From assembly GCF_013415325.1 (NCBI RefSeq), contig NZ_JACBYE010000037.1, positions 1 through 43,942 on the forward strand: a DNA stretch of 43,942 nt, written 5' to 3'. Source of the stretch: Sanguibacter inulinus. GTDB lineage: Bacteria > Actinomycetota > Actinomycetes > Actinomycetales > Cellulomonadaceae. The position numbers and the translations under genes were made by a program. This document shows positions 1 through 43,942 of this stretch, one piece after another; position 1 is the stretch's first letter; each line of letters opens with the position of its first letter. Below the pieces are notes generated by a model that saw only the letters and a list, made by a program, of their open reading frames with translations, was not told the origin of the DNA and ran no database searches.

Positions 1-54
1 GGCTGGTCGGGTGCGCCCTCCTGTGTGCTCTGCACAGGGCCTGCGCTCTCGTGC

Positions 55-1570
<1,516 letters not shown>

Positions 1571-1699
1571 GGTCCACCCGGCACCAGGTGCCGTACCAGG
1601 CCACCTGCTGACACGCGCGATGCCCGGGCAGGCACAGATGGGGAGCCTGCACCATCGTCTCGGTGGGCGTGGCGCACCGTCCTCCCGCACGATGATCAG

Positions 1700-2761
1700 A
1701 TGGGACTCTTCACCAAGCTCGGCCGCCGCACCTCCTCGCCGCAGGAGTGGGCGCAGCTCTGGGAGCTTCTCGTCCCGCTCGGTGGGCAGACCACCCCGGA
1801 CGCCGTCGACAGGTGGTCGCGCTGGGCCCGCGCGCTGCCGGCCGAGACGCTGACGGTGGCCGCGGAGCAGCTGGCCGAGGCCTATGCCCTGCTGGACACC
1901 GAGCAGCACGGACGGGCCCTCGCCGTCGAGCCCTTCACAGGTCTGGACCGGCCCTTCGCCAGGATGAGGTTCCTCAGGGTGCTCGACCGCGTGATCCTCG
2001 CCGGTCCCGACGCCGTGCAGAAGGTGGCCGACGCGCCCGAGCTCGTCCGCGGCTACGACACGGTCCACCTGCTCGACCCGGAGCAGAGCCTCGGATCGAC
2101 GGCCCCCGCCCTCGTGCACCTGTCCCGCCTGCTCGACGAGGCGAGGGTGCTGGGTGGCCAGTCCGCGCCGACGGTCGGCGAGCTGCCGCAGCCCGAGGAG
2201 ACCGAGGCCCTGCGCGCCATGATGCAGCTGGAGCACGGGTCTGCCTCAGGAGGTTGGGGGTCGAGCCGCCGCTGGCCCACGCTCAGGTCCGCCAAGGCGT
2301 CCCGGCGGACGAGGTTCTCGATCGAAGACCCGGAGATCGCGTGGATCGACGTAGACGCCTCGATCCTCTGCGAGGACGAGTCGGGGGACGCCCCCGCTGA
2401 CCACGTGCACGACGAGTCCTGCTGGACCGGTGCGGGCCGTGCAGCGACCCTCGAGGTCTACACGGCGCTCGGTGGAGCGGCCGGGGCGCAGCACGAGCTG
2501 TGCCACCGCCAGGTGGGCGTCGAGGTGGTCTCGGCCGAGGATGCGACGGCAGACGGAGGTGCACCGGACGTCGACGAGGCGCTCCCGATGGTCCTGGTCG
2601 AGCTGGTGCTCACCGACGCCGAGCTCGCCGTCGTCGACCCGCCCGCCCGCGTCGCGCTGCTCGTGCGCCGGAGCGCGGAACGGCTCGCCCGGACGGCGCT
2701 GCCGTGGAGCGCGAGCAACCGGACGGCGCTCGTCGGGCTCGCGGCAGGGCAGGCTGCCTGA
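1700..2761 (+). CDS. Hypothetical protein, 353 residues
   Basis: I do not recognise a family. The protein is soluble with no signal peptide or membrane segment. Residues 1-170 look helical and Leu/Ala-rich (PQEWAQLWELL, ETLTVAAEQLAEAYALL, FARMRFLRVLDRVILAG); residues 170-230 are low-complexity and basic; residues 230-353 are acidic and end in a helix. Codon use is strongly GC3-biased as in its neighbours, which supports it being a gene. The ATG at 1700 lacks a clear ribosome site; a poor -10 (CACGAT, 1688-1693) 6 nt upstream would allow a leaderless start. It stands alone between the TetR gene and the promoter of the sulfur operon. A GGCACC/GGTGCC mini-hairpin lies just after the TetR gene near 1579. 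Confidence 0.6.
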   Translation: MGLFTKLGRRTSSPQEWAQLWELLVPLGGQTTPDAVDRWSRWARALPAETLTVAAEQLAEAYALLDTEQHGRALAVEPFTGLDRPFARMRFLRVLDRVILAGPDAVQKVADAPELVRGYDTVHLLDPEQSLGSTAPALVHLSRLLDEARVLGGQSAPTVGELPQPEETEALRAMMQLEHGSASGGWGSSRRWPTLRSAKASRRTRFSIEDPEIAWIDVDASILCEDESGDAPADHVHDESCWTGAGRAATLEVYTALGGAAGAQHELCHRQVGVEVVSAEDATADGGAPDVDEALPMVLVELVLTDAELAVVDPPARVALLVRRSAERLARTALPWSASNRTALVGLAAGQAA

Positions 2762-2953
2762 GGGATCTCTCAGCGGTATGCGGCGGGAGCGCGAGGGCTG
2801 CCTGTCCTCGTGACCGTCGCTGCAGGCCAGCCGTCTGACACCCTGTGCGTGGCGTGCCAGCGCAGCGGGGAGTCAGCGCAGCGTGCCCCCGCACGCCGCG
2901 CCCGTCTCACGCAAGGGACCAACGTCCAGCATCTGAGCACTTCCAGCAGACCG

Positions 2954-2982
2954 TTGACAGTGGCGTCTGCCGTGCATACCTT
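2954..2982 (+). promoter_or_regulatory. Consensus sigma70 promoter of the sulfur operon leader
   Basis: The -35 is a perfect TTGACA (2954-2959); after a 17-bp spacer comes -10 TACCTT (2977-2982), predicting transcription from about 2989. The untranslated start then holds two perfect hairpins, CCACGG/CCGTGG (2998-3003 with 3010-3015) and CCGCCG/CGGCGG (3019-3024 with 3028-3033), before the leader peptide at 3053. This is one of the best promoter matches in the window. Confidence 0.75.
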
Positions 2983-3052
2983 CCAGGACATCGAGGTCCA
3001 CGGGTTCGACCGTGGGCTCCGCCGCACCGGCGGACTGCTGAGGAGACACACC

Positions 3053-3148
3053 ATGACTGGACGCACACTGGGCACGGCGCAGCCGCAACCCGGGCTGTCC
3101 CTGTCCTGTTGTCCGGTCTCCGGTGCGCCGCTCACCTGTCGCCGCTGA
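3053..3148 (+). CDS. Cysteine-rich attenuation leader peptide (31 aa)
   Basis: A 31-codon ORF with an excellent start: AGGAG sits 8 nt before the ATG. Its C-terminal half carries a Cys-Cys pair (residues 19-20) and a third Cys (29), then Arg-Arg and stop. All three Cys codons are TGT, the rare synonym in this GC-rich genome, where TGC would be expected. Actinobacterial sulfur operons are known to use short Cys-containing leader peptides that sense charged tRNA-Cys by ribosome stalling. The following gene starts 358 bp later, and two hairpins (3163-3179, 3194-3220) follow the stop codon. The peptide itself probably has no function after synthesis. Regulation is inferred from layout; the ORF and hairpins are seen directly. 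Confidence 0.75.
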   Translation: MTGRTLGTAQPQPGLSLSCCPVSGAPLTCRR

Positions 3149-3162
3149 GCTGAGCGTCACCC

Positions 3163-3220
3163 CGCGGGCCTGACCCGCGCCGCCGTCACCCTCGGTCCCA
3201 CGCACGACCTGCGTGGCACC
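3163..3220 (+). promoter_or_regulatory. Candidate attenuator hairpins in the 358-bp leader
   Basis: Hairpin 1 is CGCGGG/CCCGCG around a 5-nt loop (3163-3168 with 3174-3179), 14 nt after the leader stop. Hairpin 2 pairs 3194-3204 with 3210-3220: ten base pairs, one C-C mismatch, 5-nt loop. There is no T-run, so termination may be of the U-less actinobacterial kind or Rho-aided. The rest of 3221-3506 contains no gene I can support; it ends in GAAGGA ahead of the first LLM start. Confidence 0.6.
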
Positions 3221-3506
3221 CGGAGCACCGCGAGCCTCGCTCGCCGCCCGGCCTGACGGCCCCCTCGACCTCTGGTCCACGACCAGTCGTCCTCCCGGCG
3301 CTGCGCCTGCCTGAGCAGCCGCACACCCGGAACCGCGTCCCGACCCCTCACGCCCGACCACGGCGCGCGGTCAGACGCACCCTCTCGCTGCACCGCACCC
3401 CGGTGCGCCCCGCCCACCTCGCCGTGCTGCCGACGTCTCGCGACGCCCGGCGCCGGTGCAGGTCTGGCAGCGGAGCGCCCACCACCGTCACGAAGGACTC
3501 TTCGAC

Positions 3507-4673
3507 ATGCCCTCCAGCACAGACCGCTCGACCGACCGGACCCTCCACCTCGCTGTCGACCTCACCGACGCCGGCGCCCACCCGGCAGCCTGGCGGACCC
3601 TCGGCTCGCAGGCCCGGCAGCTCTTCGACGCCGAGCGCCTGCAGGACCTCGTTTCGACCGCGCAGCGCGGGACCGTCGACCTCGTGCTCTTCGACGACGC
3701 CTTCTCGCTCCAGCCCGGTCACCGCGGCGGCGTCCAAGGACGTCTCGACGCCGCGCTCGTCGCCGCCCGCCTCGCCCCGCGCTCGGCCGGCATCGGCCTC
3801 GTGCCGACGGTGACGACCACGCACACCGAGCCGTTCCACGTGTCGAAGGCCCTCGCGACCATCGACCACGCGAGCCACGGCCGAGCCGGCTGGCAGGTCG
3901 CGGTGTCGACGGGCACGGACGACGCTGCGCACGTCGGGCGCCGCCCGGCCCCCGACCTCGACGCCGCCTGGGCAGAGGCCGGCGAGGCCATCGACGTGGT
4001 GTCCCGGCTCTGGGACAGCTGGGAGGACGACGCCGAGATCCGCGACACCGCGACGGGGCGCTTCGTCGACCGCGACAAGCTGCACTACGTGGACCACGAC
4101 GGCGTGCACTTCGCCGTGAAGGGCCCGTCCATCACGCCCCGACCGCCGCAGGGACATCCCGTCGTGGTGGTGCGCGGGGACAGCGACGCCGCCCTCGCGG
4201 TCGCCGCCGAGCACGCCGACGTCGTGCGGGTCCGGGCCACGACCCTCGAGCAGGCCCGCGGCCTCCGCGAGCAGGTCCGCGCCGCCGCCGCCGCCCACGG
4301 GCGCAACCCCGACGACGTGATCGTGCTCGTCGACCTCTACGCCGTCATCGGCCCGGACCGGGCGAGCGCCCAGGCGCGCCTCGACCTGCTCGAGGGCCTG
4401 GCCGGGGTGTCGTGGGACACCGACTCGTACACGCACGTCGGCACCGACCGTGACCTCGCCGCGACGGCCGAGGAGTGGCTGCTCGCCGGGGCGACCGACG
4501 GCTTCACGGTCCGGCCATCGTCGCTGCAGACCGACCTCGTGGCCCTGGTCGACGGGGTCGTCCCGCTGCTGCGCCGCGCAGGGATGTACAAGAGCGAGTA
4601 CTCGGGCAGCACGCTGCGCGACAGCCTCGGTCTGGCCCGCCCGGCCAACCGCTACGCCGCCGCGATCGCCTGA
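3507..4673 (+). CDS. LLM-class flavin-dependent monooxygenase (1 of 5)
   Basis: A 388-residue luciferase-like (TIM-barrel) FMN/FMNH2-dependent monooxygenase, closest in feel to the NtaA/SnaA/DmoA branch: the SRLWDSWEDDA... HVGRRPAPD segment and the VDHDGVHFAVKGPSI... PRPPQGHPV segment are typical of that branch, but the N-terminal third is shorter and more divergent than in the neighbour at 4688. Likely role: oxygenation and C-S cleavage of an organosulfur compound, using FMNH2 from a separate reductase. Start at ATG 3507 with GAAGGA upstream; an in-frame ATG at 3456 lacks a ribosome site. First structural gene after the Cys leader; the next gene starts 14 bp after its stop. Substrate unknown. 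Confidence 0.85.
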   Translation: MPSSTDRSTDRTLHLAVDLTDAGAHPAAWRTLGSQARQLFDAERLQDLVSTAQRGTVDLVLFDDAFSLQPGHRGGVQGRLDAALVAARLAPRSAGIGLVPTVTTTHTEPFHVSKALATIDHASHGRAGWQVAVSTGTDDAAHVGRRPAPDLDAAWAEAGEAIDVVSRLWDSWEDDAEIRDTATGRFVDRDKLHYVDHDGVHFAVKGPSITPRPPQGHPVVVVRGDSDAALAVAAEHADVVRVRATTLEQARGLREQVRAAAAAHGRNPDDVIVLVDLYAVIGPDRASAQARLDLLEGLAGVSWDTDSYTHVGTDRDLAATAEEWLLAGATDGFTVRPSSLQTDLVALVDGVVPLLRRAGMYKSEYSGSTLRDSLGLARPANRYAAAIA

Positions 4674-4687
4674 GAGGACGAGCACCC

Positions 4688-6097
4688 ATGACCACGACAC
4701 CCGCGCCCCGCCCGGACGGCCGTCCCCGCAAGCAGATCCACCTCGGCGCCCACTTCCCCGGCGTCAACAACACGACGGTGTGGAGCGACCCGCGCTCGCG
4801 CAGCCACATCGACTTCGAGTCTTTCGAGTACCTCGCCCGGCGCGCCGAGGCTGCACGCTTCGACTTCTTCTTCCTCGCCGAGGGCCTGCGGCTCCGTGAG
4901 CACAAGGGCCGCATCCACGACCTCGACGTCGTCGGTCGCCCGGACACGCTCCCCGTCCTCGCCTCGCTCGCGGCGGTCACCGACCGTCTCGGTCTTGCCG
5001 GGACGATCAACACGACCTTCAACGAGCCCTACGAGCTCGCCCGGCAGTTCGCCACCCTCGACCTGCTCTCGGGCGGCCGGGCCGCCTGGAACCTCGTGAC
5101 CAGCTCGGACGCCTTCACAGGGGCGAACTTCCGCCGCGGCGGGTTCCTCGACTACTCCGAGCGCTACGAGCGTGCCGCGGAGATCGTCGACGTCGCCCGC
5201 CAGCTGTGGGACTCCTGGTCCGACGACGCGATCGACGCCGACCCCGAGACCGGGGCCTTCCTGCGCGAGGGCGCGGTCCAGCGGGTCGACCACGACGGCA
5301 AGCACTTCGACGTGCACGGCACCTTCACCACGCCGCGCGGCCCGCAGGGGCACCCTGTGCTGTTCCAGGCCGGCGACTCGGGGGAGGGCCGCGAGTTCGC
5401 CGCCGCGACGGCCGACGTCGTCTTCTCCCTGCACGGCACCTTCGAGGACGGTCAGGTGTTCTACCGCGACGTCAAGGACCGCCTGGCGGCCTACGGACGC
5501 ACCGAGGACTCGCTCAAGATCCTCCCCGCGACGACCGTCGTCCTCGGCGACACCGCAGAAGACGCTGCCGAGGAGGCCGCGCTCATCCGCCGCCAGCAGG
5601 TGTCCGGGCAGACCGCGATCGCGTACCTCGAGCAGGTGTGGGGCCGCGACCTCACGGCCTACGACCCCGAGGGTCCCCTGCCCGACGTCGAGCCGGACGT
5701 CGACAACGCCTCGCTGACCCGCGGCAAGGTCCGGCACGTCAAGGACCCCGGGCCCGTCGTGGCCGCGTGGCGCGAGAAGGCCGCCGCGAAGGGCTGGTCG
5801 ATCCGTGACCTCGTGATCGAGGTGACCACCCGCAACCAGTTCGTCGGGACCGCCCAGCAGGTGGCGGACGACATCGACCGCTACGTGCAGGAAGACGCCT
5901 CGGACGGCTTCATCCTCGTCCCGCACCTCACGCCCGAGGGACTCGACCCGTTCTTCGACAGCGTGGTGCCGCTGCTCCAGGAGCGTGGGTCCTTCCGCAC
6001 CGAGTACGAGGGCACGACGCTGCGCGAGCACCTCGGCCTCGAGCTCCCCGGTGTCGGCGGCACACAGGCAGCAGACCTCGAAGGGGCACGCGCATGA
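4688..6097 (+). CDS. NtaA/DmoA/YxeK-type FMN-dependent monooxygenase (2 of 5)
   Basis: A 469-residue LLM monooxygenase of the nitrilotriacetate monooxygenase A / dimethyl sulfide monooxygenase / YxeK group, full length for the group (about 440-470). Diagnostic blocks are present: HLGAHFPGVNNTTVW near 25-40, DFFFLAEGL, LAGTINTTFNEPYELARQFATLD, SGGRAAWNLVTSSD, ARQLWDSW, and GRGPQGHPV-like FTTPRGPQGHPVLFQAGDS. In Bacillus, YxeK and CmoJ of this family cleave N-acetylated S-substituted cysteines oxidatively. Here the following genes (GNAT, ABC permease, ATPase, lipoprotein) repeat the yxeL-MNO gene content, so the same chemistry is a good inference. GAGAGGA precedes the ATG. The stop overlaps the next start by 4 bp (ATGA). 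Confidence 0.9.
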   Translation: MTTTPAPRPDGRPRKQIHLGAHFPGVNNTTVWSDPRSRSHIDFESFEYLARRAEAARFDFFFLAEGLRLREHKGRIHDLDVVGRPDTLPVLASLAAVTDRLGLAGTINTTFNEPYELARQFATLDLLSGGRAAWNLVTSSDAFTGANFRRGGFLDYSERYERAAEIVDVARQLWDSWSDDAIDADPETGAFLREGAVQRVDHDGKHFDVHGTFTTPRGPQGHPVLFQAGDSGEGREFAAATADVVFSLHGTFEDGQVFYRDVKDRLAAYGRTEDSLKILPATTVVLGDTAEDAAEEAALIRRQQVSGQTAIAYLEQVWGRDLTAYDPEGPLPDVEPDVDNASLTRGKVRHVKDPGPVVAAWREKAAAKGWSIRDLVIEVTTRNQFVGTAQQVADDIDRYVQEDASDGFILVPHLTPEGLDPFFDSVVPLLQERGSFRTEYEGTTLREHLGLELPGVGGTQAADLEGARA

Positions 6098-6984
6098 CCA
6101 CGACCGACGAGCGCACGACGACGGCTGCGACCACGGACGAGCAGAGCCCCGAGGCCGCCTGGGCGCAGTGGCACGCAGAGCGCGAGCAGGGCCTCACGGG
6201 CGAGCACGGCTGGTTGACGCTCGTCGCACTCAGGTTCCTCTCGGGCGCACCTCAGAGCATCCCCGGGCTGGCAGGAGAGTGGTGGGCCGATGCCGACGGA
6301 GCCCACGTCCGGGCGACCGCCGACGAGGGCCTGCTGGCCTGGGACACCCGGACCGGGCGCGAGGCCAGCCAGACGCCCCTCGACGGACAGCACACCGTCG
6401 TCGTCCCGGAGGCCGGCTCGACGCTCGCGGCCCTCGGCGCCGACGGGGTCGCGGCCGAGGTCGCGCTGCGCACAGGGCGCTACCTCGTCAGGGTCCGTGA
6501 CCCGAAGGCGCCGGCACGCACAGGGTTCACGGGTGTGCCGACCTACGCCTACGACCCGTCCTGGGTCCTCGACGCACCGGTCCGCTGGTTCGACGAGCCC
6601 CGCCCGACCCTCGTCCGGGCCGCCCAGCCGGGCCTGCGCCACCACGTCCACGTGGTCGGCGAGGTCGACGTGGTCCGTGACGGGCAGACGGCGACCCTCG
6701 CGGTGACCGGGCAGCAGGCCGGCACAGGGACGGTGCTCTTCTCCGACACGGCGCAGGACACCGCCGAGTGGCGCGTCGTCTCGCTCCCTCCCGTGGACGA
6801 GGCAGCCGACGACCACGCTGCTGGCGACCGAGCTGCTGGCGGTCTGCCCACGACGGTGCGGCTCGACCTCAACCGGGCGATCAACTTCCCTGCGGCCTTC
6901 TCCGACTACGGCACGTGCCCGCGCCCTGTCGACAGCAACCACCTCTCGTTCCCCGTGACCGCCGGAGAGAAGGCACCCCGATGA
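6094..6984 (+). CDS. DUF1684 domain protein in the sulfur operon
   Basis: A 296-residue cytoplasmic protein of the DUF1684 family. The N-terminal pattern WAQWHAEREQGLTGEHGWL near 20-40 and the C-terminal signature DLNRAINFPAAFSDYGTC followed by P-R-P-V-D-S-N-H-L and AGEK are the two hallmarks of the family; here FP replaces the usual PP in the NPP motif and the final PPxEN block is changed to PVDSN. DUF1684 proteins have no established function. The gene is locked between an LLM monooxygenase and a GNAT by ATGA overlaps on both sides, which implies coupled translation and a job in the same pathway. One possibility is handling of an unstable oxidised thioether product or hydrolysis of an acylated one; this is inference only. 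Confidence 0.85.
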   Translation: MTTTDERTTTAATTDEQSPEAAWAQWHAEREQGLTGEHGWLTLVALRFLSGAPQSIPGLAGEWWADADGAHVRATADEGLLAWDTRTGREASQTPLDGQHTVVVPEAGSTLAALGADGVAAEVALRTGRYLVRVRDPKAPARTGFTGVPTYAYDPSWVLDAPVRWFDEPRPTLVRAAQPGLRHHVHVVGEVDVVRDGQTATLAVTGQQAGTGTVLFSDTAQDTAEWRVVSLPPVDEAADDHAAGDRAAGGLPTTVRLDLNRAINFPAAFSDYGTCPRPVDSNHLSFPVTAGEKAPR

Positions 6985-7583
6985 GCACCGCGACCCGCCG
7001 CACCGCCGGCGTGAGCCCGGGCGACGAGCTCGACGTCCGCGAGGTCCACCTCGACGACCCGCTCGTGCGGCCCTTGCTCGAAGACCTCGCGCACGAGTAC
7101 GCCACCCGGTACAGCGACCAGCTGACCGAGGACGAGCTGCTCCGTGAGATGTCGGAGTACCCGGCCGAGGACTTCGCAGCCCCGCACGGGCGCCTGCTCC
7201 TCGTGCTCGCGGCAGGTGTCCCCGTCGCGGGTGGTGCCTACCGTCGCCGGACCGAGCCCGAGCTCGGCGACCTCGCGCGCAGCGCCCACCCCGAGGCGGC
7301 TCGCACCGAGGACGGCAGCCCGGCGGTCCCGACGGCCGAGCTCAAGCGGATCTGGACGCACAACGCGCACCGCCGTCGCGGCCTCGCCCGCCTCGTGCTC
7401 ACCGAGCTCGAGCGGCGCGCCGGCCAGAACGGCTACGAGCGCATCTACCTGACGACCGGACCCCGTCAACCCGAGGCCGCAGGCCTCTACCTCTCGGCCG
7501 GCTACGCGCCGCTCTACGACCCGGCGGTCCAGGCGGAGCGGCCCGGCCCGCTCGCCTTCGAGAAGTGGCTCTGTCCGAGGTGA
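6981..7583 (+). CDS. GNAT family N-acetyltransferase (YxeL-like position)
   Basis: A 200-residue GNAT. The acetyl-CoA-binding strand-loop-helix is seen as KRIWTHNAHRRRGLARLVLTELE (about 122-143, with RRRGLA as the pyrophosphate loop), followed by the typical YLTTGPRQPEAAGLYLSAGY (about 155-174). In the Bacillus S-substituted-cysteine pathways a GNAT (YxeL, SnaB) acetylates the imported amino acid before the flavin monooxygenase acts; position directly beside an YxeK-type enzyme and an amino-acid ABC importer supports that role here. The start overlaps the DUF1684 stop by 4 bp and is preceded by GGAGAGAAGG. The 72-bp gap to the permease has no feature beyond a ribosome site. Confidence 0.85.
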   Translation: MSTATRRTAGVSPGDELDVREVHLDDPLVRPLLEDLAHEYATRYSDQLTEDELLREMSEYPAEDFAAPHGRLLLVLAAGVPVAGGAYRRRTEPELGDLARSAHPEAARTEDGSPAVPTAELKRIWTHNAHRRRGLARLVLTELERRAGQNGYERIYLTTGPRQPEAAGLYLSAGYAPLYDPAVQAERPGPLAFEKWLCPR

Positions 7584-7655
7584 CCTCACGCGCACCGGCG
7601 GTCGACGCACCCGCCCCCGGGTCACCCGGGAACCCCGCACACCTGAAGGTCAGCC

Positions 7656-8897
7656 ATGAGCTCAGCACTCTCCACACCGCCCTCGACGGGTAGGTCGGCT
7701 AACTCCGCCGCGCCGCCCGGCCTCACCAAGAGCACAATCAGCACTGTCAGCAAGGACCCCGCGGCACCCACGTCGCCCTCGGCCCCTTCGGCCCCTTCGG
7801 CCCTGCCGCGGGCCACCCGCGCCGAGCTCGAGTCGCTGCGCGTCGTCGGTGCCCGGCACCCGTGGCGCTGGGTCGCGACGGCGGCCGTGGCCGTCCTCCT
7901 CGCGATGGTCGTCAGCTCCCTCGTGACGAACCAGCGCTGGGAGTGGTCGGTCGTCTTCCAGTACCTCACCTGGCCCTCGATCCTCTCCGGCCTGTGGGGC
8001 ACGCTGCGGCTCACCCTGGTGGCCGCGGTCATCGGCTTCGGTCTGGGCACCGTGCTCGCCCTCATGAGGCTCTCGCGCTCGCCGCTGCTGCGCGCGGTGT
8101 CGTGGGCCTACACCTGGGTGTTCCGTTCGGTGCCGCTGATCCTCCAGCTGCTGCTCTGGTACAACCTCGCGTACCTGTACCCGAGCCTCACGCTGGGCAT
8201 CCCCTTCGGGCCGTCCTTCGCGGAGTTCGGCACCCTCGACGTCATCAACAAGTTCGGTGCGGCGATCCTCGGACTCGGGCTCTCGCAGGCGGCGTACTCG
8301 GCGGAGATCGTCCGGGCCGGGATCCTCAGCGTCGACCAGGGCCAGCACGAGGCGGCGGCGGCGCTCGGCATCCCGCGGGCCCGGCAGTCGACCCGCATCG
8401 TGCTGCCGCAGGCCATGCGGACCATCGTGCCGACCTCGGTCAACGAGATCATCGGTCTGGTCAAGGGCACGTCGGTCGTCTACGTCCTGGCCTACGGCGA
8501 GCTCTTCTACACCGTCGGTGTCATCTACGGACGCAACCAGCGGGTCGTCCCGCTGCTCATGGTCGCGGCGATCTGGTACGTCATCATCACCACGGTCATC
8601 ACCGTCATCCAGTTCTACGTGGAACGTCACTACGCCAAGGGCGCCGTCAGGACGCTCCCGCCGACCCCGCTCCAGGTCGCCCGGTGGACCGTGCTGCGCA
8701 CGTGGTCCCGCCTCACAGGCCGCCCTGCGCACCCGTCCCTGCCGCCGGCCTTCGCCGTGCGGACCGGCAACGGACGGGGGCACCTCACCCGCACAGGCCG
8801 TCCGAGCGCTGCACAGCCGAGCACCTCGCAGCCGAGCACCGCACAGCCGAGCGCCGCACACCCGAGCACCGCACGCACCGAGGGAGGTGTCGCATGA
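7656..8897 (+). CDS. Polar amino-acid ABC transporter permease
   Basis: A 413-residue inner-membrane permease of the His/Glu/Gln/Arg (HEQR) family, with about five membrane spans between residues 70 and 320. The permease EAA loop is seen as [24 protein letters not shown] (about 230-254). The core is flanked by unusual hydrophilic tails: about 65 N-terminal residues rich in Ser/Pro/Ala, and about 90 C-terminal residues ending in a 5-residue repeat (AQPST-like, four units). Both are much longer than in the family (usual total 220-320). Likely a TcyL/YxeN counterpart importing cystine-like or S-substituted cysteines with the ATPase at 8894 and the lipoprotein at 9887. Its stop overlaps the ATPase start (ATGA). 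Confidence 0.9.
8811..8870 (+). repeat. Four 15-bp tandem repeats coding (A/S)QPST
   Basis: Four imperfect copies of GCACAGCCGAGCACC encode the C-terminal pentapeptide repeats of the permease. The array is in frame, so copy-number change would lengthen or shorten the tail without a frameshift. Confidence 0.8.
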
Positions 8898-9673
8898 GCA
8901 CCGCGACAGGCACCCGCGGCCTCCTCGAAGTCCACGGCGTCCACAAGAGCTACGGCACCCTCGAGGTCCTCCACGACGTCGACCTCACCGTCCAGCCGGG
9001 TGAGGTCACCGTGATCCTCGGCCCGTCGGGATCGGGCAAGTCGACGCTGCTCCGCGTGGTCAACCACCTGGAGAAGGTCGACAGGGGCTTCGTCGCCCTC
9101 GACGGCGACCTCATCGGGTACTCGCGCAGCGGCGACACGCTCCGCGAGCTCAAGGAGAAGGCCGTCCTCGCCCAGCGCACCCAGATCGGCTTCGTGTTCC
9201 AGAGCTTCAACCTCTTCCCGCACCTGACCGTCCTCGAGAACGTCGTCGAGGCGCCGGTGAGCGCGCAGGGCCGCAAGCGGTCCGAGGTCGAGGTCGAGGC
9301 GCGTGAGCTGCTGGCCCGCGTCGGGCTCGCCGACAAGGCCGACGCCCGGCCGCGCCAGCTCTCGGGCGGTCAGCAGCAGCGCGTGGCGATCGCCCGGGCC
9401 CTGGCCACCAAGCCGCGGCTGCTGCTCTTCGACGAGCCGACGTCGGCCCTCGACCCCGAGCTCGTCGGGGAGGTCCTCGACGTCATCAAGGCCCTGGCGC
9501 ACGACGGGACCACCCTCGTGGTCGTCACCCACGAGATCGGCTTCGCCCGGGAGGTCGCGGACACCGTCGTGTTCATGGACTCCGGGCGCATCGTCGAGCA
9601 GGGCCCCGCGGCCCAGGTGATCGACGACCCGCAGCACCCCCGCACGAAGGCGTTCCTCGACAAGGTCCTCTGA
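8894..9673 (+). CDS. Polar amino-acid ABC transporter ATPase
   Basis: A 259-residue ATPase of the HisP/GlnQ/TcyN class. Walker [10 protein letters not shown] at 43-51, Q-loop in [18 protein letters not shown], signature [15 protein letters not shown], Walker [15 protein letters not shown], and H-loop VVTHE are all intact. The insert between Walker A and the Q-loop ([20 protein letters not shown]) is characteristic of the cystine/glutamine importers. It energises the permease at 7656. ATG overlaps the permease stop; GGGAGGTG precedes it. Confidence 0.95.
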
Positions 9674-9695
9674 GCCCGACGGTCCTCGCGGTCGT

Positions 9696-9728
9696 CGGCC
9701 CCTCGGGACCGAGCGGCCCCTCGGGACC
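9696..9728. repeat. 18-bp-period direct repeat in the ATPase-lipoprotein gap
   Basis: CGGCCCCTCGGGACC occurs at 9696-9710 and again at 9714-9728. It lies in the 213-bp gap between the ATPase and the lipoprotein gene, which otherwise shows only the GGAAGG ribosome site. Function unknown; partial pairing with CGGTCC at 9680-9685 could form a weak hairpin. Confidence 0.6.
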
Positions 9729-9886
9729 ACCCGGTGCGCGGCTGCTCGGCCACCGGTCCGGCACGTCGCCGACCAGCACGACGCCCACCAGCACGCAGCA
9801 CGACAGTCTCCCGCGCAGCCGACCGGCCGGCGCGGCCCCGCTCGTACCCTCTCGCCCCCCGCGAGACCACCCGGAAGGTCCACCTC

Positions 9887-10909
9887 ATGTCCCGTCCCAC
9901 CACCCGCAACCTCGTCGGCAGCCGTCCCCGCAGCCCCCGCCGCCGTGCCGCTGCAGCGCTGCTCGTGCTTCCCCTCGTCGCGGCCCTGGCAGCGTGCTCC
10001 TCGAGCAACGCCGAAGAGCCCGGTGGGAACCAGCTCGAGGCCGACGCGAAGGCCGCCGGCCTCACCGTCAACCTCACGCCGGACCAGGACAGGATCACCA
10101 CGACCGAGTCGGCCGAGGCCGTCGCCCTCCTGCCCGAGGCCTACGCCGACGTCGACACCCTCACCATCGCGGTGAGTGCCTACGTCGCACCGTTGTCGTT
10201 CCTCGCCGACGACGAGAAGACCCCGATCGGCAACGAGACGGACATCGCGCACCTCATCGGCGACGCTCTCGGCAAGGAGGTCCAGCTCGAGGTCAAGGCC
10301 TGGGCCGACTGGCCCCTTGCGCTGCAGTCGGGCGACGTCGACGCGACGATCGCGAACGTGACCGTCACCGAGGAGCGCAAGGAGCTCTTCGACTTCTCGT
10401 CCTACAGGGTCGACCAGCTCGGCTGGCTCGTCCAGGCGGACAGCGAGATCGCCGAGATCGACGAGGCCGCAGACGTCGCCGGGCTCACGGTCGCCGTGGG
10501 CTCGGGCACCAACCAGGAGAAGATCTTGCTCGCCTGGGACGAGGCCAACCAGGCCGAGGGACTCGAGCCCGTGAACATCGAGTACTTCGAGAACGACGGC
10601 GACACGACCCTGGCGCTCCAGTCCGGACGGATCGACGCGACCTTCGGCCCGAACGCCACCTCGGCGTACAAGGCGGCCGTCGCCCCGCAGGACTTCAAGG
10701 TGGTCGGCATCGTCAACGGCGGCTGGCCCGACACCGCGCAGATCGCTGCGGCGACCCTCAAGGGCAACGACCTCGCCCCCGCGATCACCGCGGCGATCAA
10801 CCACGCGATCGAGGACGGGTCCTACGACAAGGTCCTCGAGCGCTGGGGCCTGACCGAAGAGGCCGTCACCGAGTCCGAGACGAACCCGGCAGGTCTGCCG
10901 AAGTCCTGA
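9887..10909 (+). CDS. Amino-acid ABC transporter substrate-binding lipoprotein
   Basis: A 340-residue family 3 solute-binding protein. The N-terminus has an Arg-rich n-region (PRSPRRR), a hydrophobic stretch and the lipobox LAAC, giving lipidation at Cys37. The mature part carries the SBP3 pattern (KTPIGNETDIAHLIGDALGK, QSGDVDATIANVTVTEERKELFDFS, GLTVAVGSGTNQEKILL). It anchors outside the membrane and delivers ligand to the 7656/8894 transporter, matching YxeM or TcyJ/K. The start ATG 9887 has GGAAGG upstream; the long upstream in-frame extension lacks a ribosome site. A strong hairpin (10990-11028) follows 80 bp after the stop. Confidence 0.92.
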   Translation: MSRPTTRNLVGSRPRSPRRRAAAALLVLPLVAALAACSSSNAEEPGGNQLEADAKAAGLTVNLTPDQDRITTTESAEAVALLPEAYADVDTLTIAVSAYVAPLSFLADDEKTPIGNETDIAHLIGDALGKEVQLEVKAWADWPLALQSGDVDATIANVTVTEERKELFDFSSYRVDQLGWLVQADSEIAEIDEAADVAGLTVAVGSGTNQEKILLAWDEANQAEGLEPVNIEYFENDGDTTLALQSGRIDATFGPNATSAYKAAVAPQDFKVVGIVNGGWPDTAQIAAATLKGNDLAPAITAAINHAIEDGSYDKVLERWGLTEEAVTESETNPAGLPKS

Positions 10910-10989
10910 CCCGCCAGCACGAGCCGAGCACCCTGGAGCCTGAACGACCGGGAGCGACCGTGGCTCGTCGGCAGGCCGCCCCGCCCGGA

Positions 10990-11028
10990 GCGGGCCGGGA
11001 CACCCGCCTCAGCGGCGTCCCGGTCCGC
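10990..11028 (+). terminator. Strong intercistronic hairpin after the ABC lipoprotein
   Basis: Positions 10990-11001 pair with 11017-11028 in a 12-bp stem with a single G-T wobble and a 15-nt loop. No T-run follows. It may terminate part of the transcription, or protect the upstream mRNA, thereby setting a lower level for the genes from 11125 on. Confidence 0.6.
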
Positions 11029-11083
11029 ACCTGACGACACAGCGCAGCACCTCACCCAGCACCGCACGCACCACGCACGCACT

Positions 11084-11103
11084 GCACCGCACCGCACCGC
11101 ACC
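11084..11103. repeat. (GCACC)4 microsatellite upstream of LLM 3
   Basis: Four perfect GCACC units (11084-11103) sit inside a wider A/C/G-only stretch (about 11030-11112) poor in T, just before the GGAGAG ribosome site of the gene at 11125. Slippage here could alter the leader length of the second half of the operon. No ATG lies in this spacer. Confidence 0.6.
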
Positions 11104-11124
11104 GCACGCACCAGGAGAGCCACC

Positions 11125-12474
11125 ATGAGCCGCGTCCCCCTCTCGATCCTCGACCTCGCCCCCGTCTCGTCCGGCTCGACCGGCGCGCAGACCCTCCGGG
11201 ACTCGGTCGCGCTCGCCGAGCGGGCCGACGCGCTCGGCTACACCCGCTACTGGTTCGCCGAGCACCACCTCTCCGCAGGCGTCGCGTCGTCGTCGCCCGC
11301 GGTCCTCGCCGCGCTGGTCGCAGGGCGCACCCAGCACCTGCGTGTGGGCACAGGCGCGGTGCTGCTCAGCACCACGAGCCCGCTCGTCGCCGCCGAGCAG
11401 CTCGCGACGGTCGCCGCGCTGCACCCGGGTCGGGTGGACCTCGGCGTGGGGCGTGCCTTCACGCCGCCGACCAAGCAGGCTGCCGCCTCGGACGCGGCCG
11501 AGGCATCCGAGAGCGCAGCCGCTCCGGCTCGTCCTGCCCGCAAGCCCGCCGCCCCGGCGCGTGACGTCGACGGGCTGCACGTCCCGTCCGCCCCGCCGAT
11601 CGACTTCACGGACTCCGCGCTGCGCGAGCGGCTGCTCGGCCAGCAGCGTGTGGTCTCGGCCAACCGTCAGCCCGCGCCCTTCCGCGACGAGCTCGAGGTC
11701 GTCCTCGGCCTGCAGGCCGGCACCTACACAGACGCCGACGGCGTGCCCCACGTGAGCGCGCCCGTCGAGGGCACCGACGCCGAGCTCTGGGTCCTCGCCT
11801 CGAGCGGCGGGGAGTCCGCCGAGGTGGCCGGCGCGCTCGGTCTGCCGCTCGTCGCGAACTACCACGTGAGCCCCGCGACGATCCTCGAGACCGTGGCCTC
11901 GTACAGGGCGGCCTTCGTCCCGGGGGTCCTCGACGAGCCCTACGTCGTGGTGTCGGCCGACGTCCTCGTCGCCGAGACCGAGGCGCAGGCCGAGCTCGCC
12001 GGAGCCCCCTTCGCCGAGTGGGTGCTGTCCATCCGCACCGGGCTCGCGGGGGCGATCGCCTACCCGCGGCCCGAAGACGCCCTCGCCCGTGAGTGGACCG
12101 ACGCCGAGCGTGCGCTCGTCCTCGACCGGACGGCGACCCGGTTCGTCGGGTCGCCGGAGCAGGTCGTCGCGCGGCTCGAGGCGCTCCAGCGCGTGACCGG
12201 GGCTGACGAGATCCTCACGACGACCATCGCCTTCGACCCTGCTGACAGGGTGCGCTCGGCCGAGCTGCTCGCGCAGGCGTGGGGGCTCGAGGCACCGGCG
12301 GCGGCAGCGGGTGCGGCGGCCTCTGAGCCGGCGGCTACGTCTACGCCTGCGACCGCCGGTGGCGCCGCGGCAGCGCACGACACCGACGAGCCCGCGCACG
12401 CCGAGGACGTCTCGGTGAGCGACGCCTTCGGGCAGGTCGCCACGCACCTGGTCGGGTCAGGAGCGCACTCGTGA
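11125..12474 (+). CDS. MsnO8/'group 1' LLM oxidoreductase with insert (3 of 5)
   Basis: A luciferase-like oxidoreductase of the group that includes B. subtilis YtmO (CmoO) and MsnO8. Family motifs: PLSILDLAPVSSG at 4-16, YTRYWFAEHHL near 45-55, SSPAVLAALVAGRTQHLRVGTGAVLL, and AEQLATVAALHPGRVDLGVGRA. At 449 residues it is over 100 longer than the family norm (about 330): an Ala/Pro-rich insert at about 120-150 (DAAEASESAAAPARPARKP) separates the barrel's early strands, and the C-terminus has about 55 added residues rich in Ala/Thr. In Bacillus the ytmO gene lies in the S-alkylcysteine operon, so a role in thioether oxidation fits. GGAGAG precedes the ATG; the stop overlaps the next start. Confidence 0.85.
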   Translation: MSRVPLSILDLAPVSSGSTGAQTLRDSVALAERADALGYTRYWFAEHHLSAGVASSSPAVLAALVAGRTQHLRVGTGAVLLSTTSPLVAAEQLATVAALHPGRVDLGVGRAFTPPTKQAAASDAAEASESAAAPARPARKPAAPARDVDGLHVPSAPPIDFTDSALRERLLGQQRVVSANRQPAPFRDELEVVLGLQAGTYTDADGVPHVSAPVEGTDAELWVLASSGGESAEVAGALGLPLVANYHVSPATILETVASYRAAFVPGVLDEPYVVVSADVLVAETEAQAELAGAPFAEWVLSIRTGLAGAIAYPRPEDALAREWTDAERALVLDRTATRFVGSPEQVVARLEALQRVTGADEILTTTIAFDPADRVRSAELLAQAWGLEAPAAAAGAAASEPAATSTPATAGGAAAAHDTDEPAHAEDVSVSDAFGQVATHLVGSGAHS

Positions 12475-13208
12475 CGGCGGTCGACGAGAAGGCCTCGCGC
12501 CCTGACGCCACCGCACCGCACTCCGTCGCCCCCGCGCCGCGCGACACCGCCACAGCACCGCGCGACGCCACCACCGCACCGCGTGACACCGAGTCCGTCA
12601 CCGTCCGGCTCGTCGAGCCCTCCGAGCACGACGCCGTCGCCGCGCTGCTCGTCGACGCCTACACGAGCGACTACGACATCTCGGGGGAGTACCGGGTGAG
12701 CCTGTCGGCCGTCGCCGAGCGGGCTGCCGAGCACGAGGTGTGGGTGGCGGTCGGCGCCGACGACCAGCTGCTCGGGACAGTCGCGACACCGCGCGCGGGG
12801 CGGCTCATCTCCGAGCTCGCCCGTGACGGCGAGCTCGACTTCAGGCTCTTGGGCGTCTCTCCGGCGGACCGCGGGCGTGGGGTCGGCGAGACGCTCACGC
12901 GGCACGTCCTCGACCTCGCGCGGGAGCGCGGCGCGAGCCGGGTGGTCATGAACTCCGGACCGCAGATGATCTCCGCCCACAGGCTCTACCACCGGCTCGG
13001 CTTCGCCAGGTTCCACGAGCGGGAGACGCGCGTCCTCGACGACGGCACCCGCCTCTTCGCCTTCGTGCTCGAGCTCTCCGCCCCGGCGGCGCCCAGCGTG
13101 CCGGGCGGAGCCGGCGGACCCGGCGCACCCGGCGCACCCGGTGCGACCCCGGTCCCCGCAGCACCAGCGCACCACCAGTCCACCGATCCCCGCACAGCAA
13201 AGGCCTGA
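12471..13208 (+). CDS. GNAT family N-acetyltransferase (second copy)
   Basis: A 245-residue protein with a GNAT domain at about 42-200. The coenzyme A loop is LLGVSPADRGRGVGETLTRHVL (around 124-145), followed by SRVVMNSGPQMISAHRLYHRLGF. The N-terminal 40 residues contain an APRDT-type repeat and the C-terminal 40 a Gly-Ala-Pro collagen-like repeat; both look like disordered tails. The GTG start at 12471 overlaps the preceding stop (GTGA), with a GGAG nearby, so it is translationally coupled to LLM 3. Probable role: acetylation of a second class of imported sulfur amino acid, by analogy with YtmI/SnaB beside YtmO. Confidence 0.85.
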   Translation: MTAVDEKASRPDATAPHSVAPAPRDTATAPRDATTAPRDTESVTVRLVEPSEHDAVAALLVDAYTSDYDISGEYRVSLSAVAERAAEHEVWVAVGADDQLLGTVATPRAGRLISELARDGELDFRLLGVSPADRGRGVGETLTRHVLDLARERGASRVVMNSGPQMISAHRLYHRLGFARFHERETRVLDDGTRLFAFVLELSAPAAPSVPGGAGGPGAPGAPGATPVPAAPAHHQSTDPRTAKA

Positions 13209-13212
13209 CACC

Positions 13213-14412
13213 ATGCCCGTCGAGTTCCTCGGCATCGCGACCACGTCCGACGCCTCCGAGACCACCGAGCGCACCACGGCGTCCTTCGACAAGGACTACC
13301 TGCTGCGCATCGTCCGCGCGCACGAACACAACGACTGGACGCGGGTGCTCTTCGCCTACGGCTCGAGCGGCCCGGAGCCCTCGGTCCTCGCGTCGTACGT
13401 CGCCGCGCACCTCGACACCGTCGAGCTGCTGCTGGCGCACCGCCCGAACGTCTCGTACCCGACCTTCGCCGCGAAGAGCTTCGCGACCCTCGACCAGCTG
13501 TCGCAGGGACGCCTGTCGGTCCACTTCATCACCGGCGGCAACGACCACGAGCAGCAGCGCGAGGGGGACACCCTCACCAAGGACGAGCGCTACGCCCGCA
13601 CCCAGGAGTACATCCAGGTCATCAAGAAGGCCTGGACGAGCGCCGAGCCCTTCGACCACGAGGGCACGTACTACCAGCTGGCCGACTTCGTCGCGGAGAT
13701 CAAGCCCTACGAGGGCCGGGTGCCGACCATCTCCTTCGGCGGGTCCTCCGCAGCCGCGTTCCAGGTGGGCGCAGCCGAGGCTGACATCTACGCGGTGTGG
13801 GGCGAGCCGCTCGCGAGCACCTCCGAGCAGATCGAGACCGTGCACGCCGCGGCCGCCGCGGCAGGTCGGGTCACGCCGCCCCGCATCCACGCCGCCTTCC
13901 GTCCGATCATCGCGCCGACCGAGGCGCTCGCGTGGGAGAAGGCCGACCAGGTCCTCGGACGCATCGAGGCCCGCAAGGCCGCTGCGGGCGGGTCGATCAG
14001 CCGGCGCCACCCGCTGACGAAGCCCGAGAACGCGGGGTCCCAGCGCCTGCTCGAGATCGCCGCCCGCGGTGACCGCCACGACTCCGTGCTGTGGACCGCC
14101 CCCGCGAAGGCGACAGGTGGTGCGGGCAACTCCAACGCCCTCGTCGGGACGCCCGAGCAGGTCGCCGAGGCGCTGCTCGCCTACTACGACCTCGGGGTCA
14201 GGATCCTCTCGGCGCGCGGCTACGACCTGCTGCACGACGCTGCGGACTTCGGTCGATACGTCATCCCCCTCGTGCGCGAGGGTGTCGCCCAGCGCGACGC
14301 CGAGCTGGCGCGCGAGTCATCGGACGAGGCCGACGCCGAGCGCCGGGCAGCTGCGCACGCCGCGCTCGCCCGCCAGGGCGCGATCGCTGCTGCTGCCGAG
14401 GCTGTCGCCTGA
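13213..14412 (+). CDS. SsuD-like LLM monooxygenase (4 of 5)
   Basis: A 399-residue FMNH2-dependent monooxygenase of the alkanesulfonate (SsuD) / dimethylsulfone (SfnG) branch. Seen: FLGIATTSDASET at the N-terminus, YPTFAAKSFATLDQLSQGRL, HFITGGNDHEQQREGD, the ERYARTQEYIQVIKKAW helix, FDHEGTYYQLADF, and PTISFGGSSAAA, each with a close SsuD counterpart. Expected chemistry: cleavage of a C-S bond in a sulfonate or sulfone to sulfite and an aldehyde. ATG 13213 lies 4 bp after the GNAT stop. Its stop codon shares a base with the next start (TGATG). C-terminal tail of 25 residues is Ala-rich. Confidence 0.87.
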   Translation: MPVEFLGIATTSDASETTERTTASFDKDYLLRIVRAHEHNDWTRVLFAYGSSGPEPSVLASYVAAHLDTVELLLAHRPNVSYPTFAAKSFATLDQLSQGRLSVHFITGGNDHEQQREGDTLTKDERYARTQEYIQVIKKAWTSAEPFDHEGTYYQLADFVAEIKPYEGRVPTISFGGSSAAAFQVGAAEADIYAVWGEPLASTSEQIETVHAAAAAAGRVTPPRIHAAFRPIIAPTEALAWEKADQVLGRIEARKAAAGGSISRRHPLTKPENAGSQRLLEIAARGDRHDSVLWTAPAKATGGAGNSNALVGTPEQVAEALLAYYDLGVRILSARGYDLLHDAADFGRYVIPLVREGVAQRDAELARESSDEADAERRAAAHAALARQGAIAAAAEAVA

Positions 14413-15509
14413 TGCGGTTCCAGGTCCTCGACATCGTCTTCAACCCTCCGCACCCCGTCACCGGTGAGACCGTGGCACCGGCCGACCGCCTCAACCGCGT
14501 GGTCGACACGGCTGTCCTCGCGGAAGAGCTCGGCCTCGACTCCTTCGCTGTCGGCGAGCGGCACGCAGGGGAGGTGCTCTCCTCCTCCCCGACGGTGATC
14601 CTCGGGGCGATCGCGGCGCGCACGTCACGGATCTTGCTGAGCACAGGGGTCACGGTGCTCTCGCTCCTCGACCCGGTCCGGGTCGCCGAGGACTACGCGA
14701 CGATCGACCAGCTGAGCCGCGGACGCTTCGAGATGGTCATCGGCAAGGGCAACGAGGCGGCGCAGTACCCCGTGCTCGGCCTCGACATCGCCAAGCAGTA
14801 CGAGTACCTGCAGGAGAACTACGAGCTGCTGCGCCAGCTGATCTCGGGCGAGGAGGTCACGTGGTCGGGGACGCACCACGTCCCCCTCGACAGGATCACC
14901 ACGCTGCCGCGGCCCTTCGCGGGGCCCTTCCGCATCTGGCACGGCTCGGCGACGTCGGCCTTCGCGGTGGACCTCGCCGCTCGGTGGGGCGACCCGATCG
15001 TGTCGGCGAACGCCTTCCAGCCGCGTGAGGCCTACAAGGTGCTCATCGACCGCTACCGCGAGCAGTACGCCGAGCACGGGCACGACCCGGCCAAGGCGTA
15101 CGTCGGCTCCGGGTCCGGCGGGCTGTTCCTCGCGGACACGACCGAGCAGGCCGTCGAGCAGTACAGGCCGATCTACGAGGGGGCCGTGGCGCGCGCCGAC
15201 GCGCGCGGCTACGACCCGAAGGCCGTCGGCAAGGTGACAGCCTTCCGGACCGTCGAGGAGGCCGTCGAGCGCGGCCCGGCGCTCGTCGGCTCGCCCGAGC
15301 GGGTCGTCGAGAAGATCCTCGACTACCACCAGAGCTACGGCCACGACCTCCAGTCGGTCTCGGTCAACCACCTCCTCGACGTGGAGCAGCAGCACGACGT
15401 GCTGCGCCGCTTCGCCGAGGAGGTCGTGCCGCAGGTCCGCGCCGAGGTGAAGACCGACCTGTGGACCGAGGCCGACACCGGGCGCGCCACGGGGTTCACT
15501 GCAGTCTGA
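14412..15509 (+). CDS. LLM-class flavin-dependent oxidoreductase (5 of 5)
   Basis: A 365-residue luciferase-like oxidoreductase closest in pattern to the bacterial-luciferase-like subgroup: FAVGERHAGEVLSSSPTVILGAIAARTSRI, LLSTGVTVLSLLDPVRVAEDYATIDQLSRGRFEMVIGKG, and the EYLQENYELLRQLI helix are clear. It contains RPFAGPFRIWHGSATS, the phosphate-binding region. Substrate unknown. It begins on the last base of the previous stop and is followed 44 bp later by the FAD-dependent oxidase, so it is co-transcribed. Having two or more LLM enzymes in tandem suggests successive oxidations or several substrates. Confidence 0.85.
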   Translation: MRFQVLDIVFNPPHPVTGETVAPADRLNRVVDTAVLAEELGLDSFAVGERHAGEVLSSSPTVILGAIAARTSRILLSTGVTVLSLLDPVRVAEDYATIDQLSRGRFEMVIGKGNEAAQYPVLGLDIAKQYEYLQENYELLRQLISGEEVTWSGTHHVPLDRITTLPRPFAGPFRIWHGSATSAFAVDLAARWGDPIVSANAFQPREAYKVLIDRYREQYAEHGHDPAKAYVGSGSGGLFLADTTEQAVEQYRPIYEGAVARADARGYDPKAVGKVTAFRTVEEAVERGPALVGSPERVVEKILDYHQSYGHDLQSVSVNHLLDVEQQHDVLRRFAEEVVPQVRAEVKTDLWTEADTGRATGFTAV

Positions 15510-15553
15510 GGACCTGGCACCAGGTCCGTCCCGCGCACCAGAGGAGCACGAGC

Positions 15554-16744
15554 ATGACCGAGCAGGTCGAGACCGTCGTCGTCGGCGGCGGGGTGATGGG
15601 GTCGGCCGCCGCCTGGGCCCTCGCCTCGGCCGGCCGTGAGGTGCTGCTCCTCGAGCGCTTCGAGCCCGGGCACGTGCGCGGCGCCTCGCACGGCGCGTCG
15701 CGCATCTACCGGACCACCTACGCGGAACCGGAGTACCTCGACCTGGCGCAGGAGGCGCTGGGCCACTGGCGCTCGCTCGAGGCCGACGCTGGTGTCGAGC
15801 TCCTGACGCTCACGGGTGGTGTCAGCGGGGGAGCAGGCGACGCGCGCCGCGAGGAGATCGCCGAGGCCTTCGTCGCGCGCGGCGTGCCGCACGAGTGGCT
15901 CTCGGCCGAGGCTGCGGGCGAACGGTGGCCCGGGCTGCGCTTCGACGGGCGGGTGCTCCACGAGATCGAGACCGCCGGGCGGGTGCACGCCGACCGGGCC
16001 GTCGAGGCCTTCCAGGCTGTCGCGCGTGCTCGGGGTGCCCAGGTCCGGCACTCGACCGCTGTGCTCGGCGTCGACGAGGTCCCCGGCGGTGTGCGGGTGC
16101 GGACCGAGCAGGGCGACGTCCTCGCGCAGCGGGTCGTCGTGGCGGTCGGTGCGTGGAGCGCTGGACTCGTCGCACCGCTGCTCGGTGGTACGTCTGGCCC
16201 TCTCGGGCCTGGCGGTCTCCCGTTCGTGGTCACCCAGGAGCAGCCCGCGCACTTCGCGCTGCGCGCCGGTGCACCCGACGAGCTGACGTGGCCGAGCTTC
16301 ACGAACGACCCCGGGCCGTCCCTCGTCGGTCCCGGCCGACGCTGGCCGAGCGGGACCTACGGGCTCGCGACCCCCGGCGAGGGCATCAAGGTCGGGTTCC
16401 ACGGGGTGGGGCCGCGCACCGACCCGGACCACCGGAGCTTCCAGCCCGAGCAGGGCCAGCTCGACCAGCTGCTCGACTACGTGGCGGAGTGGGTCCCGGG
16501 TGTCGACCCGTCGACAGCCGTGCCGATCTCGTGCACGTACACGACGACGCCGGACCACGACTTCGTGCTCGACAGAGTCGGCCGCGTGGTCGTCGCCGCA
16601 GGGTTCTCCGGTCACGGATTCAAGTTCGCGCCGTCCCTCGGCCGGGTCCTGCGCGACCTCGCGACCGAAGACGTCGACGGACCTGTCGGTGCTGTCGCCG
16701 AGCGTTTCAGGCTGGGCCGCTTCGCGGGGGCCGCGCGGGGCTGA
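15554..16744 (+). CDS. FAD-dependent sarcosine/N-methyltryptophan oxidase family
   Basis: A 396-residue DAO-fold flavoprotein of the monomeric sarcosine oxidase / N-methyl-L-tryptophan oxidase (SolA) family, normal length 370-400. The dinucleotide-binding GGGVMGSAAAWALA lies at about 11-24, followed by GASHGASRIYRTTYAEPEY, typical of the family. Cys327 in SCTYTTTPDHDF is at the position of the covalent flavin link in sarcosine oxidases, and GFSGHGFKFAPSLG closes the active site. Expected reaction: oxidative demethylation or oxidation of a secondary amine, giving H2O2. Last gene of the long operon; GAGGAG precedes the ATG. Its part in sulfur use is unclear; an N-alkyl amino acid product is one option. 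Confidence 0.85.
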   Translation: MTEQVETVVVGGGVMGSAAAWALASAGREVLLLERFEPGHVRGASHGASRIYRTTYAEPEYLDLAQEALGHWRSLEADAGVELLTLTGGVSGGAGDARREEIAEAFVARGVPHEWLSAEAAGERWPGLRFDGRVLHEIETAGRVHADRAVEAFQAVARARGAQVRHSTAVLGVDEVPGGVRVRTEQGDVLAQRVVVAVGAWSAGLVAPLLGGTSGPLGPGGLPFVVTQEQPAHFALRAGAPDELTWPSFTNDPGPSLVGPGRRWPSGTYGLATPGEGIKVGFHGVGPRTDPDHRSFQPEQGQLDQLLDYVAEWVPGVDPSTAVPISCTYTTTPDHDFVLDRVGRVVVAAGFSGHGFKFAPSLGRVLRDLATEDVDGPVGAVAERFRLGRFAGAARG

Positions 16745-16749
16745 CGAGG

Positions 16750-16977
16750 TCAGCTGCGCGAGGTCGCGCGCTCGCGGACTGCAGCTTCGTCGAGACCGAG
16801 TCGAGCACACACAGCGGCAAGGTCGGACGCAGGAGCTTTCGCGGCTGATGCGTCGGCGAGCGCATCGAAGAGCCTGAAGGCAGCGTCGCGCACGAGCCGA
16901 GTCTCGGCGATGACTGTCGAGGCGGCATCTCGGTCGACCGGGTGGCGCGGTGCATCATGACGTGGCGATTCGGGCAT
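16750..16977 (-). CDS. Small hypothetical protein (75 aa), probably leaderless
   Basis: A 75-residue ORF, helical and Ala-rich, of no recognised family. It ends 5 bp beyond the stop of the oxidase gene on the other strand. No ribosome site precedes ATG 16977, but -10 TAGCCT ends 7 nt before it, the leaderless pattern seen repeatedly in this window. A longer in-frame start at 17037 would run into the HxlR gene. Codon bias is acceptable but length is small, so it may be spurious. Confidence 0.45.
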   Translation of the reverse strand: MPESPRHDAPRHPVDRDAASTVIAETRLVRDAAFRLFDALADASAAKAPASDLAAVCARLGLDEAAVRERATSRS

Positions 16978-17002
16978 AAGTGACAGGCTACCGTGTCGGG
17001 TC

Positions 17003-17431
17003 TCAGTCCACCGCGTCGTCGTAGCGCTCGCGGGCATGCTCGATCTCGGGCAGGTGCTCGGTGGTCCACGCGAGCAGGGCGTCGATCGGCTCGCGGAAGG
17101 TCTTGCCGAGGGGCGTGATGCTGTACTGCACGGCGACCGGGCGGGTGCCGAGGACCTCGCGGGCGACGACGCCGTTGCGCTCGAGCCTGCGCAGGGTCGC
17201 GGTGAGCGACTTCTGCGTCACGGCGGGGATCGCCCGGCGGAGCTCGTTGAACCGCGACGGCCTGTCGCAGAGCTCGGCGAGCACCTGGAGGGACCAGGTG
17301 TCGAGGACCTGGGCGATGAGGTCTCGGTGCGCGGGGCCGACAGCGGGGTGGTCGTGGTCCGCGTGGGGCTGGGTGGGCGGAAGGCCAGGTCGCCCGGTGG
17401 GTCGTGGCGAGGCGGTGGGCGTGCTGGTCAT
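17003..17431 (-). CDS. HxlR family transcriptional regulator
   Basis: A 142-residue winged-helix regulator of the HxlR type (single domain, dimeric). After a 35-residue Pro/Thr-rich N-terminus the HxlR core reads AQVLDTWSLQVLAELCDRPSRFNELRRAIPAVTQKSLTATLRRLERNGVVAREV, then the wing PVAVQYSITPLGKTF. One Cys in the core (LCDRP) is where redox-sensing members have theirs, though oxidation sensing is not shown. ATG 17431 was chosen for the GGAGG 9 nt upstream. Divergent from the RidA gene across an 11-bp inverted repeat (17467-17508); very likely its regulator. Confidence 0.9.
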   Translation of the reverse strand: MTSTPTASPRPTGRPGLPPTQPHADHDHPAVGPAHRDLIAQVLDTWSLQVLAELCDRPSRFNELRRAIPAVTQKSLTATLRRLERNGVVAREVLGTRPVAVQYSITPLGKTFREPIDALLAWTTEHLPEIEHARERYDDAVD

Positions 17432-17466
17432 AGTGCTGATCCTCCGGGTCGGGTGGTCTCCGGCGC

Positions 17467-17508
17467 GATACCTGGTCTCGTTGAAGTGCTCGCGGGCGAC
17501 CAGGTATC
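17467..17508. promoter_or_regulatory. HxlR-type inverted-repeat operator over the RidA promoter
   Basis: GATACCTGGTC (17467-17477) and GACCAGGTATC (17498-17508) form a perfect 11-bp inverted repeat with a 20-nt spacer. On the plus strand -35 TTGAAG (17481-17486) and -10 GTATCT (17504-17509) are 17 bp apart, so the right half-site covers the -10. A second small inverted repeat TGGGAC/GTCCCA (17511-17516, 17525-17530) follows. Confidence 0.7.
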
Positions 17509-17547
17509 TCTGGGACACCTGATAGTCCCACCCCTGAGGAGATCCCC

Positions 17548-17958
17548 ATGACCGTCCAGCTGCTGAGCCCCGAGGGCATGCCCCAGCCCGTCCCGTACCA
17601 CCACGTCGCGGTCGGCACCGGCGCCCGTCAGGTGCACGTGTCCGGGCAGATCTCCCGCGGGCCCGACGGGACGCCGCTCGCCCCTGACGACCTCGCCGGG
17701 CAGGTCGCGCAGGCCCTGCGGAACACCGCGACGGGCCTGGCTGGCGCGGGCGCGACCTTCCGCGACGTCGTCCGGCTGACCTTCTACGTCACGCACTGGG
17801 CGCCCGAGAAGATCGACGCGTTCATGGCGGGTGTCGAGAGCGTCGCCACCGAGCTCGACCTCCCGACACCGATGCCGCCGGCGTCGCTCATCGGGGTGGA
17901 GTACCTCTTCATGCCCGACGTGCTGGTCGAGGTGGAGGCGACGGCTGTGCTCGACTGA
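17548..17958 (+). CDS. RidA/YjgF family enamine/imine deaminase-like protein
   Basis: A 136-residue RidA-family protein, a cytoplasmic trimer in known members, which hydrolyses reactive enamine/imine intermediates. Seen: HHVAVGTGARQVHVSGQISRG, the AGATFRDVVRLTFYVTHW strand, and the C-terminal PASLIGVEYLFMPDVLVEVEATAVL. The canonical catalytic Arg region (usually ARxxVxVxxLP) reads PASLIGVEYLF here, with no Arg, so it may belong to a non-deaminase branch. GAGGAG lies 7 nt before the ATG. Divergent from HxlR, so expression is probably induced by the signal HxlR senses. Confidence 0.88.
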   Translation: MTVQLLSPEGMPQPVPYHHVAVGTGARQVHVSGQISRGPDGTPLAPDDLAGQVAQALRNTATGLAGAGATFRDVVRLTFYVTHWAPEKIDAFMAGVESVATELDLPTPMPPASLIGVEYLFMPDVLVEVEATAVLD

Positions 17959-17987
17959 GCGTCGGCCGGGGCCGGCGCCGCACCCCC

Positions 17988-18533
17988 TCAGCCGCCGACC
18001 TTCGAGGCGATGACCCCGATGACCGCCGCGCCCCACATGGTCACCATCGAGATGAAGCCGACCACCTGGGCGACCTCCATCAGTCGTGGGGTCGGTGCGT
18101 CACCGGGGTTGATAAGACCGAAGACGCCGGTCGTGGTCGAGTACGTCGGACGCATCGGCACGTGGAACTGCCGGACGTCGAAGTCGGTGAGTGCGAGGGC
18201 GGGCTCGCCGCGAAGCGCGGCCTGTTCACGGCGGCGCCGGAGCCGGCCCACCTGCACTGCGTACCAGGCGAGGGTGCCGTACTGGGTGATGAAGCTCAGG
18301 CCCCACCCGAGGAAGGCCACACCGATCACCGGCCCGGCGTCGTCGGTCGCCCGGATCAGCGCGACGCCGATCGCGACCAGCGCGGCGCCAGCCAGGAGGG
18401 CGAAGGGGATGGCCCACCACGAGCCCGAGCGGTCGTCCCTGTAGGGGGACGGCGACCGCACCGGGCGGAGCATCTCGACCAGGTGGTCCCGGTGCGACGG
18501 GGTCGCCGTCTCCTTCTCGTCCCATGTCGCCAT
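17988..18533 (-). CDS. Hypothetical membrane protein (three predicted spans)
   Basis: A 181-residue protein with hydrophobic segments at about 40-61 (WWAIPFALLAGAALVAIGVAL), 68-92 (VIGVAFLGWGLSFITQY) and 155-176 (VVGFISMVTMWGAAVIGVIA), with an Arg-rich loop (GRLRRRREQAALRGE) between spans 2 and 3. No family recognised. ATG 18533 is preceded by GAGGAGG. It converges with RidA; the 29-bp gap is GC-rich and could fold. A perfect 18-bp palindrome lies about 100 bp upstream of its start. Confidence 0.7.
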   Translation of the reverse strand: MATWDEKETATPSHRDHLVEMLRPVRSPSPYRDDRSGSWWAIPFALLAGAALVAIGVALIRATDDAGPVIGVAFLGWGLSFITQYGTLAWYAVQVGRLRRRREQAALRGEPALALTDFDVRQFHVPMRPTYSTTTGVFGLINPGDAPTPRLMEVAQVVGFISMVTMWGAAVIGVIASKVGG

Positions 18534-18629
18534 CGGTCTGCGCCTCCTCGGTCGGGTCCTGCGGCGCCGGGTGGCGCCAGGTCCCGATCATCTGCCCGTG
18601 ACGACAGCCTCCACCAGCCCTGGCGATGG

Positions 18630-18647
18630 GGAGAGGTGCACCTCTCC
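18630..18647. promoter_or_regulatory. Perfect 18-bp palindrome (operator-like)
   Basis: GGAGAGGTGCACCTCTCC is its own reverse complement with no loop, which fits a protein-binding site better than an RNA hairpin. It is 97 bp upstream of the membrane-protein gene and 83 bp downstream of the TetR stop. The regulator is unknown. Confidence 0.5.
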
Positions 18648-18729
18648 GTCGTCGTCTTGGCTCATCCGCAGCCTGCGGCCGGACCGGTCGTGTCGTCCCG
18701 CCGTCCTGGTCTCGCCCCCAGACGGATGG

Positions 18730-19377
18730 TCAGCGGTACCCGTCCCACACCGGCGACGGGAAGAGGACCTGCTCGAACCGTGCCCAGCCTTCCTCCATGC
18801 TCACGGCCGGGGAGCGGAACGACCGCAGCTGGACGCCGTCCATCGCCTCGATGGCCATCTCGACGAGACCGCGGGCGTCCTCCCAGGGGCCGACCTCGGG
18901 CGGCAGGCGCCAGGTGGTGCGGGAGTAGAGCTCCCAGGTGGCGTCGGGGCGCGCGTCGAAGTAACCGTGCGCGGGGTGCTCGGGGGAGATGGCCTCGGCA
19001 CCGAGCACCATGTACAGACGGACGAGCTGCGGCTCGGCGGCGTTGTTGCGCACGAGGAAGCGGCAGTACCCGGGGAAGGACGCGCCGTCGGGATGCGTCG
19101 CGGCAGGGTCGCCGCTCGCGATGTACGCCTCGGGGTCGAACCTGCGGTCGTAGCGCTGCTCGACGATGAGCTGCAGCAGGCCCTCTTTGGTCCCGACGTA
19201 GTGCAGCAGGCCGGCCTGGCTGATGCCCACGGCGTTCGCGACGTCCTGGAGCGAGAGCCCGTAGAACCCGTGCTGGCTGACGAGGCGGGTCGACTCTTCG
19301 AGGATCTGCGCGGTGCGGGCCTCGCGCGTGAGGCGGACGCGACGCCTCGGCGCGCCGTCCGTGGTGGTTCCGGTCAT
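18730..19377 (-). CDS. TetR family repressor of the glycosidase module
   Basis: A 215-residue TetR-type regulator: helix-turn-helix at about 18-62 (REARTAQILEESTRLVSQHG, LSLQDVANAVGISQAGLLHYVGTKEGLL), then a ligand-binding domain. It is divergent from the MFS gene, and the operator at 19461-19478 lies over that gene's transcription start. The same operator core recurs at 24.73 kb before the GH42 gene, so this protein most likely controls the whole sugar module with an oligosaccharide or sugar as inducer. ATG 19377 has no ribosome site; -10 TACGGT ends 6 nt before it, suggesting a leaderless transcript. C-terminal part (EEGWARFEQVLFPSPVWDGYR) is typical of sugar-linked actinobacterial TetR proteins, by impression only. 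Confidence 0.9.
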   Translation of the reverse strand: MTGTTTDGAPRRRVRLTREARTAQILEESTRLVSQHGFYGLSLQDVANAVGISQAGLLHYVGTKEGLLQLIVEQRYDRRFDPEAYIASGDPAATHPDGASFPGYCRFLVRNNAAEPQLVRLYMVLGAEAISPEHPAHGYFDARPDATWELYSRTTWRLPPEVGPWEDARGLVEMAIEAMDGVQLRSFRSPAVSMEEGWARFEQVLFPSPVWDGYR

Positions 19378-19423
19378 CCCCGCACCGTACCGCCTGGTCC
19401 GCGACGCCCATCGGAGGCGGCTG

Positions 19424-19478
19424 TTGACTTTCTTACCGCGCGGTCGTAATTTGCTCCTATCTACCGATCACTCGGTAG
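19424..19478 (+). promoter_or_regulatory. MFS promoter with overlapping TetR operator
   Basis: Plus-strand -35 TTGACT (19424-19429), a 17-bp spacer and -10 TAATTT (19447-19452) predict transcription from about 19459. The palindrome CTACCGA-TCAC-TCGGTAG (19461-19478) covers the start site, so a bound repressor would block initiation. The core TACC-N8-GGTA (19462-19477) is shared with the site at 24732-24747. Confidence 0.8.
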
Positions 19479-19550
19479 TGGTGAGCCTCCTCCGGGAGGC
19501 CCGCGTCTCAAGGCTGAGCCGCACGACTCCCATGACCAAAGAAGGTTCAC

Positions 19551-20852
19551 ATGGACACCCGCACCCCCCTCGCCGACGAGGGCTCGACCCCGACCACCCA
19601 GGCCGCCGACCTGGCCCCCGACACCGGAGCGCCCTTCACCCGTGCGCTCACCCTGAGGTTCGGTGCCGGGTTCTTCGCCTTCGGTCTGCTGTGGATCGTC
19701 GGTCTCCAGATCGTCGCCGCCGTCCTGCTGCCCCAGCGGCTGCTCGACATCGGTGTCGAGTCGCCCGAGGCCCTGCTCGGGACCATCAGCGCCGTGACCG
19801 CCGTCGTGTCCCTGGTGTCGAACCTGCTGTTCGGCAACCTCTCGGACAGGTCCCGCGGCCGCTTCGGCCGCCGCGCGCCGTGGATCCTCGTCGGTGGGCT
19901 GGTCGGTGGTGTCTCGCTCACCCTCATCGGTGTGCTCACCAGCTCGGCGCTCATCATGGTCGCGTACTGCGTGTCCATGGTCGGGCTCAACATGATGCTC
20001 GCGCCCGCGGTCGCGGTCCTCGCCGACAGGGTGCCCATGCGCGTGCGCGGCACGATGTCCGCCTTCTACGGGGGCGGGCTCGCCGCCGGGGCACCTCTCG
20101 GCAGCCTCGTCGGGGCCGCCTTCATCACCGGCGCGCTCCCCGGCTTCGTCCTCGGTGGTGCGCTCATGGCCGGGTCGGCTGTCGTCGCGCTCGCCGTCTG
20201 GCCCCGCGAGAGGTCCGCGGTCGACCTGCCGCCTGCGGCCGGTGGCTTCCGCGAGCTGCTGCGCTCGTTCCGGCCGCCGCGCAACGCCCCAGACTTCTAC
20301 CTGGCCTTCGCCGGCCGCCTCTTCATGCTGGTCAGCTATCAGATGATCATGGCGTACCAGCTGTACATCGTCCGCGACCACGTGGGGCAGACGACCGCCG
20401 AGTCCGCCAAGACCATCGCGACCATGTCGGTGATCCTCCTCGTCGTCTCGCTCGTCGGCTCTGTCGCGGCCGGTCCGGTCTCCGACCTCATCGGTCGGCG
20501 CAAGCTGCCCGTCGTCGTGTCGAGCCTGCTGTTCGCCGTGGGCATCGCGATGCCGTGGATCTGGCCGACGCCGACAGGCATGTTCCTCTTCGCGGCGATC
20601 GCCGGCTTCGGCTACGGGGTGTACACCTCGGTCGACCAGGCCCTCAACGTCGACGTGCTGCCCGACGAGGAGCAGGCCGGAAAAGACCTCGGCATCCTCA
20701 ACCTGTCGACCACCGCCGGGCAGACTGTCGGGCCGCTCGTGACCTCCGCCCTCGTCGTGTCGACCGGCGGCTACGGGCTCGTCTTCCCGGTGGCCATCGT
20801 GGCTGCGCTGCTCGGTGCCTTCTTCATCACGCGGATCAAGTCCGTGAAGTGA
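19551..20852 (+). CDS. MFS transporter, probable glycoside importer
   Basis: A 433-residue major facilitator with 12 predicted spans. The loop 2-3 signature is GNLSDRSRGRFGRRAPWI, and loop 8-9 has GPVSDLIGRRK, both MFS hallmarks; a cytoplasmic QALNVDVLPDEEQAGKDLGILNLS segment resembles the GPH/sugar-porter-like actinobacterial group. Being first in an operon with a cytoplasmic GH30 and co-regulated with a GH42, it probably imports an intact beta-linked oligosaccharide. GAAGG lies 5 nt before the ATG. The GH30 gene follows after 78 bp. Confidence 0.88.
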   Translation: MDTRTPLADEGSTPTTQAADLAPDTGAPFTRALTLRFGAGFFAFGLLWIVGLQIVAAVLLPQRLLDIGVESPEALLGTISAVTAVVSLVSNLLFGNLSDRSRGRFGRRAPWILVGGLVGGVSLTLIGVLTSSALIMVAYCVSMVGLNMMLAPAVAVLADRVPMRVRGTMSAFYGGGLAAGAPLGSLVGAAFITGALPGFVLGGALMAGSAVVALAVWPRERSAVDLPPAAGGFRELLRSFRPPRNAPDFYLAFAGRLFMLVSYQMIMAYQLYIVRDHVGQTTAESAKTIATMSVILLVVSLVGSVAAGPVSDLIGRRKLPVVVSSLLFAVGIAMPWIWPTPTGMFLFAAIAGFGYGVYTSVDQALNVDVLPDEEQAGKDLGILNLSTTAGQTVGPLVTSALVVSTGGYGLVFPVAIVAALLGAFFITRIKSVK

Positions 20853-20930
20853 GGTCCGCGGGCGGGACGGCCGACGGTCGACCTGCCCGAGCGCCTCGGC
20901 CACCCCCGCACCACCAGCTAGGAGAACCTC

Positions 20931-22271
20931 GTGACCACCTGGACCGCTTCCACCTTCGACGCCCTCTGGACAGACCGGGGAGCGCCCACCCCGGGGGCGT
21001 CTGACGCGCGCGGGCTCACGCTCACCGGCACGCGCGGCCAGACGCTGCGCGGCTTCGGCGGCACCTTCAACGAGCTCGGTCACCGCGCCATCTCGGCGCT
21101 CTCCGAGGACGACCAGGAGACGATCTACCGAGAGCTCTTCAGCCCGGACGAGCTCAACTTCCGGGTGAACAGGTCCGCCGTCGGCGCGAACGACTTCGCG
21201 GCGTCCTGGTACTCCTACGACGAGACCCCGGGCGACTACGCCCTCGAGCACTTCTCGGTCGAGCGCGACGAAGACCACGTGATCCCGTTCATCCGGCAGG
21301 CCCAGCGCTACCAGGACGACATGGTGCTGCACTGCTCGCCGTGGAGCCCGCCCACCTGGATGAAGAACCCGCCGGCCTACAACTTCGGCACCCTCGTCAT
21401 GACGCAGGAGAACCTCGACGCCTACGCGCAGTACTTCGTGAGGTTCGTGCAGGCCTACGCCGAGCGTGGCATCACGGTGAGCCAGGTGCACGTGCAGAAC
21501 GAGGTGTTCGCGGACCAGAAGTTCCCGTCCTGCGTGTGGACGTCCGAGCAGCTGCGGATCTTCGTCCGCGACCACCTGGGGCCGGCCTTCGAGGCCGCGG
21601 GGCTCACGGCCAAGATCTTCCTCGGGACCCTCAACGGCCCGGAAGACATGAAGTTCACGGCGACCGGCCAGGCGCTCACCAACTACGCGCGCTTCGTCGA
21701 CAACATCCTCTTCGACGACGAGGCCCGCAAGCACATCGCCGGGATCGGCTACCAGTGGGCTGGTCAGCACGCTGTCGCCCGCACGCACGACGCGTGGCCC
21801 GAGCTCGAGATCATGCAGACCGAGTCGGAGTGCGGTTTTGGCGACAACAACTGGGAGGAGGCCGAGTACGTCTTCCACCTGGTCCGCCACTATCTCCAGC
21901 ACGGGGCGACCGGCTACACCTACTGGAACATGGCCCTCGAGCCTGGTGGTCTGAGCACCTGGGGCTGGCCGCAGAACTCGCTCATCACCGTGGACACCCA
22001 GGCGCGCACCTTCACGCGCAACTTCGAGTACTACGTTCTCAAGCACTACTCGGCCGCCGTGCGCCCCGGAGCCGTGCCGCTCGGAGTGACCGGGCGGTTC
22101 AGCGCGCAGGGCTCTGCCTACGAGAACCCGGACGGGTCGATCGTGGTGGTCGTGCAGAACGCGCTCGACCGCGACGAAGAGTTCGCCTTCACGGCGCCGG
22201 GGGACGAGGCGAAGAGCTTCCATGCGACGCTCGGGGCGCGGTCGCTGAACACCTTCGTGATCCCGGCGTAG
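20931..22271 (+). CDS. Glycoside hydrolase family 30, cytoplasmic
   Basis: A 446-residue GH30 enzyme (retaining beta-glycosidase: glucosylceramidase, beta-1,6-glucanase or related). The family start LRGFGGTFNELGHRAIS, CSPWSPPTWMKNP, and the acid/base motif VQNE (Glu191) and nucleophile in MQTESECG (Glu298) are intact; the C-terminal beta-sandwich ends SLNTFVIPA. There is no signal peptide, unlike secreted family members, so it acts on imported substrate. GTG 20931 is the start, with AGGAGAA 6-7 nt upstream. Substrate is not determined by sequence: beta-glucoside, beta-1,6-galactan fragment or another; the GH42 partner slightly favours a galactose-containing ligand. Confidence 0.93.
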   Translation: MTTWTASTFDALWTDRGAPTPGASDARGLTLTGTRGQTLRGFGGTFNELGHRAISALSEDDQETIYRELFSPDELNFRVNRSAVGANDFAASWYSYDETPGDYALEHFSVERDEDHVIPFIRQAQRYQDDMVLHCSPWSPPTWMKNPPAYNFGTLVMTQENLDAYAQYFVRFVQAYAERGITVSQVHVQNEVFADQKFPSCVWTSEQLRIFVRDHLGPAFEAAGLTAKIFLGTLNGPEDMKFTATGQALTNYARFVDNILFDDEARKHIAGIGYQWAGQHAVARTHDAWPELEIMQTESECGFGDNNWEEAEYVFHLVRHYLQHGATGYTYWNMALEPGGLSTWGWPQNSLITVDTQARTFTRNFEYYVLKHYSAAVRPGAVPLGVTGRFSAQGSAYENPDGSIVVVVQNALDRDEEFAFTAPGDEAKSFHATLGARSLNTFVIPA

Positions 22272-22311
22272 CCGGGCCCGTCCTCCTCCGCTGGCGCTGC
22301 CGGCATCCTGC

Positions 22312-22379
22312 CGAGATCGTGACTTCGGAGCGAGATCGTGACATAGAAAGGTCGCGCTCGCTCCGAAGTCACGATCTCG
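22312..22379. repeat. Perfect 23-bp inverted repeat between convergent glycosidases
   Basis: Positions 22312-22334 are the exact reverse complement of 22357-22379, with a 22-nt loop. The 12-mer CGAGATCGTGAC occurs at 22312-22323 and again at 22331-22342, so the left arm and loop share a repeated unit. The element is 41 bp beyond the GH30 stop. It could be a bidirectional terminator, but the AT-richer, repeated core looks like a dispersed REP-type element. Confidence 0.8.
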
Positions 22380-22435
22380 CTGTCGTGCTGGGCCTGCTTG
22401 ACCTGTTGCCTGGGTCGACAGGTCAGCAGGACCGA

Positions 22436-22471
22436 GCCGACGGGCCGTCGGTGTGGCGGCGGCCCGTCGGC
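22436..22471 (-). terminator. GH42 terminator hairpin
   Basis: A perfect 12-bp stem (22436-22447 with 22460-22471) and 12-nt loop, 17 bp beyond the GH42 stop on the minus strand. Another stem-loop, TGACCTGT/ACAGGTCA (22399-22406, 22418-22425), extended by CCTGC/GCAGG with one bulge, follows it. Together with the 23-bp repeat the 216-bp gap holds three hairpins. Confidence 0.7.
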
Positions 22472-22487
22472 ACGGTGATCGCGGGGG

Positions 22488-24662
22488 TCAGGCGAGCAGG
22501 TCGCCCTCGATCACCACGAGGTCCCAGGCGCCGATGGTTAGGGAGTCGCCGACGGTGATCTCCCCGTCGCCGAGCACAGACCGCCCGGCGACCGGGCTGT
22601 CGAGCGTCACCGGCTCGGCAGAGTAGTTGAGCAGGTAGGTCAGCTCGCGGCCCCGGGCGTTGGTGCCGCGCCGGACGCTCACGGTCCCGGCGAGCTCGTG
22701 CGGCCAGTCCCAGACTCCCGCGTCGCGCACGGCGACGGAGAGCGCGGCGCGGACGAGGTCGGGCGAGGTCATCGTCCCGAGGTGCAGCGCGGATCCGGAG
22801 CCCGAGCCCGGGCGGTGGCGGGTGATCGCCGCGTAGCCGTCGTAGGCCGGGTGGTCGTACCCGGCGAGCACCTCGGCGCCCTCGGGGGTGAGCAGCTCCA
22901 TGAAGCGTTGGGCTTGCGGGGAGCCGGTGACGCCCTGTGGAGCAGACTCCTCCACGGCTGTGCCGTCGGCAGCACCAGGTGCAGCACTGCTGTGCGCAGT
23001 CGCACCCGCCGGTACACCAGCACCAGCACCCTGCGCCGCGACCGCCCCGGCGAGGTCCCCGTGGAGCGTGAGCCCCACGCCGTCCGGCCGGGTGAACTGG
23101 TTGTACGTGACCCCGAGCGTCTCGGTCAGCCCGTGCGGTGCGCGGTCGTGCCACACGGTGACGTGCTCGTCGGCGACAGCCGTGCGGAAGGTCGTCACCA
23201 GGTGACCGCCCGCCGCGACGTGCTCGCGGAGCCGGGTGATCGTCGACTCCGGTGCGGAGTAGAGCGCGGGGGCGACGACGAGGGCGTACCGGCCGAGGTC
23301 CGGGTCGTCGGGGGAGACGAAGTCCACCTCGACGTTGAGCTCGAAGAGCGCGTCGTAGACCCAGCGCAGCACGTCGTTGTAGCCGATCGAGCTGCCGAAG
23401 ACCCCGTCGATGAACCCGGTCTCGACCGTGAACCACTGCAGCGCGGTGAGCGCCTCGTTGCTCACCATGATCGCGACCTTGTTGTCCTTGCGCAGGTGCA
23501 GCAGCGCGTCGCCCGCGGCGGCTGCCTCGCGCCCGAAGACACCGGCCTCCTCGTACGTCTGGTTGGACTCGAGGTCGTGGCTGAGCAGGCCCTTCCAGTA
23601 CGTCTCGAAGGAGTTGTGGATCGAGTGCCAATGCCAGTACATGAGGCCGTCGGCCCCGCTCGCCAGGTGGCTGTACGCCTGGAGGCGCAGCTGCCCGGGG
23701 TAGGGGAGCCAGCCGATCTGACCCTGCGCCTGCGTCTCGAGCACGAGGTAGTTGGCGCCGCTCTTGATCGAGCGGGTCATGTCCCCGCCGAAGGCGATCT
23801 CCTTGCCGGTGAGGCGCGACTGCGTCGGGTGGTAGATGTCCACCCCGGCGACGTCGACCGTCGCAGCAGCCTTGAAGTGGTCGACCGAGGGTTGCAGGCC
23901 GTAGGACCACCCGGGCGACCAGTCGAAGTCGAAGTTCTGCGTGACGAACTGGTCGTCGCGGGAGTACTCGCGGACGATCCCGGCCTGCCAGCCGAGGAAC
24001 TCCTCGACCAGACGACGCCGGTACTTCGCGAACTCTGCGCCGAGCGACCCGTTGATCGTGCCGCGCACGTCAGGGAAGTCCTCCCACGCGTCGATGCGGT
24101 TGGACCAGTAGGCGAGGCCGAAGGCGTCGTTGAGCGCACCGAGGTCGTCGCCGAACTCCGCGCGCAGGTACTTGACGAAGCCGCGCTGCACGTCGCGGGA
24201 GGCGGCCTCGTAGTACTTGGTCTCGTTGTCGATCTGGAACCCGATGACACCGGGGCGGTGCGCCGTGCGCTCCATGAGGCGCCGGATGACGCGCTCGGCG
24301 TGGAAACGGTACGTCGGGTTGGCGATGTTCATGATCTGCCGGGCGCCGTAGCGGCCCTCGCCGCGGTTCGTGACCGCCAGGACCTCCGGGTACGACTGCA
24401 CGAGCCAGGCGGGCACCGCGTAGGTAGGTGTCCCGACGATCACGTGGATGCCCGCAGCCTCGAAGGCGTCGAGCGCGCGGTCCACGTGCGTGAAGTCGAA
24501 GACGCCGGGCTGGGGTTCGAGCGAGCTCCACGTCGACTCGGCGATCCGCACCACGGTGATGCCCGCGGCCTTCATCATCTCGACGTCTGTGTCGATCCGG
24601 TCGGTCGGCATGTACTCGTCGTAGTACGCCGCACCGAACAACAGCTGGTCCACCGTGGTCAC
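22488..24662 (-). CDS. Glycoside hydrolase family 42 beta-galactosidase
   Basis: A 724-residue GH42 enzyme, normal length for the family, no signal peptide. TIM barrel from residue 8 (LFGAAYYDEYMP); acid/base Glu147 in GFQIDNETKYY and nucleophile Glu309 in YLVLETQ; GLMYWHWHS follows as expected, then the trimerisation domain and C-terminal beta domain. An Ala/Gly-rich insert lies near 560-590. Start: GTG 24662 is given, but GAAGGG touches that codon, and an in-frame GTG at 24653 (three residues shorter) has ideal 8-nt spacing and may be the true start. The operator at 24730-24753 matches that of the TetR/MFS promoter, so it is co-regulated with the GH30 operon. Confidence 0.95.
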   Translation of the reverse strand: MTTVDQLLFGAAYYDEYMPTDRIDTDVEMMKAAGITVVRIAESTWSSLEPQPGVFDFTHVDRALDAFEAAGIHVIVGTPTYAVPAWLVQSYPEVLAVTNRGEGRYGARQIMNIANPTYRFHAERVIRRLMERTAHRPGVIGFQIDNETKYYEAASRDVQRGFVKYLRAEFGDDLGALNDAFGLAYWSNRIDAWEDFPDVRGTINGSLGAEFAKYRRRLVEEFLGWQAGIVREYSRDDQFVTQNFDFDWSPGWSYGLQPSVDHFKAAATVDVAGVDIYHPTQSRLTGKEIAFGGDMTRSIKSGANYLVLETQAQGQIGWLPYPGQLRLQAYSHLASGADGLMYWHWHSIHNSFETYWKGLLSHDLESNQTYEEAGVFGREAAAAGDALLHLRKDNKVAIMVSNEALTALQWFTVETGFIDGVFGSSIGYNDVLRWVYDALFELNVEVDFVSPDDPDLGRYALVVAPALYSAPESTITRLREHVAAGGHLVTTFRTAVADEHVTVWHDRAPHGLTETLGVTYNQFTRPDGVGLTLHGDLAGAVAAQGAGAGVPAGATAHSSAAPGAADGTAVEESAPQGVTGSPQAQRFMELLTPEGAEVLAGYDHPAYDGYAAITRHRPGSGSGSALHLGTMTSPDLVRAALSVAVRDAGVWDWPHELAGTVSVRRGTNARGRELTYLLNYSAEPVTLDSPVAGRSVLGDGEITVGDSLTIGAWDLVVIEGDLLA

Positions 24663-24729
24663 CCTTCATCGCGCGTCCGCCACGGGCGATGGTGCGCCCG
24701 CGGCTCGTCCTCCGTCGGACACAGACCAC

Positions 24730-24753
24730 CTTACCTACTGATCGGTAGATAAG
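24730..24753. promoter_or_regulatory. Second operator of the sugar-module TetR
   Basis: A 24-bp imperfect palindrome (10 of 12 base pairs symmetrical) between the GH42 gene and the divergent Nudix-like gene. Its TACC-N8-GGTA core is at 24732-24747, and the 13-mer TGATCGGTAGATA (24739-24751) is identical to the reverse complement of 19458-19470 in the MFS promoter. Confidence 0.8.
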
Positions 24754-24782
24754 TGCGCGAGGTGCCTCGATATCCTGTCGCG

Positions 24783-25253
24783 ATGAACCGCAGACCCGAC
24801 GTCGTGGTCCGGACGACATCGGACGCTCCCTGGTTGCCGCCTGGGTCACGGGCCGAGGTGGTGCGGTCCTCCGTCGCGCCGAGCCCGGCCTGTCTCGTGC
24901 GGCTGCTGCTGCGCCGAGGGGACGAGGTCTTCTGCGTCCCGCGGGAGCAGACGGCCGCCCTCGACCTGCCGACGCGGGTGGTCGATCCTCCCGACCTCGA
25001 CGGGCGCGTCGCGGCTGCGCAGCTCGCCCTCGAGGTCCTCGGGCGGGATGCACGGCTGGTGCCGGTGGGCTTCGTCAGGAACGTGGTCGCCCAGGACACG
25101 CCGGACTACGGGTGGCCCGTGCCGGTCGCGCACTTCGTGGTCTGGGAGGCGACGGGCGTTCCCGTGGTCGACGGGGAGTGGGTCGAGGCGAGCGGTGCCG
25201 GGTCTCTGCTGGCTGAGCGGCACTGGTTCCCGCTGCTGTCTGCGCTCGGCTGA
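24783..25253 (+). CDS. Nudix-like domain protein (degenerate), leaderless
   Basis: A 156-residue protein with the strand order of a Nudix fold (CLVRLLLRRGDEVFCVPRE... LDLPTRVVDPPDLDG... AHFVVWEATG) but without a recognisable Nudix box (GX5EX7REUXEEXGU), so hydrolase activity is doubtful. It resembles Nudix-related actinobacterial proteins annotated by fold only. ATG 24783 lacks a ribosome site; -10 TATCCT (24771-24776) ends 6 nt before it, a leaderless promoter. The sugar-module operator lies directly upstream, so the gene may be under the same TetR. Converges with the Fic gene; the 142-bp gap holds no feature beyond GC-rich short stems. Confidence 0.7.
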   Translation: MNRRPDVVVRTTSDAPWLPPGSRAEVVRSSVAPSPACLVRLLLRRGDEVFCVPREQTAALDLPTRVVDPPDLDGRVAAAQLALEVLGRDARLVPVGFVRNVVAQDTPDYGWPVPVAHFVVWEATGVPVVDGEWVEASGAGSLLAERHWFPLLSALG

Positions 25254-25395
25254 CGGAGGGGTGCTGCCCCGGGGCGCGGTGATGGCGCGGCGACTGGCCG
25301 GCCGCGAGCGACACCCCGGGCTACGGGAGAAGCTCGTAGTACTGCTCTCGGGCCGTCATGGCGTGCCAGCCAGAGCTGCCTCTGCGTTGCTGCTC

Positions 25396-26625
25396 TCACC
25401 TCCGCCGGATGCCCTGGGCGAACAGGTCCAGCACCGTGAGCACCCCGTCGTGCTGCCAGACGCGGTTGCGTCGGAGACCGGTCCGCTCGTGCAGCACACC
25501 CGCGTCGGTGAGCTGGGTGAGGGCGCGCTGCGCCGTCACGGCGTTGGTCGCGAGGAGCCTCTCGACGAGCGACGCGTTGACGACAGGGTGGGCGACGAGA
25601 TGGGGGAGCAGCCTCCATGCGGCAGCCTGCGGACGCAGGGAGCCGAGCATCGCGCGTGACGACGCGACCTCGGCGGCGAGGTCGTCGACCAGCTGCGCCC
25701 CGGTGCGTGCGGCATAGCGGCTCGCCCGTGCGAGCTGTTCGACGATCGGTCGCGCGTCGCCTCCCCGGAACGCGGTGAGCGCCTCGAAGTAGGAGGCTGT
25801 GTCCGTGAGCAGGCCTGCCGAGACCGGCGCGGTGACGGTGCGGGTGATGCCCTTCGCTCGGAGCATGGCATGGATCAGCGCCCGCCCGGTACGGCCGTTG
25901 CCGTCGGCGAAGGGGTGGATCGTCTCGAGCTGGGCGTGGGCGACGGCCGTCTGCACCAGTGCGGGGAGGTCGTCACGGTCCACGAAGGCCATGAGGTCGG
26001 CCATGGCTGCCTCGACGAGCTCCGCCTGCGGCGCCACGTGCTCGGCGCCGAGAGGGCTGATGCCGCTCTTCCCGACCCAGACGAGCGAGTCCCGGTACCG
26101 CCCGGCGTGCTGCTCGGCGCCCCGCTGCCCGGACAGCAGGACCTCGTGCATGGTGAGGACTGCCTGCTGGTCGAGGGAGTCGGCGAGGTCGAGGGCGGCT
26201 TCCATCGCCCGGACGTTCGCGACGACGGTCCGTGCGTTCGTGCTGCCGCCCTGGTCGATCTCCGCGAGGGCGAGCTGCCGTGCTCCGACGGTGAGGTTCT
26301 CGATCTGGGAGGACGACGCGGACTCGGTGCGCAGCAGGATCGACGACATGGGGCCGAGCTCGGCGCTCTGCGGGCCGAGGGTCGAGGATGCGTGGGAGTC
26401 GAGACGGCTGAGGGCTGCGGTCGCCTCGTCGACGTCGGACGAGAGGTCGCCGGGCAGCGTCAGGACCAGGTCGGCGATCAGGGCAGGAGTGGTCGACAGG
26501 TAGGTCCCGGACCCCGCGCGGACCTGGGCTCGTGTCGAGAGCCCGTCGGAGTCGGCGACCCACGAGTGCTCGTCGTGGCCGACGGGTGGCACGCGCAGAG
26601 GCTCGGTCGTCGGAGCTGTCGTCAT
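25396..26625 (-). CDS. Fic domain protein, class II (self-inhibited), C-terminal winged helix
   Basis: A 409-residue Fic protein. The catalytic motif HPFADGNGRTGR is complete at 237-248 (His237), so AMP transfer or a related modification of target proteins is expected. The inhibitory helix motif S-x-x-x-E-N is present N-terminally at 105-110 (SSQIEN, Glu109), the class II arrangement in which the enzyme blocks its own ATP site. The N-terminal Fic-N domain covers about 35-120. The C-terminal 110 residues hold a winged-helix-like segment (NASLVERLLATNAVTAQRALTQLTDAGVL). ATG 26625 has no ribosome site; -10 TAAGGT ends 6 nt before it and is covered by a 35-bp palindrome, so the protein may regulate its own gene. 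Confidence 0.93.
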   Translation of the reverse strand: MTTAPTTEPLRVPPVGHDEHSWVADSDGLSTRAQVRAGSGTYLSTTPALIADLVLTLPGDLSSDVDEATAALSRLDSHASSTLGPQSAELGPMSSILLRTESASSSQIENLTVGARQLALAEIDQGGSTNARTVVANVRAMEAALDLADSLDQQAVLTMHEVLLSGQRGAEQHAGRYRDSLVWVGKSGISPLGAEHVAPQAELVEAAMADLMAFVDRDDLPALVQTAVAHAQLETIHPFADGNGRTGRALIHAMLRAKGITRTVTAPVSAGLLTDTASYFEALTAFRGGDARPIVEQLARASRYAARTGAQLVDDLAAEVASSRAMLGSLRPQAAAWRLLPHLVAHPVVNASLVERLLATNAVTAQRALTQLTDAGVLHERTGLRRNRVWQHDGVLTVLDLFAQGIRRR

Positions 26626-26631
26626 CCCGCC

Positions 26632-26667
26632 ACCTTACTTACACTTCCGGCAGAAGTGTAAGTAAGG
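26632..26667 (-). promoter_or_regulatory. Fic promoter with 15-bp-arm palindrome
   Basis: CCTTACTTACACTTC (26633-26647) and GAAGTGTAAGTAAGG (26653-26667) are perfect inverted arms around CGGCA. The minus-strand -10 TAAGGT (26632-26637) lies in one arm and a poor -35 (TTACAC, 26656-26661) in the other. It is much more AT-rich than its surroundings. It separates the Fic gene from the ATP-grasp gene 28 bp upstream, and could also act as that gene's terminator. Confidence 0.75.
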
Positions 26668-26695
26668 GGCCCTGCTGCTGACAGTTCCTGACCTT

Positions 26696-27691
26696 TCAAC
26701 CCCGCGCCGTCTCCTCCGCCAGCACCCGCCCCAGGTACCGCGCCACCTCCCGCGGACCGCTGCGGGGCGCGGCGGCCTCGACCTGCGGGTTGTAGTTGGT
26801 GTTCGTGTTGACGTCGTAGGTGAGCACCCGCCCGTCGACGGACTCGATGAGCTCGATCCCAGCGATCTCGATCCCGTGCGCACGGGTGAACGCGAGGTAC
26901 TTCTCGACGATCACCGGGTCGAGGTCCTCGCGCAGCGAGAACAGCGACACCCCAGGCTCGGGCGCCAGCGTTGCGCCAGGGGGTAGGACCGGCCGGCCTG
27001 TCGTCGGGTCGACGGCGCACGCGTCCGCCGGGCACAGCTGGAAACCACCGCGCAGCGTGTCGGCGCGCACCGAGTACAGGTGCTCCCCGCCGACGATCTC
27101 CACGCGGGTGATCGACCCGTCGCGCGGCTGCACGTACTCCTGGAGCAGCGTGACCCCGTCGACGGGCTCCTCGAAGCCGCCGGCCGCGAGCACCGCGCCG
27201 AGCTCGTCGACGTGGTCGAACCTCTGCACGCCCAGCCCCTTGCCGCCCTGGTTGTGCTTGGTGACGAAGGGCGTCGGGAAGTCGCGGGCGGCCGCGAGCA
27301 GGTGCTCGGTGCCGACGACCACGCGGGTGCGTGGCACGTCGATCCCCGCGGCGCGCAGCGCGCTCAGCTGGAGGACCTTCGACACCTCGAGCTCGAGGAC
27401 GCCGCGCCCGTTGACCACCCGTCGCCCACCTGCCTCGGCCCACGCGAGGACCGCACGGGTGTGCTCCTTCGACAGGCCGTGACCGCGGGTGTGGGACGAC
27501 GCGCTGAAGCGTGACCACACGATGCCGGGCGGCGGCGGGTCGTCGAGGTCGAGGACCCCGCCAGTGAGCACGAGCTCGGAGTACGGCACGCCCTCGGCCT
27601 CGAAGGCTTCGGCGAAGACCTCGAACCACTCCGGGTTCTCGTGGACCGCGTGGACCACGGGCGTCGTCCCTGATGCTGCTGCGGCGCTCAT
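26696..27691 (-). CDS. ATP-grasp (RimK-like) ligase
   Basis: A 331-residue ATP-grasp protein. The glycine-rich nucleotide loop is TKHNQGGKGLGVQ (about 150), the adenine/lid region LQEYVQPRDGSITRVEIVG follows, and the metal-binding end is YDVNTNTNYNP, all as in RimK/glutamate-ligase-like enzymes. Expected reaction: ATP-driven acyl-phosphate formation and amide bond synthesis, cytoplasmic; substrates unknown. ATG 27691 overlaps the stop of the M20 hydrolase (ATGA), so the two are coupled: one makes and one cleaves amide bonds. An upstream in-frame extension to 28081 overlaps that gene and was rejected. Confidence 0.88.
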   Translation of the reverse strand: MSAAAASGTTPVVHAVHENPEWFEVFAEAFEAEGVPYSELVLTGGVLDLDDPPPPGIVWSRFSASSHTRGHGLSKEHTRAVLAWAEAGGRRVVNGRGVLELEVSKVLQLSALRAAGIDVPRTRVVVGTEHLLAAARDFPTPFVTKHNQGGKGLGVQRFDHVDELGAVLAAGGFEEPVDGVTLLQEYVQPRDGSITRVEIVGGEHLYSVRADTLRGGFQLCPADACAVDPTTGRPVLPPGATLAPEPGVSLFSLREDLDPVIVEKYLAFTRAHGIEIAGIELIESVDGRVLTYDVNTNTNYNPQVEAAAPRSGPREVARYLGRVLAEETARG

Positions 27692-29013
27692 GCGAAGTAC
27701 CCCGCGACGTCCACGACGCCACCGGCGGCCTCGAAGTCCTCGCGGACGTCGGCGCGCAGGGCCGGGTCGTACAACCAGTCGAGGGCGGTCAGTGCGAGAC
27801 CCACCGCCCCGTCGAGTGCTGCCCGGTCCCCGGCCTCGGTCGCGGCGACCGCAGCGAACTCGCGGGTGTGCAGCGCGACCTCGGGGTCGCTCACAGCGAT
27901 CATCGGGTGGATCGACGGGATCCGGACGCTCACGTTGCCGAAGTCTGTCGAGGCGGCCAGCTCGGCGGGCACGACCCCACCGGCGAGCGCGGTCCGCCCC
28001 CGCCCGGCCTGGTGCTCGGCCCAGCGCGCCGCGAGCGGCCCGTTGGTGCGCAGCGGCAGCGTGTACGGCACGGGGTCCCACTCGATCTCGGCGACGGTCC
28101 CGGTCGCCTGGGCGATCCCGTGCGCGATGTCTTCGAGACGCGTCGAGAGGTCTTTGAGGGTCGAGGCCTCGGCGGAGCGCACGTAGTACTCGACGACCGC
28201 CGTCTCGGTGACGATCGAGGGCCGTGTGCCGCCCTCGCGGACGACCCCGTGCACGCGGTCGCTCGGCGGCAGGTACTGCCGCAGCAGACCGACCGCCTGG
28301 TAGTTGAGGGTCACCGCGTCGAGGGCGTTGCGGCCCATGAACGGCTGAGCCGAGGCGTGCGCGGCGACGCCCGTGTACCTGACCACGAGCTGGCGGCGGC
28401 CGAGGAAGGGCTGGTCCACGACGTCGTAGCCGAAGGGGTGGACCATGATCGCGGCGTCGACGCCGTCGAAGAATCCGGCCCGCGCGAGGATCTCCTTGCC
28501 GCTGTTCCCCTCCTCCGCCGGAGTACCGAGCAGCAGCACCCGACCCGGGAGGTCCTCCTCGGCCAGGGCGAGGAAGGCCCCCGTCGCTGCCGCGGCGATG
28601 AGGTGGTGCCCGCAGGCGTGACCGATCTCGGGGAGGGCGTCGTACTCGGCGACGATCGCGACAGTGGGGCCGTCCGACTGACCGGCGCTCGCGCGCAGCG
28701 ACGTGCTGAGACCGTGGGTCCCGACCTCCACCTCGTGCCCGTGGGCCCGCAGCAGCGCGGCGAGGGCCGCGACGCTCTGCACCTCCTCGAAGGCCTCCTC
28801 GGCGTGCTCGAAGACCTCGTGGGCGAGAGCGACGACGTCGTCCTCCTGGGTCGCGGCGCGGGCCAGCACACGCTCGCGGGCGTCGGCCGGGGCTCCTGCA
28901 TGGCCCGAGACGAGCGGGACGAAGGCCGCGGCACGGCGCCGGGTCGTCGCATCGAGAGCCTCGAGGTACGCGCGGCTCGGCTGAGGCGGGCTGGGGGCGG
29001 TGCGGTCGGTCAT
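27688..29013 (-). CDS. M20 family amidohydrolase (AbgB/dipeptidase type)
   Basis: A 441-residue M20 metallo-amidohydrolase. Metal ligands and catalytic residues: EYDALPEIGHACGHH (about 118-132), then TPAEEGNSGK with the catalytic Glu pair, and a dimerisation/lid domain near 190-310 with GVAAHASAQPFMGRNA. The length and motifs match p-aminobenzoyl-glutamate hydrolase B-like and ACY1L2-like proteins rather than secreted peptidases. ATG 29013 has GCAGGAG close upstream. It could supply the deacetylase step missing from the thioether operon, as YxeP and SndB (both M20) do in Bacillus, but it lies 11 kb away in its own operon with the ATP-grasp gene, so this is only a possibility. Confidence 0.9.
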   Translation of the reverse strand: MTDRTAPSPPQPSRAYLEALDATTRRRAAAFVPLVSGHAGAPADARERVLARAATQEDDVVALAHEVFEHAEEAFEEVQSVAALAALLRAHGHEVEVGTHGLSTSLRASAGQSDGPTVAIVAEYDALPEIGHACGHHLIAAAATGAFLALAEEDLPGRVLLLGTPAEEGNSGKEILARAGFFDGVDAAIMVHPFGYDVVDQPFLGRRQLVVRYTGVAAHASAQPFMGRNALDAVTLNYQAVGLLRQYLPPSDRVHGVVREGGTRPSIVTETAVVEYYVRSAEASTLKDLSTRLEDIAHGIAQATGTVAEIEWDPVPYTLPLRTNGPLAARWAEHQAGRGRTALAGGVVPAELAASTDFGNVSVRIPSIHPMIAVSDPEVALHTREFAAVAATEAGDRAALDGAVGLALTALDWLYDPALRADVREDFEAAGGVVDVAGYFA

Positions 29014-29239
29014 CGAGCTCCTGCTCTCGGCATGCGTCGGCGGGGCGTGCAGCGACCGGGCACGCGGTCCGCGCCCCGGAAGGTCTCTGGCCACCCTAGG
29101 CGCACCGCCACCCCCACCTAGCGGTCACGGCAGATTCTCGGAGGCTGAGACGACGCGCTGGGCCGGGCAGCACCGCGCTGTGCTCGACGGCACGTCACCT
29201 CGGGATGCGACCGCCCGGGGCGGCCCGGACGATGGGACG

Positions 29240-30370
29240 ATGACCTCTCTCTCCACCCCCGCGCCCGACCGCGCGCCCACTCCCGTCCGTACGCCTCCGG
29301 AAGGTGCGCACGCTCTCGTCGTCGGGGCGACGGGGATCGCCGGGTCTGCGCTGATCGAGCAGCTCGTCGCCGCCGGCTGGCAGACCACCGGGCTGTCGCG
29401 CCGGCCCGTCGAGACCGCCGGCGTCGGCCACGTCGCCGCCGACCTCACCTCGCGCGACAGCCTCCAGCAGGCCCTCGGCGACCTGCGTCCCACGCACGTG
29501 TTCATCACCGCGTGGTCGCGCCAGGACACGGAGGCGGAGAACATCCGGGTCAACGGAGGCATGGTCCGCGACCTGCTCGCCGTCCTCGGCCCGCAGGGCA
29601 CGCTCCAGCACGTCACCCTCGTCACCGGGCTCAAGCACTACCTCGGCCCCTTCGAGGCTTACGGCGTCGGCGTCCTGCCCGACACCCCGTTCCTCGAGGA
29701 CGCCGAGCGGCGCCCGGTCGAGAACTTCTACTACGCCCAGGAGGACGAGCTGTCCGCGGCCTCTGCCGCGCACGGCTTCACCTGGTCGGTCCACAGGGCG
29801 CACACGGTGATCGGCCACGCGGTCGGCAACGCCATGAACCTCGCCTCGACCGTCGGTGCCTACGCCGCGGTCGTGCGTGCCACGGGGCGTCCCTTCGTGT
29901 TCCCAGGTTCCGTCAGTGCCTGGAACTCCCTCGTCGACCTCACCGACGCCGTGCTGCTCGCCGACCACCAGCTGTGGGCCGCGACCACCCCGGCCGCGGC
30001 GGACACAGCCTTCAACATCGTCGACGGCGACCAGGTCCGGTGGCGCAGGCTCTGGCCTGCGCTCGCGGCCCACCTGGGCGTCGAGCCGCAGGGCCCGGGC
30101 GACGAGCCCGCGCCGCTCGAGGTGCAGATGGCCGACGCGGCCACGGTCTGGGAGCGTGTCGTGGCCGAGCACGGTCTGGTCGAGCCAGACCTGACCCGCG
30201 TCGCGTCGTGGTGGCACACCGACGGCGACCTCGGCCGGGAGGGCGACATGCTCGCCGACATGACGCGCTCACGCCTGGCCGGGTACACCGGCTACGTCAG
30301 CACCGAGCGCGCGCTGCTCGCCGTCCTCGACAGGTACGCGGCCGAGGGGATCCTGCCTCAGCCCCGCTGA
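29240..30370 (+). CDS. PRISE-like SDR reductase
   Basis: A 376-residue extended short-chain dehydrogenase. NAD(P)-binding GATGIAG is at 29-35, and the segments THVFITAW, HVTLVTGLKHYLGPFEAYG and ENFYYAQEDEL match the progesterone-5-beta-reductase/iridoid-synthase (PRISE) family, in which the catalytic Tyr lies in that YY motif rather than YxxxK. Expected activity: NADPH-dependent reduction of an enone; the physiological substrate is unknown. Start ATG 29240 has little ribosome-site support; a weak -10 (GACGAT) ends 6 nt before it. The 226-bp gap to the M20 gene contains no feature I can name. Converges with the iron-binding lipoprotein. Confidence 0.88.
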   Translation: MTSLSTPAPDRAPTPVRTPPEGAHALVVGATGIAGSALIEQLVAAGWQTTGLSRRPVETAGVGHVAADLTSRDSLQQALGDLRPTHVFITAWSRQDTEAENIRVNGGMVRDLLAVLGPQGTLQHVTLVTGLKHYLGPFEAYGVGVLPDTPFLEDAERRPVENFYYAQEDELSAASAAHGFTWSVHRAHTVIGHAVGNAMNLASTVGAYAAVVRATGRPFVFPGSVSAWNSLVDLTDAVLLADHQLWAATTPAAADTAFNIVDGDQVRWRRLWPALAAHLGVEPQGPGDEPAPLEVQMADAATVWERVVAEHGLVEPDLTRVASWWHTDGDLGREGDMLADMTRSRLAGYTGYVSTERALLAVLDRYAAEGILPQPR

Positions 30371-30380
30371 GCCCGCGGCA

Positions 30381-30397
30381 AGCCGGTCTCCCCGGCT
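30381..30397. terminator. Short bidirectional hairpin between convergent genes
   Basis: AGCCGG (30381-30386) pairs with CCGGCT (30392-30397) around TCTCC, in the 28-bp gap between the reductase and the iron lipoprotein genes. No T-run. Confidence 0.45.
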
Positions 30398-30398
30398 C

Positions 30399-31382
30399 TC
30401 AGAACCCCGCGTATAGCTCTTCGACGACGTCGAGGGAGTGCATCGCGGTGAGCGGACCTCCCTCGTGCGTGGACTTGTCGGAGCGCACCACGTGACCGGC
30501 GGCGACGGCGGGGAGCCGCGACCACAGGGGGCTCGCTTGCGTCGCCGACCACTCGTCTGCGCCGTTGACGAGGGCGATGATGCCGTCGGCGTCGTCGTAG
30601 GCCTCGACCAGCCGCTCGGGGGAGTGCTCGATGCCGTCGCCGGTCTCGATCGCCTCGGCGAAGACCTCGCTCGGCAGCGCGCCGACGTCCTGGAGGACCG
30701 TGGAGAGCAGGCGGTTGGGGCGTACCTGAGACCCGCTCGAGTCGCTGCCGAGCGGGACCACCGGGTGCTCTGCGATGACGTCTGCGTAGGTCGACGCGAC
30801 GTCGGCGACGCGGTCGTCGTAGGCGGTCACGAGCTCTTCGGCCCGGACGGTCGTCCCGGTCGCCTCCGCGACGAGCCGGAGGTCGTCCTGCCATCCCGAG
30901 GTGTCCTGGTCGCCGATCGCGACGACAGGGGCGATCGCGCTCAGCTGGTCGAAGATCTCCTCGACGTCGTCTGACCGGCTGATGATGACGCTCGGTGCCG
31001 CCTCCGCGATGGCCTCGATGTTGATCTCGTCGGCGAGGAACAGCCCTTCGGCGCCGTGCTCGGCGACAGCTGCGGCCCGCGCCTCGGCGAGCGGAGACTC
31101 GAGGTCGAGCGATCCCTCGCCCTCGAGCGGGAAGCCGACGACAGGGAGGTCGAGGGCGAGCGCGATGTCGAGGTCACGCCGGCCCTCGATCACGACGACC
31201 GAGTCGATCTGCTCGGGCACGGTGACGGGTCCGAGGACGGTCTCGACGGTCCGGCCTGACGTGGCAGGAGCCTCGGTCGAGGATGAGGTGGTGGTCGAGC
31301 ACGCGACGAGGAGAGCCGTGCTGGTCAGGGCTGCGGCGATCGGCCAGAGGGCGCGCGCGGAGGGCGCGGAGAAGCTGTGCAT
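30399..31382 (-). CDS. Iron-siderophore ABC substrate-binding lipoprotein
   Basis: A 327-residue family 8 (FepB/FhuD-like) binding protein. Signal peptide with lipobox LVAC, lipidated at Cys28, then a Ser/Thr-rich linker; the two-lobed core begins at VETVLGPVTVPEQIDSVVVIEGRRDLDIALALDLPVVGF, typical of siderophore binders, with a connecting long helix after residue 160. It stands alone: no permease or ATPase is next to it, so it must share a transporter encoded elsewhere. A 19-bp iron box overlaps the start codon and the -10 (TAGCCT) 6 nt upstream, so the mRNA is probably leaderless and iron-repressed. Confidence 0.92.
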   Translation of the reverse strand: MHSFSAPSARALWPIAAALTSTALLVACSTTTSSSTEAPATSGRTVETVLGPVTVPEQIDSVVVIEGRRDLDIALALDLPVVGFPLEGEGSLDLESPLAEARAAAVAEHGAEGLFLADEINIEAIAEAAPSVIISRSDDVEEIFDQLSAIAPVVAIGDQDTSGWQDDLRLVAEATGTTVRAEELVTAYDDRVADVASTYADVIAEHPVVPLGSDSSGSQVRPNRLLSTVLQDVGALPSEVFAEAIETGDGIEHSPERLVEAYDDADGIIALVNGADEWSATQASPLWSRLPAVAAGHVVRSDKSTHEGGPLTAMHSLDVVEELYAGF

Positions 31383-31400
31383 GAGGTAAGGCTAGCCTCA
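31382..31400 (-). promoter_or_regulatory. IdeR/DtxR iron box on a leaderless promoter
   Basis: On the minus strand TGAGGCTAGCCTTACCTCA matches 15 of 19 positions of the DtxR/IdeR consensus (TTAGGTTAGCCTAACCTAA). It contains the -10 TAGCCT (31389-31394) and its last base pair belongs to the start codon of the lipoprotein gene. Fe(II)-loaded repressor would cover the promoter. Confidence 0.82.
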
Positions 31401-31545
31401 GTTCCATCCGGTCTGGCTGGGGGTGCGTCTGGCGAGACGAGGGGGCTGCTCGGGCGCGGGACGAGGGCCGGGCCCACAGCTCTTCCGGCGTCGGAGCCCT
31501 CGTGGGCCGGACTGCTGCTGGCTCCCAGGGTGTGCCCGGAGCGCA

Positions 31546-31581
31546 AGAAGGCCGCATCGACGGCTGTCGGTGCGGCCTTCT
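31546..31581 (-). terminator. Terminator of the FMN reductase gene
   Basis: AGAAGGCCGCA (31546-31556) pairs with TGCGGCCTTCT (31571-31581), and inside the loop CGAC pairs with GTCG: a long, nearly continuous stem. On the minus strand it lies 44 bp beyond the stop and is followed by a short pyrimidine-rich tail. The remaining spacer to the iron box (31401-31545) shows nothing else. Confidence 0.8.
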
Positions 31582-31624
31582 CGTGCAGACCCGCGCGTCC
31601 GCGCGAGCCCCTGTGCGTCGTGCG

Positions 31625-32191
31625 TCAGGCTGCGACGGCTCCGCGCGCGGCCTCGACGGTCGCGGTGAGGACAGCGGTGAGCTGCTCGACGACCTCGGAG
31701 TCGTCGCGCGGGTGCGTCTCGGCGAAGCGGACGACCGAGCCGGGGATCGAGAGCGTGACGTCACCGAGGACGTTCGCGCCCGCGATGCCGAAGGCCTTGC
31801 GGGCCTCGTCGTGGGCCCACACGCCGCCGAACTGGCCGTAGGCGCTGCCGACGACCGCGACGGGCTTGCCCGAGATCGCGCTCGCGCCGAAGGGGCGCGA
31901 GGCCCAGTCGATGGCGTTCTTCAGCACGGCGGGGATGGTGCCGTTGTGCTCGGGGGAGACGACCAGGACGGCGTCGGCCGAGGCGAGGGCCTCGCGGAAG
32001 GCTGTCGCGCCGGCGGGGGCGGAGTCGGGGAGGTCGATGTCCTCGTTGTAGAAGGGCAGGTCGGCCAGGCCCTCGAAGATCGTGAGGGTCGTGCCCGCGG
32101 GGGCGAGGTCGACTGCGGCCTCGGCGAGCTCGCGGTTCTTCGAGCCGGAGCGCAGGCTGCCGACCAGGACGAGGATGGAGACGTCTGACAT
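31625..32191 (-). CDS. NAD(P)H-dependent FMN reductase (SsuE/YieF fold)
   Basis: A 188-residue flavodoxin-fold reductase. FMN phosphate loop GSLRSGSKNREL at 11-22; SPEHNGTIPAVLKNAIDWASRP around 78-99 is the family hallmark; GSAYGQFGGVWA follows. It transfers electrons from NAD(P)H to FMN or quinones in the cytoplasm. The ATG has GAGGA 7 nt upstream. Divergent from a TetR gene with a 22-bp palindrome between, so it is probably induced by a quinone- or drug-like ligand. It might also provide FMNH2 to LLM monooxygenases, but the operator argues for a separate stress role. Confidence 0.92.
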   Translation of the reverse strand: MSDVSILVLVGSLRSGSKNRELAEAAVDLAPAGTTLTIFEGLADLPFYNEDIDLPDSAPAGATAFREALASADAVLVVSPEHNGTIPAVLKNAIDWASRPFGASAISGKPVAVVGSAYGQFGGVWAHDEARKAFGIAGANVLGDVTLSIPGSVVRFAETHPRDDSEVVEQLTAVLTATVEAARGAVAA

Positions 32192-32292
32192 GGGAGGTCC
32201 TCACGTAGGTGCGGGGTGGTTCTGGGGGATGCGCGGCGGGCCGCGCAGGCGGTGCGAAGAGTGCGTGCGGTGCGGTGACCGCTCGCACAGCA

Positions 32293-32314
32293 TAAGCGGA
32301 CCACGGTCCGCTTA
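32293..32314. promoter_or_regulatory. TetR-type operator, 10-bp perfect arms
   Basis: TAAGCGGACC (32293-32302) and GGTCCGCTTA (32305-32314) are perfect inverted arms around AC. It lies 102 bp upstream of the FMN reductase start and 211 bp upstream of the TetR start, in a 333-bp divergent region that otherwise shows no gene. Confidence 0.8.
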
Positions 32315-32524
32315 GCAGCGTGACGTGCGTCTCACCGCGACGGACATCGCTCACCCGGGCTGCGGGCCGCTCGCGTCGTTGCTGGTCCACAGGCCCGCGG
32401 GCTGGGCGCGCCCGGGCCGGTGCGTGGAGTCGGTCGTCTCACCCGCTGCGGGGTTCTCGCCCCTGCGGCCGCGACGATAGGCTCGCCGGAGCGCACGACC
32501 GTCGACCAGGTGAGGAGGCCCGCG

Positions 32525-33127
32525 ATGACGTCCCTCGACCTCCCGGCCCCCGGGAGCACCGCGGCCTGCGAGCGTGCCGACGCCGCCCGCAACAGGGAGC
32601 ACCTGCTCGTCACCGCCCGTGCGATGCTCGCGGATGTCGGCGTCGACGGTCTCACCATGGACGGCCTCGCCCGCGCGGCCGGGCTCGGCAAGGGCACGAT
32701 CTTCCGCAGGTTCGGCTCCCGCGCGGGTCTGCTGCGCGAGCTGCTCAACGACTCCGAGATGACCTTCCAGGAGGGGTTCTTCTCCGGTCCGCCACCGCTC
32801 GGGCCCGGCGCCGAGCCCGTCGAGCGTCTGGTGGCCTTCGGCCGCGAGAGGCTCCGGCTCGTCACCCTCCAGGGCGACCTGCTGCGCAGCGTCGAGGCGG
32901 AGGCCGAGCACAGGTACTCCGCGCCGGCCCACGCCGCGTCCGCGATGCACGTGCAGATGCTGCTCGGGCAGGCCGGGGTCGACGGCGACCTCCAGGTGCT
33001 CACACTCACCCTGCTCTCCTCTCTCGACGCGGCCCTCGTCCTCTACGAGACGCGCGACCTGCGGATCGACCTCGACAGGCTGGCCGACGGCTGGGAAGAC
33101 CTCGTCCGCAGGGTCGCCCGAGCCTGA
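32525..33127 (+). CDS. TetR/AcrR family repressor
   Basis: A 200-residue TetR protein. N-terminal helix-turn-helix at about 20-62 (REHLLVTARAMLADVGVDGLTMDGLARAAGLGKGTIFRRFGSRAGLL), then a C-terminal ligand domain with the TetR SBI-type pattern VLTLTLLSSLDAALVLYETRD. ATG 32525 has GAGGAGG 6 nt upstream; an in-frame ATG at 32420 lies without a ribosome site in the regulatory gap. Divergent from the FMN reductase and most likely its repressor through the palindrome at 32293-32314. Confidence 0.92.
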   Translation: MTSLDLPAPGSTAACERADAARNREHLLVTARAMLADVGVDGLTMDGLARAAGLGKGTIFRRFGSRAGLLRELLNDSEMTFQEGFFSGPPPLGPGAEPVERLVAFGRERLRLVTLQGDLLRSVEAEAEHRYSAPAHAASAMHVQMLLGQAGVDGDLQVLTLTLLSSLDAALVLYETRDLRIDLDRLADGWEDLVRRVARA

Positions 33128-33149
33128 CGGCTTGCGTGCGCCGCGCTGC

Positions 33150-33172
33150 CGGGCTGGCCCGCGGGCGGCCCG
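33150..33172. terminator. GC-rich hairpin between convergent TetR and lipoprotein genes
   Basis: CGGGC (33150-33154) and GCCCG (33168-33172) flank GCCCGCGGGC, itself palindromic, in the 52-bp gap. It could terminate both genes; no T-run is present. Confidence 0.45.
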
Positions 33173-33179
33173 ACGCTGC

Positions 33180-34853
33180 TCACGACGCCTCGATCCAGGT
33201 GTCGTAGAAGGAGAGTCGTGAGGACGCCTCGAACCGCAGGTCGTGGACGGTCGGCGAGGTCGCGACGACCGTCGTGAACTCCAGGACCGGGACGGACAGC
33301 CCGCGCTCGAGCAGCTGGGTCTGCGCGTCGGCGAGGAGTGCCAGGCGTGCGTCGGCGTCGCCCTCGGCGGCCTGGGCGTCGAGCGGGATGTTGACGGGGT
33401 CGTCGGAGGGGACCCTGGCGAGGTTCCGTGCTCCTGCGCTGTACACGGTGCGCAGCACGTCACCGTCGGCCCGGGTGAGGTTGTTCCACAAGAAGTCGTA
33501 GTCACCGGCGCGCTGCACCTCGGGGAGCTCGGCCATCGTCACCTGGCGCAGCTGCAGGTCCACACCGACCTCGACCAGCTGCTGCTGGACGAGCTGGAGG
33601 ATCTGCTCGCTCGCCGCGAAGTTGGTCACGTAGACGACGTCGACCTGCAGCCGTTCACCGCCCTTCGAGCGGATGCCGTCCGAGCCCGGCTCCCAGCCTG
33701 CTGCGTCGAGACGGGCCTTCGCCCCGTCGGGGTCGAAGGCGAGCAGGTCGCCCAGGTCCGTGTAGCCAGGGGTCGCGCTGCTCAGCGTGCTCGTCGCCGG
33801 CCGATAGCTCGGGGTGAGGACCGTGTCGACGACCTCTTGACGGTCGATCGCCTCGCTGATCGCGAGGCGGACCTCCTCGTCCTCGCCGACGGGGCTCTGG
33901 GAGCTGGGGACGAGCGCAAAGGCCAGCCCCGGGTTGGTGCGGGCCGACACGGTCTGCCCGGTGGCCTTCAAAGGTTCTTCGTCGGTCGGCAGCACGTTCA
34001 TGAACGCGTCGAGCTGGCCCGACTGCAACGACCCCGTGCGCACGCTCGGCTCTGCGACGACGGAGTACTCGATGCTGTCGAGGTACGCCTCGCCCTCGTG
34101 CCCGGCGATGCTCGACGGCCACGCGTAGCCGTCGCGACGCTCGAGGGTGGCCGACTGCGCTGGCTGCCAGTCGGTCAGGGTGAAGGGCCCGGAGCCGACG
34201 AACTCCCCGGCGCACCGGTCTTCGACGGACAGCGTGGTGCTCGCCACGGAGAACAGACCGAGGGTCATGGTCGACGTGGCCTGGAGGAACTGCGCGCTCG
34301 GCTCGGAGAACTCCACGCGCGCCGTCTGCGGGTCGACGACCACGGTCTGGGCGTACCCGTCGAGGTAGCTCGACCCGAGGGTCGCCTGCGCCCCGAGCTC
34401 GGCGATGCCGTCGAGGTTCGCCTGGACGGCCGCGGCGTCGACGGGCGTGCCGTCGGCGAAGGTCGCGTCGTCGCGCAGGGTGAAGGTGAAGGTCTTCGCG
34501 TCGGGGGAGACCTCCCACGACGTCGCGAGCCACGGCACGATCTCACCGGTCTCGGGGTCCTGGTCGGTCAACGAGTCGACGAGCTGGCGGCCGATGTTGA
34601 GCGAGTCGTTGCCGCCGGCCTGCTGCGGGTCGAGGCAGGTGGGGTCGTAGCCGAGGCCGAAGCGCAGGGTGCCGCCGCTCTGCGGCTCGCCGCCGCCCGC
34701 GGAGGTGCCTGGGGCGGCCGTCCCGGAGGAGGCGCAGCCGGCGAGCAGCAGCGCGGCGGCTGTCGCGACGGAGGCGGCGGCGAGCGCCGGGAGGTGGGAC
34801 GACGTGGCCCGGTGGGACGACGTGGTCTGGCGGGGTGTGGGGGTCGATGGCAC
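33180..34853 (-). CDS. Oligopeptide/nickel-family ABC substrate-binding lipoprotein
   Basis: A 557-residue family 5 solute-binding protein (DppA/OppA/NikA type). Signal peptide with lipobox LAGC, lipidated at Cys40; then GGTLRFGLGYDPTCLDPQ, the family start, PWLATSWEVSPDAKTFTFTLRDDATFADGTPVDA, and GSGPFTLTDWQP. The start is GTG 34853 with GGAG 5 nt upstream. It is separated from the permease/ATPase operon (37018 on) only by the LysR gene and is the natural binding partner of that transporter, which lacks its own. Ligand unknown; the SAM riboswitch on the transporter operon and the rhodanese gene at its end point to a sulfur-containing ligand. Confidence 0.92.
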   Translation of the reverse strand: MPSTPTPRQTTSSHRATSSHLPALAAASVATAAALLLAGCASSGTAAPGTSAGGGEPQSGGTLRFGLGYDPTCLDPQQAGGNDSLNIGRQLVDSLTDQDPETGEIVPWLATSWEVSPDAKTFTFTLRDDATFADGTPVDAAAVQANLDGIAELGAQATLGSSYLDGYAQTVVVDPQTARVEFSEPSAQFLQATSTMTLGLFSVASTTLSVEDRCAGEFVGSGPFTLTDWQPAQSATLERRDGYAWPSSIAGHEGEAYLDSIEYSVVAEPSVRTGSLQSGQLDAFMNVLPTDEEPLKATGQTVSARTNPGLAFALVPSSQSPVGEDEEVRLAISEAIDRQEVVDTVLTPSYRPATSTLSSATPGYTDLGDLLAFDPDGAKARLDAAGWEPGSDGIRSKGGERLQVDVVYVTNFAASEQILQLVQQQLVEVGVDLQLRQVTMAELPEVQRAGDYDFLWNNLTRADGDVLRTVYSAGARNLARVPSDDPVNIPLDAQAAEGDADARLALLADAQTQLLERGLSVPVLEFTTVVATSPTVHDLRFEASSRLSFYDTWIEAS

Positions 34854-34932
34854 GGTGGCTCCGGTTCGAGGGTGTGCGGCGGCCCCGGCCCCGACGCGGC
34901 ACCGTCAGGGCGCGCGGAGGGAGCCGGTCGTG

Positions 34933-35002
34933 GCCGGGAGGACGAGGGGTGCGGTGCGGGCAGGGGGGTGCCGGGAGGACGAGGGGTGCGGTGCGGGCAG
35001 GG
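34933..35002. repeat. 33-bp tandem direct repeat in a 725-bp gene-free stretch
   Basis: Positions 34933-34965 and 34970-35002 are identical 33-mers (period 37 bp). They are followed to about 35040 by shorter degenerate copies of GTGCCGGGAG. The surrounding 34854-35578 region contains no gene I can support: reading frames across it are of the high-GC shadow type. It probably holds the promoter of the lipoprotein gene (minus) and of the LysR gene (plus, see next entry). Confidence 0.75.
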
Positions 35003-35535
35003 CTGTGCCGGGAGGTGCCGGGAGATGCCGACGGTGCCGGGCTGCGTCGAGACGCTGACCGGGCTGGTCGGTGCTCGGTCGGGGCGTGATCACTCGGCGG
35101 GCCTCGGCAGCCCTGTGGGCGCGGACGCGACGCGACGTGGCGTGGCATCACGTGCCGTGTCAGGTGCCGGTGCTCCTGGGGTGGCGCTGTGGCGCGAGGC
35201 GCAGGACTGGCGTCAGCGCGGGCGGGGCGGCGTGCGGGCGCAGGTCTCGGTCACGAGGTGCTCGCACTGGGCTCAGGCCCTCGCCGACGCCTCTCGGCGT
35301 GCGGTCAGGGTCGACAGCGACAGCTGCAGTGGCGCACGGCCGGACAGCCCGCAGGCTGGGTGGGGCGGTGCGCAGCAGGGCGCAGGGCGCTCCGCTGGGC
35401 AGGCCGGAGGGTGTGCGGACCGAGGTCGGTCAGGATGGCTCTGCGTCGCACGGTGCACCTCCTCGGGTGTCGTCTGGCGGTCGTCGGCGACCACGTCCGG
35501 GTCACCTGGTGGGACCGTAGCCCGGATGGTGAGAA

Positions 35536-35572
35536 GAAGTCCATCTATCCAGACTTCGTGTCAGCCTAAGAT
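35536..35572 (+). promoter_or_regulatory. LysR upstream dyad and leaderless -10
   Basis: GAAGTC (35536-35541) and GACTTC (35552-35557) form an inverted repeat in a locally AT-rich patch. -10 TAAGAT (35567-35572) ends 6 nt before the LysR ATG, giving a leaderless transcript. The dyad at about -24 to -44 is where LysR-type proteins usually autoregulate. Confidence 0.6.
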
Positions 35573-35578
35573 CTTCTT

Positions 35579-36505
35579 ATGTATGACGTGAAGCGCCTCT
35601 CGCTGCTCCAGGACCTCTCGATGCTCGGGACGCTCGCCGCGGTCGCCGAGGTCAACGGCGTGACGGCCTCTGCGGTCTCCCAGCAGCTCAAGACCCTCGA
35701 GGACGAGGCCGGTGTCGACCTGCTCGTGCGGGACGGCAGACGCGTCCGTCTCACGGCCGCGGGCGACCTCCTCGTCGAGCATGCCGCCGAGGTCCTCGCC
35801 GCCCTCGAACGGGCCCGCGGGGCTGTCGCGGCGCTCCAGGACGAGGTCGCCGGCGAGGTCACGGTGGCCGCGTACCCCAGCATCCTCGCGCCTGTCGGCA
35901 GCCGCCTGGCCGTCGCGGTCCGCGAGCGCCACCCCGGTGTCACCGTCCGTCTCGCCGAGACCGACGCGACCCGCGCGATGCCTGCGGTGATCCGCCGCGA
36001 GATCGACGCGGCCCTCGTCCTGCGCTACCCGGACGACGGCGACGAGGTCGTCCCCGGGGTCCGCACCCGTCGCCTCTTCGACGAGCGCTTCGTCGCGGTC
36101 GTGCCCGAGGCTCTCGGCGGGGTCGTCCTGCACGGCGGGCTGGGCGTGCTCGGGCGCGACAGGTGGATCGTCGGGGCGCCGACGCTGCCCTGCACCCGGT
36201 CGATCGTGTCCGCATGCCGGACGGCAGGCTTCACCCCGGACGTCCAGCACGAGGGCATCGGCTACCTCGCGGCCATCCAGCTCGTCGGGGCCGGGCTCGG
36301 CGTGACGGTCGTCCCCGAGCTCTCCGCACAGGTGCTGCCCGAGGGCGTGGTCGCGGTCCCGTGCGCCGTCCCGCAGCGCCAGGTCGCCCTCGCCTACCGC
36401 GACGGCGCACAGGGGCACCCGGTCACTCACGCGCTGCTCGACGTCGCCGCCGAGGTCGGCCGCACGCTCAAGACCCGCCCGCTCTTCGGGGCGCACGCGG
36501 TGTGA
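35579..36505 (+). CDS. LysR family transcriptional regulator
   Basis: A 308-residue LysR-type regulator. Winged helix-turn-helix at about 7-66 (LLQDLSMLGTLAAVAEVNGVTASAVSQQLKTLEDEAGVDLLVRDGRRVRLTAAG), then the two-lobed effector domain from about 92 (GEVTVAAYPSILAPVGSRLA...). Start ATG 35579 is leaderless (see the dyad entry). It sits between the SBP (minus) and the transporter operon (plus), so it may control import, in addition to the SAM riboswitch. Effector unknown. The stop is followed at once by the GGGCCC repeat. Confidence 0.92.
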   Translation: MYDVKRLSLLQDLSMLGTLAAVAEVNGVTASAVSQQLKTLEDEAGVDLLVRDGRRVRLTAAGDLLVEHAAEVLAALERARGAVAALQDEVAGEVTVAAYPSILAPVGSRLAVAVRERHPGVTVRLAETDATRAMPAVIRREIDAALVLRYPDDGDEVVPGVRTRRLFDERFVAVVPEALGGVVLHGGLGVLGRDRWIVGAPTLPCTRSIVSACRTAGFTPDVQHEGIGYLAAIQLVGAGLGVTVVPELSAQVLPEGVVAVPCAVPQRQVALAYRDGAQGHPVTHALLDVAAEVGRTLKTRPLFGAHAV

Positions 36506-36528
36506 GGGCCCGGGCCCGGGCCCGGGCC
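36506..36528. repeat. (GGGCCC)3.8 hexanucleotide repeat
   Basis: Three full GGGCCC units and GGGCC begin directly after the LysR stop; a further CGGGCCCGGGCCGCGG copy follows at about 36540-36553. Each unit is self-complementary, so the transcript can form very stable stems, probably the LysR terminator. Confidence 0.75.
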
Positions 36529-36645
36529 GCGGAACCACCGGGCCCGGGCCGCGGAGCCAGCGGGCTCGGGGCTGCCGGGCTGCCAGCTCACGGGGCGACC
36601 AGGCCGTGGGCTCGCCGGGCGGCGGGGCTCCGGTGACACGCTCGT

Positions 36646-36677
36646 ACAGAGATTCACAAGGGTTAACAGAGGTTCAC
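36646..36677. repeat. Two 12-bp direct repeats upstream of the riboswitch promoter
   Basis: ACAGAGATTCAC (36646-36657) and ACAGAGGTTCAC (36666-36677) are 20 bp apart, two helical turns, with GTTAAC between. They lie about 80-110 bp upstream of the predicted start site at 36756, an activator-type position. The AT content is unusual for this window. Confidence 0.55.
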
Positions 36678-36719
36678 GCACGGCGTCGGGAGAGTCGCCC
36701 CACCAGGGCTGGACACTGC

Positions 36720-36749
36720 TTGACCACCTCGTCAGAGCATGCCTAGGGT
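36720..36749 (+). promoter_or_regulatory. Promoter of the SAM-riboswitch transporter operon
   Basis: -35 TTGACC (36720-36725), an 18-bp spacer and -10 TAGGGT (36744-36749) predict transcription from about 36756, one or two bases before the riboswitch aptamer. Confidence 0.7.
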
Positions 36750-36757
36750 GTCGCCCA

Positions 36758-36859
36758 GGTCACGAGATCTCGCCCATGGCCCGGCAGGCGAGGCAGCAAC
36801 CCCCAGATGGCAGCGGGGTGCTCCCGGGTATCGACCAGGCCGTCAGGACCCCTGACGGC
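36758..36859 (+). promoter_or_regulatory. SAM-IV-class riboswitch with terminator hairpin
   Basis: The aptamer spans about 36758-36836. P1: GGTC (36758-36761) with GACC (36833-36836). P2: CTCGCC (36769-36774) with GGCGAG (36787-36792), its loop holding CCCGG (36780-36784), which can pair with CCGGG (36824-36828) as the pseudoknot of the class. P3 carries AACCCC/GGGGTG. The blocks GGTCACGAGA, CAGCAACCCC and GGGGTGCTCC are shared with the second copy at 43049-43127. Directly after P1 a perfect 9-bp hairpin GCCGTCAGG-ACC-CCTGACGGC (36839-36859) can act as terminator. SAM binding would lower expression of the transporter operon when methionine is plentiful. Confidence 0.88.
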
Positions 36860-37017
36860 AAGTGCCCCGACCACCCGACCGCGCGCAGCGCCGGTCGTGC
36901 ACGCACCCGCACCCTTCCGTCCCGGACGTGCGCCTGCGCCCGGCCTCCCGGCCGACCGTGCAGTCGCCGAGCCCGGGCGTGGAGCCGAGCGCGGTGCGTC
37001 CGAGAGGAGTCCCCCTC

Positions 37018-37968
37018 GTGCGTGCCTATCTGCTGCGCCGCGCGCTCCAGGCCGTCTTCGTGCTCTGGGCCGCGTTCACCGCGACCTTCGCGATCTTGTA
37101 CATGCTGCCGAGCAACCCCGTCGCGATCATGCTCGACGCCGGCGGCGAGGGGACGCAGGTCGACCCCGAGAAGGTCGCCGAGCTCACGGCCCGCTACGGC
37201 TTCGACAAACCCGTGTGGGAGCAGTACCTCACGCGGCTGTGGGCGGCCGTCCGCGGCGACTTCGGCTCGTCGATCCAGACCGGCCAGCCCGTCACGGGCT
37301 CGATCCTCGACGCCCTGCCCGAGACCCTCAAGCTCGCCTCGATCGGCCTCGTGCTGGCCGTCGTGATCGGCGCCTCCCTCGCGCTCGTCGCCACCTGGAC
37401 GCAGGCGCGCTGGCTCCGCCAGGCGCTCCTCGCGCTGCCGCCGCTCGGCGTCTCGGTCCCGACGTTCTGGGTCGGTCTTGTGCTGCTCCAGGTCGTCTCC
37501 TTCCAGTGGGCCCTGCTCCCGGCCATGGGCAACATCGGCTGGCAGACCCTCGTCCTGCCGAGCCTCACCCTCGCGATCCCGACCTCAGCGGTGATCGCGC
37601 AGGTCCTCGCCAAGAGCCTGTCGACGACCTGGGACCAGCCCTTCGTCGAGACGGCCCGCGCCAAGGGCACCCCCCGGCTGCACATCCACCTGCGGGACGT
37701 GCTGCGCAACGCGGCCATCCCCACGCTCACGCTCGTCGGCATCACCGTCGGCAACCTGCTCGCCGGGTCCGTGGTCGTCGAGACGGTGTTCTCGCGCAAC
37801 GGCATCGGGCGCCTCACCCAGCAGGCCGTGACCTTCCAGGACATCCCCGTCGTGCAAGGCCTCGTGGTCCTCTCGGCCGTCATCTTCGTCGTGGTCAACC
37901 TCGTGGTCGACCTCGTCTACCCAGCCCTCGACCCCCGCATCAGCCAGCGCACCCGCGCGGCCGTCTGA
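37018..37968 (+). CDS. Peptide/nickel-family ABC permease (DppB type)
   Basis: A 316-residue inner-membrane permease with six spans. The DppB pattern is clear: RAYLLRRALQAVFVLWAAFTATFAILYMLPSNP at the start, the RGDFGSSIQTGQPV block, and the EAA-type loop ETARAKGTPRLHIHLRDVLRNAAIPTL (about 220-246). GTG 37018 is the start, with GAGAGGAG 8 nt upstream; an in-frame ATG at 36862 would put 52 hydrophilic residues in front. First gene after the SAM riboswitch, 182 bp from its aptamer; the spacer between hosts only the hairpin at 36839. Its partner permease follows after 11 bp. Confidence 0.92.
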   Translation: MRAYLLRRALQAVFVLWAAFTATFAILYMLPSNPVAIMLDAGGEGTQVDPEKVAELTARYGFDKPVWEQYLTRLWAAVRGDFGSSIQTGQPVTGSILDALPETLKLASIGLVLAVVIGASLALVATWTQARWLRQALLALPPLGVSVPTFWVGLVLLQVVSFQWALLPAMGNIGWQTLVLPSLTLAIPTSAVIAQVLAKSLSTTWDQPFVETARAKGTPRLHIHLRDVLRNAAIPTLTLVGITVGNLLAGSVVVETVFSRNGIGRLTQQAVTFQDIPVVQGLVVLSAVIFVVVNLVVDLVYPALDPRISQRTRAAV

Positions 37969-37979
37969 GAGGACGCACC

Positions 37980-38966
37980 ATGTCAGACCTGACGATCACC
38001 GTCCGGGGTGCCTCGACGGGCCCAGCCGCCGGCACGACTGGCGGGCTCTCGTCCGCCGACGGGCTCGACCACGCGCTCGCCGAGGCCGCCGGCGGGCTCC
38101 ACGACGCCGACGCCTGGGCTGTGCCCTCGCGCGCCGAGCGCCTGCGCCGACGCGCCCTGTGGCTCGTGCGCCGACCAGGCCTCGTCCTCGCAGTCCTCGC
38201 CATCGCGCTCGCGCTCGCCTGGGCGTTCTGGCCGGCGGCCTTCGCGCCCTACAGCCCGACCGTGGGCGTCCCGGCCGACAAGCTGCAGGGCCCGAGCGCC
38301 CAGTACTGGTTCGGGACCGACTACCTCGGCCGTGACCTCTTCTCCCGCGTCGTGCACGGCTCGGCCCTGTCGCTCAAGGCGACCGCGATCGCCGTGGCCA
38401 TCGCCCTCGTCGCCGGCTCGGGCATCGGGCTGGTGGCCGGGTTCGTCGGCGGGGTCGTCGACGACGTGCTCATGCGCGTGGTCGACGTCCTGCTGGCCGT
38501 CCCCGGTCTGCTGCTCTCCCTCGCCGTGGTCACGGTGCTCGGCTTCGGCACCACGAACGTCGCGATCGCTGTCGGCGTCGCCGCGGTGGCCTCGTTCGCG
38601 CGGGTCATGCGCGCCGAGGTGCTGCGGGTCCGCGAGTCGGTGTTCGTCGAGGCCGCCGCGGCCTCGGGCGTCGGGCGTCTGACGATCCTGCGACGGCACG
38701 TGCTGCCGAACTCCTCGGGACCCGTGCTCGTGCTGTCCGCGCTCGAGTTCGGCTCCGCGATCCTCGCGGTCTCAGCCCTGAGCTTCCTCGGCTTTGGTGC
38801 CGCGCCACCCGCGCCTGAGTGGGGGTCCCTCGTCTCCGAGGGGCGCAGCTACCTCGCCACCTCCTGGTGGCTCACCACGCTGCCCGGCCTCGTGGTCGTG
38901 GCCGTGGTGCTCTCGGCCAACCGCGTCAGCCGGGCCCTCGACGGAGAATGGAGCGACCTGCGATGA
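37980..38966 (+). CDS. Peptide/nickel-family ABC permease (DppC type)
   Basis: A 328-residue permease with six spans and a 65-residue hydrophilic N-terminus. YWFGTDYLGRDLFSRVVHG is the DppC hallmark (about 102-120); the EAA loop is VEAAAASGVGRLTILRRHVLPNSSG (about 222-246), and SALSFLGFGAAPPAPEWGSL follows. GAGAGGA precedes the ATG. The stop overlaps the ATPase start (ATGA), so translation is coupled. Forms the transmembrane pair with the DppB-type gene. Confidence 0.92.
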   Translation: MSDLTITVRGASTGPAAGTTGGLSSADGLDHALAEAAGGLHDADAWAVPSRAERLRRRALWLVRRPGLVLAVLAIALALAWAFWPAAFAPYSPTVGVPADKLQGPSAQYWFGTDYLGRDLFSRVVHGSALSLKATAIAVAIALVAGSGIGLVAGFVGGVVDDVLMRVVDVLLAVPGLLLSLAVVTVLGFGTTNVAIAVGVAAVASFARVMRAEVLRVRESVFVEAAAASGVGRLTILRRHVLPNSSGPVLVLSALEFGSAILAVSALSFLGFGAAPPAPEWGSLVSEGRSYLATSWWLTTLPGLVVVAVVLSANRVSRALDGEWSDLR

Positions 38967-40861
38967 CCAGCACGAAGACGACCAGCACGACGTCTACCCG
39001 CACCGAGACCGCCACGACGGGCGACGAGCCCGCGCGCTCCGGACCGCTCCTCGTCGTCGAAGGCCTCGAGGTCGCGTACAGGACCCGCCGTGGGACGGTC
39101 CCGGCCGTGCGCGGCGTCGACCTGCACGTCGACGCGGGCGAGGTCGTGGCCGTGGTCGGCGAGTCCGGCTCGGGCAAGACGACCACGGCGCAGGCGATCA
39201 TCGGGCTGCTGCCGCGTGGTGGTGTCCGCACCGCCGGGCGCATCGTGCTCGACGGCACCGACATCAGCGCCTGGAGCGACAAAGAGCTCGAGCGGGTCCG
39301 CGGTGCGCGTCTCGGCCTCGTGCCGCAGGACCCGACCGTCTCGCTCAACCCCGTCCGACGCATCGGCGACCAGGTGGCCGACGTGCTCGTCGTCCACTCC
39401 GGCCTCGCCCGGCGGGCGACCGGGCAGCGCGTGGCGGAGATCCTCGAGCAGGCCGGGCTGCGCGACCCCGAGGCCGTCGCCCGCCAGTACCCGCACCAGC
39501 TCTCCGGCGGCATGCGTCAGCGGGTGCTCATCGGCATCGCCCTCGCGTGCAGGCCCGCGCTCGTGATCGCCGACGAGCCCACCTCGGCTCTCGACGTCAC
39601 CGTCCAGCGCGCGGTCCTCGACCACCTCGGGTCGCTCACCGCGGAGCTCGGGACGGCTGTCCTGCTCGTCACCCACGACCTCGGCGTCGCGGCCGAGCGC
39701 GCCCAGCGTGTCATCGTGATGAATCGCGGGCGGGTGGTCGAGGAGGGCAGCGCCCGGCAGATCCTCGAAGACCCGCAGGACCCGTACACGAAGGCCCTCG
39801 TCGCGGCGGCGCCCTCGCTCTCGCCGACCCGGTTGCGGCCGACGGCGCGGGCCGGCCGAGCAGCGGACCCGGTGCTGGCGACCGAGCGAGCGGGCGGGCC
39901 GGAGACTGGGGAGACGATCGAGCAGGTCGAGCAGGTCGAGCAGGTCGAGCGGAGCGGCCTGAGCGGGACGGGTGAGGCCAGCGAGGCAGGTGAGACCGGG
40001 GTCTCGTCGCGCGCTGCCTCCACGACCTCCGTCGGGCCGCGCGAGCCCGCTGCTCAGGCAGCCTCGCCCGCGACTGTCGTCGAGGTGCGCGACCTCGTCA
40101 AGGAGTTCACCGTTCCCCAGCAGGGCGGCGGCAAGAAGACCCTCCGGGCCGTCGACGGTGTCTCGTTCTCGGTCCCGCGCGGCGAGACCTTCGCCATCGT
40201 GGGGGAGTCAGGGTCGGGGAAGTCGACCACTGCGCGTCTCGTCCTGCGGCTCGCCGACCCGACCTCGGGCTCTGTGCACGTCGACGGGCAGGACATCACC
40301 CGGCTGCGCGGGCGCCGCCTGCGTCGCCTGCGCGAGCACCTCCAGCTCGTCTACCAGAACCCCTACGCCTCTCTCGACCCGCGCTTCACCATCGGGCAGG
40401 TGCTCAACGAGCCGCTCGAGGCCTTCCGCGTCGGGGACAGGGTGTCGAGGTCGCGCCGGGCCGCGGAGCTGCTCGACCAGGTCGCGCTGCCGACCTCCGC
40501 GCTGCACAGGCACCCTGCCGAGCTCTCCGGTGGTCAGCGCCAGCGGGTGGCGATCGCCCGGGCGCTCGCCCTGCACCCGCAGGTCGTCGTGCTCGACGAG
40601 CCCGTCTCCGCCCTCGACGTCTCCGTCCAGGCGCAGATCCTCCAGCTGCTCGTCGACCTGCAGGCCGAGCTCGGCCTGAGCTATCTGTTCATCTCGCACG
40701 ACCTCGCGGTCGTGCGGCAGATCTCCGACAGGGTCGGCGTGATGTCCCGCGGCCGGCTGGTGGAGAGCGGGACGACCGAGCAGATCTTCGCCGACCCGCA
40801 GCACGAGTACACGAGGGCGCTGCTCGCGGCGATCCCCGGTCGCACGGACGTGACGGCCTGA
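38963..40861 (+). CDS. Fused double ATPase of a peptide-family ABC importer (DppD-DppF)
   Basis: A 632-residue protein joining two ATPase domains that are separate (DppD, DppF) in many bacteria. Domain 1: Walker [10 protein letters not shown] at 66-74, signature LSGGMRQR, Walker [14 protein letters not shown]-loop LVTHD. Domain 2: Walker [10 protein letters not shown] at about 414-422, signature LSGGQRQR, Walker [13 protein letters not shown]-loop FISHD. Both look active. The linker (about 290-370) is low complexity with EQV repeats. Domain 2 ends with the oligopeptide-ABC tail [13 protein letters not shown]. It powers the 37018/37980 permeases. The 132-bp gap to the rhodanese gene holds CGACCGCA repeats (about 40890-40930). 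Confidence 0.93.
39920..39946 (+). repeat. Three 9-bp tandem repeats in the ATPase linker
   Basis: GAGCAGGTC occurs three times in a row (39920-39946), coding (EQV)3 in the flexible linker between the two ATPase domains. Confidence 0.75.
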
Positions 40862-40993
40862 GGAGAGGCCAAGCCCGCCGGCACGACCACCGAACGACCG
40901 CAAGACCACCGCACGACCGCACGACCGCAGCCTGAACGACCGGCATGACCGGACCTGAAGACCTGACCGACCAGCACCGAGAGGATTCCCACT

Positions 40994-41401
40994 ATGACCA
41001 GCACGACGCCCCACCAGAGCACGCCGACCGCACCCGCACCCACAGACGATGAGGCACTTGCCGCCGCGCGCAGCCTCGCACCGCTCGTCAGCCCGCAGGA
41101 CGCTGCCAGCCACCTCGCCTCAGGTGGCCTGCTGCTCGACGTGCGCAGCGCCGCAGGTCGCGCGACCACGGGATCGATCGAGGGTGCCCGCATCACCGAT
41201 CGCGCGGACCTCGGACCCGAGCTCGACCCCGCCGCCACGCTGCCCGTGTCCCTCGACACCCCGATCGTCGTGGTCTGCGGCTCGGAGCGAGGGTCTGGTC
41301 CTGTCGCGGCGGAGCTCATCGCCCGTGGCTACACCGACGTGCGCCAGGTCGAGGGTGGAGCACCAGGCTGGGCTGCGGCGGGGCTGCCGCTCACGTCGTG
41401 A
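40994..41401 (+). CDS. Rhodanese-domain sulfurtransferase
   Basis: A 135-residue single rhodanese domain after a 20-residue polar N-terminus. The CDC25-like entry LLLDVRSAAGRATTGSIEGAR, then the active loop VVVCGSERGSG (catalytic Cys near 93) and VRQVEGGAPGWAAAGLPLTS complete the fold. Expected role: moving sulfane sulfur as a Cys persulfide, or detoxifying sulfide or cyanide in the cytoplasm. Its place at the end of a SAM-riboswitch-controlled importer operon suggests that sulfur released from the imported ligand passes to it. GAGGA precedes the ATG. Convergent with the next gene; 41402-41587 shows no feature. Confidence 0.88.
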   Translation: MTSTTPHQSTPTAPAPTDDEALAAARSLAPLVSPQDAASHLASGGLLLDVRSAAGRATTGSIEGARITDRADLGPELDPAATLPVSLDTPIVVVCGSERGSGPVAAELIARGYTDVRQVEGGAPGWAAAGLPLTS

Positions 41402-41587
41402 GGGCGGAGCGCGGAGGAGCCGGAGGACGGGCTCGCTGTGCTCTCGCCGTCGCTCTTGCCGGTGGTCTGGTCTGTGCGCAGCCGACGGTCCACCGGCAGG
41501 GGTCCTGAAGGTGCGCTGATCGCCCTCGAGAGCAGCCTCGCTGCTGAGTCCGCGCCAGTCGTCGAGGACCGTGCGCCGGGTGGAACC

Positions 41588-42184
41588 TCACTCGTCAGGC
41601 GTCCTGCCCGAGAGGATGAGGATGCGCTCGATGGTGCTCCGGTCAGGTGTCACAGCGTGCCGGACCTGCCCGAAGGCCTTCCCGGTGCCGCGTGCCGACC
41701 CGGGGAGCAGCTCGAGGCGGCGCAGGACGAGCGCAGCCACGGTCGGGTCGACCTCCCACTCGAACCCGAGAGTCCGCGCCAGGTCCCAGGTGTGGATCAC
41801 CGTGTCGCACAGCTGCATGCCGTAGAGGTCGTCGATGCTGCGAGCCCCCGGTACTCCCGGGACCTCCCGCACCTGGGACTCGTCGTCGGTGGAGGCAAAG
41901 GCATCCTCCATGTCTCTGGCGGTGCGCCTGTACGCGTGATCGAAGCCGTGGTGAGCCATGTCGCCTGCGGGAGGGGCCGACGCGGGGTCAGGCGCGCCGT
42001 CCGGGGCCCCAGGTCCTCCCGTGAGGGCCCGGGCGAAGGCGAGGTTCTCGTCGAGCAGATGATGGTAGAGGTCTCTGACGTCCCACTCCTCGCACGGCGT
42101 CGGGGACGTCAGGTCGCCGGGCGTGACCTCCGACAGGTATGACGCGAGCTGCTCGGTGGCCGTGCGCAGTGCGGAGATGTCCAC
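41588..42184 (-). CDS. DinB/MDMPI-like protein (TIGR03086-type)
   Basis: A 198-residue member of the mycothiol-dependent maleylpyruvate isomerase-like/DinB superfamily. The N-terminal helix bundle carries DLTSPTPCEEWDVRDLYHHLLDENLAFARAL (about 22-52, metal-ligand His in HH), with MQLCDTVIHTWDLARTLG near 127 as the second conserved block. Many members bind a divalent metal and use mycothiol, so it may act on thiol or electrophile conjugates. GTG 42184 was chosen because AGAGG lies 8 nt upstream; the start at 42265 lacks one. Substrate unknown. The 42185-42470 gap contains AT-richer DNA near 42240-42280 and the terminator below, but no gene. Confidence 0.82.
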   Translation of the reverse strand: MDISALRTATEQLASYLSEVTPGDLTSPTPCEEWDVRDLYHHLLDENLAFARALTGGPGAPDGAPDPASAPPAGDMAHHGFDHAYRRTARDMEDAFASTDDESQVREVPGVPGARSIDDLYGMQLCDTVIHTWDLARTLGFEWEVDPTVAALVLRRLELLPGSARGTGKAFGQVRHAVTPDRSTIERILILSGRTPDE

Positions 42185-42386
42185 TGTCCAACCTCTCAGA
42201 CGTCGATCTGTGGTCGGTTGTTTGGACTCCGGGGGTTCTGGCCAAGTTATCGCCCTATGGTGCAATAGTCCAGATCACGGTTGTCGGCACGGCGGGGCGA
42301 CGCCGAGCGAGGGCGCTGAGCGTCGCTGCCGGCGAGCGTGGGAGAGGCCTCGTGGCGCAACCGTCGACGCCCTGACGGACGGCTGC

Positions 42387-42416
42387 GCCCTCGCGCACCG
42401 GTCGGTGCACGAGGGC
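42387..42416 (-). terminator. Flavin reductase terminator
   Basis: GCCCTCG (42387-42393) pairs with CGAGGGC (42410-42416); after one mismatch GCACCG (42395-42400) pairs with CGGTGC (42403-42408), giving a 13-bp stem. It lies 55 bp beyond the flavin reductase stop on the minus strand. Confidence 0.75.
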
Positions 42417-42470
42417 ATGGTGGCCGCGCGATGGGTAGGCGGTGGCGCGGCCTCAGGGGCGGAGCTCGGC

Positions 42471-42995
42471 TCAGATCGCCGTCTGGTCCCCGATGCGGTG
42501 GTACGTCCTGTCGTGGAACACCAGCGGGGTGGCGTCGGTGCGGGTCTGGGACTCGATGGCCCGGACGGAGACGAGGAAGCTCTCGCCGACGGGAGTGCGC
42601 TCGAGGATCCGCCCGCGCAGCCAGGTGACGGCCCCGTCGATCACGGCCTCGCCGCTCGGGAGCTCGGTCCAGCCGCCCGCGGCGAAGCGGTCGATGCCGC
42701 TCGTCGCGAAGCGTGCCGACACGTCGTCCTGGTCCTGAGAGAGGAAGCTGACGGCGAGGGTGTCGGCCTCGGCGAGCGCGGCCCACGACGACGACGTCCC
42801 GGCGATCGAGAAGGCGAGCAGCGGCGGTGCCGCGGACACCGAGATGACCGAGGTCGCTGTGAAGCCCACGTGCCCGTGGGGTCCGCGCAGGGTCACGACG
42901 GCGACGCCGGCGGGGTGCTGGCGGAACACGGTCTTGAACTCGTCGGGGGACAGGTGGGTGTCGAGGTCGGCGAGACGCTCGTCCTGGATGGTCAT
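42471..42995 (-). CDS. Flavin reductase (HpaC/SnaC-like) under a SAM riboswitch
   Basis: A 174-residue flavin reductase domain protein. Typical run: FKTVFRQHPAGVAVVT at 19-34, GFTATSVISVSAAPPLLAFSI (about 44-64) binding flavin, then FLSQDQDDVSARFA and a late DRTYHRIGD. It reduces FMN with NAD(P)H and releases FMNH2 for two-component monooxygenases; the NtaA/SnaA/DmoA-like LLM enzymes at 3507-15509 have no reductase of their own in the operon, and this one is the best candidate, because it too is under sulfur control. ATG 42995 has GAAGGA 7 nt upstream. A SAM-IV-type riboswitch is 54 nt upstream. Confidence 0.92.
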   Translation of the reverse strand: MTIQDERLADLDTHLSPDEFKTVFRQHPAGVAVVTLRGPHGHVGFTATSVISVSAAPPLLAFSIAGTSSSWAALAEADTLAVSFLSQDQDDVSARFATSGIDRFAAGGWTELPSGEAVIDGAVTWLRGRILERTPVGESFLVSVRAIESQTRTDATPLVFHDRTYHRIGDQTAI

Positions 42996-43027
42996 GTGCA
43001 GTCCTTCGGTGGTCTGTCGTCGGCTTG

Positions 43028-43127
43028 CCGGTCCCGGGGGACCAGCCAGGTCATCTCCCGGAGCACCCCGCCATGACGATGGGGTTGCTGTCCGACCAGC
43101 CGGGGCTTCGCGTCGGTTCTCGTGACC
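43028..43127 (-). promoter_or_regulatory. SAM-IV-class riboswitch (minus strand) with expression platform
   Basis: Read on the minus strand, the aptamer covers 43127 down to 43049. P1 is GGTCA with TGACC; P2 is CCGAC with GTCGG, its loop including CCCCGG able to pair with CCGGG in the 3' part; P3 has AACCCC with GGGGTG. It shares the blocks GGTCACGAGA, CAGCAACCCC and GGGGTGCTCC with 36758-36836. Directly after P1, CTGGTCC-CCCG-GGACCGG (43045-43028) forms a hairpin that can end transcription or mask downstream RNA. It should repress the flavin reductase when SAM is high. Confidence 0.88.
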
Positions 43128-43137
43128 TTGAGGGACT

Positions 43138-43165
43138 GGTATAGCAACGGCTCGCGTCCTGTCAT
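43138..43165 (-). promoter_or_regulatory. Promoter of the riboswitch-flavin reductase transcript
   Basis: On the minus strand -35 ATGACA (43165-43160), a 16-bp spacer and -10 TATACC (43143-43138) predict a start near 43131, a few bases before the aptamer. Confidence 0.65.
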
Positions 43166-43194
43166 CGCCTTTCCCAGAACGTCTCACCATCTGG

Positions 43195-43942
43195 TCAGGG
43201 GGCGGTGCTCGGGGTGGACGCCGGGGTGCTGACCGGTCGCTCGGGCTGTGCCTCGGCCGGAGCTCCACCCGGTACCTCCCCAGGAGCAGTCTCGAGAGTC
43301 CCCTCGGGCGCTCCTCCGACCTCGGCGACGCTCACCGTCCACGTGCGGCTCGGGCCGAAGCCTGTGACGGCTGTGCCACCCGCACCCACGTCGACGTACC
43401 GCAGGCTCAGCGTGTGCGACCCCGCAGACGGGCCGCGCCAGACGAGGTCCTCCCCGCCCGCCACCCTGTGGAGCTCGCCCGTCGGCGTCCCGTCGACGCT
43501 CAGCTGCACGAGCTCTCCGGCGGTCCCCTCGACCCGCAGGGGGACGTCGCCCCCGTCGGGGGCCTCGATCACCTCGCCGTCGGTCGGCGCTGCCAGGACG
43601 GGACGGTCGAAGGTCCACGAGAGCACCGTGGACGCCTCGGACTCGGAGCCTGTCGTCTCGTCGCGGGCGTGCGCGGCGACGGTCAGGGCGTCCGTCGAGG
43701 TGAGGCACGGAGGCGGTGCCGCGGTCAGCTCCCCGCACACCTGCGCAGACCAGGCGCCCGAGGTGTCTGCGACGGCTGTCGCCAGCGAGTCGCCCGAGGA
43801 GCTCGTCACGACGACAGTGGCACCCGGCTCGGCCGCCCCTGAGACGGTGGGGAAGGTGATCAGCACAGTGCCTGCCGCCGGTCCGGTGAGTGTCGGCACC
43901 CTGGGCCCGGCGGGCTCAGAGGGGCCTGAGGGCGGTGAACCC
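43195..43942 (-). CDS. C-terminal part of a surface-type Ig-like repeat protein (partial)
   Basis: The frame is open to the window edge, so only the last 248 residues or so are present; a GTG at 43899 is probably not the start. Visible: one bacterial Ig-like domain (PTLTGPAAGTVLITFPTVSG then AEPGATVVVTSSSGDSLATAVADTSGAWSAQV), a second beta-rich domain (PVLAAPTDGEVIEAPDGGDVPLRVEG... WRGPSAGSHTLSLRYVDVG), and a Pro/Ala/Glu-rich tail. Such domains are common in secreted adhesins or cell-wall proteins of actinobacteria. No LPXTG motif or membrane anchor is seen at the C-terminus. The upstream part, needed to name it, is outside the window. Confidence 0.75.
   Translation of the reverse strand, partial: GSPPSGPSEPAGPRVPTLTGPAAGTVLITFPTVSGAAEPGATVVVTSSSGDSLATAVADTSGAWSAQVCGELTAAPPPCLTSTDALTVAAHARDETTGSESEASTVLSWTFDRPVLAAPTDGEVIEAPDGGDVPLRVEGTAGELVQLSVDGTPTGELHRVAGGEDLVWRGPSAGSHTLSLRYVDVGAGGTAVTGFGPSRTWTVSVAEVGGAPEGTLETAPGEVPGGAPAEAQPERPVSTPASTPSTAP

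Follow-up and report, generated by a model that had tools for sequence, protein, structure and literature searches.

Salvage of S-alkylcysteines by Bacillus subtilis has a polar amino-acid ABC transporter, and its CmoO protein (YtmO) is presumably a member of the MsnO8 family. In the available part of PMC10863075, CmoO and CmoJ (YtmO/YtnJ) belong to a single S-alkylcysteine salvage pathway that employs an MsnO8-type and an NtaA-type enzyme. A yxe/scm locus is defined in excerpts of PMC9706529 by at least three of YxeK, YxeL, YxeMNO, YxeP and YxeQ. Among actinobacteria, the accessible sections of PMC8557817 report that TcyC, TcyA and SoxA (peg5783-5785, consecutive) are raised in Rhodococcus qingshengii IGTS8 without sulfate, as is an NtaA-type ScmK, with SoxA filed under glycine/serine/threonine metabolism; in excerpts of PMC7661421, Gordonia genes that correspond by name only to the NtaA-type and other monooxygenases considered here are raised without sulfate and on sulfonates.

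Gene content of the Sanguibacter operon

The window (the whole stretch of DNA of the soil-type actinobacterium Sanguibacter inulinus that was analysed, 43,942 nucleotides) contains 12 genes and a Cys leader in a single unit on the + strand, with gene starts rechecked; five of the genes encode luciferase-like monooxygenases (LLMs). A preliminary description of this DNA had proposed a five-LLM operon in this order and a conserved LLM-DUF1684-GNAT-ABC block; all 12 genes were found on the + strand, and the block recurs among the loci of relatives. The genes are as follows.

3507..4673, + strand: LLM1, lid-less divergent NtaA/DmoA-type paralogue (TIGR03860, 295 bits)
4688..6097, + strand: LLM2, NtaA/DmoA-type monooxygenase, candidate for CmoJ/ScmK-like C-S cleavage (TIGR03860, 431 bits, cut-off 280)
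6094..6984, + strand: DUF1684 protein (PF07920, 96 bits)
6981..7583, + strand: GNAT acetyltransferase 1 (PF00583)
7656..8897, + strand: polar amino-acid ABC permease (best NCBIfam match cystine permease, 126 bits, below the cut-off of 300)
8894..9673, + strand: TcyN-like ABC ATPase (PRK11264 TcyN, 319 bits, below the cut-off of 406)
9887..10909, + strand: family-3 solute-binding lipoprotein (PF00497, 82 bits)
11125..12474, + strand: LLM3, MsnO8 family, CmoO/YtmO-like (TIGR03558, 279 bits, above the cut-off of 167)
12471..13208, + strand: GNAT acetyltransferase 2 (PF00583)
13213..14412, + strand: LLM4, SsuD/SfnG-like (PRK00719, 186 bits, below the cut-off of 510)
14412..15509, + strand: LLM5, CE1758-like monooxygenase (TIGR04036, 248 bits, below the cut-off of 479)
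15554..16744, + strand: DAO, sarcosine-oxidase-like flavoprotein

The ranges searched for LLM2, GNAT 1 and the ATPase started one to two codons early (4682, 6978 and 8891). LLM4, LLM5 and DAO are named by likeness because their scores fall under the curated cut-offs of the nearest NCBIfam families; LLM4 does not exceed the equivalog cut-off of either SsuD (185 bits versus 518) or SfnG (136 bits versus 383). The same gene set is common, whole or in part, to many relatives.

On balance the operon is expected to be a sulfur-starvation scavenger of thioether-type organic sulfur, with S-substituted cysteines the most likely source. The likeness to Bacillus operons for S-substituted cysteines that had been pointed out earlier is upheld by an MsnO8-type LLM (LLM3), an NtaA-type LLM (LLM2), both assigned at the level of family rather than orthology, an ABC transporter and two GNAT domains, which are candidate N-acetyltransferases at the domain level (PF00583). 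The further idea that both Bacillus pathway types are combined here has to be corrected, since one known pathway already joins CmoO and CmoJ/YtnJ (PMC10863075, in part); the closest known scheme is this one pathway of S-alkylcysteine salvage rather than two merged. Insofar as it is described in the available part of PMC10863075, the CmoO/CmoJ system shares with the Sanguibacter unit the MsnO8-type LLM, the NtaA-type LLM and, putatively, an N-acetylation step, whereas the Sanguibacter unit has paired NtaA-type paralogues, LLM4, LLM5, DAO, DUF1684 and a Cys leader, and is without an M20 gene. The absence of an M20 deacetylase from the operon had been remarked before and is correct, yet an M20-like gene lies in the window at 27688-29094, one of nine M20 matches in the genome. 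Of 115 loci, just three (L126, L128 and L139) turned out to have M20 relatives in the vicinity of the cluster, in a neighbourhood search with nine queries of which one (L076) was a wrong, neighbouring gene.

The suggestion that the arrangement was undescribed stands in part: for Rhodococcus (PMC8557817) and Gordonia (PMC7661421), the available sections already describe similar genes, matched by name, whose levels rise when sulfate is lacking, and a search of open-licence literature for CmoJ, CmoO and cysteine returned, by title, nothing on an actinobacterial operon. The TcyC-TcyA-SoxA trio of IGTS8 matches, going by gene name, the order of ATPase, solute-binding protein and DAO genes in the related locus L090 (PMC8557817, in part).

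Sulfur depletion and the LLM1/LLM2 pair

The proteins of the operon contain 15 Cys and Met in 4207 residues (0.36%), compared to 1.52% in 24 other genes of the window; the nominal p of 8e-5 for this comparison was obtained with ranges starting slightly early, which gave 0.43%. Across the related loci L039-L056 the values are 0.29% for 130 cluster segments and 1.82% for 80 other genes (nominal p 9e-26), and among the 80 named loci 49 of 83 LLM1 segments are without Cys or Met, compared to 6 of 573 other genes. All p-values given here are nominal because related sequences are not independent. In the window, LLM2, LLM3 and LLM4 have zero Cys or Met after the start. Since these proteins are nearly sulfur-free, the few cysteines left over are natural pointers to functional residues. 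One such residue is Cys275 of the DUF1684 protein, its one invariant Cys (60 of 60 sequences), due to which DUF1684 may provide a thiol-reducing step; a fold search with DUF1684 gave six matches at E <= 0.001, all of them haloarchaeal proteins of unknown function.

Of 80 actinobacterial loci from many genera, 77 have both of the NtaA-type enzymes LLM1 and LLM2, and LLM1 is a degenerate NtaA-type paralogue that has lost the lid and motifs. Conservation of such a protein beside LLM2 suggests a heteromer in which LLM1 is the probable partner subunit of LLM2. A fold search with LLM1 placed NtaA-family enzymes on top, with 7e36_B 12th and 7e36_A 26th; as there was no special match to 7e36, the case for a heteromer is made from the co-occurrence of LLM1 with LLM2 and from the loss of the lid and motifs in LLM1. 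PDB entry 7e36 is similar in having two different LLM chains, an NtaA-family chain and a shorter LLM chain, and differs in belonging to streptoseomycin biosynthesis, i.e. secondary metabolism. The conserved pair with its degenerate member had been overlooked in the preliminary description.

Cysteine leader and SAM-IV riboswitches

Upstream of LLM1 are three features.

2954..2982, + strand: promoter candidate TTGACA-17-TACCTT, read from the sequence
3053..3148, + strand: Cys leader ORF MTGRTLGTAQPQPGLSLSCCPVSGAPLTCRR, Shine-Dalgarno present
3149..3506, + strand: leader RNA, C-rich and G-poor (C 0.48, G 0.29), rut-like

The promoter candidate has a perfect TTGACA at 2954 and, 17 bases on, a weak TACCTT, and was not called by a consensus promoter scan. 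The leader has the sequence signature of a Cys leader-peptide attenuator: a ribosome site and a short Cys-containing ORF lie ahead of the operon. Its three Cys codons are all TGT, the rarer Cys codon, and similar leaders are present in L039 and L040. Cysteine leader peptides of actinobacteria are reportedly the topic of Canestrari et al. 2020. In 19 leaders the ratio of TGT to TGC is 52:3, compared to 61:396 in genes, where the leader count omits L087 and takes in L063, L066 and L067, whose genes are missing from the background, and the leaders of L053, L054 and L056, with a single Cys each, were picked by eye. The earlier proposal that a Cys leader controls the operon thus agrees with the leader ORF and its TGT bias, as far as sequence can tell. 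Upstream ORFs with Cys codons (CC-uORFs) precede LLM1 in 13 of 49 regions and occur in 9 of 352 controls (nominal p 6e-8), L043 and L086, which are one contig, both being counted among the 13; CC-uORFs are not enriched before cluster genes other than LLM1 (6 of 194, p 0.79), and CC leaders precede LLM1 in only 4 of the 80 named loci. The leader of the window is absent from this blind scan because the gene caller placed an ORF over it.

No intrinsic terminator was found across 2780-3520, and the excess of C over G on the 3' side of the leader is above the 95th percentile of controls in 13 of 14 rows, L043 and L086 again both included. A sequestration mechanism in which the Cys codons pair with the Shine-Dalgarno sequence of LLM1 was considered and dropped as inconsistent across 14 loci (three further loci without an identifiable start were left out): this pairing ranked best or second in L042, L043, L044, L045 and L056, and 24, 28, 44, 54 and 55 in L039, L040, L066, L067 and L063. 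Actinobacterial Cys leaders have been reported before cys operons and cbs; according to the available part of PMC1262725, they too are short ORFs with Cys codons near the stop and without a clear terminator, whereas the leaders described here precede NtaA-type monooxygenases and in some relatives stand behind a SAM-IV riboswitch.

In relatives, a SAM-IV riboswitch precedes LLM1 at 13 sites, and a TGT Cys leader then follows at 10 of the 13, compared to 2 of 13 other SAM-IV sites; among 176 control regions, 3 have such a leader and none has one with two TGT. The 26 sites were split by whether LLM1 or an LLM1-like gene is next downstream, which for L050 was decided by a single search; the count omits the weak matches L093, L147:2654, L046:8211 and L047:12553 as well as L086, which is on the same contig as L043, just as L085 and L040 are on one contig. 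The SAM-IV element of L046 stands before an Opp gene, as do some of the sites without LLM1. Strong SAM-IV matches are present in only 6 of the 80 named loci. At the gathering score of RF00634, none was found upstream of LLM1 in the window; two lie elsewhere in it, near genes of possible relevance.

31625..32191, - strand: NADPH-dependent FMN reductase, without Cys or Met after the start (PF03358, 129 bits)
36758..36870, + strand: SAM-IV riboswitch ahead of the genes for an Opp/Nik-type ABC transporter (RF00634, 71 bits)
37018..40861, + strand: permease and ATPase genes of the Opp/Nik-type ABC transporter, with relatives in the L040/L085 cluster
42471..42995, - strand: flavin reductase behind SAM-IV (PF01613, 108 bits)
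43016..43127, - strand: SAM-IV riboswitch before the flavin reductase (RF00634, 79 bits)

In the comparison of relatives, the "OppB" query served as a position marker only. The tandem of SAM-IV and Cys leader suggests a two-input sulfur switch in relatives, responsive to the metabolite SAM and, by way of the leader peptide, to cysteine supply. This tandem was not found in a limited search of open-licence literature, which did not include the original SAM-IV and mycobacterial polycysteine papers; the text of a tandem-riboswitch review does not contain "leader peptide", "cysteine" or "uORF", and among the 15 of 80 titles listed on SAM-IV with sulfur or monooxygenase none is on such an operon.

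Predicted pathway and alternative functions

In the proposed scavenging of S-substituted cysteines, the compound would be imported by the polar amino-acid ABC transporter and N-acetylated by a GNAT, unless it enters already acetylated, as mercapturates would. LLM3 (CmoO-like) would make the sulfoxide, and the C-S bond would be cut with FMNH2 and O2 by LLM1/LLM2 (CmoJ/ScmK-like), with LLM2 as the catalytic subunit and LLM1 as its lid-less partner. Reduction of the sulfenic acid may be aided by the invariant Cys of DUF1684, and the acetyl group may be taken off by an M20 enzyme encoded outside the operon. LLM4, LLM5 and DAO probably broaden the substrate range, and FMNH2 could be supplied by the two reductases encoded near 31.6 and 42.5 kb. 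Control would be exerted by the Cys leader, with its TGT codons, and by the C-rich RNA behind it, perhaps through Rho-dependent attenuation, and in some relatives by a SAM-IV riboswitch added ahead of the leader. A sulfur role had been claimed before, and the sulfur-depleted proteins together with the SAM-IV and Cys leaders of relatives speak for it. DUF1684 and the paired LLM family thereby gain a testable function, and the sulfur reading may account for orphan genes called "nitrilotriacetate monooxygenase" whose levels go up in actinobacteria that desulfurise or degrade PFAS.

Rather unlikely as a whole is a more elaborate reading that joins a near-sulfur-free LLM2/LLM1 heteromer and a sulfenate-reducing DUF1684 with a tandem SAM-IV/TGT-leader gate in cellulomonad-type relatives, where recovery of cysteine from mercapturates would perhaps close a mycothiol detoxification loop. 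If it were true, the RNA gate would sense both ends of sulfur metabolism.

Broad scavenging of organosulfur compounds (sulfonates, sulfones and sulfides, by SsuD, SfnG, DmoA and DszA chemistry), with cysteine derivatives a minor source, is a doubtful alternative that still deserves weight. LLM4 is SsuD/SfnG-like, NtaA-type and LLM genes are raised on sulfonates in Gordonia (PMC7661421, in part), and LLM1 and LLM2 match DszA/BdsA and DmoA well and also resemble NTA/EDTA enzymes, so that sulfides, sulfones and other substrates fit them too; however, the transporter is of the polar amino-acid type (TcyN-like) rather than SsuABC or TauABC, two GNATs are present, and LLM3 belongs to the MsnO8 family. 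It is improbable that the operon is strictly one for S-(2-succino)cysteine (scm/yxe), in which LLM2 would act as ScmK and a GNAT as ScmL. The NtaA-type LLM, GNAT and ABC transporter are shared with described scm/yxe operons (excerpts of PMC9706529 and PMC12757645), and at the family level K-, L- and MNO-like genes would fit the three-of-five rule (PMC9706529, in part); in contrast to those operons, as these excerpts describe them, the Sanguibacter operon has five LLMs and no ScmP/ScmQ-type (YxeP/YxeQ-type) gene, and LLM3, the LLM1 partner and others would be left unexplained.

Scavenging of S-substituted cysteines is thus preferred, and degradation of nitrilotriacetate or EDTA, or other C-N catabolism, can be rejected as very improbable: the NtaA family name, an annotated nitrilotriacetate monooxygenase as the first match of LLM2 among solved sequences (CmoJ (YtnJ) being second, at 278 bits) and the amine-oxidase-type DAO would suit it, but the TGT bias, the sulfur-depleted proteins and the SAM-IV and Cys leaders of relatives are unexpected for nitrogen use. 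The preliminary description had named a link of the related blocks to nitrilotriacetate instead of sulfur as the finding that would refute it; the SAM-IV and Cys leaders of these blocks and the sulfur-depleted proteins speak against such a link. In monomeric sarcosine oxidase, the Cys of the motif CxYTxTxDxxF is the site of covalent FAD attachment; in an alignment with sarcosine oxidases, the sole Cys of DAO, Cys327, falls on the Cys of this motif, and it is kept in 13 of 13 sequences.

Conservation of the cluster and its LLM1-LLM2 core

The window carries a real actinobacterial sulfur-salvage cluster with genes for luciferase-like monooxygenases (LLM) and a widespread LLM1-LLM2 core. The cluster belongs with the C-S cleavage operons already known, as a variant of them; its substrate and chemistry are putative. 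The unit proposed in the preliminary description is present as a leader peptide and twelve genes, all on the forward strand, in a genome of 4.26 Mb (G+C of the window 69-75%):

2954-16744, +: operon, in order LLM1 and LLM2 (NtaA-type), DUF1684, GNAT1, permease, ATPase, solute-binding lipoprotein (SBP), LLM3 (MsnO8 family, CmoO-like), GNAT2, LLM4 (SsuD/SfnG-like), LLM5 (CE1758-like) and DAO (sarcosine-oxidase-like)
3053-3148, +: cysteine leader peptide
3507-4673, +: LLM1

Conservation of the LLM-DUF1684-GNAT-ABC block was borne out by comparison of neighbourhoods. DUF1684 was detected in 40 of 119 relatives, and seven of the 34 neighbourhoods fetched (L039, L040, L042, L043, L044, L045, L052) contain at least nine of the twelve operon families; L041 contains eight as far as its contig end. 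The core LLM1-LLM2-DUF1684 is kept in others of the family or order (L063, L064, L066, L067, L069), in some of them with weak LLM5- or GNAT-like matches close by, and the gene order in L060 is permease-ATPase-SBP-DUF1684-LLM1-LLM2. No LLM of the operon's set lies near DUF1684 in, for example, L051, L059, L061, L062, L065, L068 and L070-L072. An alignment scan of named genomes for LLM1 confirmed at least 109 relatives, of which 80 were kept as named loci; LLM1 and LLM2 are on one strand and at most 1.3 kb apart in 77 of these 80, which also contain LLM3 (38 loci), the ATPase (31), DUF1684 (29), an Opp-type SBP (29), GNAT1 (23) and DAO (5). LLM3 sits between LLM1 and LLM2 in seven Mycobacterium loci, and the compact order GNAT-LLM1-LLM3-LLM2 occurs in five (L131, L133, L146, L148, L153). 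As far as the searches reach, both the pairing of LLM1 with LLM2 and the link of DUF1684 to the cluster are new.

A nitroreductase-family gene (L042, 12573-13457, +) lies between DAO and LLM3 and has a relative near DUF1684 in L047. The window operon ends tail-to-tail with an HxlR-type regulator gene (17003-17518, -); an MFS gene (19551-20852) is located near a glycoside hydrolase family 30 gene (+) that adjoins a family 42 beta-galactosidase gene (-; both within 20931-24662).

Enzymes and the known pathways

The best PDB sequence match of LLM2 is 3sdo, annotated as nitrilotriacetate monooxygenase (291 bits), followed by YtnJ/CmoJ (278 bits), DszA/BdsA (260) and DmoA (205). CmoJ acts with CmoO plus acetylation and deacetylation in one pathway, according to PMC10863075, so that a set of LLM2, LLM3 and GNAT does not call for the merger of two Bacillus pathways that had been proposed. 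The M20 deacetylase is absent from the operon, as claimed; among 115 loci, just three (L126, L128 and L139) have M20 relatives close to LLM1-3, and L070 has one with no LLM. The M20-like gene of the window (27688-29094, -) is 15 kb away, and a 57% identical relative in L126 (Pseudoclavibacter) is close to the LLM cluster there. The genome contains nine M20 matches in all; PMC12757645 assigns three redundant deacetylases to this step in B. subtilis.

Of the 112 alignment columns with a conservation of 97% or more in LLM2 (87 sequences), LLM1 (90 sequences) retains just 29 at a level of 90% or more. In LLM1 the WN-VT motif has lost its N and VT, the QAG motif is gone, and segments 302-315 and 326-381 are absent; the LLM1 structure model (pLDDT 79) still matched NtaA-family structures. 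LLM1 is a probable partner subunit comparable to the beta chain of luciferase; PDB entry 7e36 contains two different LLM chains, one of them NtaA-type.

The DUF1684 structure model is good (pLDDT 88), and its fold search gave six matches at an E-value of 0.001 or lower, all of them haloarchaeal proteins of unknown function; the sequence match is 2lnu. Conservation of Cys275 (60/60) within a sulfur-poor operon suggests that it is an essential residue; a second cysteine, eight residues before it, is found in 32 of 60. In PMC9426492, a DUF1684 protein of haloarchaea carrying a Cx7C motif is assigned to a thiol relay group. DUF1684 may function in sulfenate reduction. DAO keeps one cysteine (13/13), at the sarcosine-oxidase motif. 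A second DUF1684-GNAT1 pair of the genome (G000:C95, L057) is near RNB-domain nuclease and Glu/Leu/Phe/Val dehydrogenase genes.

Sulfur content and published expression

The operon proteins have 15 Cys/Met per 4207 residues past their starts (0.36%), none of them in LLM2, LLM3 or LLM4, versus 1.52% in 24 other window genes (nominal p 8e-5). In L039-L056 the values are 0.29% for 130 cluster segments and 1.82% for 80 other genes (nominal p 9e-26). Neither residue occurs in 49 of the 83 LLM1 segments from the 80 named loci, versus 6 of 573 other genes. Low sulfur content of proteins made under sulfur limitation, including two Gordonia FMN-dependent monooxygenases, was noted earlier in PMC7661421, which also reports NtaA-type and LLM genes of Gordonia NB4-1Y raised on organosulfur sources. 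In Rhodococcus qingshengii IGTS8 grown with dibenzothiophene versus sulfate, raised proteins include the NtaA-type ScmK and the consecutive TcyC, TcyA and sarcosine oxidase (peg5783-5785), according to PMC8557817; these Rhodococcus and Gordonia genes were equated with operon genes by name and order. Elsewhere in the window, an FMN reductase gene (31625-32191, -) has a product with no Cys or Met past its start.

Cysteine leaders, SAM-IV riboswitches and control

The three Cys codons of the window leader are all TGT, and 19 leaders of the window and relatives have 52 TGT and 3 TGC, against 61 TGT and 396 TGC in called genes of the window and L039-L056. A blind scan for Shine-Dalgarno-led upstream ORFs containing adjacent Cys codons (CC) identified them before LLM1 in 13 of 49 regions and in 9 of 352 controls; upstream of cluster genes other than LLM1 there was no enrichment (6/194).

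An Rfam search of 14 loci placed SAM-IV riboswitches upstream of the cluster in relatives, and a model built from 13 SAM-IV sequences found further sites. The sites counted, from both searches, were divided by one rule, whether or not the next gene downstream is LLM1 or LLM1-like. Where it is, a Shine-Dalgarno-led ORF with TGT codons follows within 62 bases in 10 of 13 cases, of which L053, L054 and L056 are weaker because their leader has a single Cys; the other three (L047, L123, L147) lack a leader and lie within 52 bases of LLM1, as do the flavin-reductase sites of the window and L058 with respect to their gene. After other SAM-IV sites a TGT leader occurs in 2 of 13 (L046, L142), both preceding cluster genes, and among 176 control regions a single TGT occurs in three and a pair in none. 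This tandem of SAM-IV and Cys leader in relatives is new as far as the searches reach. The window operon has the leader and no SAM-IV upstream. Both signals thin out beyond near relatives: among the 80 named loci, which often have another gene ahead of LLM1, strong SAM-IV matches are found in six and CC leaders before LLM1 in four.

RNA from the leader stop to LLM1 is C-rich and G-poor: C minus G lies between 0.13 and 0.26 for 13 of the 14 cases (L096 has 0.04), and 11 of the 14 exceed the control maximum of 0.152 (mean 0.002, 95th percentile 0.117, n=198); the mean for LLM1 regions without a CC upstream ORF is 0.07 (n=23). A search upstream of LLM1 in the window detected no intrinsic terminator. 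Together these features lean towards Rho-dependent attenuation as a possible mechanism; Shine-Dalgarno pairing was inconsistent across the loci tested. For the cys leaders of mycobacteria, PMC1262725 put forward Rho-dependent attenuation as a weak prediction.

Of the two SAM-IV sites in the window, one precedes an Opp-type transporter, with Opp/Nik-type ABC genes and a rhodanese downstream (whole region 36758-41401, +); related Opp genes are within the LLM cluster of L040/L085. The other is directly followed by the gene for a flavin reductase (riboswitch and gene together 42471-43127, -), an arrangement shared with L058. The third SAM-IV of the genome is at G000:C31:29697-29810, + (112 bits; L073).
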